Below, piece by piece: positions 1 through 64,000 of a stretch of 64,000 nt of DNA (position 1 is the stretch's first letter; each line of letters begins with the position of its first letter). The stretch is from positions 1-64,000 of the forward strand of contig UBQX01000003.1 of the NCBI GenBank assembly GCA_900467685.1, read 5' to 3'. The stretch comes from Hyphomicrobiales bacterium (GTDB taxonomy: Bacteria; Pseudomonadota; Alphaproteobacteria; Rhizobiales; Rhizobiaceae). Both the position numbers and the translations under genes were made by a program. Below the pieces are notes generated by a model. It was not told where the DNA came from and searched no databases. It was given only the letters and a program-made list of their open reading frames with translations.

Positions 1-248
1 GAAGGGGTTCAGGATAAGGGAGGTTTTGTAAACGGGGAAAACGGTGCGGCTGGCTTAGCCTCTCCCCTTGTGGGAGAGGAAGGAAAATCAGCATCTTAGC
101 TGAAAGCTAAGGGCTAGATTTTCCAGGTGAGGGGGTTAATTTGTCCACGACGTCTACCGCAAATTCCCCCTCACCAAGCTCGCCAAGCCAATCGCCTGCG
201 GCTCTTGAGGCGAGCTATCCTCTCCCACGAGGGGAGAGGAAGGGCGGC
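1..248. repeat. Intergenic hairpin-rich repeat
   Basis: No convincing gene was seen here. Two copies of a hairpin-forming sequence (CCTCTCCC, short loop, GGGAGAGG) lie near 60-81 and 221-242, in opposite overall arrangement. Stretches reading GTGAGGGGG and CCCCCTCAC sit between them. The layout is that of a larger imperfect palindrome, as in dispersed intergenic repeats of rhizobia. The short open frames crossing it look like by-products of the repeat. Confidence 0.5.
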
Positions 249-545
249 CTACTCCGCCGCTTCGATCTTCTTCAATTCGAACTTCATCCCCAGCGCCTTC
301 ACGACGCCGAGAAGCGTGGAGAATTTCGGATCGCCCTTGTCGCTGAGCGCCTTGTAGAGCGCTTCTCGTGTCACGCCGGCGTCGCGGGCGATGGCGGTCA
401 TGCCGCGGGCGCGGGCGACGATGCCGAGTGCATGTTTGATTTCCTCGAGGTCGCCGTCTTCCATGACGACGGAGAGATATTCAGCCTGCGCGCCCTCCGT
501 GTCCAGATATTCGGATGGGTCGAAAAGCTTGGTTTCAACGGCCAT
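249..545 (-). CDS. HigA-type antitoxin, HTH protein (98 aa)
   Basis: Probable antitoxin of an addiction module. The start at 545 is chosen because the toxin gene stops only 1 nt upstream (547-549); the open frame continues further upstream but only through the toxin gene. The C-terminal half contains a helix-turn-helix (GMTAIARDAGVTREALYKAL), followed by a segment typical of the putative addiction-module antidote family related to HigA. By family, it should bind and neutralise the toxin and repress the shared promoter. The toxin-first gene order matches higBA loci. Family assignment is from motif memory, not a database search. Confidence 0.8.
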   Translation of the reverse strand: MAVETKLFDPSEYLDTEGAQAEYLSVVMEDGDLEEIKHALGIVARARGMTAIARDAGVTREALYKALSDKGDPKFSTLLGVVKALGMKFELKKIEAAE

Positions 546-546
546 G

Positions 547-837
547 TCAGACCTCCTTCGCCATCGTGATGGCCAGTTGAATATCCCGGCTCTGGCTGTC
601 CTTGTCGCCACCGCAGAGCAGTATGACGATGGTGTCGCCGCGCCTGACGAAATAGACGCGATAGCCGGGACCATAATCGATCCTCAGTTCGCCAATGCCG
701 TCGAAATACTTCACGTCGCCGAAATGGCCATCGCGACCAATTCGAGCAAGACGGCGCAGGATACGCACACGCCCGCCGCCATCACGCAGCCTCGTCAGCC
801 ACCTCGTGAAAACCGGATGCTCGCGGACCTCGAACAT
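547..837 (-). CDS. RelE/HigB-like toxin (96 aa)
   Basis: Small basic protein resembling the RelE/ParE superfamily addiction-module killer family. It starts MFEVREHPVFTRWL, has the typical arginine-rich helix (RVRILRRLARI), the segment GELRIDYGPGYRVYF and the C-terminal strand VILLCGGDK. Members usually act as ribosome-dependent mRNA interferases; this activity is inferred. It precedes the HigA-type antitoxin in one transcription unit. The region upstream (about 838-870) contains CTACAGTTCAC and GTGAACTGTAG as an inverted repeat, a plausible autoregulatory operator. Confidence 0.82.
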   Translation of the reverse strand: MFEVREHPVFTRWLTRLRDGGGRVRILRRLARIGRDGHFGDVKYFDGIGELRIDYGPGYRVYFVRRGDTIVILLCGGDKDSQSRDIQLAITMAKEV

Positions 838-839
838 GT

Positions 840-886
840 CCGTGAACTGTAGTTCACATCAGGTGAATGTGTCAACTACAGTTCAC
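840..886 (-). promoter_or_regulatory. Inverted repeat upstream of toxin-antitoxin operon
   Basis: GTGAACTGTAGTTCAC forms a near-perfect palindrome at about 842-857, and CTACAGTTCAC recurs at about 875-885, just upstream of the toxin start. Such dyads are typical binding sites of the antitoxin in autoregulated addiction modules. The role is inferred from position. Confidence 0.55.
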
Positions 887-897
887 AGATCGCAGTC

Positions 898-2991
898 TCA
901 CATCTTCCCAGCCACCTTGATCGCGAACGCGTATTCCAGCGCTGTCTCTTCCAGCCGCTGGAAGCGGCCGGAGGCGCCGCCGTGGCCGGCGCCCATGTTG
1001 GTTTTCAGGAGGATGGGTTCGCTGCCGGTGGTGTGGTCGCGCAGCTTGGCGACCCATTTTGCCGGTTCCCAATAGGTCACGCGGGGGTCTGTGAGGCCGG
1101 CGAGTGCAAGCAGTGCAGGGTAAGGCTTGGCGGACACGTTGTCGTAAGGAGAATAGGCGGCGATGCGCTTGTAGTCCTCTTCGGATTCGATCGGATTGCC
1201 CCATTCGGGCCATTCCGGCGGTGTCAGCGGCAGGGTGTCATCGAGCATGGTGGTGAGCACGTCGACAAATGGCACGGCCGCGATGATGCCGGCGAATTTC
1301 TCTGGTGCCATGTTGGCGACCGCACCCATCAGCATGCCGCCGGCGGAGCCGCCTTCGGCGATGATGCGGCTGTAGGCGGTGAAGCCTTCCTTCACGAGGT
1401 GATCGGCGGCGGCGATGAAGTCCTTGAAGGTGTTTTCCTTGCCGGCCAGCTTGCCGTCCTCGTACCAGCGATAGCCCTTGTCCTTGCCGCCGCGGATATG
1501 GGCGATGGCATAGACGAAGCCGCGATCGGCTAGCGACAGGGCATTGGTGGAGAAGCTTGCGGGGATCGAGATGCCATAGGCGCCGTAGCCATAGAGAAGG
1601 CAGGGGGCTGAGCCGTCGAGCGGCGTATCCTTGCGGTAGAGCAGGGAGACGGGGACGAGTTCGCCATCATGCGAGACTGCCTGGATGCGGCGGGTCACGT
1701 AGTCTTCCGGATTGTGGCCGGAGGGGACTTCCTGGGTCTTCAGAAGCGTGCGCTCGCGCGTCGCCATGTTGTAGTCGAAGACCTGGTTCGGCGTCGTCAT
1801 CGAGGAATAGGAGAAGCGGATGACATCCGTGTCGTAGTCGGATGCGCCGTTCAGCCCTAGCGAATAGGCTTCTTCGTCGAAGGCGATGGCGTGTTCTTCG
1901 CCGCTTGAACGGTCGCGGATGACGATGCGCGGCAGGCCGTCGCGGCGTTCCAGCCAGACGAGATGGCGGGCAAAGGCCATGTGGTTGAGGATCAGGCGGC
2001 CGGCTTCGTGGGGCACGAGTTCACGCCAGTTCTCCTTGGACGGAGATTCAACGGGCGCTTCCATGATCTTGAAATCCTTGGCGCCATCGCAATTGGTTAG
2101 GATGAAGAAACGGTCGCCGCCTTCGGTCAGCTCATATTGCATGCCCGGCTCGCGTGCGACGACGAGCTTCGGTTCGGCCATCAGGTCCTTGGTGGAAAGC
2201 AGGCGATATTCGGTCGTGTCGTGGTCGTGGATGTCGATATAGATGAAATCGTCGAGCCGCGAGCCACCGACGCCCATGAACATGCCCGGATCGGTTTCCT
2301 CATAGACCAGACGGTCCGCCGATTGCGGCTGGCCGAGGATGTGATGGAAGATCTTCGACGGGCGGTGGTTCTCGTCCTGGAGTGTATAGAAGAAGCTCTT
2401 GCCTTCCGCATCCCAGCTGCCGCCGCCGCCGGTGTTTTCGAGGATATCGGCCATGTCCTCGCCGGTCGAAAGGTTGCGGACGCGGAGCGTGAAGAATTCC
2501 GAGCCCTTGTCGTCATAGCCCCAGACGCCGAGCGTGTGATCCGACGAACTCGCCATGCCGGCAAGGCGTAGGTATTCCTTGCCTTCCGCTTCCTTGTCGC
2601 CATCGAGGATCACCTGCCGCTCGCCACCTTCGGCCGGAATGCGGAAGTAATGCGGCTGCTCGCCGCCGGTGACGTAGAAGGAGCCATAGGCAAAGGGGCC
2701 GTCCTTCATCGGAACGGACGAGTCGTCTTCCTTGATGCGGCCCTTCATCTCGGCAAAGAGCTGCTTCTGCAACGCTTCCGTATCGGCCATCGCGGCCTTC
2801 ATGTAGGCGTTCTCGGCCTCGAGGTAAGCCCGGATCTCCGGATCCAGGACGGAGGTGTCGTGGAAGACCTGCTGCCAGTTATCCGCTCTCAGCCATTGAT
2901 ATTCATCAATGCGCGTAATCCCGTGACGTGTATCTTCAACAGGCTTCTTGGCGGCGCGCGGGGCTTCGGGCAGGGACTTGAATACGGGCAA
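898..2991 (-). CDS. ptrB: Oligopeptidase B, S9A prolyl-oligopeptidase family
   Basis: Cytosolic serine peptidase expected to cleave short peptides, usually after basic residues. The protein is about 697 aa, normal for oligopeptidase B. An N-terminal beta-propeller region is followed by an alpha/beta hydrolase domain. The catalytic triad is visible: Ser about 549 in GGSAGG, Asp about 635 in GLTDPRV and His about 670 in GAGHGG. The frame stays open far upstream, but the family start (PVFKSLPEAP, then RHGITRIDEYQWLR) places initiation at a TTG at 2991 preceded by GGAGAAG. The upstream extension overlaps other genes and is rejected. The start codon is the main uncertainty. Confidence 0.9.
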   Translation of the reverse strand: MPVFKSLPEAPRAAKKPVEDTRHGITRIDEYQWLRADNWQQVFHDTSVLDPEIRAYLEAENAYMKAAMADTEALQKQLFAEMKGRIKEDDSSVPMKDGPFAYGSFYVTGGEQPHYFRIPAEGGERQVILDGDKEAEGKEYLRLAGMASSSDHTLGVWGYDDKGSEFFTLRVRNLSTGEDMADILENTGGGGSWDAEGKSFFYTLQDENHRPSKIFHHILGQPQSADRLVYEETDPGMFMGVGGSRLDDFIYIDIHDHDTTEYRLLSTKDLMAEPKLVVAREPGMQYELTEGGDRFFILTNCDGAKDFKIMEAPVESPSKENWRELVPHEAGRLILNHMAFARHLVWLERRDGLPRIVIRDRSSGEEHAIAFDEEAYSLGLNGASDYDTDVIRFSYSSMTTPNQVFDYNMATRERTLLKTQEVPSGHNPEDYVTRRIQAVSHDGELVPVSLLYRKDTPLDGSAPCLLYGYGAYGISIPASFSTNALSLADRGFVYAIAHIRGGKDKGYRWYEDGKLAGKENTFKDFIAAADHLVKEGFTAYSRIIAEGGSAGGMLMGAVANMAPEKFAGIIAAVPFVDVLTTMLDDTLPLTPPEWPEWGNPIESEEDYKRIAAYSPYDNVSAKPYPALLALAGLTDPRVTYWEPAKWVAKLRDHTTGSEPILLKTNMGAGHGGASGRFQRLEETALEYAFAIKVAGKM

Positions 2992-3111
2992 TGGTCTTCT
3001 CCGGATATCGGATGAGGGCGGGTCTTCACAGATAGAGCGCGGGAGAGGGGATCGCAAGGCGGGTTGCTTCCTGCACGCGTTCGTCGCCTCTTTGCTCCCC
3101 AGTTCACCCGT

Positions 3112-3140
3112 TTGACAGAAGATATAGAAATACATATATA
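3112..3140 (+). promoter_or_regulatory. Sigma70-type promoter for the flavoprotein gene
   Basis: TTGACA at 3112-3117 and TATATA at 3135-3140 are separated by exactly 17 bp and lie about 70 bp upstream of the flavoprotein start. The -10 region sits in an alternating AT run (ACATATATATAG) that could also be an operator. In related bacteria sulfide-oxidation genes are often controlled by an ArsR-type repressor binding AT-rich dyads; no such regulator is present nearby, so that link is speculative. Confidence 0.6.
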
Positions 3141-3210
3141 TAGTGTGTTGAATGTTTTGGCGGGCCGACCGTGGCTCGCCTTCGACGATGCAGAACGGGA
3201 GGAAAAGTTC

Positions 3211-4494
3211 ATGGTGCATGTCGTTGTTTTGGGTGCCGGCCTTGGTGGCACGATCATGGCCTATGAGCTGCGCGACGTGCTGTCGCGCGACGACAAGGTC
3301 ACTGTGATCAACCGCGGCGATACCTATTCCTTTGTTCCCTCCAATCCGTGGGTGGCCGTCGGCTGGCGCGATCGGGAGGAGATCGAGGTCGACCTGAAGC
3401 CGGTCTTCGCCAAGCGCGATATCGCGCTCCGGCCGGAAGGGGCGGCGCGCGTCCATCCGGCGGAAAACCGGGTGGAGCTGACGAACGGCGAGAGCGTATC
3501 TTATGATTATCTTGTCATTGCTACCGGGCCGGATCTCGCCTTCGACGAGATCGAGGGTTTCGGGCCGGGGGCCAACACGCAATCCGTCTGCCATATCGAT
3601 CATGCGCTTGAAGCCAAGGACGAGTTCCAGAAGCTCCTGAAGAATCCCGGCCCGGTGGTCATCGGCGCCGTTCAGGGGGCATCCTGCTTCGGGCCGGCCT
3701 ATGAGTTTGCCTTCATCCTCGAAAAGGCGCTGCGGGATGCGAAGATCCGCGACAAGGTGCCGATGACCTTCGTCACCTCCGAGCCCTATATCGGTCATCT
3801 CGGCCTCGATGGCGTGGGTGATACGAAGGGCTTGCTCGAGAGCGAGATGCGGGCGCATCACATCAAGTGGATCACCAATGCCAAGGTCGAGAAGTTTGAG
3901 CCGGGCAAGCTTTTCGTCGACGAGATCAACGATGACGGCTCGGTGAAGAAGAAGCATGAAGTGCCGATGTCCTACACGATGATGCTGCCGGCTTTCCGCG
4001 GCGTCGGGGCCGTACGCGGCATCGAGGGGCTGACGAACCCGCGCGGCTTCATCATTGTCGACAAGCACCAGCGCAATCCGACCTTCCAGAACGTGTTCGG
4101 CATCGGCGTCTGCATCGCCATTCCGCCGATGGGGCCGACGCCGGTTCCGGTGGGCGTGCCGAAGACTGGCTTCATGATTGAATCCATGGTGACGGCGACC
4201 GCGCACAATATCGCCAATCTGGTGGCCGGTCGCGAACCGGATGCGCAAGGCACCTGGAATGCGGTTTGCCTCGCCGATTTCGGCGATGGAGGCGTCGCCT
4301 TCGTGGCGCAGCCGCAGATCCCGCCGCGCAACGTCAACTGGTCGTCTTCCGGCAAGTGGGTTCACATGGCGAAGATCGGCTTCGAGAAATACTTCCTGCG
4401 CAAGGTGAAGATTGGCAAGTCCGAGCCGTTTTATGAAAAGCTGGCGCTTCAGGTTCTTGGTATCGATAAGCTGAAGGAAGTGAAGTTCGACTGA
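3211..4494 (+). CDS. Sulfide:quinone oxidoreductase-like FAD protein (427 aa)
   Basis: FAD/NAD(P)-dependent oxidoreductase of the SQR/flavocytochrome c sulfide dehydrogenase type. It would oxidise sulfide and pass electrons to the quinone pool at the membrane. The N-terminus has the dinucleotide-binding motif GAGLGGTIMAYEL, and a later segment YDYLVIATGP is typical of the second FAD contact. Conserved cysteines are seen in GASCFGPAYEF and GVCIAIPPMGPTP, positions that in SQRs take part in sulfur chemistry. ATG 3211 is preferred because GGGAGGA lies 8 nt upstream and the dinucleotide fold starts at once. Substrate specificity is inferred from family resemblance. Confidence 0.82.
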   Translation: MVHVVVLGAGLGGTIMAYELRDVLSRDDKVTVINRGDTYSFVPSNPWVAVGWRDREEIEVDLKPVFAKRDIALRPEGAARVHPAENRVELTNGESVSYDYLVIATGPDLAFDEIEGFGPGANTQSVCHIDHALEAKDEFQKLLKNPGPVVIGAVQGASCFGPAYEFAFILEKALRDAKIRDKVPMTFVTSEPYIGHLGLDGVGDTKGLLESEMRAHHIKWITNAKVEKFEPGKLFVDEINDDGSVKKKHEVPMSYTMMLPAFRGVGAVRGIEGLTNPRGFIIVDKHQRNPTFQNVFGIGVCIAIPPMGPTPVPVGVPKTGFMIESMVTATAHNIANLVAGREPDAQGTWNAVCLADFGDGGVAFVAQPQIPPRNVNWSSSGKWVHMAKIGFEKYFLRKVKIGKSEPFYEKLALQVLGIDKLKEVKFD

Positions 4495-4550
4495 ATTAAT
4501 CCGGTCCATCGCGCGTCGCTGATTGCGACTGACGAAATTCATGATCCCCT

Positions 4551-4576
4551 GGGGCGGAAAGCCATAAATCCGCCCC
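4551..4576 (+). terminator. Stem-loop after flavoprotein gene
   Basis: GGGGCGGA (4551-4558) and TCCGCCCC (4569-4576) form a perfect 8-bp stem with a 10-nt loop, about 55 nt after the stop codon. There is no T-run, so it could be a Rho-dependent end or an mRNA-stabilising hairpin instead of an intrinsic terminator. Confidence 0.45.
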
Positions 4577-4635
4577 CGTTCGGGACGAGGGGATTTTCGA
4601 TATCCCTCCAGCGATTGCCCCTCGTCCCGCTTTTC

Positions 4636-5379
4636 ATGAAAACGATCCTCGCAGTTTCCATTCTTCTCGCCGCCACGCCGGCACTGGCCGACACCTACAC
4701 CAAGCAGGGCTTGGTGGAGCCGAAGCTGCACCTTGCGGGGAAGCATGAGGTTCCGACCGTCGCGCTGACCTTCGACGCCTGCATGGGCGCGACCGACCCC
4801 CGCATTCTCGAGACGCTCATCAATCACCAGATCCCGGCGACAATCTTCGTGACGCATCGCTGGCTGCGGAAGAACGCGGAATCCTATGCCCAGTTGCGGG
4901 CGCATCCGGATCTTTTCCAGATCGAGAACCATGGCGAGAACCACATTCCGGCCGTCGATCGGCCGATGGATATCTACGGCATCAAGACGGCGGGTTCGCC
5001 CGATGGCGTGCGGGCCGAGGTCGAGGGCGGGGCGCAGGCCATTGCCGCGACCGGCGCACCGAAACCGACATGGTATCGTGACGCCACGGCGATCTACAGT
5101 CCCGATGCCATCCGCCAGATCCGCGCCATGGGCTACAAGATCGGCGGCTATTCGGTGAACGGCGACGGCGGTTCGCTGCTGGGCGTCGAGGCGACCATCC
5201 GTTCTTTCGAGAGCGCCAAGGACGGCGATGTCATCATCGCGCATATCAACCAGCCGACTCACAAGGCAGGCGAGGGCGTGGTGAAGGGCATTCAGGCGCT
5301 GAAGGCCAAGGGCTATCGGTTCGTGCGGCTGGGCGATGTGCCGACCGACGAAGGCAAGGCGGCGAAGACCGGCGGTTAG
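4636..5379 (+). CDS. Exported polysaccharide deacetylase-like protein
   Basis: Predicted NodB-homology (carbohydrate esterase 4 type) protein of 247 aa with a cleavable signal peptide (MKTILAVSILLAATPALADT). The first metal-binding motif appears as TFDACMG instead of the usual TFDDGP, and the second as HGENHIP, so the catalytic Asp and His ligands are probably kept in altered form. It would act on a sugar polymer in the periplasm or cell wall; the substrate cannot be read from sequence. ATG 4636 is chosen because it begins the signal peptide directly. It is not obviously in an operon with its neighbours. Confidence 0.75.
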   Translation: MKTILAVSILLAATPALADTYTKQGLVEPKLHLAGKHEVPTVALTFDACMGATDPRILETLINHQIPATIFVTHRWLRKNAESYAQLRAHPDLFQIENHGENHIPAVDRPMDIYGIKTAGSPDGVRAEVEGGAQAIAATGAPKPTWYRDATAIYSPDAIRQIRAMGYKIGGYSVNGDGGSLLGVEATIRSFESAKDGDVIIAHINQPTHKAGEGVVKGIQALKAKGYRFVRLGDVPTDEGKAAKTGG

Positions 5380-5425
5380 GCGACATCGCGCCTGCGATCT
5401 TTGCGGGCGAATGTATCACTAATAT

Positions 5426-5439
5426 AAGCGATATCGCTT
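5426..5439. promoter_or_regulatory. 14-bp perfect palindrome AAGCGATATCGCTT
   Basis: A perfect palindrome in the short intergenic gap before the TylF-like methyltransferase. Half of it (GATATCGCTTGT) recurs at about 5532-5543. It could be a regulator site; nothing in the sequence identifies the binding protein. Confidence 0.35.
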
Positions 5440-5479
5440 GTTCTGCGAATTTGTTCCTCTCTAGACGAGATGATTCTGG

Positions 5480-6352
5480 GTGCGTGACGATTGCTCCCCT
5501 GTTGATCGTCTACCGAAACAAGTTCTGCGAGGATATCGCTTGTCTAGCCGCCCTTCATCTGCGCAACAAATAACAAGGTCTGACGCCAGCTCCGGGGATG
5601 GTATTTTCTACTATCCCTCCAAGAACGAAGATCTGTTCTTTGCCAAGCTCGACGCGCTGGCGAAGAAATATCCGCACGACATGCGCTACTACATGAACCA
5701 GTTTCCGGTTTACACGAGCCGGCGCAGCTTCATCCGGCAGCTTGCGCATTACGAGCTTTTCAAACTGACCATGGATCTGCCCGGTCATTATCTCGATTTC
5801 GGCATCTATTTCGGGAATTCATTCTTCAGCTGGCACAAATTTCTCGAAGTGCTGACGCCGACTGCGACGCACAAGAAGGTGATTGGCTTCGACACGTTTG
5901 CCGGTTTTCCCGACATTTCTCCGGAAGACGGGGGCGAGGATGCCTCTGTGCAGAAGTTGAAGGGCGGCTTCAACGCTTCTGCCTTTTATGATGAGTTCCG
6001 CGAATTGCTGGAGCTTCACAACGAAGATGGGGTGATCCCGTCCAATCGCGGGCGCGTCGTCGTTGGCAATATCGTGGAAACGCTGCCTGCCTTTCTGGAG
6101 GAGAACCCTGAGGCGCGGTTCTGCCTCGTCAATATCGATGTCGATGTCTACGAGCCAACACGCAAGATTCTTGAACTCTGTTGGGAGCGGATGGTGCCGG
6201 GTGCCGTGCTGCTGCTTGACGAATACGGGACAAGCAAATGGCCGGGCGAGACGCGCGCCTGGGACTACTTTGCACGCGACCACAACATTGCTGCGGGCGT
6301 GAAGCGTTTTGCCTGGGCCAATGCGCCCGGGGCCTATGTGATCAAGCCCTGA
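5480..6352 (+). CDS. TylF/MycF-like SAM-dependent methyltransferase
   Basis: Resembles the TylF/MycF class of macrocin-type O-methyltransferases, found in antibiotic and surface-polysaccharide pathways. Visible signatures are the SAM-binding-like strand YLDFGIYFGNSF, the segment VIGFDTFAGFPD followed by an acidic loop, and the metal/SAM region CLVNIDVDVYEPTRKILE. The substrate is unknown; sugar or polysaccharide methylation is the family norm. The start could be GTG 5480 or TTG 5540, the latter having GAGG about 8 nt upstream, so 20 N-terminal residues are uncertain. Confidence 0.7.
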   Translation: MRDDCSPVDRLPKQVLRGYRLSSRPSSAQQITRSDASSGDGIFYYPSKNEDLFFAKLDALAKKYPHDMRYYMNQFPVYTSRRSFIRQLAHYELFKLTMDLPGHYLDFGIYFGNSFFSWHKFLEVLTPTATHKKVIGFDTFAGFPDISPEDGGEDASVQKLKGGFNASAFYDEFRELLELHNEDGVIPSNRGRVVVGNIVETLPAFLEENPEARFCLVNIDVDVYEPTRKILELCWERMVPGAVLLLDEYGTSKWPGETRAWDYFARDHNIAAGVKRFAWANAPGAYVIKP

Positions 6353-6511
6353 GCTGCAGCGTTCAGTTCACGCTTGGAGCCGGCTCGCGCGTCGGCCCAT
6401 CCTGCGGTTGATTCATATTCCTGTTGCATTGGCGCAATGCAACCTAATTTGCTAATTGAGTCTTCATGGAGCTGCTGTAGATTTTGCCGGATAGAGACAG
6501 AGTGATACCCA

Positions 6512-7747
6512 TTGCCAAGCGGGACACAAGCGACCCTTTCCGACATTGAAGACACCCTTTCGCGCAAGGGTTGGAGAACCGTTTTCCCGCCACACCTGGA
6601 GCAGCTTTACCAGGAGGATGTCGGCAAGGTGCGGGCAAGGGCCGTGAAACGTGCACTGGTTCCGACCATCATCATCTACAATCTGCTGCTGATTACCGAC
6701 GTTGCCCTTCTGCCCCAGACCGCCCATGTGGCGGCGTTTCTGCATTTTGCAGTCGTTACGCCGGGTCTCTTCCTTCTCTATTTTCTCTATTTTCGGGTCA
6801 GTGGCTTCCTGCAAAGGCAGGTCGCCGAGGCGGCGATCCCGGTGCTCATCTGCGCGCAGACGCTGACCGTCATGGCGCTCAACGACGCGCCGAATGCCGG
6901 TTACTACCAGTATTTCGTTCCTCTCATCCTCCTGTTTTCAAACGTGAACCAGCGACTTGATACACGCATTGCCAATGTGACCTCTACCGTCATTCTGCTC
7001 CTTTATGCGGCTGTCCTGTACTTCCAGGTGATGCCGCCGGAACAGAAGCTTGCCGGCGTCTCCTTCATCCTGGTATCGAGCTATCTGGGGCTTTCGGCCA
7101 ATCTGCGCGCACAGCACGATGCGCGTTACGGCTTTCTCTTCAGGCTGCGCGAAAACGTGCGGCTCCAGGCCGCGGAGACCGAGGCCATGCAGGATCCGAT
7201 GACGGGGCTCGGCAACCGTCGCCACCTTGCCAGTTTCGCCAGGGAACTGCTGCCGGCCGACGGCGAAGGCCGGGCGCTATCGGCGATCCTGATGGATATC
7301 GATTTCTTCAAGGCCTTCAACGATCGCTACGGGCATGGATGCGGCGATGACTGCCTCAAGGCTGTGGCGGACATGCTGGACCGGACGGTAAAAGGCTTCA
7401 AAGGAACGGCGTTTCGCTACGGCGGCGAAGAGTTCCTGATCCTCCTGCCGGACAGCGACAAGACCATCGCGCTCGGGTGTGCCGAGGCTGTTCGCATGGC
7501 GGTGGAAGACTTGGCGATCGAACATGGAAGCAGCCAGGCGTCGCCCTTCGTCACCGCAAGTCTCGGCGTCTCCAGCGGGATGGTCACAGTGGACACGTTC
7601 CAGCTGCTCATCGCATCCGCCGACGCGGCGCTCTACGCCGCCAAGGCCGGCGGACGCAACCGCGTGATGGGCCCGGACGGGGAGTCCACCAAGATCGCGG
7701 AGCCACGGCAACCTGTGTTACTGCACGGCAGGCGGGTTCTGCATTAG
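6512..7747 (+). CDS. Membrane diguanylate cyclase (GGDEF)
   Basis: Makes the second messenger c-di-GMP from GTP. The N-terminal half (about residues 40-210) has several hydrophobic segments typical of a multi-pass membrane sensor. The C-terminal half is a GGDEF domain beginning near DPMTGLGNRR; the active-site loop reads YGGEEF, which is compatible with catalysis. The NHDxGD-type metal-binding part is seen as MDIDFFKAFNDRYGH. The signal sensed is unknown. Start taken at TTG 6512; a later start would shorten a poorly conserved tail. It stands alone with divergent or convergent neighbours. Confidence 0.88.
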   Translation: MPSGTQATLSDIEDTLSRKGWRTVFPPHLEQLYQEDVGKVRARAVKRALVPTIIIYNLLLITDVALLPQTAHVAAFLHFAVVTPGLFLLYFLYFRVSGFLQRQVAEAAIPVLICAQTLTVMALNDAPNAGYYQYFVPLILLFSNVNQRLDTRIANVTSTVILLLYAAVLYFQVMPPEQKLAGVSFILVSSYLGLSANLRAQHDARYGFLFRLRENVRLQAAETEAMQDPMTGLGNRRHLASFARELLPADGEGRALSAILMDIDFFKAFNDRYGHGCGDDCLKAVADMLDRTVKGFKGTAFRYGGEEFLILLPDSDKTIALGCAEAVRMAVEDLAIEHGSSQASPFVTASLGVSSGMVTVDTFQLLIASADAALYAAKAGGRNRVMGPDGESTKIAEPRQPVLLHGRRVLH

Positions 7748-7818
7748 CGGTCGGGTCTCAAGACCCAGCAAGTGGACAGATAATGGCCTTGGAGCTCCAT
7801 GGTTTTCGCCGCGGCCTC

Positions 7819-10302
7819 TCAGGCCCGTTCCACGAACCCGTCCAGAACACGCTTCTGCCCCGCCCGATCAAAATCCACAGTCAGCTTGTTGCCTTCCACT
7901 GCCGACACATTGCCGTTGCCGAATTTCAGGTGAAACACCCGGTCGCCCACGGAAAATTGCGACGGCGTATCGACCGTCGACTTGGCGACGAGTTCGCCCT
8001 GGATCGTCTTGCCGCGCGGTCCGCTTTCGCCATAGCCGATGCGTTCCACCTGATGGCCGGAGCGGGAGCCCCAATTGTCACGGGTGGCGTCCGTGCGGTT
8101 GGCTTGCGCGCGCTTCCAGCCGGGGGTCGAATAGGTGTTCTGGAAAGGCTCCTGCTTGTCGAAGCGGGACTGGCCGTAAGGGTTTCGACCATAGCCGCCG
8201 TAGTTGGAGCTCTGGCTTTCCGAGACTTCGACATGCTCCAGCGGCAGTTCCTCGAGGAAGCGCGAGGGGATGGTGGACTGCCACAGGCCGTGAATGCGGC
8301 GGTTGGAGACGAACCAGATATGGGCGCGGCGTTTGGCGCGGGTGAGGCCGACATAGGCGAGGCGGCGTTCTTCCTCAAGACCTGAGCGGCCGCCTTCATC
8401 CAGCGAACGCTGATGCGGGAAGAGGCCTTCCTCCCAGCCGGGCAGGAACACAGTTTCAAATTCCAGACCCTTGGCCGAATGCAGCGTCATGATGTTGACG
8501 GCATCCAGATCCTCGTTCTTCTCGGCGTCCATGACGAGGGCCACATGTTCGAGGAAGCTTCGCAGGCTTTCGAACTGTTCCATCGAGCGGACCAGTTCCT
8601 TCAGGTTTTCAAGACGTCCCGGCGCTTCGGCCGATTTGTCGTTTTGCCACATGGCCGTGTAGCCGCTCTCGTCGAGGATCTGCTCGGCGAGTTCCGTGTG
8701 CGGGGTGTTTTCAAGCAACGACTGCCAGCGGCGGAAATCGGTAACGACATTGAACAAAGACTTGCGCGCGGCGGCCTTCAGCTCTTCCGTCTCGATCATG
8801 TCGGAGGCGGCGGCGAGCATCGGGATATCGCGGGCGCGGGCATAGTCGTGCAGCGCGCGCACCGATGTGTCGCCGAGACCGCGCTTCGGCGTGTTGATGA
8901 TGCGTTCGAAGGCGAGGTCGTCGGCCGGCTGGCAAACGAGACGGAAATAGGCCATCGCGTCGCGGATTTCGAGCCGCTCGTAAAAGCGTGGGCCGCCGAC
9001 GACGCGATAGTTGAGGCCGAGCGTCACGAAGCGGTCTTCGAACTCGCGCATCTGGAAGGAGGCGCGCACGAGGATCGCCATGTCGTTGAGCTTGTGCTTG
9101 GCGCGCTGAAGCTGTTCGATCTCTTCGCCGACGGCGCGGGCTTCCTCTTCCGAATCCCAGGCGGCGTGCACCTGTACCTTGTCATGGTCCGGATCGAAGC
9201 GCTCGGTGAAGAGCGTCTTGCCGAGGCGGCCTTCATTGTGTGCGATCAGATGGCCTGCGGCACCGAGGATGTGGCCGGTCGAGCGGTAGTTGCGCTCCAG
9301 CTTGATGACTTTCGCGCCGGGGAAGTCCTTCTCGAAGCGCAGGATGTTGTCCACTTCCGCGCCGCGCCAGCCGTAGATCGACTGGTCGTCGTCGCCGACG
9401 CAGCAGATGTTGACCTTGCCACTCTCACCTCGTGGAGCGGCGGCGGACCGCTGTGCCAAAAGCCGCAGCCACATGTACTGCGCCGTATTCGTATCCTGAT
9501 ATTCGTCCACCAGAATGTAGCGGAAGCGCTCGTGATATTCCTTCAGCACGTCGGGGTTCTTCTTGAACATGCGGATCGGGTGCAGGAGAAGATCGCCGAA
9601 ATCGCAGGCGTTGAGCGTCAGGAGGCGGTTCTGGTAGGCGATGTAGAGTTCGCGGCCCTTGCCGTTGGCGAAGGCGCGGGCGTCGCCTTCGGGTATCTGG
9701 GCGGGGTCGAGGCCCTTGTTCTTCCAGCCGTCGATCATGGCGGCGAACTGCTTGGCGGGCCAGCGCTTGTCGTCGACGCTTTCGGCCTGCAGGATTTGCT
9801 TGATCAGGCGGATCACGTCGTCCGTATCGAGGATGGTGAAGTCCGATTTGAGCCCGACAAGTTCGGCATTCCGGCGCAGCATCTTCACGCCGATGGAGTG
9901 GAAGGTGCCGAGCCACGGCATGCCTTCTACCGCGCCGCCGACCAGCATGCCGATGCGTTCCTTCATCTCGCGCGCGGCCTTGTTGGTGAAGGTGACGGCG
10001 AGGATCTGGCTCGGATAGGCGCGGCCGGTCGCGAGAATATGCGCGATTCGGGTGGTCAGCACGCGTGTCTTGCCGGTGCCGGCACCGGCAAGCACCAGAA
10101 CCGGGCCTTCGGTCGTCTCCACGGCGTCGCGCTGTTCGGGGTTCAGCCCGTCGAGATAGTCGGGTGCCGCGCGCGCGGCGTCACGCTGCGCCATGGCTAG
10201 GGCGGCAATTCCGCCGCCGCTGCTGTTGCCACTCACAGGGCGCTGCGGGGCGGGTTCCGGCTCGTCGCCGAAAAAGGGCATGTCATCGAAACGATTCATC
10301 AT
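7819..10302 (-). CDS. uvrD: UvrD/PcrA-family DNA helicase
   Basis: Superfamily 1 3'-5' DNA helicase for repair and replication restart (827 aa). Motif I GAGTGKT follows LNPEQRDAVETTEGPVLVLA; motif II appears as VDEYQDTN; motif III as GDDDQSIYGWRGA; motif IV near LERNYRS; motif V near MTLHSAKGLEFETVF; motif VI as VGLTRAKRR. The C-terminus ends in the Tudor-like segment VGDRVFHLKFGNGNVSAVEG typical of UvrD/PcrA. Long open frames on the opposite strand are GC-driven shadows. The start is a double ATG at 10302. Confidence 0.95.
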   Translation of the reverse strand: MMNRFDDMPFFGDEPEPAPQRPVSGNSSGGGIAALAMAQRDAARAAPDYLDGLNPEQRDAVETTEGPVLVLAGAGTGKTRVLTTRIAHILATGRAYPSQILAVTFTNKAAREMKERIGMLVGGAVEGMPWLGTFHSIGVKMLRRNAELVGLKSDFTILDTDDVIRLIKQILQAESVDDKRWPAKQFAAMIDGWKNKGLDPAQIPEGDARAFANGKGRELYIAYQNRLLTLNACDFGDLLLHPIRMFKKNPDVLKEYHERFRYILVDEYQDTNTAQYMWLRLLAQRSAAAPRGESGKVNICCVGDDDQSIYGWRGAEVDNILRFEKDFPGAKVIKLERNYRSTGHILGAAGHLIAHNEGRLGKTLFTERFDPDHDKVQVHAAWDSEEEARAVGEEIEQLQRAKHKLNDMAILVRASFQMREFEDRFVTLGLNYRVVGGPRFYERLEIRDAMAYFRLVCQPADDLAFERIINTPKRGLGDTSVRALHDYARARDIPMLAAASDMIETEELKAAARKSLFNVVTDFRRWQSLLENTPHTELAEQILDESGYTAMWQNDKSAEAPGRLENLKELVRSMEQFESLRSFLEHVALVMDAEKNEDLDAVNIMTLHSAKGLEFETVFLPGWEEGLFPHQRSLDEGGRSGLEEERRLAYVGLTRAKRRAHIWFVSNRRIHGLWQSTIPSRFLEELPLEHVEVSESQSSNYGGYGRNPYGQSRFDKQEPFQNTYSTPGWKRAQANRTDATRDNWGSRSGHQVERIGYGESGPRGKTIQGELVAKSTVDTPSQFSVGDRVFHLKFGNGNVSAVEGNKLTVDFDRAGQKRVLDGFVERA

Positions 10303-10604
10303 GGCCGCAACCTAGTGATTTTGAGGGGAAATGGCCAGACCGGCGTTTTTGGTTTGTTCGGGTTGGCTCTACACCCGAGTGTCCTTCGGACGCCACCGCG
10401 ATTAACACAATATTCTAAAGTTCTCTGCCGCGTCTTGCGCTCCGTCAATTGTTCAAGTAGCAACAGAATGGGTGCGCGGTAATATTGTATTAAGGATTTT
10501 TTCTTTGTTCGGTCTCGGGCAATCATTCGCTTTGCCTTTAGATGTTTGTTCGAAGAGTCCATTTGAATTAATGAATACTAATATTACCTATTTCTAATTT
10601 TGTA
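10303..10604. other. AT-rich intergenic region before autotransporter
   Basis: About 300 bp between the divergent uvrD and autotransporter genes. It is distinctly AT-richer than the flanks, with TAATATTGTATTAAGG near 10482 and ATACTAATATTACC near 10573, so promoters for both genes are likely here. No gene, tRNA or strong terminator was seen. Confidence 0.4.
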
Positions 10605-10619
10605 GTGCAGACGTTGAAA

Positions 10620-13136
10620 ATGGCCGCAAGACTGAACCTATTGAATGTGACTCGAGATCTGGCAAAACGCCCGGTGCGCAATTCCGTCCTAGGTCTTCTT
10701 GCATCCACGGCCCTGTTTTCGCTTGCCCCCGGCGGCGCACAAGCCGTGGACTGCACCGTGCCGTCGAGCATTACGGGCGATGGCACCTGCACCAATTCGC
10801 AAACGCTCAACTACACGGGCGGTGGTCCCACGCCCGCCATTCAGGCAACCGGAAATCTCGACGTCACCAACACGAGCACGGGCCAGATCGGAGCGAACGG
10901 CAGCGGCGCGGTGATCCAGGCCGGGGGTGGTCTTACCCTGAACAATGCCGGGAACATCCTGACGCTGACGGGCGGGTCGAACACGGCTGTCATGTCGGGC
11001 AATGGCCAGGCCGGCGTCACCACGATCACCAATTCCGGCTTCATCGGCGACCAGGCGACGACCAGTGGTGGCAGTGTCGCAATCGATGCGGGCAACAAGC
11101 TCACCAGTTTTACGCTCACGAACACGGCGAGCGGTGTGATCAAATCGACCTCGATCACGGCCATTGGCGTGCGGACCTATGCCGCGACCTCCACGATCAG
11201 CAATGCCGGCACGATCTCTGGCTTCACGGCCGTTGGGCTCTATGCAGGAGTCTCGACACTCACAAACAGCGGGACCATTTCTGCCCTGGCTACCGGCAGT
11301 TCGAGGGCGATTACAATCCAGACCGGTGCCACCGGCACCATCAACAACACCGCGAGCGGAACGATTACCGGCCCCGGAAACGTGCTCGTGGCAAGTGGCA
11401 CTGCGACGGTCAACAACGATGGCGCGATTTCCGCGACCGCCGAGCCGACGAGCGGGCGGGGCCTAAGCTACATGCCGGCGATCAGTGTCGTGTCCGGGGG
11501 GCGTTTGATATTGACCAATCGTGGGACGATCACCGCCAAGGGGGCGGCCATCGAGGTGCGAATCGGTGCCGCTACCACGAGCATCAACAATAGCGGGACG
11601 ATCTCCGCCACGTCGACATCCGCACCTTCACCGGCCAATGTCTCCGGGATCTTACTGGATAATATGACGGGCAGCGCGACCGTGACCAATACCGGCACGA
11701 TCACCGGCGTCAACTACGGCGTCAATCTCAATGCCGGGACCATGACGCTTCGCAACTCGGGCACGATCGCCGGCGGCACCTCGGCCGTGTTCATGAGAAC
11801 GGGCGGCAATACGATCAACATCTATAACGGCGCGGTCTTCACCAACGGGATCGATTATAACAACACGACGGGCAACACGACGAATTTCTACACCGGCAGC
11901 TACACGCTGGGCGTCAAGAAATACGCGACGGGCACCAATACGATCAGGCTTTACGGCGCCAACACCACGCTCGTGACCACGGGGCTGGACAATACCGGCA
12001 CCGGCAATATCGTCATCGTCGATAACAGTGCGCGCGTCTATTCCGCTGCGGCGGCTTCCTCCGTGGCGAACTACAGTTCTTCGGTCGTGAGCGACGTTCT
12101 GCTTCAGGACGTCGGCGTTGCCGACGTGATTCCGCAGGATATCGGCGGTGATGCCTCTCCATCCATGACGCCGAACGCCTACACCAACGCCCGAAAGGTC
12201 TCGAAAAAGACCAGTCGCGCAACGGCAGCCTTTGCCGAGGTTATGGGAAGTTCCGGCGCCGCCAAGGCCACGGATCTCATTCTGAAGGGTCCCGGCCAGA
12301 CGGTCGATCAATACGGTAATCTCGTCTGGGTGCGCGCCTTTGGCGGTGCCCAGTTCAATGATCCCTATGGCACGGCGTCCGGCCAGCGCTCCTATAGCGG
12401 CGGCGCGATGTTCGGCTACGACTGGCATAACGAAGACTGGCGTGTCGGCGGCTTTGCCGGTCTTGGGCGGGTGCGGACAAACCAGACGCTGGCTTCCGAC
12501 TATGTGACGACGGACACGGTCTTCGGCGGTGTGTATGGACGGCGCAATCTCGGCAAGTTCAATCTGGATGCGACGATCGCAGGCGGTTCGCTGAACGAGC
12601 ATACGCGTCGTTTCGTCAACAATGGCACCGAAATCGCGCGCGGCGATTTCAACGGTTATTTCGTGTCGCCGGAAGCCGCACTCGGTTACAATATCGACCT
12701 CGGCGACGGCCTGATGGCGACGCCTACGGGGCGGTTCCGTTATGTCGGCGCGTTCCTGAACGGCTATACCGAAACGGGCTCCTCGCAGAATGTCACCTAT
12801 GGCTCCAGCTTCTCGAACATGCTCGAGGAGCGCGCCGAAGTGCGGCTGACAAAGACGATCAAGGGGGCGGACGGCCTCAACTCGAGCTTCTACGTCCAGG
12901 CAGCGGCGATTGCGGCGCAACGGGTGGGGCCGGCGAATTTCTCGGCCAGCGTGCTGGGCACGAGCTTTGCCGTCGGGGACGGCTATGCGCGCTCCAAGGC
13001 CGGCGCGTCGCTTGGGGTTGGCTTCAATTACAAGGTCGCGCCACAATTCGATGTCTACGGTAGCCTTGATGGGGCCGCGTTCAGCGACAAGTCCTATTCG
13101 GTTTCCGCGCGTGGCGGTTTCAAGGTCGCTTTCTGA
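10620..13136 (+). CDS. Autotransporter adhesin-type outer-membrane protein
   Basis: Type V secreted protein of about 838 aa. An extended signal peptide (around LGLLASTALFSLAPGGAQA) is followed by a passenger region rich in repeats of the form NSGTI, NAGTI and NTGTI spaced through residues about 80-410, as expected for a right-handed beta-helix. The last ~280 residues form the autotransporter beta-barrel, starting near VWVRAFGGAQF and ending GGFKVAF with the terminal aromatic residue needed for outer-membrane assembly. The start is ATG 10620; GTG 10605 is also possible. The function is probably surface adhesion, inferred from family. Confidence 0.87.
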   Translation: MAARLNLLNVTRDLAKRPVRNSVLGLLASTALFSLAPGGAQAVDCTVPSSITGDGTCTNSQTLNYTGGGPTPAIQATGNLDVTNTSTGQIGANGSGAVIQAGGGLTLNNAGNILTLTGGSNTAVMSGNGQAGVTTITNSGFIGDQATTSGGSVAIDAGNKLTSFTLTNTASGVIKSTSITAIGVRTYAATSTISNAGTISGFTAVGLYAGVSTLTNSGTISALATGSSRAITIQTGATGTINNTASGTITGPGNVLVASGTATVNNDGAISATAEPTSGRGLSYMPAISVVSGGRLILTNRGTITAKGAAIEVRIGAATTSINNSGTISATSTSAPSPANVSGILLDNMTGSATVTNTGTITGVNYGVNLNAGTMTLRNSGTIAGGTSAVFMRTGGNTINIYNGAVFTNGIDYNNTTGNTTNFYTGSYTLGVKKYATGTNTIRLYGANTTLVTTGLDNTGTGNIVIVDNSARVYSAAAASSVANYSSSVVSDVLLQDVGVADVIPQDIGGDASPSMTPNAYTNARKVSKKTSRATAAFAEVMGSSGAAKATDLILKGPGQTVDQYGNLVWVRAFGGAQFNDPYGTASGQRSYSGGAMFGYDWHNEDWRVGGFAGLGRVRTNQTLASDYVTTDTVFGGVYGRRNLGKFNLDATIAGGSLNEHTRRFVNNGTEIARGDFNGYFVSPEAALGYNIDLGDGLMATPTGRFRYVGAFLNGYTETGSSQNVTYGSSFSNMLEERAEVRLTKTIKGADGLNSSFYVQAAAIAAQRVGPANFSASVLGTSFAVGDGYARSKAGASLGVGFNYKVAPQFDVYGSLDGAAFSDKSYSVSARGGFKVAF

Positions 13137-13195
13137 TTTTGCCAGTTCCCGGAACTCCTGTTTTCCTTTAGGTGGAGGGCAACAGGAGGAACATC

Positions 13196-14608
13196 ATGGC
13201 TCTGGAAGGTGTACGCGCGGGACTTCGCAACGAGGCGGGGATTGCCGCCGTTCTCGGCATTCTCAAGCAAGCCTTCGGCGAGCGGTTCCAGACGGGCCAG
13301 GCGATGCGCGAGCAGCATGCGCATACGACCACCTATCTGCCGGCGCAATTGCCGGACGGGGTTGTGTTCGTCGAGACTGCGGAGGAGGTCCGCGACGTGG
13401 TTCTCGCCTGCGCGGAGCAGAAGGTTCCGCTCATTCCTTTCGGCACGGGCTCTTCGCTCGAAGGGCAGGTGAATGCGGCCGCGGGCGGGATTTCCATCGA
13501 TTTCAGCCGGATGAATCGCGTTCTTGAAGTGAATGCGGAAGATCTCGACTGCACGGTCGAGCCGGGCGTGACACGCGAGCAATTGAACGAGTATCTGCGC
13601 GATACCGGACTTTTCTTTCCCATCGATCCGGGCGCGAATGCCTCCATTGGCGGCATGACGGCGACGCGGGCGTCGGGCACGAATGCCGTGCGCTATGGCA
13701 CGATGAAGGACAACGTGCTGGCGGTCACCGCCGTCATGGCGAATGGCGAGGAAATCCGCACGGCGCGGCGCGCCCGCAAGTCGTCGGCCGGTTACGATCT
13801 GACGCGGCTGATGGTGGGCGCGGAGGGGACGCTGGGCGTGCTCACCTCGATCACGCTCAGGCTTCAGGGTATCCCGGAAATGATCGCCGGCGGGGTCTGC
13901 GGGTTTCCGACGCTGAAGGATGCGGCGAGCGCCGTCATCGCGACCATCCAGATGGGTGTCCCGGTGGCCCGCATCGAGCTTCTGAACGATGCACAGGTCG
14001 CGGCCTGCAATGCCTATTCCGGGCTTTCGCTGGTCGTGCAGCCGACACTCTTCGTCGAGTTCCATGGCACGGCGGAAACGGTGCGGCTGCAATCCGAGCA
14101 GTTTGCCGACATTGTCGCCGAGAATGGCGGAGGCGCCTTCGAGTGGTCGACTGACGCGGCGGCGCGGGCGAAGCTCTGGAAGGCGCGGCACAATGCCTAT
14201 TACTCGGCGAAGGCGCTGATCCCAGGCATGGCGGCGCTCTCCACAGATGTCTGCGTGCCGATCTCGCGCTTTGCCGATTGCGTCGCCGAGACGGAAGCCG
14301 ATATCGCCGAGAACGGCTTCACCGCGCCCATTGTCGGCCATGCGGGCGACGGCAATTTCCATGTCCTCGTGCTCTTCGACGACAAGAACCGGGAAGAAAT
14401 CGCACGCGTCGAGGAGTTCTGCGCCCGGCTGAATGCCCGTGCGCTGGCCATGGACGGGACCTGCACCGGCGAGCATGGCATCGGGCAGGGCAAGCAGCCG
14501 TTCCTGATCGAGGAACTGGGGGCGGCGGTGGATGTCATGCGGCAGGTCAAGCGTGCGCTCGACCCCGATAACATCATGAACCCGGGCAAGATTTTTACGC
14601 TGGATTAA
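13196..14608 (+). CDS. FAD-linked oxidase, GlcD/D-lactate dehydrogenase type
   Basis: Flavoprotein of the vanillyl-alcohol-oxidase fold oxidising a 2-hydroxy acid such as glycolate or D-lactate. The FAD-binding PP-loop is visible as PFGTGSSLEGQ, with IDPGANASIGGM and NAVRYGTMKDN further on. The C-terminal domain carries the metal and substrate motif GHAGDGNFHV and GTCTGEHGIGQGK, ending with the hallmark LDPDNIMNPGKIF. AGGAGG at 13184-13189 supports ATG 13196. It is a single-subunit enzyme of about 470 aa; the exact substrate cannot be told. It is close behind the autotransporter but probably unrelated to it. Confidence 0.9.
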   Translation: MALEGVRAGLRNEAGIAAVLGILKQAFGERFQTGQAMREQHAHTTTYLPAQLPDGVVFVETAEEVRDVVLACAEQKVPLIPFGTGSSLEGQVNAAAGGISIDFSRMNRVLEVNAEDLDCTVEPGVTREQLNEYLRDTGLFFPIDPGANASIGGMTATRASGTNAVRYGTMKDNVLAVTAVMANGEEIRTARRARKSSAGYDLTRLMVGAEGTLGVLTSITLRLQGIPEMIAGGVCGFPTLKDAASAVIATIQMGVPVARIELLNDAQVAACNAYSGLSLVVQPTLFVEFHGTAETVRLQSEQFADIVAENGGGAFEWSTDAAARAKLWKARHNAYYSAKALIPGMAALSTDVCVPISRFADCVAETEADIAENGFTAPIVGHAGDGNFHVLVLFDDKNREEIARVEEFCARLNARALAMDGTCTGEHGIGQGKQPFLIEELGAAVDVMRQVKRALDPDNIMNPGKIFTLD

Positions 14609-14679
14609 CAGGCTAAATCTGCCCTTGGTCATGCATTTGTCTTGTTCGGGCGTCATGTCGCGGGCTAGTCTGTAACAAA

Positions 14680-17600
14680 ATGTTTCAAGCGGTGCGCAAG
14701 CGCCGAAAGACGCGGGGAATTGGGCGATTGTCGGTGCTCGGCCGGATCATGGTTGGCGTTGCGGGATTGGTGGTTCTGGCGCTGTTTGCGGCGCTGATCG
14801 CACCATACTTCGTTGACTGGACGGGGTTCCGGCAGGATTTCGAGCGCCGCGCATCCCTCATCCTCGGCAAGAAGGTCGAGGTGCATGGCGCCGTCAGTGC
14901 GCGTCTCATTCCGTTTCCCTCCGTGACCATGGACGATGTGACGATCGGGCGTGACGACAGTGGCAAGCCGCTGGTCACCGCCTCGCGCTTTGCCATGGAT
15001 ATGGAAATCGCGCCCTTCATGTCGGGTGAGGCTCGCATTTTCGAGATGCGGATCATCGAACCCAAGGTGCATATCGCGCTGCAGAAGGATGGTACGCTCG
15101 ACTGGGCAAAGACCGGCAATCCCTCCATTCCCGCCAAGATCGTTGTCCTGGAGAATGTCCGGGTCAGCGGCGGAGAGGTCACGTTCGAGGATCACCAGAC
15201 GGGCCGCACGCGCAAGCTGACGGGCCTCGATTTCACGGCCTCGGCCAAATCGCTCGTCGGTCCCTGGCATTTCGAGGGCAAGGGGCTGATCGATGGCGTG
15301 GCCGGCAAGTTTACGATCAATACCGGCGTCCGGGACGCCAAGGGCGAGGTGCGTGTCGCTTCCCACATCACCCCCGATGCGCTACCGGTGACGGCTGATC
15401 TTGAAGGGACGCTCAGGCTTGTCGACCTGAAGCTTCGCTATGCCGGCACGTTCAACGCGGCCTATGGCGCGAAGAAGCAGGGCGATCCGCCGCCGGTTCG
15501 CATCAAGGGTGCGTTCGAGCTGGCCAGCGACCGCGTTCGCCTGCCGCAATATCAGCTCGACATGGGAGTCATCAGCGATCCGTACTCGATTACCGGGCAA
15601 GCAACGCTGGACACGGGGCTGAACCCGCAATTCCTGCTGACGGCAGAAGGCCAGCAGGTCGACATGAATGCGATCGGCGCAAGCGGTGAGGGCGGCAAGC
15701 GATCGCGCAGCGAGCAGGTGCAGACGGCGCAGCAGCGGCTGGAGACCTTCCTGGCGCTCCTCTCCGACATTCCCGTGCCGCCGGTGCCGGGCAAGGCGAC
15801 GCTGAAACTGCCAGCGATCGTGTCCGCCGATACATCCTTCCGCGATGTGACCGTGGTTGCCGAGCCAAACGGCAGGGGCTGGAAGCTTGACCAGGTCTCA
15901 GTCGAACTGCCGGGCCGCACGCGGGTCGAGGCGAGCGGTCTGCTCGATCTCTCCGAGAAACGCTCGTTCAAGGGTTCGCTGACGGCGGCCTCCAGCCAGC
16001 CCTCCGGGCTCTCCGCCTGGCTTGCCGGGGACGTTGCGCCGCAGATCCGCAATCTGAATGCACTCGGCTTTTCCGCCGATGTGGTGATCGACGATCATGT
16101 CCAGCAATTCGATAATCTCGAGCTTGCCGCAGGAGGCGCGATCCTGAAGGGCCGCATCGAGCGGCAGGTGCCCGAGAACGGCGATCCTGCCTCGCTGGCA
16201 ATCAAGCTTGCCGGTGGCGACCTCGATTTTGACGCCATGCGGGCGATGGCGAGCCTTGCGACCGGCAAGGACACGAGCGCGGCGTTTCTCGCGCAGACGA
16301 TTTCGGCCGATCTCGAATTCCGCAATCTTGCCTCGCAGGGCATTGTGGCGAGTGACGTAGCGACTGCCTTCTCCCTGAAGGGGGGCAAGCTCTCGCTCGA
16401 CAGGCTTTCGGTTGCGGATCTGGCCGGAGCGGCGATCGAACTTTCAGGCACGGCCTCGGGCAGTCTCGCGGCGCCCGTGCTGGATCTGAAGGGGCGCATC
16501 AAGTCTGTCGATCCGCGTGGGTTCCTTCTGCTTGCGGAGCGGAGCCTGCCGAAGCATCCTGTCATCTCGGCGCTTGCCAACAACGCACATTATTTTGCCG
16601 ATACGAACGTCGCGTTCGAACTGGCCTCGGCAAAATCGGGGAACTTGCCCGTCGCGGCGACTGTAGAAGGCACGACCAATGGCACGAGGCTTGCGCTGAA
16701 GGTGCAGGGCCAGGATCTGGCACTGTCGCCCGGAACCAATCTCGACATCCAGATGAACGCGGAGAACGACAACTACGCCGTGCTGATGGGGCAGGCGGGT
16801 TTCCGGCTGCTGCCGATGCTGGATGGGAACCATGGCGCGGCCTCCGTGAAGATGACGCGCACCGGCTCTGCGCCCGCACAGATCGTGCTCAACGCGCAGA
16901 CCGCGACGACTGGGTTCAACGCCAAGGGCACCGGTGACCTTTCGGCGGCGCATTTCCTCGAAGGACAGTACAAGGTGCTGCTCGACAGCGAGGATGTCGA
17001 GCCCTTCATGATGGTAACCGGCTACAGCCTGCCCAATATGGGGAATGGCCTGCCGCTATCCGTCACCGCGACGCTGGATATCAAACCGGATGCCTTTGTC
17101 GTCTCGTCCCTCGCTGGCAAGGCGCTGGAGGAGAATGTTGCCGGCAGCCTGTCGCTCACCCGCGATGCCTCGCCGGTGCTCAGCGGCGATCTCTCGGTCA
17201 AGACGCTCGATGCCGCCTGGCTGGCCGAACTCGTGTCGGGGCCGCTGAAGGATGCGAATGGCGCGTTTTCGGCGCAGGCTTTTCCGGCGCCGGTTGCGGG
17301 GCCCTTTTCGGCTGATATCCGCCTTTCGGCGGCAAACTTCTGGCTCGGCTATGCCACGCCGATCGGCGATTTTTCCGGTCGGCTTCGCTATGGTGCCGGC
17401 GTGGTGGCGATCGAGGATGGTGCCGGCCAGTTCGCGGGCGGCGCGGCCAAGGGTGGGCTTTCGCTGACAGTGGGGCAGGGGCAGGCCTTTCTGCGCGGCA
17501 AGTTCATTGTCAAGGCTGCCGATCTCGCCAAGCTTTCCTGGCGGACCGGCGATGACGTGCCGATCCTGTCCGGCAGCGCCGACGTGGCGCTGGGTATCGA

Positions 17601-18462
17601 AAGTTCGGGCGCCAGTCCCAAGCAGATTGCGGAGCAACTCAGCGGTTCTGGAACACTGACCGTGCCGATGGTGCAGATCAGTGGCTTCAATGGTGCGGCT
17701 TTGCCGTCGCTTCTTGCCGCTGCCGACAAGCTGGAAGGCGAGATCAATGCGGCCAAGGTCGCGACCATGGCCGCGCCGATCGTGGTGAAGGGGCAAACGA
17801 AGGTTGAGGGCGTGACGCTGCCGTTCTCCATCTCGAACGGACGGCTGCTGGTGCAGAACGTGCGTGCAGAGACGCCCGAAGTTTTGCTCGGCTTTGACGC
17901 ATCTGTTGGACTTGCCGAAGGCGTCCTGCGGGCCGACCTGCATGCCGCCTACAAGGCCGGAGACGATGAGGTGGCCGGCGCGACACCGGCGATCACGATG
18001 CGCTTTGGCGGAACGCTTGCCAGCCCGACATCGTCGGTCGATGCGACGGAGCTTGCCAATTATCTCTCGCTGCGCGCCTTCGAGCGCGAGCGCCGCAAGG
18101 CCGATCTTCTGCAGGCGCGGCTCGCGGAGCGTCAGCGCCTGCGCCGTGAAGCGCTCTATTACAAGTCGCTGGACGATGCGCGCGAGAAGGCGCGGATCGA
18201 GGCGGAGAAGAAGGCGGAAGCCGACCGGCTGGCTGAAGAGGCCGCTGCGAAGGCTGCAGCCGATAAAGCCGCCGCGGACAAGGCTGCTGCAGAGAAGGCT
18301 GCTGCAGAAAAGGCGGCTGGGGACAAGCCGGCAAGCGACAAGCCGAGCCCGAAGACAAATTCCATCCCGCAATTGAAGAACCCGCGTCCAAACTTCGGTG
18401 CGCCGGGCTTCCAGCCGGACGTGATCCGCGGCGGCGAGCTTGCACCGCCGAGCGCAAACTGA
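14680..18462 (+). CDS. AsmA-family protein (1260 aa)
   Basis: Large envelope protein of the AsmA-like superfamily, linked in other bacteria to outer-membrane assembly or phospholipid transport between membranes. One transmembrane segment near residues 22-45 (MVGVAGLVVLALFAALIAPY) is followed by the typical AsmA N-terminus (VDWTGFRQDFERRASLILGKKVEV), a long periplasmic beta-rich body and an AsmA C-terminal region. The last ~110 residues are highly charged, with Ala/Lys/Glu repeats (ADKAAAEKAA-like), suggesting a flexible or coiled-coil tail. ATG 14680 fits directly. No partner gene is in the same operon. Confidence 0.88.
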   Translation: MFQAVRKRRKTRGIGRLSVLGRIMVGVAGLVVLALFAALIAPYFVDWTGFRQDFERRASLILGKKVEVHGAVSARLIPFPSVTMDDVTIGRDDSGKPLVTASRFAMDMEIAPFMSGEARIFEMRIIEPKVHIALQKDGTLDWAKTGNPSIPAKIVVLENVRVSGGEVTFEDHQTGRTRKLTGLDFTASAKSLVGPWHFEGKGLIDGVAGKFTINTGVRDAKGEVRVASHITPDALPVTADLEGTLRLVDLKLRYAGTFNAAYGAKKQGDPPPVRIKGAFELASDRVRLPQYQLDMGVISDPYSITGQATLDTGLNPQFLLTAEGQQVDMNAIGASGEGGKRSRSEQVQTAQQRLETFLALLSDIPVPPVPGKATLKLPAIVSADTSFRDVTVVAEPNGRGWKLDQVSVELPGRTRVEASGLLDLSEKRSFKGSLTAASSQPSGLSAWLAGDVAPQIRNLNALGFSADVVIDDHVQQFDNLELAAGGAILKGRIERQVPENGDPASLAIKLAGGDLDFDAMRAMASLATGKDTSAAFLAQTISADLEFRNLASQGIVASDVATAFSLKGGKLSLDRLSVADLAGAAIELSGTASGSLAAPVLDLKGRIKSVDPRGFLLLAERSLPKHPVISALANNAHYFADTNVAFELASAKSGNLPVAATVEGTTNGTRLALKVQGQDLALSPGTNLDIQMNAENDNYAVLMGQAGFRLLPMLDGNHGAASVKMTRTGSAPAQIVLNAQTATTGFNAKGTGDLSAAHFLEGQYKVLLDSEDVEPFMMVTGYSLPNMGNGLPLSVTATLDIKPDAFVVSSLAGKALEENVAGSLSLTRDASPVLSGDLSVKTLDAAWLAELVSGPLKDANGAFSAQAFPAPVAGPFSADIRLSAANFWLGYATPIGDFSGRLRYGAGVVAIEDGAGQFAGGAAKGGLSLTVGQGQAFLRGKFIVKAADLAKLSWRTGDDVPILSGSADVALGIESSGASPKQIAEQLSGSGTLTVPMVQISGFNGAALPSLLAAADKLEGEINAAKVATMAAPIVVKGQTKVEGVTLPFSISNGRLLVQNVRAETPEVLLGFDASVGLAEGVLRADLHAAYKAGDDEVAGATPAITMRFGGTLASPTSSVDATELANYLSLRAFERERRKADLLQARLAERQRLRREALYYKSLDDAREKARIEAEKKAEADRLAEEAAAKAAADKAAADKAAAEKAAAEKAAGDKPASDKPSPKTNSIPQLKNPRPNFGAPGFQPDVIRGGELAPPSAN

Positions 18463-18468
18463 GTCTTG

Positions 18469-18684
18469 TCAGGCGCTTGTGCGCCTCAGTTCCTGCAGGA
18501 CGTGAAGGCGGATGGCTGACGACAGATTGCTGTCGGCCGCGCGATTTTCATCTATCTCGGTGAGAAGTGCCGCAATCGAGAGACCGCGTCGGCGCGCAAT
18601 CGCAACGGCCTCGTTCCAGAATTCGTCTTCCAGGGAAAAGGATGTGCGGTGACCGCGTAGCGTGACCGAATGCTTCCGGATCAC
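18469..18684 (-). CDS. Ribbon-helix-helix protein (71 aa)
   Basis: Small protein resembling the RHH-like (RHH_4) family: an N-terminal strand SVTLRGHRTSFSLEDEFW followed by two helices. Such proteins are often DNA-binding regulators. Its ATG overlaps the stop of the DUF4169 gene (ATGA at 18681-18684), so the two are translationally coupled. This RHH-DUF4169-SspB neighbourhood is common in alphaproteobacteria as far as I recall; the function of the RHH member is not established by sequence. Confidence 0.78.
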   Translation of the reverse strand: MIRKHSVTLRGHRTSFSLEDEFWNEAVAIARRRGLSIAALLTEIDENRAADSNLSSAIRLHVLQELRRTSA

Positions 18685-18899
18685 GAATTTTTTTCCGGTT
18701 CGCCGTCATCCGCTGCATCAGGGCGCTTCTCCAGTTTACCCTGGTCCAGCGTCTTGGCGGCCTTTTCGTTCAAGGCCCGGGTCAGCGATTTTTCCGCTTT
18801 TGTGCGCCCATGGGCAAGGCGGTTCTGCTCGGCCGTCTTTTCCTTTTCGGCCCGCTCGGCGCGTTTGCGGAACTGGCGGAGATTGACGACGTCGGCCAA
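18681..18899 (-). CDS. DUF4169-type small charged protein (72 aa)
   Basis: Very charged, helix-rich protein starting MADVVNLRQFRKRAERAEKEK, a signature of the alphaproteobacterial DUF4169 family. Most of it is predicted coiled coil or disordered. The molecular role is unknown. It lies between sspB (12 nt downstream of its stop) and the overlapping RHH gene, so the three are likely one transcription unit. Confidence 0.75.
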   Translation of the reverse strand: MADVVNLRQFRKRAERAEKEKTAEQNRLAHGRTKAEKSLTRALNEKAAKTLDQGKLEKRPDAADDGEPEKNS

Positions 18900-18911
18900 G
18901 GCGCGTGCCCG

Positions 18912-19421
18912 TTACTGCTTCTTGCGGAAGGCGTCGAGCGAGACGACGGAGGCGCCAGCCTTTTCGCCATCGGCGGGCTTTGCGGCGGCATCCCCTGCGG
19001 TTTCCACCGGGGTCACGAAGGCGGCAACGTCTTCGTCCTCGACGATTTCCATGCCGGCATCGGCCGCGACGTCAAATTCGAGTTCGAAATTGACCGAGGG
19101 GTCATAGAAACCGCGGATCGCGTTGAACGGGATGACGAGCTTTTCCGGCGTGTCGGAGAAGGAGAGGCCGATCTCGAAGCCGGCATCGGTGACCTTGAGG
19201 TCCCAGAACTGGTGCTGGATGACGATGGTCATCTGCTCCGGATATTTGCTCTTCAGGTGCTGCGACAGGCGAACGCCCGGTGCACCGGTGAGGAAGGTGA
19301 TGAAGAAGTGATGGTCACCGGGCAGGCTATTGGTCGCGGCGACTTCGCCGAGCACCTTGCGGATCACGCCGCGCAGAGCGTCCTGTGCGAGAATGTCGTA
19401 CCGGATGTGATCCTGCCCCAT
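18912..19421 (-). CDS. sspB: SspB, ClpXP adaptor for ssrA-tagged proteins
   Basis: Adaptor that binds ssrA-tagged polypeptides and delivers them to ClpXP. The start at 19421 (MGQDHIRYDILAQDALRGVI) fits the alphaproteobacterial SspB family; the longer frame upstream is not supported. The conserved substrate-binding core is seen around GDHHFFITFLTGAPGVRLS and EQMTIVIQHQFWDL. An acidic, Ala-rich linker leads to a C-terminal tail (VVSLDAFRKKQ) likely to contact ClpX. The adjacent gene encodes tmRNA, which makes the tags that SspB recognises. Confidence 0.92.
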   Translation of the reverse strand: MGQDHIRYDILAQDALRGVIRKVLGEVAATNSLPGDHHFFITFLTGAPGVRLSQHLKSKYPEQMTIVIQHQFWDLKVTDAGFEIGLSFSDTPEKLVIPFNAIRGFYDPSVNFELEFDVAADAGMEIVEDEDVAAFVTPVETAGDAAAKPADGEKAGASVVSLDAFRKKQ

Positions 19422-19669
19422 ACTGTGACCGCCTTCCTGAATTTCGTTATCAGCTATCCAAAGCGGATCGCGATCTTTCAGATTCGCTAAAAACCGCTTT
19501 GGCTCTTTGTTTCCCGCAGGTCGTGAGCGCAAAACCGCCGCACACTTTTGCGCGACCTGCTTTATGCCACGAACCGGGCATTTTTGAAAACCCGCTATAT
19601 GCGAGCGCAATTCCTACGGCAATATAATTGATTCCGCCAATGGGGAGAAGGTGAGGCGGGGGAGAGGCT

Positions 19670-20005
19670 GATCATTTGGATAAGGAAAAGTGGAGGTTTC
19701 TGTTGCCAGGTACCTCCGAACCCCGCCTTAAGGTGCTAACCCTAAGGACTTAGGTCGGATTTCCCGCACCGCGATTAAGCAGCGAGAGCATAACCCTTAG
19801 CGTTGTTGTCGTTTGCAACTACACTTGTGACCCGATAACGGCGGTATCATGCCGGGCAAAAAGTCGATCTTTACACCCTTGTCGATCCTATTTCGCCCCC
19901 ATCAGAAGCCGCTCGCCGCGTGATACGCTTTCAGCGGTTTCTGGTGGAGGCGCCGGGTACCGCCCCCGGGTCCAATAGGTTTATTCCATCGCCCGTTTAT
20001 TGCCA
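19670..20005 (-). ncRNA. ssrA: tmRNA, circularly permuted two-piece ssrA
   Basis: Transfer-messenger RNA for ribosome rescue. Reading leftward, the acceptor piece comes first and ends GGCGCCTCCACCA (CCA at 19942-19944), then an intervening loop, then the coding piece beginning GGGGGCGAAATAGGATCGAC at 19900. The tag frame at 19775-19816 translates ANDNNAKGYALAA and stop. This acceptor-before-coding order is the permuted form known from alphaproteobacteria. The outer limits are estimated: the coding piece ends near a stem GGAGGT/ACCTCC at about 19690-19715, and the acceptor piece begins near 20000. Confidence 0.93.
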
Positions 20006-20204
20006 TAGCCGCCCCGAAAGACGGCACTGTTCATATAAGTGTTATGCGCGCCGATGAAAAGGGCCGTTGCGGGGATTCCCTCGCTTATTGCTGGGGCGCG
20101 ATTTTGGAGCGGGCCACAATCTTTGCTTGACTTGGTTTGATTTCGATTAAACATTTTATTTCGGGAATGCATTACAAGCATCGGGAAAGCAGGGAGCAAA
20201 CATC

Positions 20205-20513
20205 ATGACCGATTATCTTCCAGACGTTCGCAAGTATGATGCCAATGCCGATGAGGCCGTCGTTGCCAAGATCGTCAAGCATCTGGGCATTGCACTGCGC
20301 AACCGCGATTCCTCGCTGGTCTCGGCTTCAGACAAGTCGGAGCTTGACCGCGTCGTGCAGAGCTGGTGCGGGAAGAAGCTCGGCGTGACGGGCGAGGCGG
20401 CTGAAAAGGCCGTGGCTTCCGTTGCCGAGGCGATGAAAGCCGACCGTTCGAAGTCGCGCGTCACCTTCTATTATCTCGTCGCCAAGGAGCTCGGCAAGCT
20501 CGGCGACATCTGA
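20205..20513 (+). CDS. DUF2853 family protein (102 aa)
   Basis: Small soluble helical protein starting MTDYLPDVRKYDANADEAVVAKIVKHLGIALRNRDSS, matching the DUF2853 family as I remember it. No catalytic motif can be seen. GCAGGGAG about 8 nt upstream supports the ATG. It is followed about 100 bp later by thyA on the same strand. The function is unknown. Confidence 0.75.
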   Translation: MTDYLPDVRKYDANADEAVVAKIVKHLGIALRNRDSSLVSASDKSELDRVVQSWCGKKLGVTGEAAEKAVASVAEAMKADRSKSRVTFYYLVAKELGKLGDI

Positions 20514-20620
20514 CGCCTCTTTCTTCTGGATGGACGTTCTCTTGCGGCGTTTCCGCCTTGGAAGCGCCGCCGCTTGGCTTTAAGCTTGCCGCTGTCTTTT
20601 GAAGAGGGAATCAGCGGGCC

Positions 20621-21250
20621 ATGAAGCAATATCTCGACTTCCTCCGCCATGTGAAGGAAACCGGTGTGGATCGCGGCGACCGCACGGGCACGGGCACGCG
20701 TTCCGTCTTCGGTTACCAGATGCGCTTCGACCTGTCGGAGGGCTTTCCGGTCACCACGACCAAGAAGCTGCACCTGAAATCGATCATTCACGAGCTTCTC
20801 TGGTTCCTGAAGGGCGAGACGAATATCGCCTATCTGCATGAGAATGGCGTGTCGATCTGGGATGAGTGGGCCGACGAGAATGGCGAACTCGGACCGGTCT
20901 ACGGCTCGCAATGGCGCTCATGGCCGGCGCCGGACGGGCGCAAGATCGACCAGATCGCCCTGCTGATCGAAAGCATCAAGACGAACCCGAATTCCCGCCG
21001 TCATATCGTGTCGGCGTGGAACCCGGCCGAAGTGGACGAGATGGCGCTGCCGCCGTGCCACTGCCTGTTCCAGTTCTATGTTTCCGACGGCAAGCTGTCC
21101 TGCCAGCTTTACCAGCGCTCGGCAGACATTTTCCTCGGCGTGCCCTTCTTTTCCGACATCAAGCGTGTACCTTCGATGTTAAGGCTTTGGATAAAAGATA
21201 TTTTCAGGAATTTTGTGATGGTACCAGTACCGTTTGGGCGATTGACTTGA
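20621..21250 (+). pseudogene. thyA: Host thymidylate synthase, 5' part, truncated by island
   Basis: Encodes about the first 176 residues of a normal ThyA, from [15 protein letters not shown] to the position VPF, then runs 34 codons into island DNA before stopping. The catalytic cysteine region [11 protein letters not shown] and the arginine pair SRRH are kept, but the C-terminal part with the asparagine, histidine and tyrosine that hold dUMP is missing. Its remainder lies at 60,130-60,402. Thymidylate synthase methylates dUMP to dTMP with methylene-tetrahydrofolate; this fragment should be inactive. The host promoter and ribosome site remain upstream and may serve the island copy that follows. 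Confidence 0.93.
21143..21161 (+). repeat. Left end: core CCCTTC plus 13-bp inverted repeat
   Basis: CCCTTC (21143-21148) belongs to the thyA codons for Pro-Phe and is followed by TTTTCCGACATCA. The right end has the mirror arrangement. A further shared word, GTACCT, lies at 21167-21172 and inverted at 60091-60096. This fits a tyrosine-recombinase site with a 6-bp crossover core and flanking arm sites. Confidence 0.85.
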
Positions 21251-21331
21251 TCGATCATTTTCTTCGAGTGGCCTATTGCTTCTGAATTCGGCCGTAGCCA
21301 GACTTGTTGTTATGTCCATAGGAATTTGAAG

Positions 21332-22264
21332 ATGGCCCGCCACCCTGAGTACCAGTATCTTGACCTGATAGAACACATTCTTGAGCATGGAGATCGTCGC
21401 ATCGACCGTACCGGAGTTGGTACGTTGTCGGTCTTTGGCGCTATGATGCGTTTCGATTTGTCAGATGGGACGTTCCCGATTTTCACGACGAAGCGCGTTT
21501 ATTGGAAAACGGCCGTCAAGGAGATGCTTTGGTTCCTGACGGGTCAGACCAATATTCAGTCTTTGCTAAAAGAGAACGTGAAAATCTGGACGGATTGGCC
21601 GTTGGACAAGTACCGAAAGTCGACTGGGGAGCAAATCTCTCAGGAGGATTTTGAAGCACGTATCCTTACCGACGATGCATTTGCGGCTGCCTGGGGTGAT
21701 CTCGGCCCGATATATGGAAAGCAGTGGCGACGCTGGCTCGATGCCGACGGAAACGAGCATGATCAGATCGCGACCCTTATTCAAACGCTGAAGACAAACC
21801 CGTCGAGCCGCAGAATGCTTTTTCATGCTTGGAACGTCGCTGAGCTTGCTCAGATGGCACTTCCGCCTTGTCACATGACGTATCAGTTTCATGTGACCGG
21901 GCTTGGTGACGAACGAGGCGGGCGCGCATTTGGTAAGGCGAAATTACAACTTATGGTTGTTCAGCGTTCATGTGACCTAGGTCTTGGCAATCCATTCAAT
22001 ATCGCACAAGAAGCTGCTCTCCTGCATATGGTTGCGCAGCAGGTAGACATGACGCCAGGAGAATTGATCTGGATTGGCGGCGATACGCATCTGTATCTGA
22101 ACCATTTAGAAATGGCCAGTACACTACTGAGCCGCGAGCCTCGTCCGTTTCCGAAGTTGCGTCTTGCGAGAAAGCCGGATTCAATCGACGGGTACACGAT
22201 TGATGATTTCGAAGTCACTGAGTATGATCCTCATCCGGCCATTGTTGCACCCGTCGCGGTGTGA
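21332..22264 (+). CDS. thyA: Island-borne complete thymidylate synthase (310 aa)
   Basis: Full-length ThyA that should replace the broken host enzyme. It converts dUMP to dTMP. Key parts are present: RTGVGTLSVFGAMMRFDLS, the catalytic cysteine in LPPCHMTYQFHV, the dUMP-binding QRSCDLGLGNPFNIA and the C-terminal GDTHLYLNHLE, ending IVAPVAV. It has an insertion around PLDKYRKSTGEQISQEDFEARIL that the host copy lacks and its wording differs throughout, so it is a foreign homologue and not a duplicate. ATG 21332 has AGGAA 7 nt upstream. It lies 82 nt after the stop of the truncated host copy, on the same strand, well placed to use the host thyA promoter. Confidence 0.95.
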   Translation: MARHPEYQYLDLIEHILEHGDRRIDRTGVGTLSVFGAMMRFDLSDGTFPIFTTKRVYWKTAVKEMLWFLTGQTNIQSLLKENVKIWTDWPLDKYRKSTGEQISQEDFEARILTDDAFAAAWGDLGPIYGKQWRRWLDADGNEHDQIATLIQTLKTNPSSRRMLFHAWNVAELAQMALPPCHMTYQFHVTGLGDERGGRAFGKAKLQLMVVQRSCDLGLGNPFNIAQEAALLHMVAQQVDMTPGELIWIGGDTHLYLNHLEMASTLLSREPRPFPKLRLARKPDSIDGYTIDDFEVTEYDPHPAIVAPVAV

Positions 22265-22454
22265 GAAGGTAATTTCTCCTCGATATGTAGTTGTGCTAAC
22301 CATCTGATAATGATGCTATTTTTTTAGTTTCCTCTGAAACGCCTTTAGGCGAAGGGGCATCCGCGTCTTACGGCAAAATAAGCGCCTTTTTTGAAATCAA
22401 AAATAAATCTCTCAGCACTACCCGTGTGAGCAAACCACGGGGACAGGTAATTCT

Positions 22455-25400
22455 ATGTCAAAAGAAACTGGTAAACCGGAAAGACGTCAGCGGTCCCTCA
22501 ACAACGGGTCGGCATCATCTCTTGAAGTAGCCGATTTTATTTCAAGGAACATCTATAATCTTCAGGACGATTTGAGGTCTATCCAGAATGGCGCTGCAAT
22601 AGAAGACTGCACCCTTGCCCTAAACGCACATCCCGATTCAGCTAATGTGCAGCGGATAACAATTGATCCGCCGTCGATGGCTGCAGACGAGAGCCGCCCG
22701 TCCTGCTTAATGCCTCGAAATATTGCGGACAACAATCTACCCGTAGCAACTCTATCGGGAACACCAACGCCAGCAGAGCGATATGCTGAAACCGTCACAC
22801 TTAGCGAGACCGCTCAGAAAGTGGTGTCGCTATATCCGGCTCTCGTGAACCATCAACATTACGCCAAGCACAGCACAGCCGATAAGATTGTCCAGATATT
22901 AAATGCTCAGATTTTCGCTGGCAGGTTAAAGAGAAGCAGAGGGGGCAAAATTGACAGGCAGTCAATCACGACTGAACTTGTCCTTTGTCAAACGGCATAT
23001 ATACCATATAGGCAAATAATTGAGGACTATGAAAAAGAAGTCGGTGACAAAGAATCCGTTACCGAAGCTAAGATTCCTGCGATGCGCCAGTGGCTGGAGC
23101 AGCAAATCGATCAAGGTGAGCTTCTTGTCCGCGACGGAAAATTCAGTCGCGTGCAATTATTTTCGCGATTTGGCTTGCCCAAAAGTTCATTAATTATACT
23201 TCGCTATCCACGTGTGGCCGAGCTTTTCGAAGAATTTGACAAGCGTATTGCAGATGAAGGGTATCAACCCAAAGAAGTCGCTGAAAAGCTGCGGAGGCTG
23301 AGTGAGATACTGGAGGAGCCACCCGTCGGCAAAGATGGGCAAACGATTGATAGGAAGGTGCTAAGTCAGCTGCTTCAAGTCCCGGTCAGTGCAATATCGC
23401 GAACCCCATATTTCGAAATCGTCAAAACCGCTGAAGAAAGATTCAGGGACACACTCGGGAATGACCCTTTCCTTGCGTTGGTGGGTGGCCGGGTCTTTAA
23501 ATTTCACTCGTTGCCTGAAGAAGGTTGGTCCCATTCGTTTACGATGAGGCTTAAGGCCAGCTTCGAACGACTGTATCATAAGCGGGGCAAAGACGCCGCG
23601 AAGGTTGCCTTTGCAGCTGCGACTGACTTATTGAGCTTTATTGCAGAGGGTCGTTCAGAGGCCTGTGTGACCCTCTTTGATGGGCTGTCCAACGGAGTTA
23701 ATCCGACGAGCCTAACAAGGCAATTTACACTAGCGACGCAGGCTTACCGAGATAGTCTTGCGGAAAGATACGCGCATACTCCGACTCGGAACGGAAAAAT
23801 TACCAATACAAATTCTGTTATCAAGCTTCTCAGCAACGACGGCATTTTCCCACCGCATGAGCTTGGTCTAATTGCATTCCGTGAAGACAATAGGAACCAT
23901 CTTCGCTCGGTTGCAGAAGTTCATGCGGCAACGCAAGGTAAATCAAGGTCGCCTCAAGTGGACGACTACCTAAGCTTCGCCACGTCGATGTTGAAGCAGG
24001 CTGCAGATGTCCGGCAGATTGAAATATCGGGCGCTGATCAGGGTGACTTCACTCGTGTCTTGCGAGCAGAACTGAAAAACCACGATTTCAAAATAGCTGA
24101 TGACCCTGCCAAGGTTATCCTCCATGTCTTGACCCGTCGCCTCGATCTACTCAAGACGGCTGCAACAGCAGTACTGAAAGTCGGGCGAGCGCGTTTGGAC
24201 CGGGGGAGGGAATTACTTGCGAAAGGCCGCGACCCTGGAGAAGTTCTTCACTACCTCGTGAAGAAAGGGCGAATGAACGAATATGAGAGAGTTAAGCTTC
24301 TTCGCACACATTTCCCAGTTGAGGAGTCAGGTCGTGAGCAAGGCATGGCAAACCTTCTCCGCATTGTGGCCGACCGCTATGGGTCCATATATCCTGGCGA
24401 GAAAACATTGGGTTCAGATGCAAGCCAATTCTTTCAAAAGCGTGCGCTCGATTACGGTAGCAGTTCGCTACTTCAGTCCTATCTTTTGCCATCGCAGGAA
24501 ACTGTGGCCGCTGCCATCACGCTCTATCTGCTTGAATCTGGTAGCAACGTCTCTGTCGGGCGAACGCTTTATGCCGACTGCGTGGAGCCTTCCGAAGAAC
24601 CGGGGCACAGCAAAGTAACGGGATACAAAGCAAGGGCGGGTGGCAAACCGATCTTCGTCACCCTCCATGACCGGTGCGAAGCGATCAACGGAATAAACTG
24701 GCTGCGGGAGGTATTCGCCGGTCATCCCAAAATCGAAGACGGGGATCGCAATCAACTTTTCCTTTGCAAGACCAAAGGTTATACCCTGAAGCTCGTCGAG
24801 GAGTGGACCTTCCGCGCTGAATTCAAGCGCCTGCTACAATCTATTCCGGAATTAGCTGATCTCCCACTCACTCCGAACATGCTGCGGCCGTCGATCTTGT
24901 TGAAAGCCGCGCTTGAGTCAGACGGGAAGACAGGTCTGTCGCGGGCTATCGGACAGCACGGTGCGCAGGTTCACGAAGGATACGTGAACAAATATCCCCT
25001 CAGATATCTGCGAGACACCGATATTCGTCAGTTTCAAGATGCAATGGAAACGGTCGTCATCCGCAACATCGAAGATGTTCAATCATTCCTGGGTGTGGAC
25101 CCCGAGAATATGGCCGGGCGTGTTGAGGCCGTGATGCGGACTGGCTTGGGCACGATGTGTTCCGACCGATATGGGAAACCTGGCCAAGAGGGAGAACTCT
25201 GTCAATCGCTCGACTGCGTTAAAGGTTGTCCGCAGCTCATTCTGATCGCTATCCCGAAAGAGATCGCCATTCTTCAAGTTTGGCAACATTCTCTCAGGCA
25301 GGTGGAAGGCGACTGGGTGCGCGACCAGCCAGACCGTTGGGAAAAGGTATGGCTTCCATGGCTGTGCTTTTGCGACGCTGTCGAGACGAAGATGCGTCAG

Positions 25401-25487
25401 TCTTTTTCCGATGTTTGGTCCGAGGCCACCGAAATCGCCAGCGGAGTGATTGCCAATCCCAATTTTGTGCCCATGAGGTTGTTCTGA
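22455..25487 (+). CDS. Large tyrosine-recombinase-like protein (1010 aa)
   Basis: First protein of the recombinase module. Most of its length is unfamiliar. The C-terminal part resembles a tyrosine recombinase catalytic domain: TPNMLRPSIL near residue 806 could be the HxxR motif with His replaced by Asn, and IGQHGAQVHEGYVNKYP near residues 830-845 matches the GH...Y motif with the likely nucleophile Tyr. Conserved cysteines in MCSDRYGKPGQEGELCQ and CVKGCP near the C-terminus may bind zinc. Its stop overlaps the next ATG (TGATG). It is unusually long compared with ordinary integrases of 300-450 aa. The assignment is moderate; the rest of the protein could be DNA-binding or accessory. Confidence 0.65.
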   Translation: MSKETGKPERRQRSLNNGSASSLEVADFISRNIYNLQDDLRSIQNGAAIEDCTLALNAHPDSANVQRITIDPPSMAADESRPSCLMPRNIADNNLPVATLSGTPTPAERYAETVTLSETAQKVVSLYPALVNHQHYAKHSTADKIVQILNAQIFAGRLKRSRGGKIDRQSITTELVLCQTAYIPYRQIIEDYEKEVGDKESVTEAKIPAMRQWLEQQIDQGELLVRDGKFSRVQLFSRFGLPKSSLIILRYPRVAELFEEFDKRIADEGYQPKEVAEKLRRLSEILEEPPVGKDGQTIDRKVLSQLLQVPVSAISRTPYFEIVKTAEERFRDTLGNDPFLALVGGRVFKFHSLPEEGWSHSFTMRLKASFERLYHKRGKDAAKVAFAAATDLLSFIAEGRSEACVTLFDGLSNGVNPTSLTRQFTLATQAYRDSLAERYAHTPTRNGKITNTNSVIKLLSNDGIFPPHELGLIAFREDNRNHLRSVAEVHAATQGKSRSPQVDDYLSFATSMLKQAADVRQIEISGADQGDFTRVLRAELKNHDFKIADDPAKVILHVLTRRLDLLKTAATAVLKVGRARLDRGRELLAKGRDPGEVLHYLVKKGRMNEYERVKLLRTHFPVEESGREQGMANLLRIVADRYGSIYPGEKTLGSDASQFFQKRALDYGSSSLLQSYLLPSQETVAAAITLYLLESGSNVSVGRTLYADCVEPSEEPGHSKVTGYKARAGGKPIFVTLHDRCEAINGINWLREVFAGHPKIEDGDRNQLFLCKTKGYTLKLVEEWTFRAEFKRLLQSIPELADLPLTPNMLRPSILLKAALESDGKTGLSRAIGQHGAQVHEGYVNKYPLRYLRDTDIRQFQDAMETVVIRNIEDVQSFLGVDPENMAGRVEAVMRTGLGTMCSDRYGKPGQEGELCQSLDCVKGCPQLILIAIPKEIAILQVWQHSLRQVEGDWVRDQPDRWEKVWLPWLCFCDAVETKMRQSFSDVWSEATEIASGVIANPNFVPMRLF

Positions 25488-27475
25488 TGCCTGTTTTGCT
25501 AAGGGCCCCAGCCGAAAAAACGAACGACAGTTTGGATTACGAGAGCCGACGGCGTAGTTGGCTTGGTTCACCGTACGAACTTCATGAATGGATCATCAGA
25601 GACGGGGCCGGAGAAGGCAAGGTCACCACAGTCAAATTCGACGTTACAATGGCAGATGGTCGATCTCTGATTGAACATGAAAATCTCTATGCCACATTTA
25701 AGGAGCTTCTGTTCTGGCTTCGGGCAGGTAGTTATACGCGCATAGATGATGGCGAACGTCATGGGCGGTACGCGCAGACCTTATTGCGTATTTGCTACGG
25801 GATGACCGCTCGTGGGTTTTACTCTTTTGCCAGCCTGACGTCTTTCGATATCGATATGTTATGCGAAGAGGCTGCTATGGGCACCGACAGCTTGCTGAGG
25901 GCCTCGACCATCGTGAAGGAAAAGCTGGGTTCATATTCGTCGTGGGAAGACGTTCCAGTCGCGTTATTAAAAAATAAAAAATTCAATGTTGGCGCAATAC
26001 GTCAGGTACTTAATCTTCCGAAAGCGTGGGGTGCTGCTGAGATCAACTCGGAAGTGGAAGTCGCGACCGCACGATTGAATGGAGAGCTAAGACAGTCCGC
26101 TGCTGATCTCCGAGAGGAGCCAGTCACAGTCCAGAATATTCAGTTGGTCACAACGCTGTTCGATGCTCTGTATGCGCTTCGACATTATATTCAGGCTCCC
26201 ACAATTCGGTTTCGACCCTTCCCTGAAGGGCCAGCGAAGCGGGCTGACAACCTCGGTGCTCGGACTACAAAGACGCCTATTGCACCGCCGTTGTTGGCCA
26301 TGAAATTGCTTGAAGAGTCGGTTCGCTTTGTCGCGAATAACAGCGACGTCTTGCAGGCGGCATACACAGCCAATCGTAATGCACGTGAAAGCGGTGCGAT
26401 TTTTCGTCCTGACGCCGAGGCCCTTAAACCACGCATAAGCCAACTCGCGGCTGCATGTTTCATCTTGATTGCTGCCTTCACAGCCAGGCGAACCGATGAG
26501 ATTAAGATGTTGGGGCACGATTGCCTCGAAGGAAACGAGGTCGATGGCTGGTGGATGAAATGTTACATCGAAAAAACGCAAAGGACACGAACGTGGATTC
26601 CCATCCCGAACATTGTTGCCCGGGCTGTTCAGGTTCTGTCTTCATTCCGTGGTGACGACGAGCCGAGTGGGCAGATTTTCAATTACCTTGATCCTGTTTC
26701 GGGCAAGGTCGCGGACCTCGGGCCCGAAGGCAAAATCAATGATTTCGCTGCCGCTGTTGGCGCTGCTGAACACACCAAAGACAATGGTGAAAGTCTCATC
26801 TGGCATTGGCAGCCACGCCAATTCCGGCGCTTTTTTGCCGTTCTTTATATCTGGCGTTACAAAGGCAAGTTCGAGAGCCTCTCGCACCATTTAAGGCATT
26901 TCAACCTGGAAATGACCAACGACTATGTGAAGTTGGACCCTGACAATGCCAAGGAATGGACTCGTGAGGTCTGGAATTTCCGCATTGAAATCGTCAAGGA
27001 CCTTGTTTCAGGTCGCAGCGTCTATAGCGGTCCCATGGGCGACCGTCTCAACAAGTTGGTGAAGCGCCTTAAGGCAAAGTTTTCCGACGTTCAGATCATT
27101 CCTGAATTTCTTGCCCAGGCTGTCATTCGCCAAATGGAAAAGGGCAGTGTCGTGATCACACCTAAGCCCTGGGTGACGTGCTGCTGTCCGCGCACCACGA
27201 GCGGATGCGCGAAAGCTGCATGTCGGAAGAAAGTTGGCTTCGAAACTGGTGATGTTGGCCCTGACTACTCCGCAGCAGGCCCCACCGTGTGCCCAGGATG
27301 CCCGTGGGCATTAATTGGGCCTGAGAATATCAGCTATTTCGACAACGAACTTGATGCAATTGCACCGAATCCCGCTACCGAGAATGATGGTCCGACCATC
27401 TTTGGAGAGCTTCAAGCTGCAAATATTCTTACTCTCAGTGAATTTCGAGAGTGTGTAGCGGCCAAGGCGAATTGA
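25487..27475 (+). CDS. Tyrosine recombinase (662 aa)
   Basis: Second protein of the module, coupled to the first by a TGATG overlap. Catalytic signatures are visible: arginine I in AARRTDEIKMLGHD-like context (FTARRTDEIKML, about residue 334), the second arginine region WQPRQFRRFFAV near 442, and a terminal SHHLRHFNLEMTNDYV near 466-481 with His and the likely nucleophilic Tyr. A C-terminal segment with several cysteines (VTCCCPRTTSGCAKAACR, then CPGCPW) may form a zinc site. The earlier open frame from 25226 overlaps the first gene and is not used. It is probably part of a multi-recombinase integration complex. Confidence 0.75.
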   Translation: MPVLLRAPAEKTNDSLDYESRRRSWLGSPYELHEWIIRDGAGEGKVTTVKFDVTMADGRSLIEHENLYATFKELLFWLRAGSYTRIDDGERHGRYAQTLLRICYGMTARGFYSFASLTSFDIDMLCEEAAMGTDSLLRASTIVKEKLGSYSSWEDVPVALLKNKKFNVGAIRQVLNLPKAWGAAEINSEVEVATARLNGELRQSAADLREEPVTVQNIQLVTTLFDALYALRHYIQAPTIRFRPFPEGPAKRADNLGARTTKTPIAPPLLAMKLLEESVRFVANNSDVLQAAYTANRNARESGAIFRPDAEALKPRISQLAAACFILIAAFTARRTDEIKMLGHDCLEGNEVDGWWMKCYIEKTQRTRTWIPIPNIVARAVQVLSSFRGDDEPSGQIFNYLDPVSGKVADLGPEGKINDFAAAVGAAEHTKDNGESLIWHWQPRQFRRFFAVLYIWRYKGKFESLSHHLRHFNLEMTNDYVKLDPDNAKEWTREVWNFRIEIVKDLVSGRSVYSGPMGDRLNKLVKRLKAKFSDVQIIPEFLAQAVIRQMEKGSVVITPKPWVTCCCPRTTSGCAKAACRKKVGFETGDVGPDYSAAGPTVCPGCPWALIGPENISYFDNELDAIAPNPATENDGPTIFGELQAANILTLSEFRECVAAKAN

Positions 27476-27503
27476 ATGATGGCTTGTTTGTAAGGGGTAG
27501 CGT

Positions 27504-28058
27504 GTGGCTGAATTGAGCGTGGCAGAACGCCTTGAGGCAATGCTAATACGATATACGGAGTGGGTTGAAACTGGCGTTCCGACCGGTGTCGATTTCAAGA
27601 CTTCTCTCAGTGCCGCTCACAACTGGTCGTGCCCGGAATTCGGTATTTTTGCCGTTAACTCGAAGCGGGACTGGAATACGAAATCGCCGGTTCATGGACC
27701 GATAGTTTCTCAGATTGGCAAGCTTCTTAAAAGGCTTCGCTCTGTTGATGAGGTACAGCGCGAGAACCTGAATTCGGTTTCGGTTGCTGGTAAGAAAGCA
27801 GTTCGGCCTTACAAAACACAGAAAGCCCGGCGTGTTGCGGCCGAAGATGAAGCCGAAACCCTAAAGATGATGCTGGAGGCAACCTCCCAAAAATATCACC
27901 AGCTCAGCCACAAAATGGAGCGTGTGGAAATCGATCTGGGCGTTCAGAAGGTTAGGAATGAGGAGCTGGAACACCGTAATCAGGCCTTGGAGCTTGAGAA
28001 TGCGCGGCTGAAGCGCATGTTGGCTTCGGGCCACGGCGGACTGAAGCTGGTGGAATAG
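27504..28058 (+). CDS. Coiled-coil accessory protein, TnpC-like (184 aa)
   Basis: Small protein between two recombinases. The C-terminal half (about residues 115-175) is a strong coiled coil (EDEAETLKMMLEATSQKYHQL and following heptads). By size, position and coiled-coil tail it resembles the accessory TnpC of Tn554-type transposons, which affects orientation and efficiency of insertion; this is an analogy from gene order and not from proven homology. The start is a GTG at 27504 with AAGGGG upstream. The next recombinase begins 3 nt after its stop. Confidence 0.6.
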   Translation: MAELSVAERLEAMLIRYTEWVETGVPTGVDFKTSLSAAHNWSCPEFGIFAVNSKRDWNTKSPVHGPIVSQIGKLLKRLRSVDEVQRENLNSVSVAGKKAVRPYKTQKARRVAAEDEAETLKMMLEATSQKYHQLSHKMERVEIDLGVQKVRNEELEHRNQALELENARLKRMLASGHGGLKLVE

Positions 28059-28061
28059 CTG

Positions 28062-29702
28062 ATGGTTTCATCAAAAGAGCGGGGCAAGGTGTACCACCAG
28101 CGCCTGGTAGAGCTTCTGAGGGAATGCGATCCAGACCAAATTCCATGTTTTAGAAGTCGTTTCTCCAGGCAATGGTTTGCTGAAAGGATTGGCTGTTCGA
28201 CCAACACTCTCAGCACCAGCTCACGTTTGCGAACGACCTTGGACGCGTGGGAGAGGTCACAGCAGCCCATAACCAGCCGGGCGGTGCCGAGCAACGACGT
28301 CAGCAATGTCGTGATGTTACGCGGTCGAACGCGTGCAGTCATCATGCCGGTGTCAGTGAAGATCGAGAAGAAGGATTTCACGATACCGACGCTGATTTGG
28401 CCGGACGGTTTAGACGAATGGGTTGCAGACTTTGCTCGCCACCAAATTGTCAGGGACAAGAAGAAGGTTTCTTCGGTCGAGGAGACGGTCAAAGTTTTGC
28501 GAATGTTTCGTCGTTTCCAAAGAGCACACCATGTGCCACACGATCAGGTAAACGATGATTTCCTGCTTTCATGGCAACACCAACAGAAGCAAGAAGGCGT
28601 ATCAACCAAGCGCCTAAATTACTGCATTTCAATCGTCCACGACTTTTACAAATGGGCGGATTCAACAGGGCGTCTCACCTATCATGTCCAGACGAAGCCG
28701 AAATACGACTATCGTGAGATTCCTGAGGATTATATATTTCCCATCTCAGGCAAAGAGGTAGAAGTTCGGCTGAGTAACGGACAACGGCACGTCAAATGGG
28801 TGTCGACCCTGTTCGACAACCGAGTTCATAGCTCCTATGGTTCGCGTCATACCCCGACCCCCGATGAAGTCCTTCGCGTTTTCGACGAGGCGAAAAAGGA
28901 GGGTCGCAATTCCGTTCGAAACCTGCTGATCTTGGTAGTGGCGCTGGAGACGGGTGCTCGCGTGAGCGAGATTGTCCAGATGAAGGTCAGCGATTTTCCT
29001 ACAATGGAAGAGCTTGGCACATTTATAGGCAAGAACGCGAAGCCGTACCTTGAGGTAGATGTTCAGCGGAAAAACCAGGGGAAGGGCCGTCTCCGGATAA
29101 ATCAGCAACTCGTTCTGAAGATCGTTGCCTATATCTATGGTGATGCACAGCGCCTCCGGATCATCGGACGAACCGGGAAAACGCAGCCAGCTAAAGACCA
29201 GTATGTTTTCTTGTCGGAGACGGGCAGGGCTCTCACAACCGACAGCGTAACACGAATAGCCGGTGGACTTTTCGATGCAGCGGGTGTCGAGAAAGCCAAC
29301 ATCCATCGCCTCAGGGCTCGTTATATTACCACGGTGATCGAGCTGCAGCTCGACCGGTTGGCGGAGGAGGGAGTTACCGTCAATCGTTCCGAGGCATGGG
29401 AGGAGCAAATTTTGGTCATGGCTGTCGAATTGATGGGCCATTCCCACCCTATGTCATTGCGACCGTATCTGAATGAAATTTTGCAAAGAAGGATGACCAA
29501 GGATGGACGTATCGATCAGCGGTCCGTTGAACAGCGGGAACGATCTGTCTCGGAACTAACGGAGCAGATGGCGTCGCAGATTTTTAGCTCGTCGCAACTG
29601 GCGCAAGCCAACCAGCTTTTATTGGCCCGGAAGACAAGTGAAGCGGTTAGCGTTCTATCGGAACTCATTCAAAAACTATCAACAGCTCGGGTCGAAACCT
29701 AA
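28062..29702 (+). CDS. Tyrosine recombinase / integrase (546 aa)
   Basis: Last gene of the module. Typical tyrosine recombinase motifs: ALETGARVSEIVQMKVSDF (first arginine, about residue 297), IHRLRARYITT (HxLR, about 415) and LMGHSHPMSLRPYLNEIL (GH...Y, about 457-470). An N-terminal SAM-like core-binding segment precedes them (FRRFQRAHHVPHDQVNDDF). It has all the residues needed for strand exchange and is the most canonical of the three recombinases. With the three upstream genes, spaced by overlaps or a few nucleotides, it forms one operon likely to integrate and excise the island at thyA. Confidence 0.85.
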   Translation: MVSSKERGKVYHQRLVELLRECDPDQIPCFRSRFSRQWFAERIGCSTNTLSTSSRLRTTLDAWERSQQPITSRAVPSNDVSNVVMLRGRTRAVIMPVSVKIEKKDFTIPTLIWPDGLDEWVADFARHQIVRDKKKVSSVEETVKVLRMFRRFQRAHHVPHDQVNDDFLLSWQHQQKQEGVSTKRLNYCISIVHDFYKWADSTGRLTYHVQTKPKYDYREIPEDYIFPISGKEVEVRLSNGQRHVKWVSTLFDNRVHSSYGSRHTPTPDEVLRVFDEAKKEGRNSVRNLLILVVALETGARVSEIVQMKVSDFPTMEELGTFIGKNAKPYLEVDVQRKNQGKGRLRINQQLVLKIVAYIYGDAQRLRIIGRTGKTQPAKDQYVFLSETGRALTTDSVTRIAGGLFDAAGVEKANIHRLRARYITTVIELQLDRLAEEGVTVNRSEAWEEQILVMAVELMGHSHPMSLRPYLNEILQRRMTKDGRIDQRSVEQRERSVSELTEQMASQIFSSSQLAQANQLLLARKTSEAVSVLSELIQKLSTARVET

Positions 29703-29837
29703 ATCTGAATGGAGCATGGGGCGCATGCCGAACGCGGCTAATGTTCTCGACCATCGCCCGATGAAGTTCGCTAGCGGGCGGCGTTTCAAAGTTTTCGGAG
29801 ACAAGATGGGTTCAGCACATCGCTTACACTTTGTATT

Positions 29838-32800
29838 TCAGTTCGTAAGCCTCGGGAATAGAGGCTGCCAGACGATTTTTTCGTCCCGCCGACCTTTTGA
29901 ATGCAAAATAGGCAAAGAATTGTTCGGACAATTCGCCGGGAATAATACAAGTATACCTAAACTTCCAAAACCTAATGGGTTGTCCTTGTAAATTTGAGCG
30001 CCCAAGTCTCTCGCAAGCGATTTTGCTCGCTCCCTCTCATTATCAGAATTCCAAATCGTATTGCTCTCGCTAAAGGCAAAATTTTCTTCCGAAAGAAGCT
30101 CGCAATATCGCAGGTCGCCACCAAGCCATTCCAATTCACTCAACGCAGCTCTTACCGCAGCATCTCCCTCCTTCGTCGCAACCAGCGTCAGTATCATAAC
30201 CGGCACGTTCAACTTTTGCAGCACAGTTCGGTGTTCGGCGGCGAATGCAAGCAAGTTTTTCCGAACGGAGCTACCTGTCGCAACCAGGTCGTCGACAATG
30301 ACGATAGCAGAGGGTGAGGGGGAATCCTTAATATGGTCCTGCAGGTTAATTGAGAAGTTTCGCGGAGAAATTATGCACTTGACGCTAAGGTTGTTCTCTT
30401 CCGCGTACCTTGACGCGTAATATTGGCCACTTTTTCCCTCGCCATCGAGATAGGTGATCAAAACATCCATTCGCCGTTCGGAGCGTTTTCGTTGAATGAA
30501 TTCGGGTAGCATCGGCCTTACCAGGCTGTGCAGGGTTTTTAGTCTTTCTCGTATCTCCGCTTCATCATAAAAACGAAGTGCAGTGAGGAGTTTGAATAAG
30601 AGCCTCTGCTCCTGATGGGTCTTGACTTGGTTTAACCAAGCCCGCACATCATCCGCGCCAATTTGCCTCCCTTGGTAGGTGGGCCATTTCTTTACCAATC
30701 GCGATATCTCGTCCGCAGTCACATAGGCGGCGTCTTCAGCCTGCAAGATTGTTGACGCTAATTCCTCCCCGAGTGTATCTGCCAAGAGACGATTTATTCC
30801 AACTTCGGTTAGCCACGATCTGAATATAGGCAGGACAAATTCATAGTTCTTGTTGGTTTCCGTTAGAATTCCTCGTTTAACAAAATCATTCAGCACAGGT
30901 AGGACTTCACTGTCAGCCAAACCGATCCCGTCTCTTCCTGCCAAAACGCCTGCCAAATTAACATTGCCGCCACGCCGAAATGCTCGACCTAGTGCAACCA
31001 ATGTTCTAGATCGCCTTAATATATCGGGCTCTCTCTCCGCCGGGAGTTTATGGATTCCATCCATCCAGAGGTGTGCGAACGAATTAACATCAAAGGTGCG
31101 AATATTCGAAGCTAGGCTGTTACGAACCTCTTGCAGAGTAACATCTGCATCGCGCTCTCTAACAGAATTTTGAAATACGCTCGAACATACAATTTTTGCA
31201 AAATATGGATTGCCGTTCGTTAAGTTAAATATTTCAGATACTGCGTCTTCATGCCAGTAAATTGAGTTCTCCGTTGGTTTCCGGACAAGAGTCTTAAAAT
31301 CATCCCAATCATGCTCGCGGCTGAAATAATCCAAACGAAATGGGATCAGTTTATTAAGTTTCTGACCCTGCCGATCCATTATGAAAGGCATGTTTTCACC
31401 GCCGACGAGCACCAGGCAAAGATTTTCGCAAGTAGTCAGGGCTCTTAAGTTAGCAAAGAAGGTCTCCGCCAAATTGCCTTGCTGATACAGTTCGGGATGT
31501 ATCTCATCGAATTCGTCAAGGATAAGGACATACTTTAAATCGGGGCACTCTTCATACGCGAGATCAGCAAGGCGCGTGAGGGGGGCAAGTGATCCGTTGA
31601 AATTGAGGTCTGGGATGGCCGTGTCTCTTGGCAAAGTGGATTTGATGAAAGCGGCTACACGCTCTCCCAACTCCCGCATGGAAGCCCTTGGATCATCGTG
31701 GGCAATCCTGCCCCAAAGTAGATAATGAGTATGAATTGAAGAAGGTGAATGCGACCTTGCAAATTCTGCGGCCGCCAAAGCTAGAGAAGTTTTGCCGATC
31801 CGCTTTTGTCCGGTGACGAAAAACGGTTCCATAGGCTGACGGAGCATGCGGTTCGCTAGTGATTTAACTTGGTCACTGCGTCCCACGAAAGCCTCGCCCT
31901 TGGCCACATCTGTACTGTATGGATGTTGGTATTCTAGCGATGCCCAATCGACATTGGCACTCTGTGCATTTACTTCGACCAAGAAGATGTTCTCGTGAGG
32001 TTCTGCATGACCGGCTTCATCCCATGTCACGGTAACCATCAAATCCATACCCTCACTTCGTGACAAGACCTTGGATTTGAAAACGGCAGCGAAATCACCT
32101 GGAACAACGTTGCCTAGCGCGTGATTTTCGTTCTCTATTTGAAGCTGTTGGCGGTCGTATTCGACGGTCACATTTACGTTCAAAGCGATCCCAGGACCTG
32201 AACTACGAAGGGGAATGATTATAGATATGTCGCGTCCAATATCGTGAAGCGGATAGCGCTTCTGAAGCGTCCCACTGCCGATAGTTCTTGCGGCGATATT
32301 TGTTTTTGCCTTACCTCGTGTTGAGCTGACAATTTTCTCAATTGCTTGGGTGGCTGCCGAGATAAACGGGTCGAAATATTGTCGAACAAGGAAGGATGCT
32401 TTCTCCTCGATATATGCTCTCTGCTCTCGTAGGTAAGCATCTGCATCGGATAGATCACTCCAAAAGCTGTCGGATTCCTTGGCAAGCCGGGCGATTTTTT
32501 TAATCGCTACATCCACTCGTGTCCTGACCTGTTGTACATCGAATGGACCACAATAAGCCTTTACAACTCCATTATTCAGGGCACTAAGAACTTGCTGCCT
32601 TGAGGCCAAAATTCCGTCGATATCGCTCGAAACGGCCGACAACGGGGCGAGAATAACCGTTATTCTTGCATGCGCACCAGCAAGTGTATTTATCTTCTCG
32701 TGGGTTTGCCTCTTCTCTAGTGATCCTGAAAACTGTGCGACTTCTGGGAGGTTCCTCTCGCAAAGCTCAACAACAAAGCGTTGGTCACACTCCAACTCCG

Positions 32801-33083
32801 GATGATCCATGAGACCATCAACGCTGAGGGCGTGGATCAAGATGGCTGCCTCCGCCAAGCAAGGTGTTCCGTCACGCGACAGTTGTTGGACTGCTGCGCC
32901 GAACGTTGCTGTATCTGACTGTACTCGTGAAACTACGATATGCGACAAGCTCTTTGCTGCGTTATCTGTCCAATCTGGTAGCGATTTGTCTCGGAGCAGA
33001 GCGGCCTCAAACTCATTGACGAGTGTGCTCAGTGATCTGACTGTGCGATCTATGTTTTGCACATCTTCAGTATTTTCGACCAA
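29838..33083 (-). CDS. STAND-like ATPase fused to phosphoribosyltransferase-like domain
   Basis: 1081-aa multidomain protein. Residues 1-270 are mainly helical; about 275-385 look beta-rich; about 395-720 form a P-loop ATPase with Walker A GQKRIGKTS (425-433), Walker B YVLILDEFDEIHP (520s) and a segment typical of AAA_16/STAND ATPases (FVGRSDQVKSLANRML). The C-terminus has a phosphoribosyltransferase signature VIVDDLVATGSS (about 928-939). Sensor-ATPase-effector layouts of this kind are typical of phage-defence proteins, with the PRTase-like domain as possible effector; this role is inferred. The gene sits convergent to the recombinase operon. A short upstream reading frame overlaps its ATG, so it was probably the second gene of an operon. 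Confidence 0.7.
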   Translation of the reverse strand: MVENTEDVQNIDRTVRSLSTLVNEFEAALLRDKSLPDWTDNAAKSLSHIVVSRVQSDTATFGAAVQQLSRDGTPCLAEAAILIHALSVDGLMDHPELECDQRFVVELCERNLPEVAQFSGSLEKRQTHEKINTLAGAHARITVILAPLSAVSSDIDGILASRQQVLSALNNGVVKAYCGPFDVQQVRTRVDVAIKKIARLAKESDSFWSDLSDADAYLREQRAYIEEKASFLVRQYFDPFISAATQAIEKIVSSTRGKAKTNIAARTIGSGTLQKRYPLHDIGRDISIIIPLRSSGPGIALNVNVTVEYDRQQLQIENENHALGNVVPGDFAAVFKSKVLSRSEGMDLMVTVTWDEAGHAEPHENIFLVEVNAQSANVDWASLEYQHPYSTDVAKGEAFVGRSDQVKSLANRMLRQPMEPFFVTGQKRIGKTSLALAAAEFARSHSPSSIHTHYLLWGRIAHDDPRASMRELGERVAAFIKSTLPRDTAIPDLNFNGSLAPLTRLADLAYEECPDLKYVLILDEFDEIHPELYQQGNLAETFFANLRALTTCENLCLVLVGGENMPFIMDRQGQKLNKLIPFRLDYFSREHDWDDFKTLVRKPTENSIYWHEDAVSEIFNLTNGNPYFAKIVCSSVFQNSVRERDADVTLQEVRNSLASNIRTFDVNSFAHLWMDGIHKLPAEREPDILRRSRTLVALGRAFRRGGNVNLAGVLAGRDGIGLADSEVLPVLNDFVKRGILTETNKNYEFVLPIFRSWLTEVGINRLLADTLGEELASTILQAEDAAYVTADEISRLVKKWPTYQGRQIGADDVRAWLNQVKTHQEQRLLFKLLTALRFYDEAEIRERLKTLHSLVRPMLPEFIQRKRSERRMDVLITYLDGEGKSGQYYASRYAEENNLSVKCIISPRNFSINLQDHIKDSPSPSAIVIVDDLVATGSSVRKNLLAFAAEHRTVLQKLNVPVMILTLVATKEGDAAVRAALSELEWLGGDLRYCELLSEENFAFSESNTIWNSDNERERAKSLARDLGAQIYKDNPLGFGSLGILVLFPANCPNNSLPILHSKGRRDEKIVWQPLFPRLTN

Positions 33084-33237
33084 AACATTCTCCCACTTGC
33101 GAATCGAGATGACGCACCCGCTCTGCTAGAAACTTAGCGTCCATGAGCGTTTGCTTAAAGCCAATCGTCTTTTTTTGTTGGGCTAGCTTTGACGCTGTAT
33201 CACTCCACCAGGACGCGAACCGAAGGCTCAAAAACTG
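33067..33237 (-). pseudogene. 3' remnant of a gene upstream of the ATPase-PRTase
   Basis: About 55 codons reading RFASWWSDTASKLAQQKKTIGF... and ending GECFGRKY, with the stop overlapping the ATPase ATG by 17 nt. Such an overlap suggests a coupled upstream gene whose 5' part was lost when the IS5 remnant landed. It is too short to name. It could also be chance coding, but the tight overlap argues otherwise. Confidence 0.45.
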
Positions 33238-33560
33238 ACATGGTTGATGCGCGTCCACAAGCCCATGGAGCGCCACTCGTAGAAATAGCCCTGCACGGTC
33301 GTGAACGGCGGAAAATCCTTCGGCAACATCCGCCACTGGCAGCCCGCCGAGGCAAGGTAGAGGATCGCGTTGACCACCTCGCGCAAACTCGTCGTGTGCG
33401 GACGGCCCAGCCGACGTGCTTCCGGCATAAACGGTACGATCAATCCCCATTCCCGATCCGTCAGGTCGCTTGCGTAACGGGATGATTTACGGACATAGTG
33501 CTGTCGGGTGGTTTCGGTCCAGGCCATCGTGAACTCCTTCGAATCTTCGCAAATCCGAAA
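33238..33560 (-). pseudogene. IS5-family transposase, N-terminal remnant
   Basis: Frame 33527-33228 starts MAWTETTRQHYVRKSSRYAS and continues with DLTDREWGLIVPFMPEA and GCQWRMLPKDFPPF, hallmarks of the IS5-family DUF4096 domain. Similarity ends at LWTRINHV near 33238, after which the frame stops within three codons. The DDE catalytic part is absent. A C-terminal piece of the same kind of transposase lies at 42,750-43,000 on the other strand. Confidence 0.85.
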
Positions 33561-33598
33561 GAATCACATCCTACTGAAATCACTCAATTCTTTTTCGG

Positions 33599-34285
33599 TC
33601 AGGCTCTCAAACTGAAATTGTTCAAGTATCCGTCCCCGTCAGGTATCGCTGTGAATGTTTCCGGAATTTTGTTTCCGTCGCCACCGCTCTCGAAATAGTC
33701 CCTCAGTGTGTAAAGGGCGCTTCTCATCAGATGCTGCCAGGTCGATGACAGCTCGTTCTGACGAATTTCGTCCTGCTTCGCTTTGCTCGGCTTCCGCTTT
33801 GGCTGTGGCTGCAGATAAGATGGACGAGGAGCGACCTTGTGGTGAAATGTGATGCGGCCCGTATTCCAGTCGCCTTCTACCGCATTCCGCCAACGATAAG
33901 AAATCGTTACTGACAGGTGGTTTGTGAAATCATGCGGCCAGTACACTCTGTCGTCGACATGCCAATAAAGGCGTTGACGTTCTTCAGTTTCCATTCGTTT
34001 TTTCATTTGGCCGAGGGCAAAGGATAGATCGTAGCCCATACGTATCGCGTATCTGTAGGTCTCGTCCCGCTTCTTCGCAGACCTCGCATCCCGGTAGGCG
34101 TTCAGAGCCTTCTCGAAATAATGCAGTTTGTTCGCAACGTATTCACCGCAGTCGCGTAGCCTGAGCCGGTAGAGGTCTCCAACTTTTTCTGTTCGAATGG
34201 CTTCATCAATCAGCTTGGATAGTTCGCGTTCATCGATGTCCTTGATCGTCTCGATCTCTCGTTGCTCTAGGTTGATTTCCCCCAT
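33599..34285 (-). CDS. Hypothetical protein next to ParB pair (228 aa)
   Basis: No family recognised. It is charged and largely helical at the N-terminus (LEQREIETIKDIDERELSKLIDEA), with a central aromatic-rich region (YWHVDDRVYWPHDF, VTISYRWRNAVEGDW) and a basic PKRKPSKAKQ stretch. It lies about 90 nt after the ParB-like genes on the same strand and may be the last gene of the serine recombinase-ParB operon. Its C-terminus approaches the IS5 remnant but seems complete. Confidence 0.55.
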   Translation of the reverse strand: MGEINLEQREIETIKDIDERELSKLIDEAIRTEKVGDLYRLRLRDCGEYVANKLHYFEKALNAYRDARSAKKRDETYRYAIRMGYDLSFALGQMKKRMETEERQRLYWHVDDRVYWPHDFTNHLSVTISYRWRNAVEGDWNTGRITFHHKVAPRPSYLQPQPKRKPSKAKQDEIRQNELSSTWQHLMRSALYTLRDYFESGGDGNKIPETFTAIPDGDGYLNNFSLRA

Positions 34286-34376
34286 GGCCTCATCTCCTGC
34301 GCATGTTGCTGATGTTCGGCGAAGAACGTTAACATGACAATCGATGATTTGAACTATTCACACCCCGAAGTTCTAT

Positions 34377-35266
34377 TTATGCCGCCCGCCTTAACTCGGT
34401 GATCTTCTGAAACTCGGACAGGATATCTGGATGAAACTGGGCCAAATGCCGCACAACACGAGCATTGCCGAGGAGACGTGCGACATATCCGACGGATAGC
34501 ACCAAATCGAGGTGATCGGCCCCATAGTCATTCTCGATAGCCTTGAAATCCCTGTCGAGCGAAGCCGCTTCCTGCTCCATGCGGCTGATCTGCTCTTCAC
34601 TGAGGCTACCGATTTTCTTCTTTGGTCGGACAAGCATCGCTTCCGGTGTGGCGGCCAACAACGCCTTGGCATAGGTAATTGTAAATTTGTTCATGGCGAC
34701 CATGAGCTGCGCAGCTTCTATCTGCCTCATGGGCTTCATCTTCTTCAATTCCGCTATGGTGTTCAGCGGTACGTGCAAATCCTTCAGGAGATCGATTACC
34801 TCGGGGCACATGCCTTCCAAAAGGCTTTTCTTGTGTCGGATACTGGAGATATTCACATTCAAGGCTCGTGCCAGGCGCTCTTCCGGGACACCCTTTTCGA
34901 TGGCCTTCAGGATCATCTTATGCTCTTGGATCGTCGCTAGTCGGCTGATCCGGCGATTGTAGGTGTAGGCTTCATCGTCGGTCGCCACCAAACACACGAC
35001 TTCTTGACGTCCCGTTTGGCAAGCACATCAAGCCTGATATGGCCGTCCAGCAGATGAAACTTTCCAGGTTCTTGCTGGTCGCGGATAACGACTGGGGGCT
35101 CGATAATGCCAACCTCCGCAATTGACGCTGCAATCTGTGCATATTTTGAAGACTTTAGTGTGTACGGCGACAGTTCCTTGAGGGGGATGATCTCTGCAAT
35201 TGGTATACGCAGGCTTGTCCCCTCGAAAGATAGCCGGACGGGAAGGGACGCAGATGGGGCGCTCAT
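34377..35266 (-). pseudogene. ParB/RepB-like protein, frameshifted
   Basis: Two overlapping frames give one family protein. The first (35266-34937) has the ParB N-terminal core, with IPLKELSPYTLKSSKYAQIAASI and the motif HLLDGHIRLDVL. It loses similarity near 35,000. The second frame (34997-34377) picks up with CLVATDDEAYTYNRRISRL and continues into a RepB-type helix-turn-helix and C-terminal domain. Around 34,998-35,005 the reading GACGTCAAGAAGTCGTG lacks one base needed to keep frame. It may be a true mutation, a sequencing error or, less likely, a programmed shift. The ATG overlaps the stop of the next ParB-like gene, so both were co-translated. Confidence 0.75.
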
Positions 35267-36159
35267 TTTGAGGCCCCCAGTTGATTTGCGAGCCGTGCGG
35301 CTAATCCATCAGGAATTGTTGCCAATCCTTCCTCCGCTAAAATGACCGAAAAATCTCGATCCTTGATGAGTTTTCTAATGGCTTCGGTCACAAATGTCAG
35401 ACGAGCCCTTGCTGCCTCTGCACGTCGAATGAGAATTCGCTTACGATCCACATCGTCCTGGAATGCCTTCAGCAAACTTTCGGTCGACATTGAATGGGGG
35501 CGGGTCTTGCCATTCAGCCTCAGTCCTTTGCCCTTGCTACGGCGCTGTTCGATAATACGCTTCGCAATCATCAGCTTCCTGCCACGCAGCAGCTTTCGTT
35601 CATAGGCGGACTGCAAAGCCATTTGAACGTCTTGATCTGGAGTATCGGCAATCTCCAAGGCAACGGAAAATGGAATTTGGCCAGTTTCTACCGCCCGTAG
35701 CAGTCGTTGCTCTCCCTTTTCGAGGAGCCGAATTACAGCGTGAACGTATTCGGCTGAGAGGTCGGTCATCCGGGCGATGTCAGCAACGCTATGCCCGCGT
35801 TTTTTCATCTCGCCAATGTCGTATAGGAGATCGATTGCCCTGTGTTGACGTCTGGCGCAGTTCTCGACCAAGCTGGCAACAAGGCAGTCTTCCGTGTTGG
35901 CATTCACTACGAGGGCCGGAACCTCTTTCTGACCAAGCGCCTGAAAGGCTTCCAGCCGACCTTGACCACATACAAGGTCATAATACGGCCCGCCTGCCTC
36001 CATTCGACGCGTCACCGTGATCGGTCGCTTCAGACCGATTTGACCTATATTGGAAACGATCTCCTTGAAATTCTTCTTGTTCCGGAGTCGCGGGTTTACG
36101 ACCGTGATGCGATTGATTGGGATCATTTCGACTTTCTGAGCGGGGACTGCGACCATCAC
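35263..36159 (-). CDS. ParB/RepB family DNA-binding protein (298 aa)
   Basis: Starts MMVAVPAQKVEMIPINRI and has the ParB N-terminal domain (VVNPRLRNKKNFKEIVSNI, then VCGQGRLEAFQALG) with the arginine-rich ENCARRQHRAIDLL box that in true ParB proteins binds CTP. A helix-turn-helix follows (HSVADIARMTDLSAEYVHAVI). There is no adjacent ParA, so it is unlikely to segregate a replicon and more likely regulates or assists the neighbouring recombinase. It overlaps the serine recombinase gene by ATGA at its start and the second ParB-like gene at its end. Confidence 0.82.
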   Translation of the reverse strand: MMVAVPAQKVEMIPINRITVVNPRLRNKKNFKEIVSNIGQIGLKRPITVTRRMEAGGPYYDLVCGQGRLEAFQALGQKEVPALVVNANTEDCLVASLVENCARRQHRAIDLLYDIGEMKKRGHSVADIARMTDLSAEYVHAVIRLLEKGEQRLLRAVETGQIPFSVALEIADTPDQDVQMALQSAYERKLLRGRKLMIAKRIIEQRRSKGKGLRLNGKTRPHSMSTESLLKAFQDDVDRKRILIRRAEAARARLTFVTEAIRKLIKDRDFSVILAEEGLATIPDGLAARLANQLGASK

Positions 36160-37730
36160 GCCACCTCCGATAACGACAATCGAGATGCGAACCGATAAAA
36201 GCGCGACAGATTTTCGAACCTGTAGGCGTCGAGTGAAAGGCCGTTGGCCTCACAGAGTTTCAAAACTGCGTCATGCATGTCGAGCAGCGGGAGAAGGAAG
36301 TAGTCATGAACTTCCGCGTTGCCGGGAGCCATTCGAACGACAATCGTGATGTCGGGGCGCAGCGCGGTATCGAGACGAACCTTCCAGCGTGAGAGTCCAC
36401 TGGACGTCTGGATGCAGCGGACGATGACAAGGGAAGCGGTGAACTCGTCGTTGACGGTCAGTAGATCGTTTTGTGGCGACTGAGTGATATGACCGCCTGC
36501 GGCTCGCAGGCCGCTTAAAACGGAACTGAGCAATTCGGGATACATGCGACGAAGCGCGCGATTGATTTCCAGATACCGGTAATCACGGTCCGGAATGAAT
36601 CCAACAAGGGCATAAGCGCGCAGAAGGCTCCCGAACCGGTGCGAATATGAGCTGCTGGATGGGCATTCATCGTTTTCATCTATGATGAGGCCAGAAAGAT
36701 ACCCTTGCTTTTCGAGTATGGAAGCCAGCTTTTCCAACATGGCTTCGTCGGAGAGGCGGTTATCCCTCGCATCGATTATTGCACGTGTTTGCTGGAATAG
36801 TTCTTGAGAAACGATGCCGGTGAAAACCCCTTCGGCCCTTACCCAGTCTCCTTCCGGATTTTTGACATGCTCCTTCTTCAGCTTGAAAGACGTCCGGCCC
36901 CAAACATTGTTGCCTACATATTTCTCGTTGATTAGAATCTGATGGACGGTGCCCCGTGTCCACGGGCGGCTCCAGTCAGTCAGAATTCCTTCTTTGTTCA
37001 ACGTCACCGCTATCTCAGCCTCAGGAATGTGCTGATTGACGAACAGATCATATATCCGTCGGACGACCTTAACTTCATGGGGTGGGCCAGGCACGAGGAT
37101 CACACGGTCGGTTGCGATGCTTTTGTGCTCACCCTTCGACAGTTCGGCTTTAAAGTTTCCGTTCTGATCAATGAGCTGTCGTCGGAGCCCGAAGCCCGGC
37201 GCACCGCCTTGTCTGAACCCGAGGCGGATCAGGTTGGCCTGACCGTTGAAGACCTTGACGGATAGTTCACGGCTGTACTCGCCAGCCATAGCCCGCTTTA
37301 CCGTCTTGATGATCGACGAGCCCATGCTGCCGTCATTTTCAAATTGCTCAGCGCAATAGTGAACCTGAATACCATGGCGCTTGCAGCGTAGCTCGACTTC
37401 GGCCGCTTCGTCCGGGTCCTGAAACCGACCCCATCGGCTGACGTCATAGACGAGGATTACCTTGTAGTTGGCAACTCCGCCCTCGATGTCGGATAACAGT
37501 TGCTGCAAGGCATCTCGCCCAACAAGGCGGAGGCCGCTTTTTCCTTCGTCAGCATAAAACCTTATAATTTCGAAGTTATGTTTTTCGGCATAGCGGCGGA
37601 TTGCCGCCGTCTGGTTGTCGGTCGAGTATTTTTGGTGCTCGGTCGACATCCGAACATACGTGGCCGCCAAGACAGGCGGTCGCTCAGATGCTGGTGGTTC
37701 GCTACCTCGTTGGCTCCAATCGATTGCCAT
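36156..37730 (-). CDS. Large serine recombinase (524 aa)
   Basis: Site-specific recombinase of the resolvase/invertase superfamily. The N-terminal catalytic domain reads YVRMSTEHQKYSTDNQ with the likely nucleophile Ser about 29, followed by VYDVSRWGRFQDP. The Recombinase domain follows (GAPGFGLRRQLIDQ, WSRPWTRGTVHQILINEKYVG). The zinc-ribbon and long coiled coil usual in large phage integrases are not obvious; the C-terminal ~200 residues look different. It may move the ParB-containing segment as a nested element or invert DNA. It heads a leftward operon and is divergent from a small HTH-like gene. Confidence 0.85.
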   Translation of the reverse strand: MAIDWSQRGSEPPASERPPVLAATYVRMSTEHQKYSTDNQTAAIRRYAEKHNFEIIRFYADEGKSGLRLVGRDALQQLLSDIEGGVANYKVILVYDVSRWGRFQDPDEAAEVELRCKRHGIQVHYCAEQFENDGSMGSSIIKTVKRAMAGEYSRELSVKVFNGQANLIRLGFRQGGAPGFGLRRQLIDQNGNFKAELSKGEHKSIATDRVILVPGPPHEVKVVRRIYDLFVNQHIPEAEIAVTLNKEGILTDWSRPWTRGTVHQILINEKYVGNNVWGRTSFKLKKEHVKNPEGDWVRAEGVFTGIVSQELFQQTRAIIDARDNRLSDEAMLEKLASILEKQGYLSGLIIDENDECPSSSSYSHRFGSLLRAYALVGFIPDRDYRYLEINRALRRMYPELLSSVLSGLRAAGGHITQSPQNDLLTVNDEFTASLVIVRCIQTSSGLSRWKVRLDTALRPDITIVVRMAPGNAEVHDYFLLPLLDMHDAVLKLCEANGLSLDAYRFENLSRFYRFASRLSLSEVA

Positions 37731-37761
37731 GACAGATCAACACATTCACCGAGGTTTTGGA

Positions 37762-37779
37762 CGGGGACAATATACCCCG
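37762..37779. promoter_or_regulatory. CGGGG-N8-CCCCG dyad between divergent genes
   Basis: CGGGG (37762-37766) and CCCCG (37775-37779) flank ACAATATA in the 63-bp gap between the serine recombinase and the 115-aa gene. The position suggests an operator that controls both. It would suit the small downstream protein or a ParB-like partner as binder; this is inference. Confidence 0.45.
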
Positions 37780-37793
37780 AAAGGAAGGGCAAC

Positions 37794-38141
37794 ATGGTTC
37801 CTAAGTCGGGCACAAATGTTCCGGTGACCAGAAAGGTCGAGCGGGAAGAATATACGCTTGCGATCTCTCGGGCCCTGCGTTCTGAAATCGGACAAAGCGC
37901 ACGGGCCACGAAGACATTGATGAAATGGACAGGTGCCAGTGAGCGAGCGGCGAAATACTGGCTTGCGGGTTCGAGGGCACCGAACGGAACTCAGTTGATC
38001 CTACTTGCTCAAAATTCTGACGCGGTGCTGCATGAGTTCCTGCGTCTGTCCGGCCGTGATCTTTACAAAGTCTCTATCGAACTGGACGCGGCGGAGGTTG
38101 CACTTTCAAGGGCAGGGGCCATTCTTCGTGCACTCAGATAG
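37794..38141 (+). CDS. Small putative DNA-binding regulator (115 aa)
   Basis: The start at ATG 37794 is chosen because AAGGAAGG lies just upstream; the longer frame from 37500 overlaps the serine recombinase and is not needed. The segment KTLMKWTGASERAAKYWLAGSRAPNGTQLI looks like a helix-turn-helix resembling those in phage and ICE regulators. It is divergent from the recombinase operon, with a dyad in the gap, so it may control it. Confidence 0.6.
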   Translation: MVPKSGTNVPVTRKVEREEYTLAISRALRSEIGQSARATKTLMKWTGASERAAKYWLAGSRAPNGTQLILLAQNSDAVLHEFLRLSGRDLYKVSIELDAAEVALSRAGAILRALR

Positions 38142-38303
38142 AGGCAGAGTAGAGTGGCAAGGTTAGAAGTGTGCTCGAAGACACTCCGTGTCATCGGAAC
38201 GAATCCGCGAATTTCCGTTTGGTTTACTTAATTGGGGTGACCTGCATGACGTCTCCGCTATGCGGATACGCTGAGATTGATCATGGCGGTGAAAATCGTT
38301 TTT

Positions 38304-38681
38304 TCAGGAGGATTTTGCGGAACGAGCGTCGAGAGTTCTGCTCAGGCCGATTTGTCGTGCGTGGGTGCATGCAACAATAATTGAATGAAGTTCGGCAGTC
38401 GTGCCTCCGGCCGACAAATAGTCGATCAAAACTCCTGTGAGGTCGGCTAACTCGCAGCGGTCGTCGTACATCGATTCTATACGAATGTATGAAAGAAGCC
38501 GCTCGATGTTTGGGGTCATCTTCTTTATTTGCTGATGAACAATCCGGTGAATCATAGGCTGCGAGACACCTGCTTTTTTGGCTAACAAATTTGCACTTAT
38601 TCCTTTGTTTTTATAAGCATAAATCACCTTATCTGCGAGCTTTTCGATTTCTTCCTGTGTCAGTGATCTGTAGGAGGTCAT
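38304..38681 (-). CDS. HTH regulator divergent from RM locus (125 aa)
   Basis: Contains an XRE-like or resolvase-like helix-turn-helix (ISANLLAKKAGVSQPMIHRIVHQQ, about residues 30-53) in a small protein. It lies head to head with the methyltransferase gene, the position of many RM control proteins, which delay nuclease expression. The intergenic DNA (about 38,705-38,745) is AT-rich with ATATATATG-like sequence. A regulatory role over the RM genes is inferred from arrangement. Confidence 0.68.
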   Translation of the reverse strand: MTSYRSLTQEEIEKLADKVIYAYKNKGISANLLAKKAGVSQPMIHRIVHQQIKKMTPNIERLLSYIRIESMYDDRCELADLTGVLIDYLSAGGTTAELHSIIVACTHARQIGLSRTLDARSAKSS

Positions 38682-38759
38682 GTTCAGTACCCCATTGCGG
38701 CTAATAGGCCTGGATGCTATATATATGAATAATTTTAAAATGACTACACCCTATGCTAT

Positions 38760-41700
38760 TTGCGCTTTAGACTGAGGGATGGAATCGCGGAACTGGAAGC
38801 TGAAGTGCGTGAATTAAATTATGCTCTCAATCGGTATGGAGCTGAGCCTGACCAGTTGATCATGCTGGATTCGGGTGGGCCCGAAGTGTTGCCCTACACG
38901 ACGTTGATAGCGGCGCGTAGCGGTGGGCAATCTTTTGTAAATCTAGAGGCGGTTGTTGCTGTCTACGAATGGCAAGACCAGCCGCTCATGTTCATCGTAG
39001 AGGGTGGTCAATCTGATCACGATTTACGTTTGATCCGACGCGTTTTGTCTATGCGGGGTGATGCTCCCTACATGGGTGTCGTCGACGGCGGAACTCTTAG
39101 AGTTATAGAGCTTGGCTTGGACAATAAGGCCCTAGATAAAGCTAGGGTTATGCTTGATGTTGGCGGAGAGGAATGGGCGACTTTTGGGAAGCTGGCGGTG
39201 GAGCGGGTTGCAGCGCGAGACGACACCAAAAAGGAGCCTCGTCGAGCCCGAGGTAGTGCGGTCTCTCGCGTCATTCTTAAGCTGTTGAACGGGTCGATCA
39301 AGGCTTTGCGGAGGCAAGGCTTGACGGTTGAGGATTCCATCTCATTTGTCGGTCGGGCTCTATTTTCTCGTTTTCTCGCTGACCGGAACCTTCTCACGGA
39401 GAAAACTTGGCCGGGCTGCGATCCAGAGTCGCTGTTTGATACCCGAGACAGTGCGCAGGTCATTTGCGATTGGCTCGATGAAAAGTTTAATGGAAACCTG
39501 CTCCCCATTAGTGACGTTGCGTGGACGCTTCTAAATGAACCAAGCTGCCTTGAGCTTGGCAACGTGATGCGACGTGCTGACGGCGGTCAGCTGCGATTAG
39601 GATGGAAGCAAAAGTGGGACTTTCTAGACTTTTCGCATATCCCTGTGGGTGTCCTCAGCCAAGCTTACGAACACTGCTTGGAGAAATATGACCCGCTGCG
39701 ACAGAAAGAAGATGCAAGCTATTATACACCCCCAGCTGTCGCCGACCTTCTCACCAAGGCTGCATTTCGTTCGGTGAATGACCGAGCGGTGTTATCGACG
39801 GTAAGGGTCCTCGATCCTGCGGTAGGCGCAGGGATATTTCTCATTAAAGCCTATGGCGAAATTGTTGCTGCAAGGTGGAAGAAAGACGGCGTTCGGCCAG
39901 ACACGACTGTGCTTCGAGAGATACTGCATCGTCAGCTTACTGGCTTCGATGTAAACGAAGCGGCGCTTCGCTTCGCTTCGCTTCGCTGCGCTCGGTCTGT
40001 ATCTTGCAGCCATTGAATTGGACCCGACTCCAGAGCCGGTCGAGAAGTTGCGGTTTGAAAACCTTCGCGAAACAACGCTTCACCTGTTGCGAGACTTACC
40101 TGCTCCGGGAGAAAGCGCGGAGCAAACCACGGCGATTAGGAAGCGACCTAAGCTTGCCAAAGGTAGCCGCGAGGAAGCATCATGGCTCGGAAGCCTTGGA
40201 CCGCTTGCTGATCCTAAACACGATGCTGCTTATGACATTGTTATCGGGAACCCTCCGTGGTCAAAGGCCCCGTCCAATGTCCCGCTTCGGATCGTCAATG
40301 AGATCATAGCCTCTACAGTTCAGGAACGATTGGGCTGGAGCAATTCTCCGCAAATACCCGAGAACGCACTGGACCAAGCATTCCTGTGGCGGGCAACCAG
40401 GTGGGCTAAAAAGGGAGGCTGCTTGGCATTCGCCATGCATGCTCGTCTGCTTTTTCAAAACAATGAACGCGCCCATTTACACCGGAAGGCGGTGTTCGAT
40501 TCGATCAATCCAATTGCGGTCATCAATGGAGCTGACGTTCGAGGAAGCGGTGTTTGGCCCAAAATTGATGCGCCATTTTGCCTCCTGCTTGCTCACAATC
40601 AAAAGGCTAATCCAGTTGGTGCATTCAACTATGTTTCGCCTAAGCGCGAAAGCGGTTTGAACGCAGGTGGCTTGATGAGGATTGATGTCTTGAACTCCGG
40701 CCGAGTGCCTAACCGGCGGGTTCAGGAAATCCCGTTCGTCTTCAAAGTCCTTTTTCGCGGTTCAGGAGCCGATCTCGAAATTCTCAAGAAGATTACGGAG
40801 AGCAAACTACGTTCAGTTGGGGATATCTGGGTTTCCGAGACGAATAGAAGTCAGCGAAACCTGTTGAATAACGCGGGCTTCCAAACCCTTCGTCAGAGCA
40901 CCATTATAAAAACGGGCGAGACGGAGAGGGGAGATAGTGGCCGCCCGCTATTTGGCGAACCCATGCTTATGGCTGATCGCTTCGATCCGGTAGCCTTCGA
41001 CGTATCCAGTCTGCCGCAATTTAATCTCGAACGGCTGCATCGAAGACGTGACTTGGCGCTATATTCCGCCCCAATACTGTTGGTACTCAAATCCCCACCT
41101 GCAACTCAGAAGCGGCTCTTGACGGCTGTCAGTACGAAGAAGGTTGTCTTCTCAGAGAGTTTCTATGGGTGGCAACTTCCCGATGACGAATCCGGAAGAA
41201 CTCTTGGTCTCTACCTTAGCCTCGTAATTGGTAGCAAGCTTTCCCTGTGGTTCTGCCTAATGACAGGAGGAGTATTCGGGGTAGAGCGAGAGACTGTTGA
41301 AATGGCCCTGATTAATGAGCTGCCAATTCCGGAATATAAACTGGATAGAAAGGCGGAGGTTACTGAACTTTATGAGGCAGTCTCAGTCGATCAGACTGCA
41401 TGGGAACGCGTCGACCGGTGGGTTGCTGAGCTTTATGGGTTGAACAAAGAAGATGTCGACGTAATTGAAGAAACGCTTGACTACAATCTTACCTATGCCG
41501 ACACGCGTAATGATGCAGAAAAACCTGTCTCTGAGAAAATGATGGCCGAATTCATATCGGTTTTACACGATGAACTGTCGCCTTGGTTTGAGCCTGAAGC
41601 GGGCTCATTAATCACTGAAATCATACCAACTGAGGGATACTCTGCTTGGCGTGGCGTTGCCGTGTCGTTCGTCGGTAATGGAAAAGCCGGATCGCAGCGG

Positions 41701-41910
41701 TTGGCAGGAAACGACGTTATGCAAGGACTGCATCGTGCGGCAGACAGGTTGGCGTTGAGCCAGATCATTCAGTCCGAAGAAAGTGACGGCTCACTTCGGA
41801 TCGCAAAGCTTAATCAGGCAAGGTATTGGACCAAAACGCAGGCAAGAGCGCTCGCGACAGACATCATTCTTACGCGCATTGACGAACTCAAAAAGGAAAT
41901 CGCCGCGTGA
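38760..41910 (+). pseudogene. m6A DNA methyltransferase split by pentamer repeat
   Basis: One gene read in two frames. The first (38760-40016) has an N-terminal domain of unknown role, GRALFSRFLADRNLL typical of Eco57I-like enzymes, and SAM motif I VLDPAVGAGIFL. It loses frame at four CTTCG repeats (39966-39985) and stops at 40016. The second frame, from about 39986 to 41910, continues LGLYLAAIELDP and contains the catalytic NPPW motif (DIVIGNPPWSK) and a target-recognition-like region. With two or five repeats the frames join into one protein of about 1046-1051 aa. So the enzyme is off in this genome copy but may switch. The first start codon (TTG 38760) is uncertain. Confidence 0.82.
39966..39985 (+). 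repeat. Four tandem CTTCG pentamers, candidate phase-variation tract
   Basis: CTTCG occurs four times in a row, followed by a degenerate CTGCG. Frame arithmetic: the upstream frame starts at positions divisible by three and the downstream frame one base later, so loss of two units or gain of one restores the full methyltransferase frame. Two, five or eight units are on; three or four are off. Confidence 0.75.
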
Positions 41911-42617
41911 GTCTTTCACATATCGACAACCTCGTTCGCGATCATACATTGCCGCAACCTGCGTTATCCACGTCGGTCATCAAGGCCGTTTTAGATGTTC
42001 TAACTGAAGCTTGGGCTGAAGTTTGCTCGCGTTACCCTCAAGAAGTAGCCGATCCAGAAGTCGAAGTTTCAAAACACCTCGCCCTCGCATTCAATCATCG
42101 TTGCGGCCAAGACATGCGCCTGAAACGGGCGGTATTAAAAGCCATCCCAGGTCCTGAAATGTTAAATTTCGACGGCACTCATTTGCAGAAGCGTCCGGAC
42201 ATCACAGTTGAATGGAGAGCAAACCGTCTTTCTCCATTAATCGTCGAATGCAAACTGATAGATGCCCCATCTCGAAAAACGCTCGACCTATATTCGCGTA
42301 ACGGAGTCCTCCGATTCGTTGAAGGTGAGTACGCATGGTCGGAGCAGGAGGCCGTGATGGTTGCTTTCGTTCGAGACAATTCAAAGGTGAGCGCCCTGTC
42401 AGTTCACTTCAGTGACGAGCACCGGGCCCTGATGTTCAAGGTGGAAGAAATGCCTTCCAATATTTCGGAAGAAAGCGCGCGAGGTGTAGCGACAACTCGA
42501 CATGGTCGGAGCTTTGCCTATCCTCTGAGGCCCGGCGTCCTGCCAGGACCAATTACGTTGTGGCATCTCTGGCTTAATTTTGTGGTCGAGGAGAGTCGCT
42601 CTCTTGAGGCCTCGTAA
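41907..42617 (+). CDS. PD-(D/E)xK-like nuclease, RM partner (236 aa)
   Basis: Begins at GTG 41907, overlapping the methyltransferase stop (GTGA), so it is translationally coupled. The core reads RPDITVEWRANRLSPLIVECK, giving Asp 98, Glu 114 and Lys 116 in the spacing of a PD-(D/E)xK restriction nuclease. The rest, including a C-terminal LPGPITLWHLWL, is unfamiliar. It is probably the endonuclease of the RM pair. A switching methyltransferase upstream with an intact nuclease would be harmful unless the two are coupled; translational coupling through the GTGA overlap would reduce nuclease when the methyltransferase frame terminates early. Confidence 0.65.
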   Translation: MSLSHIDNLVRDHTLPQPALSTSVIKAVLDVLTEAWAEVCSRYPQEVADPEVEVSKHLALAFNHRCGQDMRLKRAVLKAIPGPEMLNFDGTHLQKRPDITVEWRANRLSPLIVECKLIDAPSRKTLDLYSRNGVLRFVEGEYAWSEQEAVMVAFVRDNSKVSALSVHFSDEHRALMFKVEEMPSNISEESARGVATTRHGRSFAYPLRPGVLPGPITLWHLWLNFVVEESRSLEAS

Positions 42618-43129
42618 GCACAACTACGCTGCCTCTCCGAGCCTGACCCGCAAAGAATCGAATGATTGCTTCAGTCGGATTTATTCGAGATTCGAAGGAG
42701 TTCACGATTTGCCTGTACCAAATCACACCTCGGCAATAACTAACTGAAACGCCGCCTGCAGAAAATCGGTCGTTTGACAATCGAGATAATCAAACGCATC
42801 GACAAAGTCAAAAGCTTTGAAGTCCTACCACTACGATGGGTGGTCGAACGAACCTTCGCATGGGTCGACGGAGGCCGAACGCTGACCAACTATAGGGAGA
42901 AATCTATTCCTTCGGCGAGGCCTGGTTCATCATCGCCCAAATCCAAATTCTCACGCGAAGGCTCGGAAGATATTGCTGTTCATATCGCTGACGCCCCTTG
43001 AGGGACACAATGGAAGTGCGAACAATTGAGGGAAGGAACGGTCGGAGCGGATTCTGCACAATCAGCATTTGACGACACGAAATTGTGAAGATAGCTTGCA
43101 ACTGAAGGGTTGCAGAGAAAATTTCTTAA
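42618..43129. other. Gap between RM locus and phosphoesterase operon
   Basis: About 510 bp that hold only the IS5 C-terminal remnant. The remaining 43,001-43,129 is AT-rich before the phosphoesterase ATG and probably contains the operon promoter; no consensus pair was clear enough to call. Confidence 0.5.
42745..43000 (+). pseudogene. IS5-family transposase, C-terminal remnant
   Basis: Reads RRLQKIGRLTIEIIKRID, then FEVLPLRWVVERTFAW, the signature around the last catalytic Glu of IS5-type transposases, then changes frame near 42,905 and continues SFGEAWFIIAQIQILTRRLG. No start codon and no N-terminal part are here; an N-terminal remnant of the same family lies in opposite orientation at 33,238-33,560. 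Confidence 0.8.
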
Positions 43130-44326
43130 ATGTCTACTTGTAGCATTCTCCAAATAGGCGATATCCATTACCCGCTTTATCGCGATGAGGCCGTGGTCGA
43201 TGACAAGCTTCAGGCGAACGCAGGTGTTTTGAAAGGGCTGTCAATTAATCCGCTTGCGAGAGGAATTGAGTTCATTTCCAATTTGGTGAAGACCGTTCCA
43301 GTTGATTTCGCAGCCTTTGTTGGGGATTTCACAGACGCGGGTAATACAGACGATTTTGGAAAATCCCTTGAATTCTTTTCAAAAGCTTTCAAAGCGATAG
43401 GTTTGCCTGCATACGGCGTTCCAGGAAATCATGACTTAGAATGGCCAAATATTCTGTCCCCGAACTACGATAAGTTTGCGAATTTCCAAAAAATCGCTAA
43501 CAGCTTTGGGGACTCTATATGTCTTTCTTTCGAAAACTTTAAAAAGTACGAGTGCTCTCCATCTCCTAACACGACAGTTTTGTATGCTTTTAATTCCTGC
43601 CTTGGCTGCTCTGACATTTGGAAGACCGGAAGGTTATTCAATGTAGATATCGAAGCGCATCTGCATTCTCTCGACTCCAGCGACTTGTATTCTCGGTTCG
43701 ATGCCCCATACATCGACCAGGTGTCTGTTGCGACGGTCTGCGACGAAATCCGCTCGAATCCAAATGCAATTCCGATTATTTTGGCACATCACAATTTGCT
43801 ACCACAGCGAACTCCAAGAATCGCAATCTTTCCAGAAATGCTGAATGCCGGTTATATTCGCAATGAGTTAAAGGAACTCGGCCGCCCCATTCTATATTTG
43901 CATGGCCACATCCACGACTCTCTGGTGGAATCGCTTTTGTCAGATGACGAGGACACTCAAGTCAGTGTGGTCGCCGTTAGCGCACCACTTTTCCGGGACG
44001 GCTTCAATCACATTCAAATATTCACCTCAGACCATCAAGTGCCGCTCGGAGTTCAAATTGATGAATACCGTTATGATGCTGTTTCTATAAGGAGCCCAAG
44101 ACGGAAGAAAATACGGTTTTATGGCGCAGACAAACGAGATCAATTGTTGGATGATCAAGGTTTAAAGGTGCTCAACGATTTGAAGGGGGGGGCGGCTAAA
44201 CCCTACAAAGACCTTTCGAAGGAGTTTCCGGCGTCTAAACTGTTAGAACTGGAATTTACAGGCCATTTGTTGATTGAGCGAACAGTAGGCTTCAATGATA
44301 AGACATGGCGGGTGCGGACCAAATGA
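43130..44326 (+). CDS. Calcineurin-like metallophosphoesterase (398 aa), cassette gene 1
   Basis: Carries every metal-binding motif of the family: GDIHYP (10-15), GDFTDAG (65-71), GNHD (99-102), AHHN (219-222) and GHIH (259-262). It should therefore be an active phosphodiesterase or phosphatase on a nucleotide or nucleic acid. Beyond residue about 300 there is an extra C-terminal domain (KVLNDLKGGAAKPYKDLSKEF), possibly winged-helix. The stop overlaps the start of the ATPase gene (ATGA), and that gene overlaps a third in the same way, so the three proteins are probably made in fixed ratio and act together. AT-rich composition marks a recent acquisition. A defence role is inferred. Confidence 0.85.
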   Translation: MSTCSILQIGDIHYPLYRDEAVVDDKLQANAGVLKGLSINPLARGIEFISNLVKTVPVDFAAFVGDFTDAGNTDDFGKSLEFFSKAFKAIGLPAYGVPGNHDLEWPNILSPNYDKFANFQKIANSFGDSICLSFENFKKYECSPSPNTTVLYAFNSCLGCSDIWKTGRLFNVDIEAHLHSLDSSDLYSRFDAPYIDQVSVATVCDEIRSNPNAIPIILAHHNLLPQRTPRIAIFPEMLNAGYIRNELKELGRPILYLHGHIHDSLVESLLSDDEDTQVSVVAVSAPLFRDGFNHIQIFTSDHQVPLGVQIDEYRYDAVSIRSPRRKKIRFYGADKRDQLLDDQGLKVLNDLKGGAAKPYKDLSKEFPASKLLELEFTGHLLIERTVGFNDKTWRVRTK

Positions 44327-46164
44327 CGAAATTTATGAACCCGTTTCGGCCCGTGAAATTCGAAGACGAAGGCGCCCCCCTCATCTATATCTCTGATCTT
44401 GCCATGCAGCAGTTTACCGCAGGAAACTACTTCTTCACTGGAAAAAGAGGTTGCGGGAAGACCTCGATTTTGAAAATATCTGATACTATATTCCAACTTG
44501 AGAATCCATATATAAAGTCTTCAGAAAACGTAAAATTATACAAGGACACTTTTGGTGTATACATAAATTTAAATAACAGGTCGATACCGGATTTTTTTCA
44601 TGTGAGGCAGAGCAAAAATAATAAAAAATACTTAATATCAAATCAGTCTAAAAATGAATTAACGTCATACTATCTTGAGTTGACAATAATCCATAAGATT
44701 ATCGAATATTGTATTTCTCTTCGTGATTGTGCCGTTTTCAAAATAGATGAAGACTGCGAATTGGCAATAACGGGTGCGATTCTAGAGGAATACTGTATTC
44801 CGTCTGCAGCGAACCTTGACCACTTGTTGCTGCAAATTGAAATCGTGATGGTGGAAATGCTAGAATTCTCGCGGGCAGTACGCGATGATCTACCAAATTT
44901 TCGTACGAGAACCGAGAACAAGTACCATGTGGTTTTGGGTAGAATTTTGCACGCATTGAGCGTCGAAAACAATCACTTGGGTCAAATCCGGATTCTCATT
45001 GACGATTGCGAAACTTTTTCTTCGGAGTTCCAAGCGGCCCTAAATTCTTTGATACGTTCCCCCCGAGGGCAACCTATTGCGTGGTCGATTGCTTACGTGG
45101 ACGGAAAATACAGTGCATCTGCAACTAATATTGAGAACCAGCGTCTATCACGAGAAGAGCGCAGCATTGTTTATCTTGATGGGCTCGATACCTCAGACTA
45201 TGAAAAATTTTGCAACGAGGTCGCGCAGCTTCGAGTGAGAAGAGCGTTTCCAGACGTTCATGATTTTAGCATCAAGGAAAAGCTCTCGTCATTTGAAATC
45301 GAAGAGCTGTGTGAGGAAAGCTTTCGTACGACGACTTCTAAGAGAGCGCGCGAATTTATTGATCGCGCTAATAGTCAAGAGTATCCCTCAAAAAAAATAT
45401 GGGAAACGTTTCTAACGGAATCCAATGCTGCAAATGTTAAATCTAATGATGCTTTGCGGAAGCGTGCTCTAGCTTCCTACATTTGTATGTGTGCGAAATA
45501 TCACGTTCCAATGTACTACGCTGGTTTTAAGACTGTGACGGGATTGAGCGACGGCTGTATACGCGACTTTCTCGAAATACTTGGTTCTCTCTTTGAGCAG
45601 GTTTCCCTTGGATACAAAGATGCGGCCCGTTTTCTGCAGCGTGATGTTTACGACATCGCAGAACAGGACAGAGGTTGTAGGAATGCGGCCGAAAGAAAGT
45701 TAAAATCGATTAGCGATTATGCTGAAAAGAACGGCTACTATCTCGCAAAACTTGTTCTGTTTCTTGGCCACTTAGTTCAGGCATTTCAACACGATTGGGC
45801 GCACGGACACGCTTTGCGTAGCCCAGACAGAGCAGCGTTCAGTATCGATATTGGTAGGAATACGGATGAGTATATTTCGCTGATAAATGATGCTGAGGTC
45901 GATGGTTATGTGAGGCGCGTCAATTATCCAACGAGGCCGGGAGCGTATTGTTTTCGTCTCCACAGGCAGTTCGCTCCGAATTTTGACGTTGCATACCGAG
46001 AGCCGTCCGATGATCTGATCCCGATACCTTATAGCTTCTTGCAACAGATTAAGGATCGCGAAGTGGAGAGTGCTTCGATCTGGGCGAAGCAGGTCTTTGA
46101 TGCATGGCTCCGTAAGAAGTCGAATGTTGCGCAAAGGAGCTTTCTGGATGGGGACGAGCTATGA
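44323..46164 (+). CDS. P-loop ATPase (613 aa), cassette gene 2
   Basis: Starts MTKFMNPFRPVKFEDEGAPLIYIS, then Walker A TGKRGCGKTS (about 39-48) and Walker B IRILIDDCE (222-230). The opening and the ATPase core recall ORC/Cdc6-like or KAP-like AAA proteins seen in bacterial conflict systems. The C-terminal ~250 residues are helical with a region like a winged helix (PMYYAGFKTVTGLSDGCIRD) and no other recognised domain. ATG 44323 is chosen because it overlaps the previous stop. The ATPase is probably the sensor or switch of the three-gene cassette. Confidence 0.75.
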   Translation: MTKFMNPFRPVKFEDEGAPLIYISDLAMQQFTAGNYFFTGKRGCGKTSILKISDTIFQLENPYIKSSENVKLYKDTFGVYINLNNRSIPDFFHVRQSKNNKKYLISNQSKNELTSYYLELTIIHKIIEYCISLRDCAVFKIDEDCELAITGAILEEYCIPSAANLDHLLLQIEIVMVEMLEFSRAVRDDLPNFRTRTENKYHVVLGRILHALSVENNHLGQIRILIDDCETFSSEFQAALNSLIRSPRGQPIAWSIAYVDGKYSASATNIENQRLSREERSIVYLDGLDTSDYEKFCNEVAQLRVRRAFPDVHDFSIKEKLSSFEIEELCEESFRTTTSKRAREFIDRANSQEYPSKKIWETFLTESNAANVKSNDALRKRALASYICMCAKYHVPMYYAGFKTVTGLSDGCIRDFLEILGSLFEQVSLGYKDAARFLQRDVYDIAEQDRGCRNAAERKLKSISDYAEKNGYYLAKLVLFLGHLVQAFQHDWAHGHALRSPDRAAFSIDIGRNTDEYISLINDAEVDGYVRRVNYPTRPGAYCFRLHRQFAPNFDVAYREPSDDLIPIPYSFLQQIKDREVESASIWAKQVFDAWLRKKSNVAQRSFLDGDEL

Positions 46165-47171
46165 AGTATATCTTCGAAACGTTTGAAGGTCGGGCCCCAC
46201 AGGAAATTGGTGCCTTGATTTCCGGAAATGTTGCAATAGTAGCGGCTAGTTGGGAAGATAGGAGCAAGGCTGCCGTCTCCGTTTTTGAAAATACGTCAAT
46301 TGAAAAATTAATCGTGATTCGATTCAGCAACCCTGGGAAATCTGGTGTGTCACGTTCGGCTCGTGACGCTTATAAGGCTCTGTGCAAAAGAAAAAATATA
46401 CATTATTCCGAGGTAATATTTGACTCTGTTGCACGGGAATACGTTTCTCTTGTTGAGACCGCGAGGGAGATTGATGCTGCCATAGTGGGGTGTAAAAACG
46501 TAATTATCGATATTACATCAACTCCTCGTTTACTTTGGTGTTCGCTATTATGCCTTTGGAATCAGACTAATTCAGTTCGGAAGATCACCTTTTTATATGC
46601 GAGGCCAAAATACTCTTTCAACGAAAACCCGAACAGGGAGTTGATATACGACTATACGGAAGGGGATTGGTTGCTTCGCGAGCCAGCTTTTTTTGCCCCA
46701 TTCTTCCGTGGAGGGCTGGCGAAAACAAATTTCATTTCTGTTGGATATGAATATGACCAGATAAAAAGGCTTATTTACAAATTTGAATCTGATAACAATA
46801 TATTTGTTTATTCTGACCCTGGTTTTGAAAAAACATATACTGAGCTTGCACAAAAAACGGTCGCGAAAATCCGGAATGTTTTCGAGGTTCCTGACCAAAA
46901 ATTTATGGCCTTTGCGGTAAATGACTTTCTTGGTTTGTATCGTTCTCTCTCAAAGAAAATTGCGGATATGAATGAGCAGATCGGTGCCAACATTTTGATA
47001 GTTAGCGCTGGCAGTAAGATTCATAGCCTGGCGCTACTGTTTTCTGCGTTAGAGAACACCGATACCAGCTTTCGTGTCAGAGTTCCGACGCGTTATAAAG
47101 AAGTTTCTACCGGTTGGGCAAATAGAAAAATTGATTGTATTGTTGCTGAGAATGTATTTTGTCCCGTTTAA
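46161..47171 (+). CDS. Rossmann-like protein of unknown function (336 aa), cassette gene 3
   Basis: No family could be named. Two Rossmann-like halves can be seen. The first has VAIVAASWEDRSKAAV (23-39) and VIIDITSTPRLLW (114-126), whose D-x-T/S-x-x-(K/R) pattern recalls nucleotide-binding CARF/SAVED-like domains. The second has ILIVSAGSKIHSLALLFSAL near residue 280. The start overlaps the ATPase stop by ATGA. It could be a ligand sensor or effector partner of the ATPase and phosphoesterase. The resemblance to CARF-type sensors is a visual guess and needs structure comparison. Confidence 0.6.
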   Translation: MKYIFETFEGRAPQEIGALISGNVAIVAASWEDRSKAAVSVFENTSIEKLIVIRFSNPGKSGVSRSARDAYKALCKRKNIHYSEVIFDSVAREYVSLVETAREIDAAIVGCKNVIIDITSTPRLLWCSLLCLWNQTNSVRKITFLYARPKYSFNENPNRELIYDYTEGDWLLREPAFFAPFFRGGLAKTNFISVGYEYDQIKRLIYKFESDNNIFVYSDPGFEKTYTELAQKTVAKIRNVFEVPDQKFMAFAVNDFLGLYRSLSKKIADMNEQIGANILIVSAGSKIHSLALLFSALENTDTSFRVRVPTRYKEVSTGWANRKIDCIVAENVFCPV

Positions 47172-47222
47172 TTTCGATTGCAATTACTTTTTCCTTTCAT
47201 ATTAAGATAGTGTGCGGGGATC

Positions 47223-47357
47223 ATGATGGTAAGCGGTTGGGATAAGAGCCCCGGTCCGGGTAACGACTACACACCCCGCCGTGGCGGCAAGGTGCAGACG
47301 TTCGTCGTGCTGCTGGTGTTCTTCGCGGTCGCAGGCTTCATTATTTTCTTGCGCTGA
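47223..47357 (+). CDS. Small single-span membrane protein (44 aa)
   Basis: ATG ATG at 47223 opens a 44-aa frame: a polar, Gly/Pro-rich N-terminus (SGWDKSPGPGNDYTPRRGG) and one hydrophobic segment TFVVLLVFFAVAGFIIFLR. It has coding-like composition unlike the AT-rich gene before it and lies 36 nt before the EEP gene. The function is unknown; a membrane micro-protein associated with the exported enzyme is possible. Confidence 0.5.
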   Translation: MMVSGWDKSPGPGNDYTPRRGGKVQTFVVLLVFFAVAGFIIFLR

Positions 47358-47392
47358 TCGGAAATTATATTTGCAATTGAACGGGGGATGGC

Positions 47393-48652
47393 ATGCTTCG
47401 TAAAATGGCAATGATATTCGGAATGATGGCGCTGACAGCGACGGCGTCAGAGGGGCGGGAGCTGCGAGTGGCGACCTGGAACCTTGGATGGCACATGTCC
47501 AAGGCAATGAGCGCCGACTGGGTTCAGAAGTGCAGTGCGCCTTTTCAGTGGAACGAAAAGACCGGTTTATGGGAGCCGGGAACAGCAGGTCCTTCCGGGT
47601 GGGAACTGAAATGGGGCAGGGATGCAAAGATCGCCTGGGACATTTCGGTTTTGCCTCCATGCGATGTTTTTCAAGTATTTCATGACGTCGTGCCCGTCAC
47701 GGCGACCGCTTATGACAAGCGGGACCGTCAGATCAGCTCGGTCCTCGATAAGGCAGTTCAGCCTGAAGTGATTGCGTTTCAAGAGGTGAGCGGTAAGGAT
47801 GCCGTTCTCGACGTTCTTCCTGGTGGAGCGACCTCTTGGAATGTATGCTCCTTCACCGACTATAAGGTTCAGCGGCTCGCAATTGCCTGGAAGAAGGAGC
47901 TTGGCGAGGGGAGTGATTGCTCCGCGTTCGACGTCCTTTCGTTGCCCAATAGGCCGGAGAAAGAAAGACCGCGCCCAGGTCTGGCTGTGACTATCAAGGT
48001 CGATGGTCAGGACTGGCGGTTCCTGACGGTTCATTTGAAGTCGTCGTGCGTGTCGCCTTTGGAAGCCACGGCTGCAAATCCGGACCGTGGGAAACTTGAC
48101 GGCGGCGATACTAATTGTGAAATCCTTCGAGATCAGGTTCCAGCTTTGGAAAGCTGCCTTGAGTCCGAGACCGGGCGTTTCGGTCATCTTGTGCTCCTGG
48201 GGGATTTCAATCGAAATCTTTGGCACGAGAAATCGATGACCGGAAGTGTCCGGCCAGATGGCTCCGATCCGACCACCGTTTTGCCGTCTGGCGTTCTCGT
48301 GAGAAACCTCCTGAAAGAGGTTGATGATGGAGCGCCGTCGTCGTCGAAAATGGCCCTCCTAGAAGAAACGTGCCCGCTGAATGACGCGACCAAGAAAGCA
48401 TGTGCTGACGCAGAAATTGAAAATACGGCTGATGCCGTGAAGGTCCTTTCGAAGCCTGAAAATCTGGGTTGCAGAAATCCCGTCGGCCTCGATCACATTC
48501 TAATTTCGTCTGGCCTGAAATCGGACGGCCAGGGGCAAAAGGTGCCACTCGGGAAAATGGGTCGGACGCTCAAAGCATCTGCTGAACATCCCGATCCATT
48601 GCTTGCACTCTCAGACCATTGCCCATTGGTCGCAACGTTGTCCGCAAACTGA
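47393..48652 (+). CDS. Exported endonuclease/exonuclease/phosphatase (EEP) protein
   Basis: 419 aa with a likely signal peptide (MLRKMAMIFGMMALTATASEG) followed directly by the first EEP motif VATWNLGW. Other motifs are AFQEVSGKD (metal-binding Glu), HLKSSC, LLGDFNRNLW (catalytic Asp-Asn) and the final LSDHCPLVA (Asp-His). All catalytic positions are present. The protein has several cysteines, as expected of a periplasmic or secreted enzyme. The substrate could be nucleic acid, a phospholipid head group or a nucleotide. It may degrade DNA outside the cytoplasm; that is speculation. Confidence 0.8.
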   Translation: MLRKMAMIFGMMALTATASEGRELRVATWNLGWHMSKAMSADWVQKCSAPFQWNEKTGLWEPGTAGPSGWELKWGRDAKIAWDISVLPPCDVFQVFHDVVPVTATAYDKRDRQISSVLDKAVQPEVIAFQEVSGKDAVLDVLPGGATSWNVCSFTDYKVQRLAIAWKKELGEGSDCSAFDVLSLPNRPEKERPRPGLAVTIKVDGQDWRFLTVHLKSSCVSPLEATAANPDRGKLDGGDTNCEILRDQVPALESCLESETGRFGHLVLLGDFNRNLWHEKSMTGSVRPDGSDPTTVLPSGVLVRNLLKEVDDGAPSSSKMALLEETCPLNDATKKACADAEIENTADAVKVLSKPENLGCRNPVGLDHILISSGLKSDGQGQKVPLGKMGRTLKASAEHPDPLLALSDHCPLVATLSAN

Positions 48653-49117
48653 AGGGAAGGGCTCAGATCGGTCGAGTGCCGGTGCAGCGTGGAAAGTTCG
48701 AGCATCCCCAAAACTGTCCACCACGGTTGCGACCTTGTCTGGCTGTGCGTTTCACCATTAAACGGTTGCACATGGGGCAAGTTGGCGTTGGGTTGCCCTA
48801 GAGATGTTCCGCTGCACAGTATGGAAGTTACCCCAACCTACCGACCTGGCTTAATGTTTTTTGGACGAGCCTGGGTGCTGCCATTGGAGCTGGTGTCGTG
48901 GTCTCGATTTGTGGCATCGGCAATCATCTGATTCCGGATCATTGACGCGAGAGGCTTCAACGTTTCTTGGGGCGTCCTTCCATCCCTCCATTCGTGCTGT
49001 GCCCGCCGCAGTAACAGCTTCACAAAGCCTTTGTTAGCTGATGTCGTCATCCGGATTGCAGTGCCCGCTCGCTTAATGGTAGTTTTCGAACGCTATCACA
49101 CCTTAACGGGGACGCAA
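48653..49117. other. Intergenic region before luxR
   Basis: About 460 bp. A leftward frame at 49050-48838 (70 aa, beginning MTTSANKGFVKLLLRRAQHEW) is plausible as a small gene but has no recognised family. Nothing else was seen; promoters for luxR must lie here, but no consensus was clear. Confidence 0.35.
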
Positions 49118-49861
49118 GTGACGACATCGCGGCAGTTCAATACGAACGTCCTTACGGATTTCGTGACCAAGGCGATGCAGGTGACCACCAAGGAGGAGAT
49201 CATGTCTCTTCTTGACGCGGTGGCACACCATTACGGAATGGACACGTTCGCCATTTCTGGAATTCCGCTGCCTGGTGAACGAATTGACCCATATGTTCTA
49301 CTGAACGCTTGGCCGAAGGATTGGTTTGCGCGCTATGCGGAGAAGAATTTCGTACAGTTTGATCCCGTCATTTACCGTACCAAAATCACGAATGATGCTT
49401 TTGTGTGGTCTGAGGCGCTCGGCAATCAACGCCTAGGCAAAGGCGCTCGGCGGGTTATGGCCGAAGCAACTGAGTTCAAGATGCTCGATGGCTTCAGCGT
49501 ACCGCTTCATGGGATTCACGGGTTGCAGGCCATCGTGACGTTCAGTGCGGAGAAAGTCGATCTGTCGGAAGAAATGCGGGCGACTCTGCAACTCATAGCA
49601 ATTTACGCTCATAATCGACTGCGGGCCATGCTGCATGAGGACGCGATGCAGCCAGCCCGTGATCGGCTTAATGTGACGCCTCGTGAACAAGAAATTGTCA
49701 TGTGGTTCGCTGCCGGAAAAAATGCCTGGGAGACCGCCCAAATCCTTGGGATATCCGAAAAGACCGTCCGCCACCAGATCGAGCACCTGCGGCGAAAATT
49801 GAACGTCGTCAACGTTGCTCAGATGATCGCGGAAGCGTTCAGGCTCGGCATCATCCGCTAA
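49118..49861 (+). CDS. LuxR-family quorum-sensing regulator
   Basis: Acyl-homoserine-lactone responsive transcription factor. The N-terminal half is an autoinducer-binding domain (signatures WPKDWFARYAEKNFVQFDPV and GLQAIVTFSAEK). The C-terminal half is a LuxR HTH: LNVTPREQEIVMWFAAGKNAWETAQILGISEKTV..., complete to the recognition helix. Start choice is uncertain between ATG 49076 and GTG 49118; GTG has GGGGA upstream and gives 247 aa, near the family norm. It stands about 80 bp before luxI on the same strand with a lux-box-like dyad between. Confidence 0.88.
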   Translation: MTTSRQFNTNVLTDFVTKAMQVTTKEEIMSLLDAVAHHYGMDTFAISGIPLPGERIDPYVLLNAWPKDWFARYAEKNFVQFDPVIYRTKITNDAFVWSEALGNQRLGKGARRVMAEATEFKMLDGFSVPLHGIHGLQAIVTFSAEKVDLSEEMRATLQLIAIYAHNRLRAMLHEDAMQPARDRLNVTPREQEIVMWFAAGKNAWETAQILGISEKTVRHQIEHLRRKLNVVNVAQMIAEAFRLGIIR

Positions 49862-49865
49862 TGCA

Positions 49866-49883
49866 ATAGGTTGTATGACCTAT
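49866..49883. promoter_or_regulatory. lux-box-like dyad upstream of luxI
   Basis: ATAGGT-TGTATG-ACCTAT is a perfect 6-6-6 inverted repeat of 18 bp, starting 5 bp after the luxR stop and 59 bp before the luxI ATG. Size and position are as for LuxR binding sites that drive autoinduction. Confidence 0.72.
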
Positions 49884-49941
49884 ATATTAAGGCGCAGCAG
49901 TCCCCGCATCATGGATGCATTTGATGAGGTCGGGGGACACC

Positions 49942-50649
49942 ATGATAAAAGCCATTTGGAATATAGAACCATCTGCCAATATTCCTCTATTCGAGAAGGT
50001 TTGGCGTTTTCGCCACCGTCATTTTGTCGACCGGTTCGGGTGGGAGGCTTTACGGAAAGCCGACGAGCGAGAAATCGACCAGTTTGACACCGCAGACGCC
50101 ATCCATTTGCCCTTGATCGATGATGAAGGGCAGGTTCTCGGGTACAGCCGTCTTCTGAAGTCGACAGCTCCGCATCTATTGTCTGACGTCTATCCGGAAC
50201 TGATGGACGGGCGAACATGGCCCACTGGGGAGACGATTTACGAGTGGACACGTTGCGTTGCCGAGCCGAATGCGACGATACGGGGCATTCAGGCGTCAAA
50301 TGTATTGCTGACAGGAGTGCTGGAATATTGTCTGACATCGGGCATTTCGGCGTTGATCGTCGAAACCCACCCGAAGCTGGTACAGCTCCTGGTCAATAAT
50401 GACTGGAACGTTTTGCCGTTGTGTTCTCCAACCATGCTTGGGACCGATCTGGTTTTGCCGATCCACGCCGAGATTTCAGCACGGGCCCTGATGGCACATC
50501 ACCGAAACTACGGCATCAATGGCAGCCTTCTTGATCTGTCATTTTGTCCGGCCAATCCCCTCCGGCCGCATGATGAACTGCGGAGGCTGCCTTACCTCGA
50601 CGGGCAGCATGTGGATGTCAGCGCCGCAATGCGCATCGCAGGAGAGTGA
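49942..50649 (+). CDS. LuxI-family acyl-homoserine-lactone synthase (235 aa)
   Basis: Makes an AHL signal from S-adenosylmethionine and an acyl carrier. Conserved residues are visible: RHRHFVDRFGW (Arg, Phe, Trp of the N-terminal pocket), EIDQFDTADA (Asp), LGYSRLL (Arg) and IYEWTRCVAEP (Glu, Arg). ATG 49942 has GGGGGA 5-10 nt upstream. The chain length of the signal cannot be read. It forms a cis pair with the luxR upstream and a 68-aa gene 3 nt downstream. Confidence 0.92.
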   Translation: MIKAIWNIEPSANIPLFEKVWRFRHRHFVDRFGWEALRKADEREIDQFDTADAIHLPLIDDEGQVLGYSRLLKSTAPHLLSDVYPELMDGRTWPTGETIYEWTRCVAEPNATIRGIQASNVLLTGVLEYCLTSGISALIVETHPKLVQLLVNNDWNVLPLCSPTMLGTDLVLPIHAEISARALMAHHRNYGINGSLLDLSFCPANPLRPHDELRRLPYLDGQHVDVSAAMRIAGE

Positions 50650-50652
50650 GTC

Positions 50653-50859
50653 ATGGCCAACGCACCGATTGCCATCGACCATGCCTATGTCTGCGACATC
50701 GCGCGCAACCGCCTCAGTGAAATCCGTGAACTGATCCAGATTGTCAGAAGGCAAGGAGGTCAAACCGAAGACCTTCTACTCGCAGACCACCTGATCTCGA
50801 TGTCAGAATTGGCGTTCGAGGAAATGGCCGACAAAGTGCAGCATCACGCCCATCGTTAG
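50653..50859 (+). CDS. Small helical protein after luxI (68 aa)
   Basis: Begins 3 nt after the luxI stop (ATG 50653) and so shares its transcript. The chain is helical and charged (RNRLSEIRELIQIVRRQGGQTEDLLLADHLISMSELAFEEM); no family recognised. A role in quorum sensing, such as modulation of LuxR as TraM does elsewhere, is only suggested by position; it does not resemble TraM in sequence. Confidence 0.55.
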   Translation: MANAPIAIDHAYVCDIARNRLSEIRELIQIVRRQGGQTEDLLLADHLISMSELAFEEMADKVQHHAHR

Positions 50860-51155
50860 GATGACTCGCTCTGACGACGTAGTTCGTCATGCAAAGCCCA
50901 TATGGCCTCTCTGGCATTGTACCGATGTCGTGCTACCGTAAACCGAGGCAAGGTGTCTGCTTGGTTGATGGAAGCAATGAAGGAAACGAGCGAAGAGGTG
51001 ACGCCCTCTATCGCCCCATCGGTATAAACATCGGGTTCAACGAGAGCGTTGATCCCGCCAATTAAGGCGGCATGGGCCGTTTGGAGAGCAGGGATATCGC
51101 CTGCATTTGCCCTCTCTATGAGTTGAGCCATCATTTTGAAGTCGGCGTCCAGCAC
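50856..51155 (-). CDS. Hypothetical protein (99 aa)
   Basis: Leftward gene convergent with the small luxI-linked gene, overlapping by 4 nt at the stops. It is helical with no recognised motif (MLDADFKMMAQLIERANAGDIPALQTAHAAL). Start ATG 51155. It could be a small regulator; nothing in the sequence proves it. Confidence 0.45.
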   Translation of the reverse strand: MLDADFKMMAQLIERANAGDIPALQTAHAALIGGINALVEPDVYTDGAIEGVTSSLVSFIASINQADTLPRFTVARHRYNAREAIWALHDELRRQSESS

Positions 51156-51501
51156 GTTTTGGCTCCAAATACCACGCTAACGTGTATCAGGTTGTATTTG
51201 TGCTTCAATCCTGCTGTTTTTGGGGGAAACGACAAATCCTACGGAAGACACTTTGGGAAGAAAGTTCAGATGCCTGAAAGCTTTAGGCGCGGCGGTGGCT
51301 TTAAATTTGGGGCAAAGCAATTGATGAAAACTCCTCGACCTTCGTCACGTTGGTTCGATAGTGAACGCGTCAGGAGCCACGGGGTCGTAAGTCTGAACGC
51401 TGATTTTGTGATCCTTTAAAAATCCGCATATACTTGTTGTCTTGGCCCCGAGATGTGAACTGGTGGTGAAGAATAGAGCCTTGACGAGAAATGGGACCCG
51501 C
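51156..51501. other. Intergenic region without clear gene
   Basis: About 345 bp between a leftward small gene and a rightward hypothetical gene. A dyad CACG-CTAA-CGTG is at about 51174-51185. No RNA gene or further frame stands out. Confidence 0.4.
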
Positions 51502-52263
51502 ATGCTGCAGCCGACCGACCTCGCGCAAGATTTATATTTCGAAGACGCCCTGAGCAAAGCCGATCTATCGGGTTCAACGATCTGCGTTTGCGCCATGAAG
51601 GTCCTGCAATACGTGCAGGCCAATGGTGGGATCGTTCTTACAAAATCAGGAAACTTCTGTCGCAAGTTTGTCGAGTGGGCAGCTGAGGATTTTCAGTGGC
51701 CCGGTTTCGAGCCGGAAGAGCTTTACGCGGTGAACAAGGTTCTCAATGAACCGGATTTTCCACCGCTGTTCACGCTGCACGAAATCTTGCTCAAGGCACG
51801 ACTGATCAGGCACTATAAGGGAAGGGCGGTTGTGACACGCGCCGGAGCAAGCGTAATCGGTCGTGATGCTCAGTTGCAGATCGTTTTGACGACGCATCTG
51901 CTGCAGTCTCCGATGGGTGACAATCCGCACGCCAATGCCCTATTCTGGAACATTGGACATCTCCTCGCAGTCATCGCCAGCAGACTGGGGGAGTGGGTCA
52001 GCATAGGCGATTTTGCCAACTGGGCAATACCCGTTGATCTATTTCCTACAAAGAGGGGGACTGGTCAGAGGTTCGAGGCCTGCCTATTTGTCGCCTACGA
52101 TCTTGTCCGGCCAATGACTTGGCTGGGATTGATAGATGACGGGCGAACGACACAGAGACCTTCCGTGCCCGTTGAAGATAGGCTGATCCGTAAAACGCAA
52201 CTTTTCGACAGGTTTGTCCGATTTGTGCGACCGAACAGCGAGGGAAGTCAAAACGTACACTGA
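51502..52263 (+). CDS. Hypothetical protein (253 aa)
   Basis: Start ATG 51502 (MLQPTDLAQDLYFEDALSKADL) preferred over the longer GTG/TTG options because the segment before it lacks coding character. No family recognised. Regions such as PLFTLHEILLKARLIRHYKGRAVVTRAGASVIG could be winged helix, and the protein lacks signal peptide or membrane spans. It is convergent with the exported protease gene. Confidence 0.5.
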   Translation: MLQPTDLAQDLYFEDALSKADLSGSTICVCAMKVLQYVQANGGIVLTKSGNFCRKFVEWAAEDFQWPGFEPEELYAVNKVLNEPDFPPLFTLHEILLKARLIRHYKGRAVVTRAGASVIGRDAQLQIVLTTHLLQSPMGDNPHANALFWNIGHLLAVIASRLGEWVSIGDFANWAIPVDLFPTKRGTGQRFEACLFVAYDLVRPMTWLGLIDDGRTTQRPSVPVEDRLIRKTQLFDRFVRFVRPNSEGSQNVH

Positions 52264-52307
52264 CTGTCCACGGCGCTGTTGTCGGAGATGTGATCTCGCG
52301 ACGGATG

Positions 52308-54191
52308 CTATTGAGGTGAGCATTCCAGGCTCACCGCAATGTCCGTCGCTCGTGCTGCCAAATCGGCCGGTGCAAGCTTTTCGGTGCTTCCGTTCATATC
52401 TGGCTGAACCCCGTTTGAAAGCAGGAAACTGGCAGCAATGGATGCCTTGATCGCAAAGTTTATGTTCTGAGCGATATCGTCGGTTACGGCGGCCAACTTG
52501 AGGGCGTTCAACTTCGATACGACGACGCCCACCACGTTGCCGAACTGATCGACAAGAGGGCCACCTGAATTGCCAGGTTGAACCGGGGAGGAGATTTGCA
52601 GATAGCGGCTATCATCTTGCATTCCAGCGAGTGCCGTCACTGAGCCACGTGTAAAATTCCCGGAACTGGCCAACAGGCCCTTCAGAGGGAATCCGAAGGC
52701 TGCGATGTCTTCACCGAGCTTCACATCTGATCGAAGTTTTGCGACGTTTGAGGAATTGGCTGCTATCTTGATTAATGCGAGGTCGTTTGCTGAATCCCGA
52801 GCCGCTACCTTTCCCTTCACTTCGATCCCTTTTACGAAAGCGGAAACCTCGGTGCATCCCTTTACCACATGTGCATTCGTGAGCACCGCATCCGGTAAAA
52901 CAAAGAATCCTGTACCTGAGTAGCTCTCCTGCTTCTGTTTCTCCGCAGGAGTTGTGACGGTTGCCGGTGCTGCGGCTGGTGCATTTGAAGGCTGCGCCGA
53001 CGCCTCAATTTGCTGTTTTCCGAAATAGCCGTTCTCTTGCAGATGGCGGAGTAACCCAAGGGGGAAAGGAAGGGTAGACTGGTTAGCGTAGTCGCATGCA
53101 TTGCTCGGTCTATTCCCAGGGCATACCCTGACCCCGAACCCGTTGTCGTTTTGGTATAGCCCGAGCATTTTCTGCCAGGCTTGCTCTCCCTCGCCGGTCC
53201 TTACTGCATCTGCAATCCACGCCGCGAGGAAGCCATTTGAAGACCAAAGGCTTGAGGTCATTTTAGCCAGGAATTCAAAGCCTCTTTGCTCCTCAAGTAT
53301 CCGTTCGCGATATTGTCCTTGCAATGAAACGTCTTCGAGCTTCACGCCGTCGAATTCCTCGATAATGAGGGGGGCGAACGATTCCGCATAAGACGAAAAT
53401 TGATAAAGGAAGCGACCGTCCCGGTGCAGGGCGTTTGCCACTCCGTTTTTATCGGGGTCCTCGAAATAGAGGCCTTCTCCGTCATACTGACCGAGGTCAA
53501 CGAAGTTCCATTTGTCCGATACGTCCTTCGTGAGCAAAACACTCTTCGTGCAGCAGTGCGCTCCACCCGAATTCGCGTCGAAAACGACATCCGGTAGAGG
53601 ATTATTCTTGTTCAGATGGATCAATGATACTGATGACGGGTAATTGGCGAAATCTGAAAAATCGTAGGTCAGATCGAAAAGCTGCCGTCCGTCTTTCGAT
53701 CCGACCAGTTTTGCTTTCCAGCCGTCGCCTGAGGGAATTCGATTGACGGCTACGGAGAAGCTTCCACTGCTGACAGTGGCTCGTTTCATCGTCGTCAGCT
53801 CTGCTGTCGCCAGGACTGGCGAGGAGGGAGCCCATACGACTTGGGTTATGTTCGCCCCGTTGGAATAAAATGCATCCGATGGGATGCCAGGCCAAGGGTA
53901 GGCTTTTCCAATGTCAGCCAGAGAGCCGGATCGTGGAGTGAGGGAAACCCCGTACCAGCCGCTCTTCGTCGTAACCACCCTGGCTTGAGCGCCATATAGA
54001 CGGGCGATGCCTACCGCGTTTGGTTTTTCCTGTGCACTTGCGACGAATATCCAATGTTGGCCGGGCGGAGCCTTGAACTGTTGAGCGTGCGCTGTTGGGG
54101 TGCAAGAGAAACCGAATACAGACGCGATAACTAAAACCGCCTTCGCTACCACCCTGTCTGAATACTTTGGTACTTGGGCACCCATACTCAT
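52308..54191 (-). CDS. Exported trypsin-like protease, S1C type (627 aa)
   Basis: Signal peptide at the N-terminus (VAKAVLVIASVFGFSCTPTAHAQQ) when started at ATG 54191; the open frame upstream is ignored. A ~400-aa N-terminal region of unknown fold precedes a HtrA-like protease domain with the triad visible: His in LTNAHVVKG, Asp in ANDLALIKI and Ser in QPGNSGGPL. No PDZ domain is apparent, unlike DegP. It is likely periplasmic quality control or processing. It is the downstream-most gene of a leftward run of exported proteins. Confidence 0.8.
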   Translation of the reverse strand: MSMGAQVPKYSDRVVAKAVLVIASVFGFSCTPTAHAQQFKAPPGQHWIFVASAQEKPNAVGIARLYGAQARVVTTKSGWYGVSLTPRSGSLADIGKAYPWPGIPSDAFYSNGANITQVVWAPSSPVLATAELTTMKRATVSSGSFSVAVNRIPSGDGWKAKLVGSKDGRQLFDLTYDFSDFANYPSSVSLIHLNKNNPLPDVVFDANSGGAHCCTKSVLLTKDVSDKWNFVDLGQYDGEGLYFEDPDKNGVANALHRDGRFLYQFSSYAESFAPLIIEEFDGVKLEDVSLQGQYRERILEEQRGFEFLAKMTSSLWSSNGFLAAWIADAVRTGEGEQAWQKMLGLYQNDNGFGVRVCPGNRPSNACDYANQSTLPFPLGLLRHLQENGYFGKQQIEASAQPSNAPAAAPATVTTPAEKQKQESYSGTGFFVLPDAVLTNAHVVKGCTEVSAFVKGIEVKGKVAARDSANDLALIKIAANSSNVAKLRSDVKLGEDIAAFGFPLKGLLASSGNFTRGSVTALAGMQDDSRYLQISSPVQPGNSGGPLVDQFGNVVGVVVSKLNALKLAAVTDDIAQNINFAIKASIAASFLLSNGVQPDMNGSTEKLAPADLAARATDIAVSLECSPQ

Positions 54192-54455
54192 TCCTGCACT
54201 ACTCGCGTTGTTTGCAGCCAAACCTTCTGTTGGCTCGGTATATTCTTCCCGGCGAGAAACTCTGGGGAAAGCCCTCCGCTTGAAGCCCCGCCAGAAGTCA
54301 AGGCCATAGTGTATGGCAAATTCTACCAAGTGGGCCCGACCGTACCCAAAGGTGAATTAGACAATAGATTGCCCACTTTTACCCATGGTTGTCGAGTCGC
54401 AAAGCCAACTATCTATCGTCTCAGCCCGCAGATGCCTCTCTTCCCTCCTGAGCGG

Positions 54456-55130
54456 TTAAGGGGCATTGCGAAACGCGTCAATCATCGCTCTCGTAACGTC
54501 CGTTGGGTAACAGACGGGCGAGTATCCACCGGGTCGCGAATATGCGCTACGACCTCCGCACTTATGCCCCGCTCTGTCCCTGTTGTAAGGGCATGGGCAG
54601 TTGCCCGGATAGCCACTGATCGATTCCGAGATTATACGGGCAATGATCGTCGCGTCAGTTAGGGTAGGGAGCTGGGGAGGGTCAACCTTCTTAGGCTCCG
54701 AGGGTTTCGGCTTGTCCGGTTCTCGTTTCTCCTTGGGCGGTTCATTGTTGAGAAGCCGTGAGGAGAGCCAGCCGTCGCGTTGTGTCAGATCATCGCGAAC
54801 ATGTGACCACCCGTTTTCCTGTCCGAGCAACGTGACCTTCCTGCCGAGGTCGAGCCGGTCAAGAATGGCCCCGTTCTTGGATGGGGAACTTCGTAGGGCT
54901 ACACGATGCCCTGACACGTAGCGTGTTTCGATATTCTCAGAGGTTGTTGACCGTGGCTTCTGAGGTGCCTGCGTCGGCCGAGGCTGCGGTGGGTATGACG
55001 AATTCGACAGCGTTGTACGGGATGAAGGCGTTTGAATTTGAGCAGATGGCTGTACCGGATCATTTGCGATCAGCCGGGCGACAACCCACGAAACTCCAAA
55101 TAGTCCGACAATCCACCAACGCGCCTTCAT
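54456..55130 (-). CDS. SH3-domain exported protein (224 aa)
   Basis: One N-terminal hydrophobic segment (WWIVGLFGVSWVVARLIA), a Pro-rich linker, an SH3b-like domain (VSGHRVALRSSPSKNGAILDRLDLGRKVTLLGQENGWSHVR, about residues 75-125), a charged Pro/Lys linker and a C-terminal Cys-rich motif (GYPGNCPCPYNRDRAGHKCGGRSAYSRPGG). This layout is common in exported bacterial proteins that may bind cell-wall or DNA-associated ligands; the precise role is unknown. It is in a leftward series with the S1C protease. Confidence 0.72.
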   Translation of the reverse strand: MKARWWIVGLFGVSWVVARLIANDPVQPSAQIQTPSSRTTLSNSSYPPQPRPTQAPQKPRSTTSENIETRYVSGHRVALRSSPSKNGAILDRLDLGRKVTLLGQENGWSHVRDDLTQRDGWLSSRLLNNEPPKEKREPDKPKPSEPKKVDPPQLPTLTDATIIARIISESISGYPGNCPCPYNRDRAGHKCGGRSAYSRPGGYSPVCYPTDVTRAMIDAFRNAP

Positions 55131-55380
55131 TATTTAAAATCCCCCAGCTCACATTGCAGAACAGCTAGAGCGAAAACAAGCGGAAGATGCGCGGTCGATT
55201 GACTCGCGATTTAGGCGAGCCAGGACGTTATCTGGTGTTGTACTATCGGGAAAAGGAAATTCCCAAGACCAAGGATCGTTGGGAGGTGGTGATCATGGAA
55301 TACCTCGCGAATGCTGTATTTGCAATGGCTATGTCTTGCATATTAACGCAGCGAGACCTCGCGGTAGGTCCAATTGACTT

Positions 55381-55779
55381 TCAAGTCCTCCGGTTAGGCG
55401 GCCTCAGTTCGGTCCGATCCAGAATGACCTTGTGATTGGCACTCCCGGTCGCGTCTGTTGGAACAATAAGGAGATAAAGGCGGTCGCTACGATATCCAAT
55501 CGTGACGTCTACGATGGAGGACGGGGTATCGTTGAAGCTCCATTTTCCTTTGCCCGACGCCAACATCCCCCCTGTCTCGGGGGCAAGTACCAACATCGCC
55601 CATCCTGCCTTGCTAAATACGGTAACCGTCTCACCGTATTGAATAATGGCAATCGACAGAGGTGACTCTCCGGAAGAACGCCAACGTCCTGCAAATAATT
55701 GGGCGGCATTCCCTGGAGAGATCGCCACGAGGAAAATCGCCATGCTGATGGAAAATGCTTTCACGATTGAACGCCACAT
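55381..55779 (-). CDS. Exported hypothetical protein (132 aa)
   Basis: Start ATG 55779 gives a clear signal peptide (MWRSIVKAFSISMAIFLVAISPGNAA). The mature part is small and beta-rich (LSIAIIQYGETVTVFSKAGWAML). No family recognised. It lies leftward with other exported proteins. Confidence 0.6.
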   Translation of the reverse strand: MWRSIVKAFSISMAIFLVAISPGNAAQLFAGRWRSSGESPLSIAIIQYGETVTVFSKAGWAMLVLAPETGGMLASGKGKWSFNDTPSSIVDVTIGYRSDRLYLLIVPTDATGSANHKVILDRTELRPPNRRT

Positions 55780-55828
55780 AAAACCCCTTCCAATAACCGC
55801 GTCTGGCAAGGTCGACTGCGTAAAACGA

Positions 55829-56098
55829 TCACGCCTGTGTGCCATTTTCAGACCGCAAGGCGTCTCGCATTTCCGTCACCGATGCTGCGAACTTTTCGAA
55901 CTCATTCGGATCGAACGGTAGAAACTGAGCGTTGCCGCGAGCTATTGACGCCAAGACAACATAGGCACCCGTGGCATCACGCTGCATTCTCAGGGACACC
56001 GTACAACTGCCGTCCATGATCTGAAGGTCAGACTTGCTGACGACCTGGCCTGTCAACACCCGCTTGAGCGACCTGAAAATTCCAACCATACTGCCCAT
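55829..56098 (-). CDS. Hypothetical protein (89 aa)
   Basis: Start near ATG 56098 or 56089 (MVGIFRSLKRVLTGQVV). A short beta/alpha protein with SCTVSLRMQRDATGAYVVLASI; no family recognised. The longer frame upstream runs into the phosphoesterase gene. Confidence 0.45.
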   Translation of the reverse strand: MGSMVGIFRSLKRVLTGQVVSKSDLQIMDGSCTVSLRMQRDATGAYVVLASIARGNAQFLPFDPNEFEKFAASVTEMRDALRSENGTQA

Positions 56099-56183
56099 CC
56101 GGACTTCTTGAGGAACTGACGTGTGACTACCTTGGTTGCATTGCGTAAGACATACGTCGCATTCCCACGCTGATGTTCGGGGC

Positions 56184-56996
56184 TCAGAGGTCAACCACGA
56201 GGCCAGGAATGAACCCGGTAAGTCCTCGCTCCTGTCTATAGCCTCTCGGATTGCATAGAACCCTTGTACCACCCTCCTGATAATCGAAGAAATGGTGCAC
56301 GTGGCCATGTATCCAATAATCTGGCTTCCCGATTTGGAAGACGCCGCTCAAATCTGAGGCGAATGCACCATTCGTCGGATCGCCGAGAAAAGCAGGATGA
56401 AGCGACCGTGCTAATGGCGCGTGATGCGACAGCACAACTGTTTTACCATCGAACGGGGTCGCCAATTCTTTGGCAATGAAATCTCGGCTCTCCACATGGC
56501 GAGCGATCAGCTCCTTGGCTGTTAACAAGCCAGGCATGCCGTCCTTGAACCAATCAGAGCGCAAGATGGCCCTGAAATCTGTCATGAGCTGCTTGCTTTT
56601 GCTAAGTGCCAGTGCCTTGCGCTCTGGCAACGGGAGTTCGCCACCCTCCCGGCCATGCTCAACCTCGAAATCAGTCCACAAGGTTGCGCCAATGATGCGG
56701 ACGCCATCGACGACAGTGGTTTCGTTTTCTAAAACGGTAATGTTTCGCCCGGCGTGGCGTCTAGCACTCTCAAGTGCTTCGTCGATTGAGGAGCCGTAAT
56801 AGTCGTGATTGCCGAGCACGCACACGACTGGCATGTGAGGCGATATGAACCGCCTTAGAAATTCCATTGATAACTCGGTGATACCCGAAATATCGCCTGC
56901 ACAGATGCAAATATCTGCTTCGGGGACCTCTAACTGGTCGAGTTGAGAATAAGCGACGTTAGTCGCATGGATGTCGCTGACGATCCAAGCCTTCAT
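56184..56996 (-). CDS. Metallophosphoesterase (270 aa)
   Basis: Cytosolic calcineurin-like phosphoesterase with all motifs: SDIHATN (D-x-H), AGDISGI, LGNHDYYG, LSHHAPL and HGHVHHF. Start ATG 56996 (MKAWIVSDIHAT) is preferred to a frame start at 57011. It is unrelated in sequence to the phosphoesterase at 43,130 beyond the motifs. About 65 nt upstream, on the same strand, ends the FtsH-like protease, so they may be one operon. Confidence 0.85.
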   Translation of the reverse strand: MKAWIVSDIHATNVAYSQLDQLEVPEADICICAGDISGITELSMEFLRRFISPHMPVVCVLGNHDYYGSSIDEALESARRHAGRNITVLENETTVVDGVRIIGATLWTDFEVEHGREGGELPLPERKALALSKSKQLMTDFRAILRSDWFKDGMPGLLTAKELIARHVESRDFIAKELATPFDGKTVVLSHHAPLARSLHPAFLGDPTNGAFASDLSGVFQIGKPDYWIHGHVHHFFDYQEGGTRVLCNPRGYRQERGLTGFIPGLVVDL

Positions 56997-57060
56997 TGAT
57001 GGCTCCTGCAATGTCTGGGTGGGGGAGTTGCGGCTTCAGCGATTGGACTATTGCGAAGCG

Positions 57061-59055
57061 CTATGAGGTGAGAGCCCGTGCAGGCCCCACAGGTTCAAGC
57101 AGCCTCTCCAAACGCTCTCCTGAGACGCGATGCTCTTTCTGAAGAGCGAGTGCTAAGTCCAAAACAACGTGCCAATGGGCTTTTAATGCGTCTTTCGACC
57201 TCTCGTATTCTGTCCTGAGTATGAAATTAATCTCTCGGTGAATTTCCGTACTGTGCTCAGGGAGGTGCCGTTCGAGAGGATCAAATGTTGTCCCGGGAAA
57301 AACACACAAAGAGCGCCCCATACCGAAAGAAGCGATCATTTGCCTTGCAATTTCAGACGTCTTCGCGAGATCGCTGCCGCTGGAGCCACCAGCGGATGTT
57401 GACTTATCGCCGAAGTGAATCTCTTCCGCGACTAACCCACCGAGCTGCATGGCAATATCGTCACGAAGTGAAGTTTCGCTTTGTATTATTCGAAGGGGCT
57501 TCGTGACGACCATGCGGCCGCTCAAGTTGTCCGTTCCGTCAATTATCGCGAGATCGGCCGGAGCAGCTTCTACCTCTACAATTTTTCCGACAGAAAACAG
57601 CTTTGCCAAGATGGCATGTCCTGCCTCGTGGATGCATATCCTCCAGACCTCGTCACCGCTCAAAGCTGGCGGAGTGGGTAATTGTTGCAGCAGGTCCTCG
57701 GATGAGACCTGGCGACCGTCAATTCGAGCACGCTGTTTTGCTCGACGTGCTAAATATTCGATATCCGCACCCGTTGCCCCCCGGAGTAAAGTGGCTGCGG
57801 TGCCGAGTGCCTCCTGGTCTAGGTCGGGCAGATAATACTGTAAGATTGATGCACGAGTATCGACGTTAGGCTTGGCTAGCTCCAAATGCTTTTCAAGCCG
57901 ACCGGGACGCAACAAAGCAGGATCGATTTTCTGATGAAAGTTCGATGCGCCGATTACGATCACGCCTTCGCGTTGCAAGCACCCATCCACGAGTTCCAGC
58001 AATCCGTTGACGACCTCGGAGCAGTAGTGAGCGTTTTCGCCCACAAATTGCGCCCGATCACCTATAGAATCCAATTCATCAACCAGCAGAACGGATGGTG
58101 CTTCACTCCGCGCCAGGGCGAAGTCAGAATGCATGCTCTTTAGCAAGTCACCTAAGTGTCCGGCACTTTGCCATTTTGCCAGTGAGGTGGCAATCAATGG
58201 CACTTCGAGATATTGAGCCAAGGATGCAGCGAAGGTTGATTTTCCTGTCCCAGGTGGACCATAGACCAGCACCCCTTTATCAATTTCCTTCCACGCCAGC
58301 GTTCCGGCGCGCCACGACATAAGGTCTTGACGAAGGTGTTCCGCCCAACTGTGAGCTTCGCCAAATGCTTGCATCGGTAGGATTTTGGCTGATGCTTCGG
58401 ATTTCTTTGTCAGATGCCGCAGACGTTCAATAACCGGAGAAGCCGAGCGACCTTTCCGGAACGCCGCATCTATAAAGGTGGAAGGATTTTTGCGCAAAAA
58501 TTCCTTGTCGACGTCGTTGATGACGCCAGTGTCCAATACCGTTGTCAACGCATCCAGATGTCGATCTGACACGGGTTCAAGTGAGACGATCATGTCGGCG
58601 GCAGCTTCGATTTCCGGGTGCAGCTGAGTGCCGGAGTGGGCGAACACGAGGACCTTGGTTGAAGCTAAAACTTCCTCTGGGTTAAAATCCCAGCGGCGCT
58701 TTCTATCCCGGAGCTTGGGGTGGCTAAATATTGCCAGGAAATCTGGCTTGCGGCCGTCATTGTACAAGCATGCCTTCGCGCACCGTTCGATATCATCAAG
58801 CGACCATGTCGGTGGGACGACAACCAAAAGCACGAAATTTGGACTTGTCAGAAAATCTTTGCAGCTGCGCAACAGTCTTACGATTGCGCAACAGCAAAGA
58901 AACAGTCGTGGTGATTTCGGTAGTATTTTAACTGCCGCGTTCCGGCTCAACTCCAGGTGAGTGGGGTGCTGCCGGTGTTTTTCGGCCTCAGAAGCCTTGC
59001 GAGCCGTTTTCATAAGTTGGCCAGCTTTCTCCACAAAATCATCAAGGGCGTTCAT
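57061..59055 (-). CDS. Soluble FtsH-like AAA metalloprotease (664 aa)
   Basis: AAA ATPase with Walker A GPPGTGKS (266-273), Walker B LLVDELDSI (about 323-331) and pore/second region ending near RPGRLEKHLEL, followed by an M41 peptidase domain: zinc motif HEAGH (476-480) and the third ligand Asp about 562 in SGSDLAKT. FtsH proteins normally have two N-terminal membrane spans; here only one weak hydrophobic patch (LLVVVPP) is seen and the ~240-aa N-terminal domain differs. It is therefore a cytosolic FtsH relative likely to degrade specific targets. Its ATG overlaps the stop of a small upstream gene (ATGA). Similar pairs occur in mobile DNA of rhizobia; a conflict role is inferred. Confidence 0.85.
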   Translation of the reverse strand: MNALDDFVEKAGQLMKTARKASEAEKHRQHPTHLELSRNAAVKILPKSPRLFLCCCAIVRLLRSCKDFLTSPNFVLLVVVPPTWSLDDIERCAKACLYNDGRKPDFLAIFSHPKLRDRKRRWDFNPEEVLASTKVLVFAHSGTQLHPEIEAAADMIVSLEPVSDRHLDALTTVLDTGVINDVDKEFLRKNPSTFIDAAFRKGRSASPVIERLRHLTKKSEASAKILPMQAFGEAHSWAEHLRQDLMSWRAGTLAWKEIDKGVLVYGPPGTGKSTFAASLAQYLEVPLIATSLAKWQSAGHLGDLLKSMHSDFALARSEAPSVLLVDELDSIGDRAQFVGENAHYCSEVVNGLLELVDGCLQREGVIVIGASNFHQKIDPALLRPGRLEKHLELAKPNVDTRASILQYYLPDLDQEALGTAATLLRGATGADIEYLARRAKQRARIDGRQVSSEDLLQQLPTPPALSGDEVWRICIHEAGHAILAKLFSVGKIVEVEAAPADLAIIDGTDNLSGRMVVTKPLRIIQSETSLRDDIAMQLGGLVAEEIHFGDKSTSAGGSSGSDLAKTSEIARQMIASFGMGRSLCVFPGTTFDPLERHLPEHSTEIHREINFILRTEYERSKDALKAHWHVVLDLALALQKEHRVSGERLERLLEPVGPARALTS

Positions 59056-59382
59056 TGATCAGCATCCGGAGTTTTGGAAGCAGGCTCTCCGAGGCGGTAC
59101 CACCTGTTTTGTGAACGGGCCAGCCGATGCTCTAAGCTCCAGCAAATCAGCTCGGTAGTGATGCCAATATGCCCATCTGAAATGGTGGGATGTCCGCACA
59201 TCCGACCAATCAGAACTGGCACCGCGCGACGGGCGACGGCCCACTGTGAAATGGTAGTTTTTGTGGTGACCGCTTGTGGCCCAAGATTGCCGTAAATCTC
59301 TAGGTCATCCGCTAGCCTTCGAAGAGAGCTGATCAGCTCTTCTGTGCTGCTCTCCGGCGTGTTGGGAAACTCATTCCACATA
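59052..59382 (-). CDS. Small partner of the FtsH-like protease (109 aa)
   Basis: Starts MWNEFPNTPESSTEELISSLRRLADDLEIYG; no family recognised. Helical N-terminus and several conserved-looking Arg/Cys/Trp residues (IGRMCGHPTISDGHIG, ICWSLEHRLAR). Stop overlaps the protease ATG, so the two are translationally coupled. It could be an adaptor or a substrate/toxin controlled by the protease. The XRE gene lies divergent, 143 bp away. Confidence 0.6.
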
Positions 59383-59458
59383 TTCCACCTCACGATTCGA
59401 TTTCCTCGTCGAGCTAGACGACTCGACTTTCAAAAAAAGAAAACATTCTTTCGTTTGA

Positions 59459-59492
59459 GTCAACATTGTTTTCTATTTTCGCAAATGTTGAC
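59459..59492. promoter_or_regulatory. GTCAACAT-N18-ATGTTGAC operator-like dyad
   Basis: Perfect 8-bp half-sites with an 18-bp AT-rich spacer, exactly between the divergent protease-partner gene and the XRE gene. Very likely a binding site of the XRE protein controlling both directions. Confidence 0.6.
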
Positions 59493-59524
59493 AGACCTTT
59501 TTTGAGGTGCGCATTTTCCGAATT

Positions 59525-59803
59525 ATGGACATCAATTATTCGCCAGAAATGTTGAGGGCTGCGAGAGCTTTGCTCGGGCTTGATGCTCGTGAATTCGCTG
59601 CCATCGTGAATATTTCTCCGCCCACTCTTCGTAATGCTGAAAGCGGGAAAAGGAACGTGTCTTTGGACACAATTGAGCGAATTCAAGCTAAGTATGAAGA
59701 GCTTGGAATAGAGTTCACGCTCGCAGGACCTGGATACGGCGCTGGCGTGAGGTGGAAGGTTCCTAAACCCAAGTCACGGAAAAAAAATTCTATCCGCTCC
59801 TAA
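59525..59803 (+). CDS. XRE-family HTH regulator (92 aa)
   Basis: Start ATG 59525 (MDINYSPEMLRAARALLGLD). Helix-turn-helix about residues 17-45 (DAREFAAIVNISPPTLRNAESGKRNVS). Typical small XRE repressor, divergent from the FtsH-like protease operon. It is also the last island gene and reads towards folA, so its transcript might supply folA expression. Confidence 0.82.
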   Translation: MDINYSPEMLRAARALLGLDAREFAAIVNISPPTLRNAESGKRNVSLDTIERIQAKYEELGIEFTLAGPGYGAGVRWKVPKPKSRKKNSIRS

Positions 59804-60099
59804 ATTGTACTGAACCGTTCCTTCGATGAAAATACATGTTTGCCTCAAAGCCCAGAGGGTCCTGGTCGGCTGATCGCCGATATAGAGACGGCCTGTGGCC
59901 GTCACATTATTTTATTAGAAAGACTGACTTTCGGCTTAGCGGTGATCACGCCGGTCAGTCTTTCTAATCGATGCGGAATCCGCCTTAAGGCGGATACTTT
60001 ATTCCTGGCGCTATCGCGCAAAACTCCGTCGGCTGCTTGCGCAATTTACGAACGTCGGCGATGCTGAAGTGATGAAGGTTGCGCCGAATGAGGTACCAA
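59804..60099. other. Structured noncoding DNA at island right end
   Basis: About 300 bp without a gene, holding three strong dyads: GACGGCC-TGT-GGCCGTC (59887-59903) followed by ACATTATTTTATT, which could terminate transcription; ATTAGAAAGACTGAC (59914-59928) matched by GTCAGTCTTTCTAAT (59954-59968), a perfect 15-bp stem; and the perfect 18-bp palindrome ATCCGCCTTAAGGCGGAT (59978-59995). They lie 120-240 bp inside the right inverted repeat. Accessory recombination or excision sites, or an oriT-like structure, are possible. Confidence 0.6.
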
Positions 60100-60402
60100 A
60101 TGAACATAAAAACTGATGATGTCGGAAAACCGTTCAACATCGCGTCCTATGCACTGCTGACGATGATGGTCGCCCAGGTCACAGGTCTTCGCCCCGGCGA
60201 TTTCGTCCACACGTTCGGCGACGCCCATCTCTATCACAACCATTTCGAACAGGCTGAAACCCAGCTGAAGCGGGAGCCCAAGCCGCTGCCGTTCATGAAG
60301 ATCAATCCCGACGTGAAGGATATTTTCTCCTTCAGGTTCGAGGATTTTGAGCTGGTCGGCTATGAGGCCGACGCGACGATCAAGGCGCCGATTGCGGTAT
60401 GA
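60100..60402 (+). pseudogene. thyA: Host thymidylate synthase, 3' part
   Basis: From CCGTTC at 60130 the host ThyA resumes as [23 protein letters not shown] and [12 protein letters not shown] to the final APIAV. An island ATG at 60100 ([11 protein letters not shown]) puts it in frame, so a 100-aa fragment could be made but would lack the catalytic cysteine. Its stop overlaps the folA ATG (ATGA at 60399-60402), which shows the original thyA-folA operon. Confidence 0.93.
60117..60135 (+). repeat. Right end: 13-bp inverted repeat plus core CCGTTC
   Basis: TGATGTCGGAAAA (60117-60129) is the exact reverse complement of the left end, and CCGTTC (60130-60135) resumes the thyA frame with AACATCGCG. 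The core differs from the left copy by one base, at a wobble position of the proline codon, so the original thyA can be rebuilt with either. Confidence 0.85.
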
Positions 60403-60914
60403 CAAAGCCGCTCATCTCCATGATTGCCGCCGTGGCGGAGAATGGTGTGATCGGACGGGACAATGATCTGCCCTGGCACATGTCCACGGATCTGAAGCGC
60501 TTCAAGGCGATGACGATGGGCAAGCCGCTGGTCATCGGGCGGAAGAATCTCGAGAGCTTTCCGCGGCTTCTTCCAGGTCGGCCGCATGTGGTGATCACGC
60601 GGGACCAGTCTTATGCCCGCGAAGGGGTGCATGTGGTGCATTCCTTCGAGGCGGCAATTGCCAAGGCTTCCGCATTGGCTGCGGAGGCGGGTGTTGGTGA
60701 AATCTGCATTGCCGGTGGTGGTGAGATCTACCGTCTCGGCATGCCGGTCGCGGACGTGCTTCACATCACCCATGTCGAGGCAGATATTGAAGGCGACACG
60801 GTCTTCCCGGACATCGATCCTGCCATATGGGAAGCCGAACAGGTCGGCCGCATGGAGGCAGGCGAAAAGGACGACTATTCAGCGCGTTTCGTCACGTATT
60901 CTCGCCGAAAATAA
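60399..60914 (+). CDS. folA: Dihydrofolate reductase (171 aa)
   Basis: Reduces dihydrofolate to tetrahydrofolate, replenishing the cofactor consumed by thymidylate synthase. Motifs: [52 protein letters not shown] and the final FVTYSRRK. It begins within the overlap with the thyA stop. Since the island breaks the operon, expression now must come from island transcripts or a local promoter; none was clear. Family and start are certain. Confidence 0.95.
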
Positions 60915-60966
60915 ACCTTCCCTGCGGCAATTTGCATCTTCGGTACGTGAAACGTGACAGGCTGCA

Positions 60967-60995
60967 TTGAAACCATGTGCTGCGATACCTATAAA
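60967..60995 (+). promoter_or_regulatory. Sigma70-type promoter for hflKC
   Basis: TTGAAA (60967-60972) and TATAAA (60990-60995) with a 17-bp spacer, about 60 bp before the hflK ATG. It would drive the hflK-hflC-DUF2065 operon independently of folA. Confidence 0.65.
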
Positions 60996-61056
60996 CTGTC
61001 ACCATAAGACGAGGGTGGGGGGAAACGTCTCTTGCCCGTAACAGCAAGAGGACTTG

Positions 61057-62160
61057 ATGCCCTGGAGCAATCAGAATGGCGGCGGCGGCCCATGGGGCGG
61101 CGGCGGTGGTGGCGGTAACGGCAACGGGAAGGGCCCATGGGGCTCCGGACCAAACCGGCCGGGTAACGGAAACAATCCGCCCGAGCTCGATGAAATCATC
61201 CGGCGCAGCCAGGACAGCCTGAAACGCATGATCCCCGGTGGATCGGGCAGCGGTGGACTGGTGCTTCTCGGCGTCGTGGTGGTTGCAGCCCTCTGGCTCT
61301 TCCAGTCCATCTATACCGTGCAGCCGGACGAGCGTGGCGTCGTTTCGCGCTTCGGCGTTCCGAAGAATGAAGTCTCGATGCCGGGCCTGCATTTCCATCT
61401 GTGGCCGATCGAACGTGTCGAACTGGTCAAGGTGACCGAACAGCAGGCCAATATCGGCGCTAAATCCGGCTCGAACAGCGATGCGGGCCTGATGCTTTCG
61501 GGTGACCAGAACATCGTCAACGTGCAGTTCTCGGTTCTTTTTGCCGTGACCGATCCGCGCGCCTATCTCTTCAACGTGGAGGACCCGCGCGACACGCTGC
61601 AGCAGGTCGCCGAGAGCGCCATGCGTGAAGTCGTAGGCTCGCGTCCCGTGCAGGACGTCTTCCGCGACAACCGTCAGGCCGTTTCCGAAGAGGTCAAGAC
61701 CATCATCCAGGCGACGCTCGACGCCTACAAGACGGGTATTTCGATCCGCACGGTCGCAATCGAAGATGCAGCTCCGCCGCGTGAAGTGGCCGATGCCTTC
61801 GACGAAGTGCAGCGCGCCGAACAGGACGAAGACCGTTTCGTCGAGGAAGCCAACAGATACGCCAACCAGAAGCTTGGCCGCGCCCGCGGTGAAGCCTCGC
61901 AGATCCGTGAAGAGGCTGCGGCTTACAAGGACCGCGTCGTGAAGGAAGCGGAAGGCGAGGCCGCGCGCTTCACCTCCATCTACACGGAATATGCGAAGGC
62001 TCCTGAGGTGACGCGCGAGCGCATGTATCTGGAAACCATGGAAGGTGTGATGAAGTCGAGCAAGAAGATCGTCATGGATGGCCAGGCCGGCCAGTCTGTG
62101 CCGTATCTCTCGCTCAATGAACTGATCACCAGAAACACGTCGAAGGGAGAGACGAAATGA
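61057..62160 (+). CDS. hflK: HflK, SPFH-domain membrane protein
   Basis: Subunit of the HflKC complex that surrounds and modulates the FtsH protease at the inner membrane. A glycine-rich N-terminus, then one membrane span (about residues 65-85, LVLLGVVVVAALWLFQSIY), then the SPFH/prohibitin domain (VQPDERGVVSRFGVPKNEV, LSGDQNIVNVQFSVLFAVTDPRAY) and a coiled coil. ATG 61057 is preferred to the TTG one codon earlier. It overlaps hflC by ATGA. Confidence 0.95.
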   Translation: MPWSNQNGGGGPWGGGGGGGNGNGKGPWGSGPNRPGNGNNPPELDEIIRRSQDSLKRMIPGGSGSGGLVLLGVVVVAALWLFQSIYTVQPDERGVVSRFGVPKNEVSMPGLHFHLWPIERVELVKVTEQQANIGAKSGSNSDAGLMLSGDQNIVNVQFSVLFAVTDPRAYLFNVEDPRDTLQQVAESAMREVVGSRPVQDVFRDNRQAVSEEVKTIIQATLDAYKTGISIRTVAIEDAAPPREVADAFDEVQRAEQDEDRFVEEANRYANQKLGRARGEASQIREEAAAYKDRVVKEAEGEAARFTSIYTEYAKAPEVTRERMYLETMEGVMKSSKKIVMDGQAGQSVPYLSLNELITRNTSKGETK

Positions 62161-63107
62161 ACAGCAATCGTCTTTCCATCGGCATCGTCGTCGCGGCTCT
62201 GATTGCGCTCATCGCCTATTCGTCCGTCTTCGTCGTCGGTGCCCGCGAGCAGGCGCTCGTCATCCGTTTCGGCAAGATCCAGTCGGTCAAGACCGATCCG
62301 GGCATCTATTTCAAGCTGCCGTTCTCGTTCCTGGATGCCGACCGTGTTCAGTATGTCAGCGAACAGGCCCTGCGCTTCGACCTCGACAACATCCGTGTCC
62401 AGGTTAAGGGCGGCAAGTTCTATGAAGTCGATGCCTTCATCGTCTACAAGATCACCGATGCGCAGCTGTTCCGTGAGGCCGTTTCGGGCGACCGCACCTC
62501 GGCAGAGTCGCGGCTCCGGACACGTCTGGATGCTTCGCTGCGCCGCGTTTACGGTCTTCGTGGCTTCGAATCCGCACTGTCGCAGGAGCGCAGCGCCATG
62601 ATGCAGGAGGTCCGCACGGACCTCAAGAACGACGCTGGCGCGCTGGGTCTGTCGATCCTCGACGTTCGCATCCGCCGCACCGACCTGACGCGCGAAGTCT
62701 CGCAGCAGACCTTCGACCGCATGAAGGCCGAGCGTCTGGCCGAGGCTGAACTGATCCGCGCCCGCGGTGTGCAGGAGCGGCAGCGCCGCGAAGCCATTGC
62801 CGACCGTCAGGTTGTCGAAATCGTTGCCGATGCACGGCGCGAGTCGGAAATCCTGCGAGGCGAGGGCGATGGCCAGCGCAGTGCGATCTTCGCCGAAGCT
62901 TACGGCAAGGATCCGGCCTTCTTCGAATTCTACCGTTCGATGAATGCCTATCGCAACAGCCTGGCAAGCCCGGATACCAATCTGGTTCTGTCGCCCACCT
63001 CTGATTTCTTCCGCTATTTCAATGATGCGGGCGGAAAGAAGAAGCTGGACGAGCGGCTTCCGCCGGATGCCGGCAAGGCTCCGCAAGCGCCGGCTGCCCA
63101 GCAGTGA
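62157..63107 (+). CDS. hflC: HflC, partner of HflK
   Basis: SPFH protein with one N-terminal membrane span (SIGIVVAALIALIAYSSVFVV), SPFH core (REQALVIRFGKIQSVKTDPGIYFKLPF) and a coiled coil rich in Ala/Arg/Glu. It forms the HflKC complex with the upstream product. Start overlaps the hflK stop; its own stop overlaps the DUF2065 gene. A Pro/Ala-rich tail ends the protein. Confidence 0.95.
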   Translation: MNSNRLSIGIVVAALIALIAYSSVFVVGAREQALVIRFGKIQSVKTDPGIYFKLPFSFLDADRVQYVSEQALRFDLDNIRVQVKGGKFYEVDAFIVYKITDAQLFREAVSGDRTSAESRLRTRLDASLRRVYGLRGFESALSQERSAMMQEVRTDLKNDAGALGLSILDVRIRRTDLTREVSQQTFDRMKAERLAEAELIRARGVQERQRREAIADRQVVEIVADARRESEILRGEGDGQRSAIFAEAYGKDPAFFEFYRSMNAYRNSLASPDTNLVLSPTSDFFRYFNDAGGKKKLDERLPPDAGKAPQAPAAQQ

Positions 63108-63298
63108 GCACGCTTGCCACCGATTTTATGATCGGTTTCGCATTCTTCCTGATCATCGAGGGGCTGGCCTACGCGCTGGCCCCTCGGCTTATCAAGCGCA
63201 TGGCCGAGCAGCTTCCAGCGATGCCGGAGGAGCGCCTGCGCATTTTCGGAATAGTCGTGCTCGCCGCTGGTGTCGGGCTGGTGTGGCTGCTTCGCTGA
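63104..63298 (+). CDS. DUF2065 family membrane protein (64 aa)
   Basis: Small protein with two membrane segments (FMIGFAFFLIIEGLAYALAP and FGIVVLAAGVGLVWLLR). It starts at GTG 63104, overlapping hflC. DUF2065 proteins follow hflC in many proteobacteria; the function is unknown, presumably tied to HflKC or the downstream protease. Confidence 0.85.
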   Translation: MSTLATDFMIGFAFFLIIEGLAYALAPRLIKRMAEQLPAMPEERLRIFGIVVLAAGVGLVWLLR

Positions 63299-63420
63299 TC
63301 AGACGGATGCTCACAGAAACGCCACTTTACCCGGAAGGATGGTGGCGATAACAAGAGCGACCTGCTTCATCACATGCGCCGGCGATTTGCGGGCGCGATC
63401 TCCAACGGGAGAAATGCCGC

Positions 63421-64000
63421 GTGCCACGTTCGTCTTCGAAGTTCCTGCTTCTCTCGGCTGTCGCCGCTGCCTCGGTTATGGTGATGCCTGCGGTGCCCGT
63501 TCAGGCGCAAAGCGCTGCGGTCCAGCAGCGCGGGCCGGCCTCGGTCGCAGATCTGGCTGAGGGCCTGCTCGACGCGGTCGTGAACATTTCCATCTCCCAG
63601 GATGCCGAAGGCAGCGACGCGGATAGCGGCTCGCCGTCGCCCAAGGTGCAGAAGGACGCACCCTTCGAACAATATTTCAACGACTATTTCAGCAAGCGGA
63701 AGAAGGACGGCGGCAAGAACCGCAAGGTCAATTCGCTGGGCTCGGGCTTCGTCATCGATCCGGCCGGCTACATCGTCACCAACAACCACGTGATCGAGGG
63801 CGCCGACGAAATCGACGTCAACTTCGCCGACGGTACGACGCTCGAAGCCAAGCTGATTGGTACGGATACCAAGACCGATCTGGCGGTCCTGAAGGTCGAA
63901 CCCAAGGCGCCGTTGAGGGCCGTGAAGTTCGGCGATTCCCGCAAGATGCGGATCGGCGACTGGGTGATGGCGGTCGGCAACCCGTTCGGTCTGGGCGGGA
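63421..64000 (+). CDS. DegP/HtrA-type periplasmic protease, partial
   Basis: Continues beyond the window. GTG 63421 has GGAGAA upstream and leads into a signal peptide ([26 protein letters not shown]). Protease domain: [23 protein letters not shown] with catalytic His, then [12 protein letters not shown] with catalytic Asp; the Ser (GNSGGPL) lies outside. The Do-type family and the position after hflKC fit periplasmic quality control. Confidence 0.92.

Follow-up and report, generated by a model that had tools for sequence, protein, structure and literature searches.

A genomic island that splits thyA and carries a divergent thyA beside a four-gene recombinase module

The host thyA gene of a Rhizobiaceae genome is cut by a 38,981-bp element (positions 21149-60129 of the window, by which we mean the whole 64-kb stretch of DNA analysed), which carries a divergent thyA of its own ahead of a four-gene recombinase module. 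The split-thyA island is confirmed as a real observation and, as the arrangement is seen again in other genomes, the pattern in the window is not due to chance. We consider it highly probable that this is a site-specific element which compensates its own insertion with a carried copy of the gene that it breaks, and is thereby locked in. The features on which this reading draws are as follows.

20621-21142, + strand: host thyA, 5' part, with the left half-site GGCGTG at 21137-21142 (PF00303 match 20624-21148; joins the 3' part)
21143-21148, + strand: left 6-bp spacer, CCCTTC
21149-21160, + strand: left terminal inverted repeat, TTTTCCGACATC, with GGTACC-type repeats next to it on the inner side
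21332-22264, + strand: island thyA, long-type replacement thymidylate synthase (PF00303, E 8.8e-108, 362 bits; tree)
22455-25487, + strand: ORF1, large tyrosine-recombinase-like protein, 1010 aa
25484-27475, + strand: ORF2, tyrosine-recombinase-like, about 660 aa (alignment; no Pfam/NCBIfam family)
27504-28058, + strand: ORF3, small protein, 184 aa (alignment; no Pfam/NCBIfam family)
28062-29702, + strand: ORF4, tyrosine recombinase, 546 aa (PF00589, E 5.1e-11; alignment)
29838-59803: variable cargo (Pfam scan and other evidence)
36156-37730: serine recombinase inside the island (Resolvase and Recombinase domains; partition-type neighbours)
60118-60129, + strand: right terminal inverted repeat, GATGTCGGAAAA, with a GGTACC motif immediately inward
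60130-60135, + strand: right 6-bp spacer, CCGTTC, which reads Pro-Phe in frame with thyA
60136-60402, + strand: host thyA, 3' part (PF00303 match 60085-60399), followed by folA
60399-60914: folA, downstream of the host thyA 3' part

The left junction reads GGCGTG/CCCTTC/TTTTCCGACATC (21137-21160) and the right junction GATGTCGGAAAA/CCGTTC/AACATC (60118-60141), such that the terminal inverted repeats are 12 bp long and perfect, each flanked by a 6-bp spacer. Joining the window flanks in silico, as the original prediction had proposed, gives a single open frame of 264 residues that aligns without gaps to intact ThyA proteins from four genomes of the genus, with 257-260 of 264 residues identical in three of them (259, 260 and 257) and 221 in the fourth; the claim that the host gene is cleanly split, and that its halves belong to one gene, is borne out. 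In 3-kb steps, the G+C content is 46-54% within the island versus 59-64% outside it. The genes folA and hflKC also lie downstream of thyA in relatives.

The island ThyA is intact, about 310 aa long, and shares 50% identity with its host counterpart (133/264 aligned positions, as computed from a host join carrying one extra Phe), in keeping with the earlier proposal that the element starts with an intact, divergent thyA in the orientation of the host gene. PF00303 has three matches in the window's own genome, the two host halves and the island gene, and PF02511/ThyX has none, the island ThyA being the sole intact thymidylate synthase found there. A TTG start upstream, at 21326, is open too, and no sigma-70-type promoter was found ahead of the gene. 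The island ThyA is presumably active and expressed; because the element brings its own thyA, the recipient would keep thymidylate synthesis and, with the island gene as sole replacement, deletion of the element, or at least of its thyA, would cost the cell its thymidylate synthase. We also considered that the island thyA had been specially recoded against re-insertion, an idea weakened by stand-alone long-type ThyAs that vary at the same residues; across seven elements, the best 18-mer of the island thyA has 3-7 mismatches to the host site.

Within the module, ORF1-3 matched no family in Pfam or NCBIfam. ORF1 models as a putative tyrosine recombinase, with a best Foldseek E-value of 1.8e-3 that, taken alone, is short of 0.001. 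The model of ORF2 (mean pLDDT 61, weak support) has no PDB matches at E<=0.001, and its alignment holds R335, R448, H472 and Y481 invariant. Searching PDB by sequence returned nothing for ORF2, only albumin for ORF1 (E about 0.3) and one weak match for ORF4. The C-terminus of ORF3 is charged and, by eye, coiled-coil-like. We infer that the module catalyses movement of the element.

The original prediction had suggested looking for the recombinase module beside a thyA homologue elsewhere, and it is indeed found as a linked, recurrent unit: the order native 5' thyA, island thyA and four module genes, at the same thyA codon, occurs in seven further genomes (one with interrupted frames), which span other families of the host order and one gammaproteobacterium. 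A scan with ORF1 of one genome per species (84,980 species) gave seven loci. Five of them (Rhizobium redzepovicii, Oryzibacter, Tardiphaga, Brucella/Ochrobactrum oryzae and Methylophaga) have the module together with an island thyA and a split native thyA; the other two are distant and not at thyA. In a PF00303 census of the host family (394 genomes searched, 384 with a match), six of the 384 pair a broken native thyA with an intact long-type thyA, and the module is present in three of these (G000, G968 and G1107); at three further split sites the module is absent or the contig edge is reached. The replacement thyA is internal, 5' of ORF1 and co-oriented with it in all seven elements whose module is uninterrupted, and the distance between the native halves ranges from 1.7 to 129 kb across loci. 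In Oryzibacter, about 35 kb of unrelated-position DNA precedes thyA and the module, which are found on the right, whilst in Methylophaga the terminal repeat is not clearly visible at the ends and ORF3, which gave no tblastn match, was placed by position.

Between Tardiphaga and Oryzibacter, the island ThyAs are 82% and the ORF2 proteins 52% identical, against only 53% for the 5' parts of native ThyA, which argues that island thyA and module travel together. Similarity among island ThyAs also tracks that among native ThyAs (8 of 5040 permutations as high, compared with 18 for ORF2 and 5 for ORF1), so that much of the spread of the element may be within lineages. The interrupted genes of O. oryzae were excluded from both the ThyA tree and the permutation test, and the tree omits the Methylophaga island ThyA.

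Wider searches returned little else. An ORF1 profile matched the window's own genome alone among 385 genomes of the class; an ORF2 profile gave four matches in 321 gammaproteobacterial genomes, one being the Methylophaga element and two showing no ThyA in 20-kb ORF lists read by eye. The remaining match sits on a 3.8-kb contig. At 1e-5 there was nothing for ORF1 in plasmids (72,556 records) or for ORF2 in phages (50,697 records). Among candidates set aside were 26 pattern matches to ORF1 on viral contigs, none of them a relative, and purC as the split target beside the distant Roseicella module, where two full-length, unsplit copies are present.

Synthesising these findings, we propose that the element family would target one thyA codon boundary, with a module of three tyrosine-recombinase-like proteins and one small protein that would recombine the element at its terminal inverted repeats, with crossover in a 6-bp spacer; insertion would break thyA, the complete divergent thyA ahead of the module would be supplied by the element, and decay would leave that replacement behind. 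Wherever readable (11 loci), the cut is at one thyA codon, at the boundary Gly-Val-Pro-Phe/Asn-Ile-Ala in a highly conserved part of the gene. At the right end, the nine spacers that can be read all agree with the thyA frame; the left-end spacers (10 readable) are variable, and four of them (CGGACA, AAGGAC, CCGAGG and CAGATG) encode residues other than those of the target, so that excision would restore thyA there only if the right-hand spacer were kept. Given that several other bacteria show this arrangement too, loss of the element is probably difficult, and the lock-in phenotype would follow from its anatomy.

The original prediction likened the element to a self-enforcing ‘addiction’. We give slightly less than an even chance to the view that the replacement thyA only compensates insertion damage, with no selected addiction and with thyA readily restored by excision: compensation at insertion suffices to explain the anatomy, and both window spacers encode Pro-Phe, such that thyA would regain its frame and residues whichever of the two excision left in place. 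Against ready restoration stand the four off-target left spacers and two loci, G002 and G894, where an intact replacement thyA has outlasted the module; G002 is a 1.7-kb remnant in which both ends, the replacement gene and an ORF1 stub are left and the rest is deleted. These remnants and spacers show lock-in as a consequence, not as a selected trait; the lock-in part of the suggestion gains natural evidence from the two decayed loci, whilst a selected function is indistinguishable from plain insertion repair.

The variable cargo bears on a second alternative, in which the island is of an ordinary kind and owes its movement to the serine recombinase inside it, or to another element, with thyA and the recombinase genes as passengers. 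The cargo encodes a PRTase/ATPase protein, RepB- and ParB-type proteins alongside the serine recombinase, a split type IIG-like methylase, a CARF-type protein, LuxR/LuxI, a trypsin-like protein, an AAA-M41 protein and an Xre-type regulator; a Pfam scan of 28 non-thyA island ORFs found no relaxase or T4SS families. We regard this alternative as unlikely: the serine recombinase and its partition-type neighbours speak for it, but in the read stretches of other elements (the large ones read in part) the only cargo matches are to the AAA-M41 protein, its small neighbour and one phosphoesterase, with none to the serine recombinase, whereas thyA, ORF1, ORF2 and ORF4 are common to elements with the module. 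That the second thyA was acquired earlier, through ordinary horizontal transfer, and that a later insertion in the old gene was tolerated by chance, might fit the many relatives with a long-type ThyA and no element at the thyA locus, but is very improbable given the internal, co-oriented replacement in all seven uninterrupted-module elements and that no module at thyA with a spare thyA elsewhere was seen.

Those stand-alone long types invite a bolder extension of the compensating-element reading, in which an insert-and-rescue system repeatedly replaced host ThyA, the stand-alone genes being fossils of decayed insertions and the left spacers recording earlier, non-thyA landing sites; we think this rather doubtful. 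At 14 widely read stand-alone loci (G012 and G022 included) there is no separate standard-ThyA piece at E 1e-3, and with no leftover native gene these thyAs may simply be native. A single, unpaired match to the 11-base terminal repeat, which may be due to chance, occurs in two of the 14, with no thyA sequence beside it; it lies downstream of thyA in G384 and 6 kb upstream in G923. Were the fossil reading true, a mobile element would have rewritten a core metabolic enzyme across the family.

If we read the element rightly, full replacement of a broken target is a repeatable mobile-element strategy, here applied to a second target gene and by elements of Alpha- as well as Gammaproteobacteria. 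This would account for the presence of large islands in a normally needed gene, and offer a natural case of lock-in via core metabolism. It would also caution against taking a divergent thyA for a duplication when it may mark an element, and the three unclassified module proteins would enlarge the little-known multi-recombinase elements.

In the open-licence PMC literature we recognised no report of an island in thyA that brings a replacement for the gene. Acinetobacter ICEs likewise integrate in thyA; these are described as conjugative, with resistance regions, and the portion of the source available to us mentions no replacement thyA (PMC12904642), whereas no relaxase or T4SS family was found among the scanned ORFs of the window element. 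SEs and Tn554, as far as the excerpts at hand describe them, share imperfect terminal inverted repeats (13-19 bp in SEs), a 6-bp footprint, few target sites and several recombinase genes; the window element likewise has terminal inverted repeats and a putative 6-bp footprint, its family's frame-fitting right spacers and variable left spacers resembling the footprint reported for SEs and Tn554. The latter two occur in Gammaproteobacteria or Firmicutes, with no target replacement described in those excerpts, and the SE order is intA-tfp-intB-srap, as opposed to large recombinase-like, recombinase-like, small protein and recombinase here. GInts, too, combine three tyrosine recombinases with one small protein at one end of the island, and have variable cargo and site-specific insertion, but the small gene closes their ginABCD order (in the window it is third and ORF4 last) and they have imperfect direct repeats of 10-17 nt, where the window has only the 6-bp CCCTTC/CCGTTC directly repeated; the passages seen describe no carried target replacement, and Gin proteins and ORF1-4 were compared by description only (PMC5385486). 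Two nearly identical P. aeruginosa GInts are reported to occupy the end of a ribonucleotide reductase gene that is duplicated (PMC5385486), which may be a related arrangement.

A close parallel is with the islands of Pseudomonas putida KT2440 and its relatives in which tmk is broken and a dNMP kinase is supplied in its place (PMC10653934). According to the parts of that report available, these also split an essential thymidylate-pathway gene, carry the replacement activity along with variable cargo, and have stand-alone replacement genes in other strains; a native gene split with a replacement inside the island is what the window element presents. They differ in target (tmk, not thyA), in a T4-related dNMP kinase as the replacement, in the gammaproteobacterial genera named, and in four flanking orthologs comprising a TetR-family protein, two tyrosine recombinases and one protein of no known function (PMC10653934), whereas ORF1-3 have no TetR match in Pfam/NCBIfam, the tmk-island proteins being compared by description only. 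The principle of replacement is already published for tmk islands; the thyA target, this module and the remnants appear to be new.

The host thyA of the window's genome (a 5.05-Mb draft of 43 contigs, completeness 99.99, with the window on contig C30) is broken in two by 38,981 bp with perfect 12-bp inverted repeats at the two ends, each adjoined by a 6-bp spacer. The junctions read GGCGTG/CCCTTC/TTTTCCGACATC at the left end and GATGTCGGAAAA/CCGTTC/AACATC at the right, and the features are arranged as follows.

From 20621: host thyA, 5' part, broken after ...GGCGTG
21332-22264: island thyA, a complete thymidylate synthase gene directly after the left end
22455-29702: module of ORF1, ORF2 and ORF4 (tyrosine-recombinase-like) and the small ORF3
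60130/60136 to 60402: host thyA, 3' part, then folA and hflKC, as in relatives

The original prediction held that the two parts could be rejoined; joined in silico they give a protein of 264 residues, of which 259, 260, 257 and 221 match the intact ThyAs of four same-genus genomes (G004, G005, G001 and G003, respectively), the thyA of the last same-genus genome sampled, G002, being likewise split. A tmRNA gene lies just upstream of thyA (19684-20036), but the insertion site is not there; at the right end, several hairpin-like inverted repeats can be seen by eye (59870-60000), in a stretch partly conserved in G002 and Brucella (Ochrobactrum) oryzae.

The divergent replacement gene, also predicted, is intact: its product shares 133 of 264 aligned positions (50%) with the ThyA of the host, belongs to the longer ThyA type and keeps PPCH, QRSCD, GGDTHLY and DRTGVGT, which we take to be catalytic stretches. 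A PF00303 search of the genome returned three matches, the two host halves and the island gene, and no ThyX was found in the 43-contig draft; the island gene is therefore the sole intact thymidylate synthase found there.

The proposed search for the recombinase module beside a thyA homologue was productive. An ORF1 profile scan of 84,980 genomes, one per species (possibly omitting the window's own), gave seven loci, five of which combine a split native thyA, an island thyA and the module: Rhizobium redzepovicii, Oryzibacter oryziterrae, Tardiphaga robiniae, B. oryzae and the gammaproteobacterium Methylophaga thiooxydans. The other two (Arenibaculum and Roseicella) are distant and not at thyA. 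Among distant modules located away from thyA, L062 (15259-17583, by Pfam) and L165 (6354-8573, by eye) have a RecD2-like helicase next to the recombinases. In R. redzepovicii and Tardiphaga the native 3' part is on a separate contig; in Oryzibacter ~35 kb separate the native 5' part from the island thyA, and the module is at the right side; in Methylophaga ORF3 is assigned from position only, and a stop falls inside the native 3' part. The B. oryzae assembly shows interruptions in several genes of its element, island thyA and module genes included (L059 9014-16744), perhaps through sequencing error.

Within the window's family, PF00303 matched in 384 of 394 genomes, six of which pair a broken native gene with an intact long-type thyA: the window's own, G968 and G1107, all with the module; G1141, whose contig ends just past thyA; and G002 and G894, both without it. 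This makes 11 loci in total, seven with an uninterrupted module, or eight when B. oryzae is included. The native halves lie 39 kb apart in the window, 1.7 kb in G002, 129 kb in G968, 90 kb in G1107, 43 kb in Oryzibacter, ~26 kb in B. oryzae and 66 kb in Methylophaga. ORF4 matched in six of 397 genomes of an order-wide sample (three strongly), and ORF1 in one of 385 class-wide, the window itself; the element is rare and patchy.

Spacers readable at the left (n=10) and right (n=9) ends; the G1141 contig lacks the right end and G894 is decayed
Left: CCCTTC (window, G1107); CGGACA (G002); AAGGAC (G968); TGTTTC (G1141, R. redzepovicii); CCGAGG (Tardiphaga); CCGTTT (Oryzibacter); CAGATG (B. oryzae); AATTTC (Methylophaga, by eye)
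Right: CCGTTC (window, G968, Tardiphaga, R. redzepovicii, B. oryzae); CCCTTC (G002, G1107); GCCTTC (Oryzibacter); AACTTC (Methylophaga, by eye)

Every readable right spacer (9/9) carries on the thyA frame with the expected aromatic codon, and four of the ten left spacers (CGGACA, AAGGAC, CCGAGG and CAGATG) are unlike a thyA site. SEs and Tn554, as an excerpt of PMC10214605 describes, take along a 6-bp piece of the former site at one end; by analogy, we infer that some donor sites may have lain outside thyA. The terminal repeat itself varies, being TTTTCCGGCAT (left) and GACCGGAAAA (right) in Tardiphaga and Oryzibacter, with no clear copy in the Methylophaga ends compared. Just inside the left end, a tandem GGTACC[A/G]GTACC occurs in 7/8 compared, and GGTACC just inside the right end in 5/8, G002 having GGTACA.

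In the short G002 insert the two ends are present, together with an intact ThyA of 303 aa and a stub of ORF1. Since it is collinear with the B. oryzae element over the left 1.5 kb (70% DNA identity) and with that of the window at the right end (76%), it is best read as a full element after internal deletion. In G894 the replacement thyA is still intact and is accompanied by a short 5' fragment and a 3' remnant that is broken; no module genes were found within the 42 kb read. Both fit the expectation that an element can lose all but its replacement gene.

Long-type ThyAs also stand alone, in 36 single-match family genomes (by PF00303 score) and in G1024, with two matches, making 37; G1147, a would-be 37th single-match genome, was excluded as a contig-truncated standard type. 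In a tree of 28 of these 37, nine island and 15 other ThyAs, the island proteins belong to the long-type clade, where they are interspersed with some of the stand-alone proteins; those of G319 and G384, for example, group beside G002. No separate native thyA piece was found at the 14 widely read stand-alone loci; folA is in the stretch at 13 (~8 kb off in G319) but not in that of G384. In the tree the G384 protein and the ThyA of the G002 remnant are sisters, and a single 11-base terminal-repeat match lies downstream of the G384 gene (L147 7420), with no thyA sequence beside it. Stand-alone long ThyAs may be native genes or fossils of past swaps.

Across seven elements, pairwise identities of island ThyA rank with those of ORF1 (Spearman 0.92; 5/5040 permutations as high) and ORF2 (0.88; 18/5040), and also with those of native ThyA (0.83; 8/5040), so host lineage matters. 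With Methylophaga left out, the values are 0.78 for ORF2 (14/720) and 0.60 for native ThyA (13/720). Informative for linkage is the pair Oryzibacter-Tardiphaga, with 82% identity in island ThyA, 52% in ORF2 and 53% in the native 5' part, the last so low because one host gene is long-type and the other standard.

The window's cargo includes an AAA-M41 protease-like protein with a small neighbour (57061-59393; PADLOC match IetA), a pair recurring in G968, G1107 and R. redzepovicii, its large partner also in Oryzibacter; a LuxR/LuxI-type quorum-sensing pair (49031-50649); a large serine recombinase accompanied by partition proteins of the RepB and ParB types, possibly a nested element (34377-37730); and a type IIG-like restriction-methylase over two adjoining frames (38760-41910). 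A PRTase/ATPase protein (29838-33083) and an ORC-CDC6-like and CARF-like pair (44305-47171) are possibly defence genes.

The loci show a fixed target, defined ends, a carried replacement, a linked module and decay that retains the replacement. We suggest that ORF1, ORF2 and ORF4, with ORF3, would recombine the element ends with the thyA site; that island thyA would be expressed immediately, perhaps as read-through of transcription begun at the host promoter, as no sigma-70-like promoter was seen before it; and that excision would restore thyA provided that the right-hand spacer stays behind. This anatomy leads to lock-in, selected or not.

The strategy is that of the tmk islands, in which, according to an excerpt of Wirth and colleagues (PMC10653934), the gene is broken and the activity supplied by the island: the KT2440 island in tmk provides the missing kinase, similar islands with four orthologs in common break tmk in several genera, and tmk replacements also occur stand-alone. 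In excerpts of the respective papers, the closest recombination machinery to the module is that of GInts (PMC5385486) and SEs (PMC10214605), although gene orders differ, and thyA is targeted by other elements too, namely Acinetobacter ICEs (PMC12904642). As far as our literature searches go, what is new here is the exchange of one thyA for another, a module that belongs to no described class, the occurrence in two bacterial classes, and remnants that document the lock-in.
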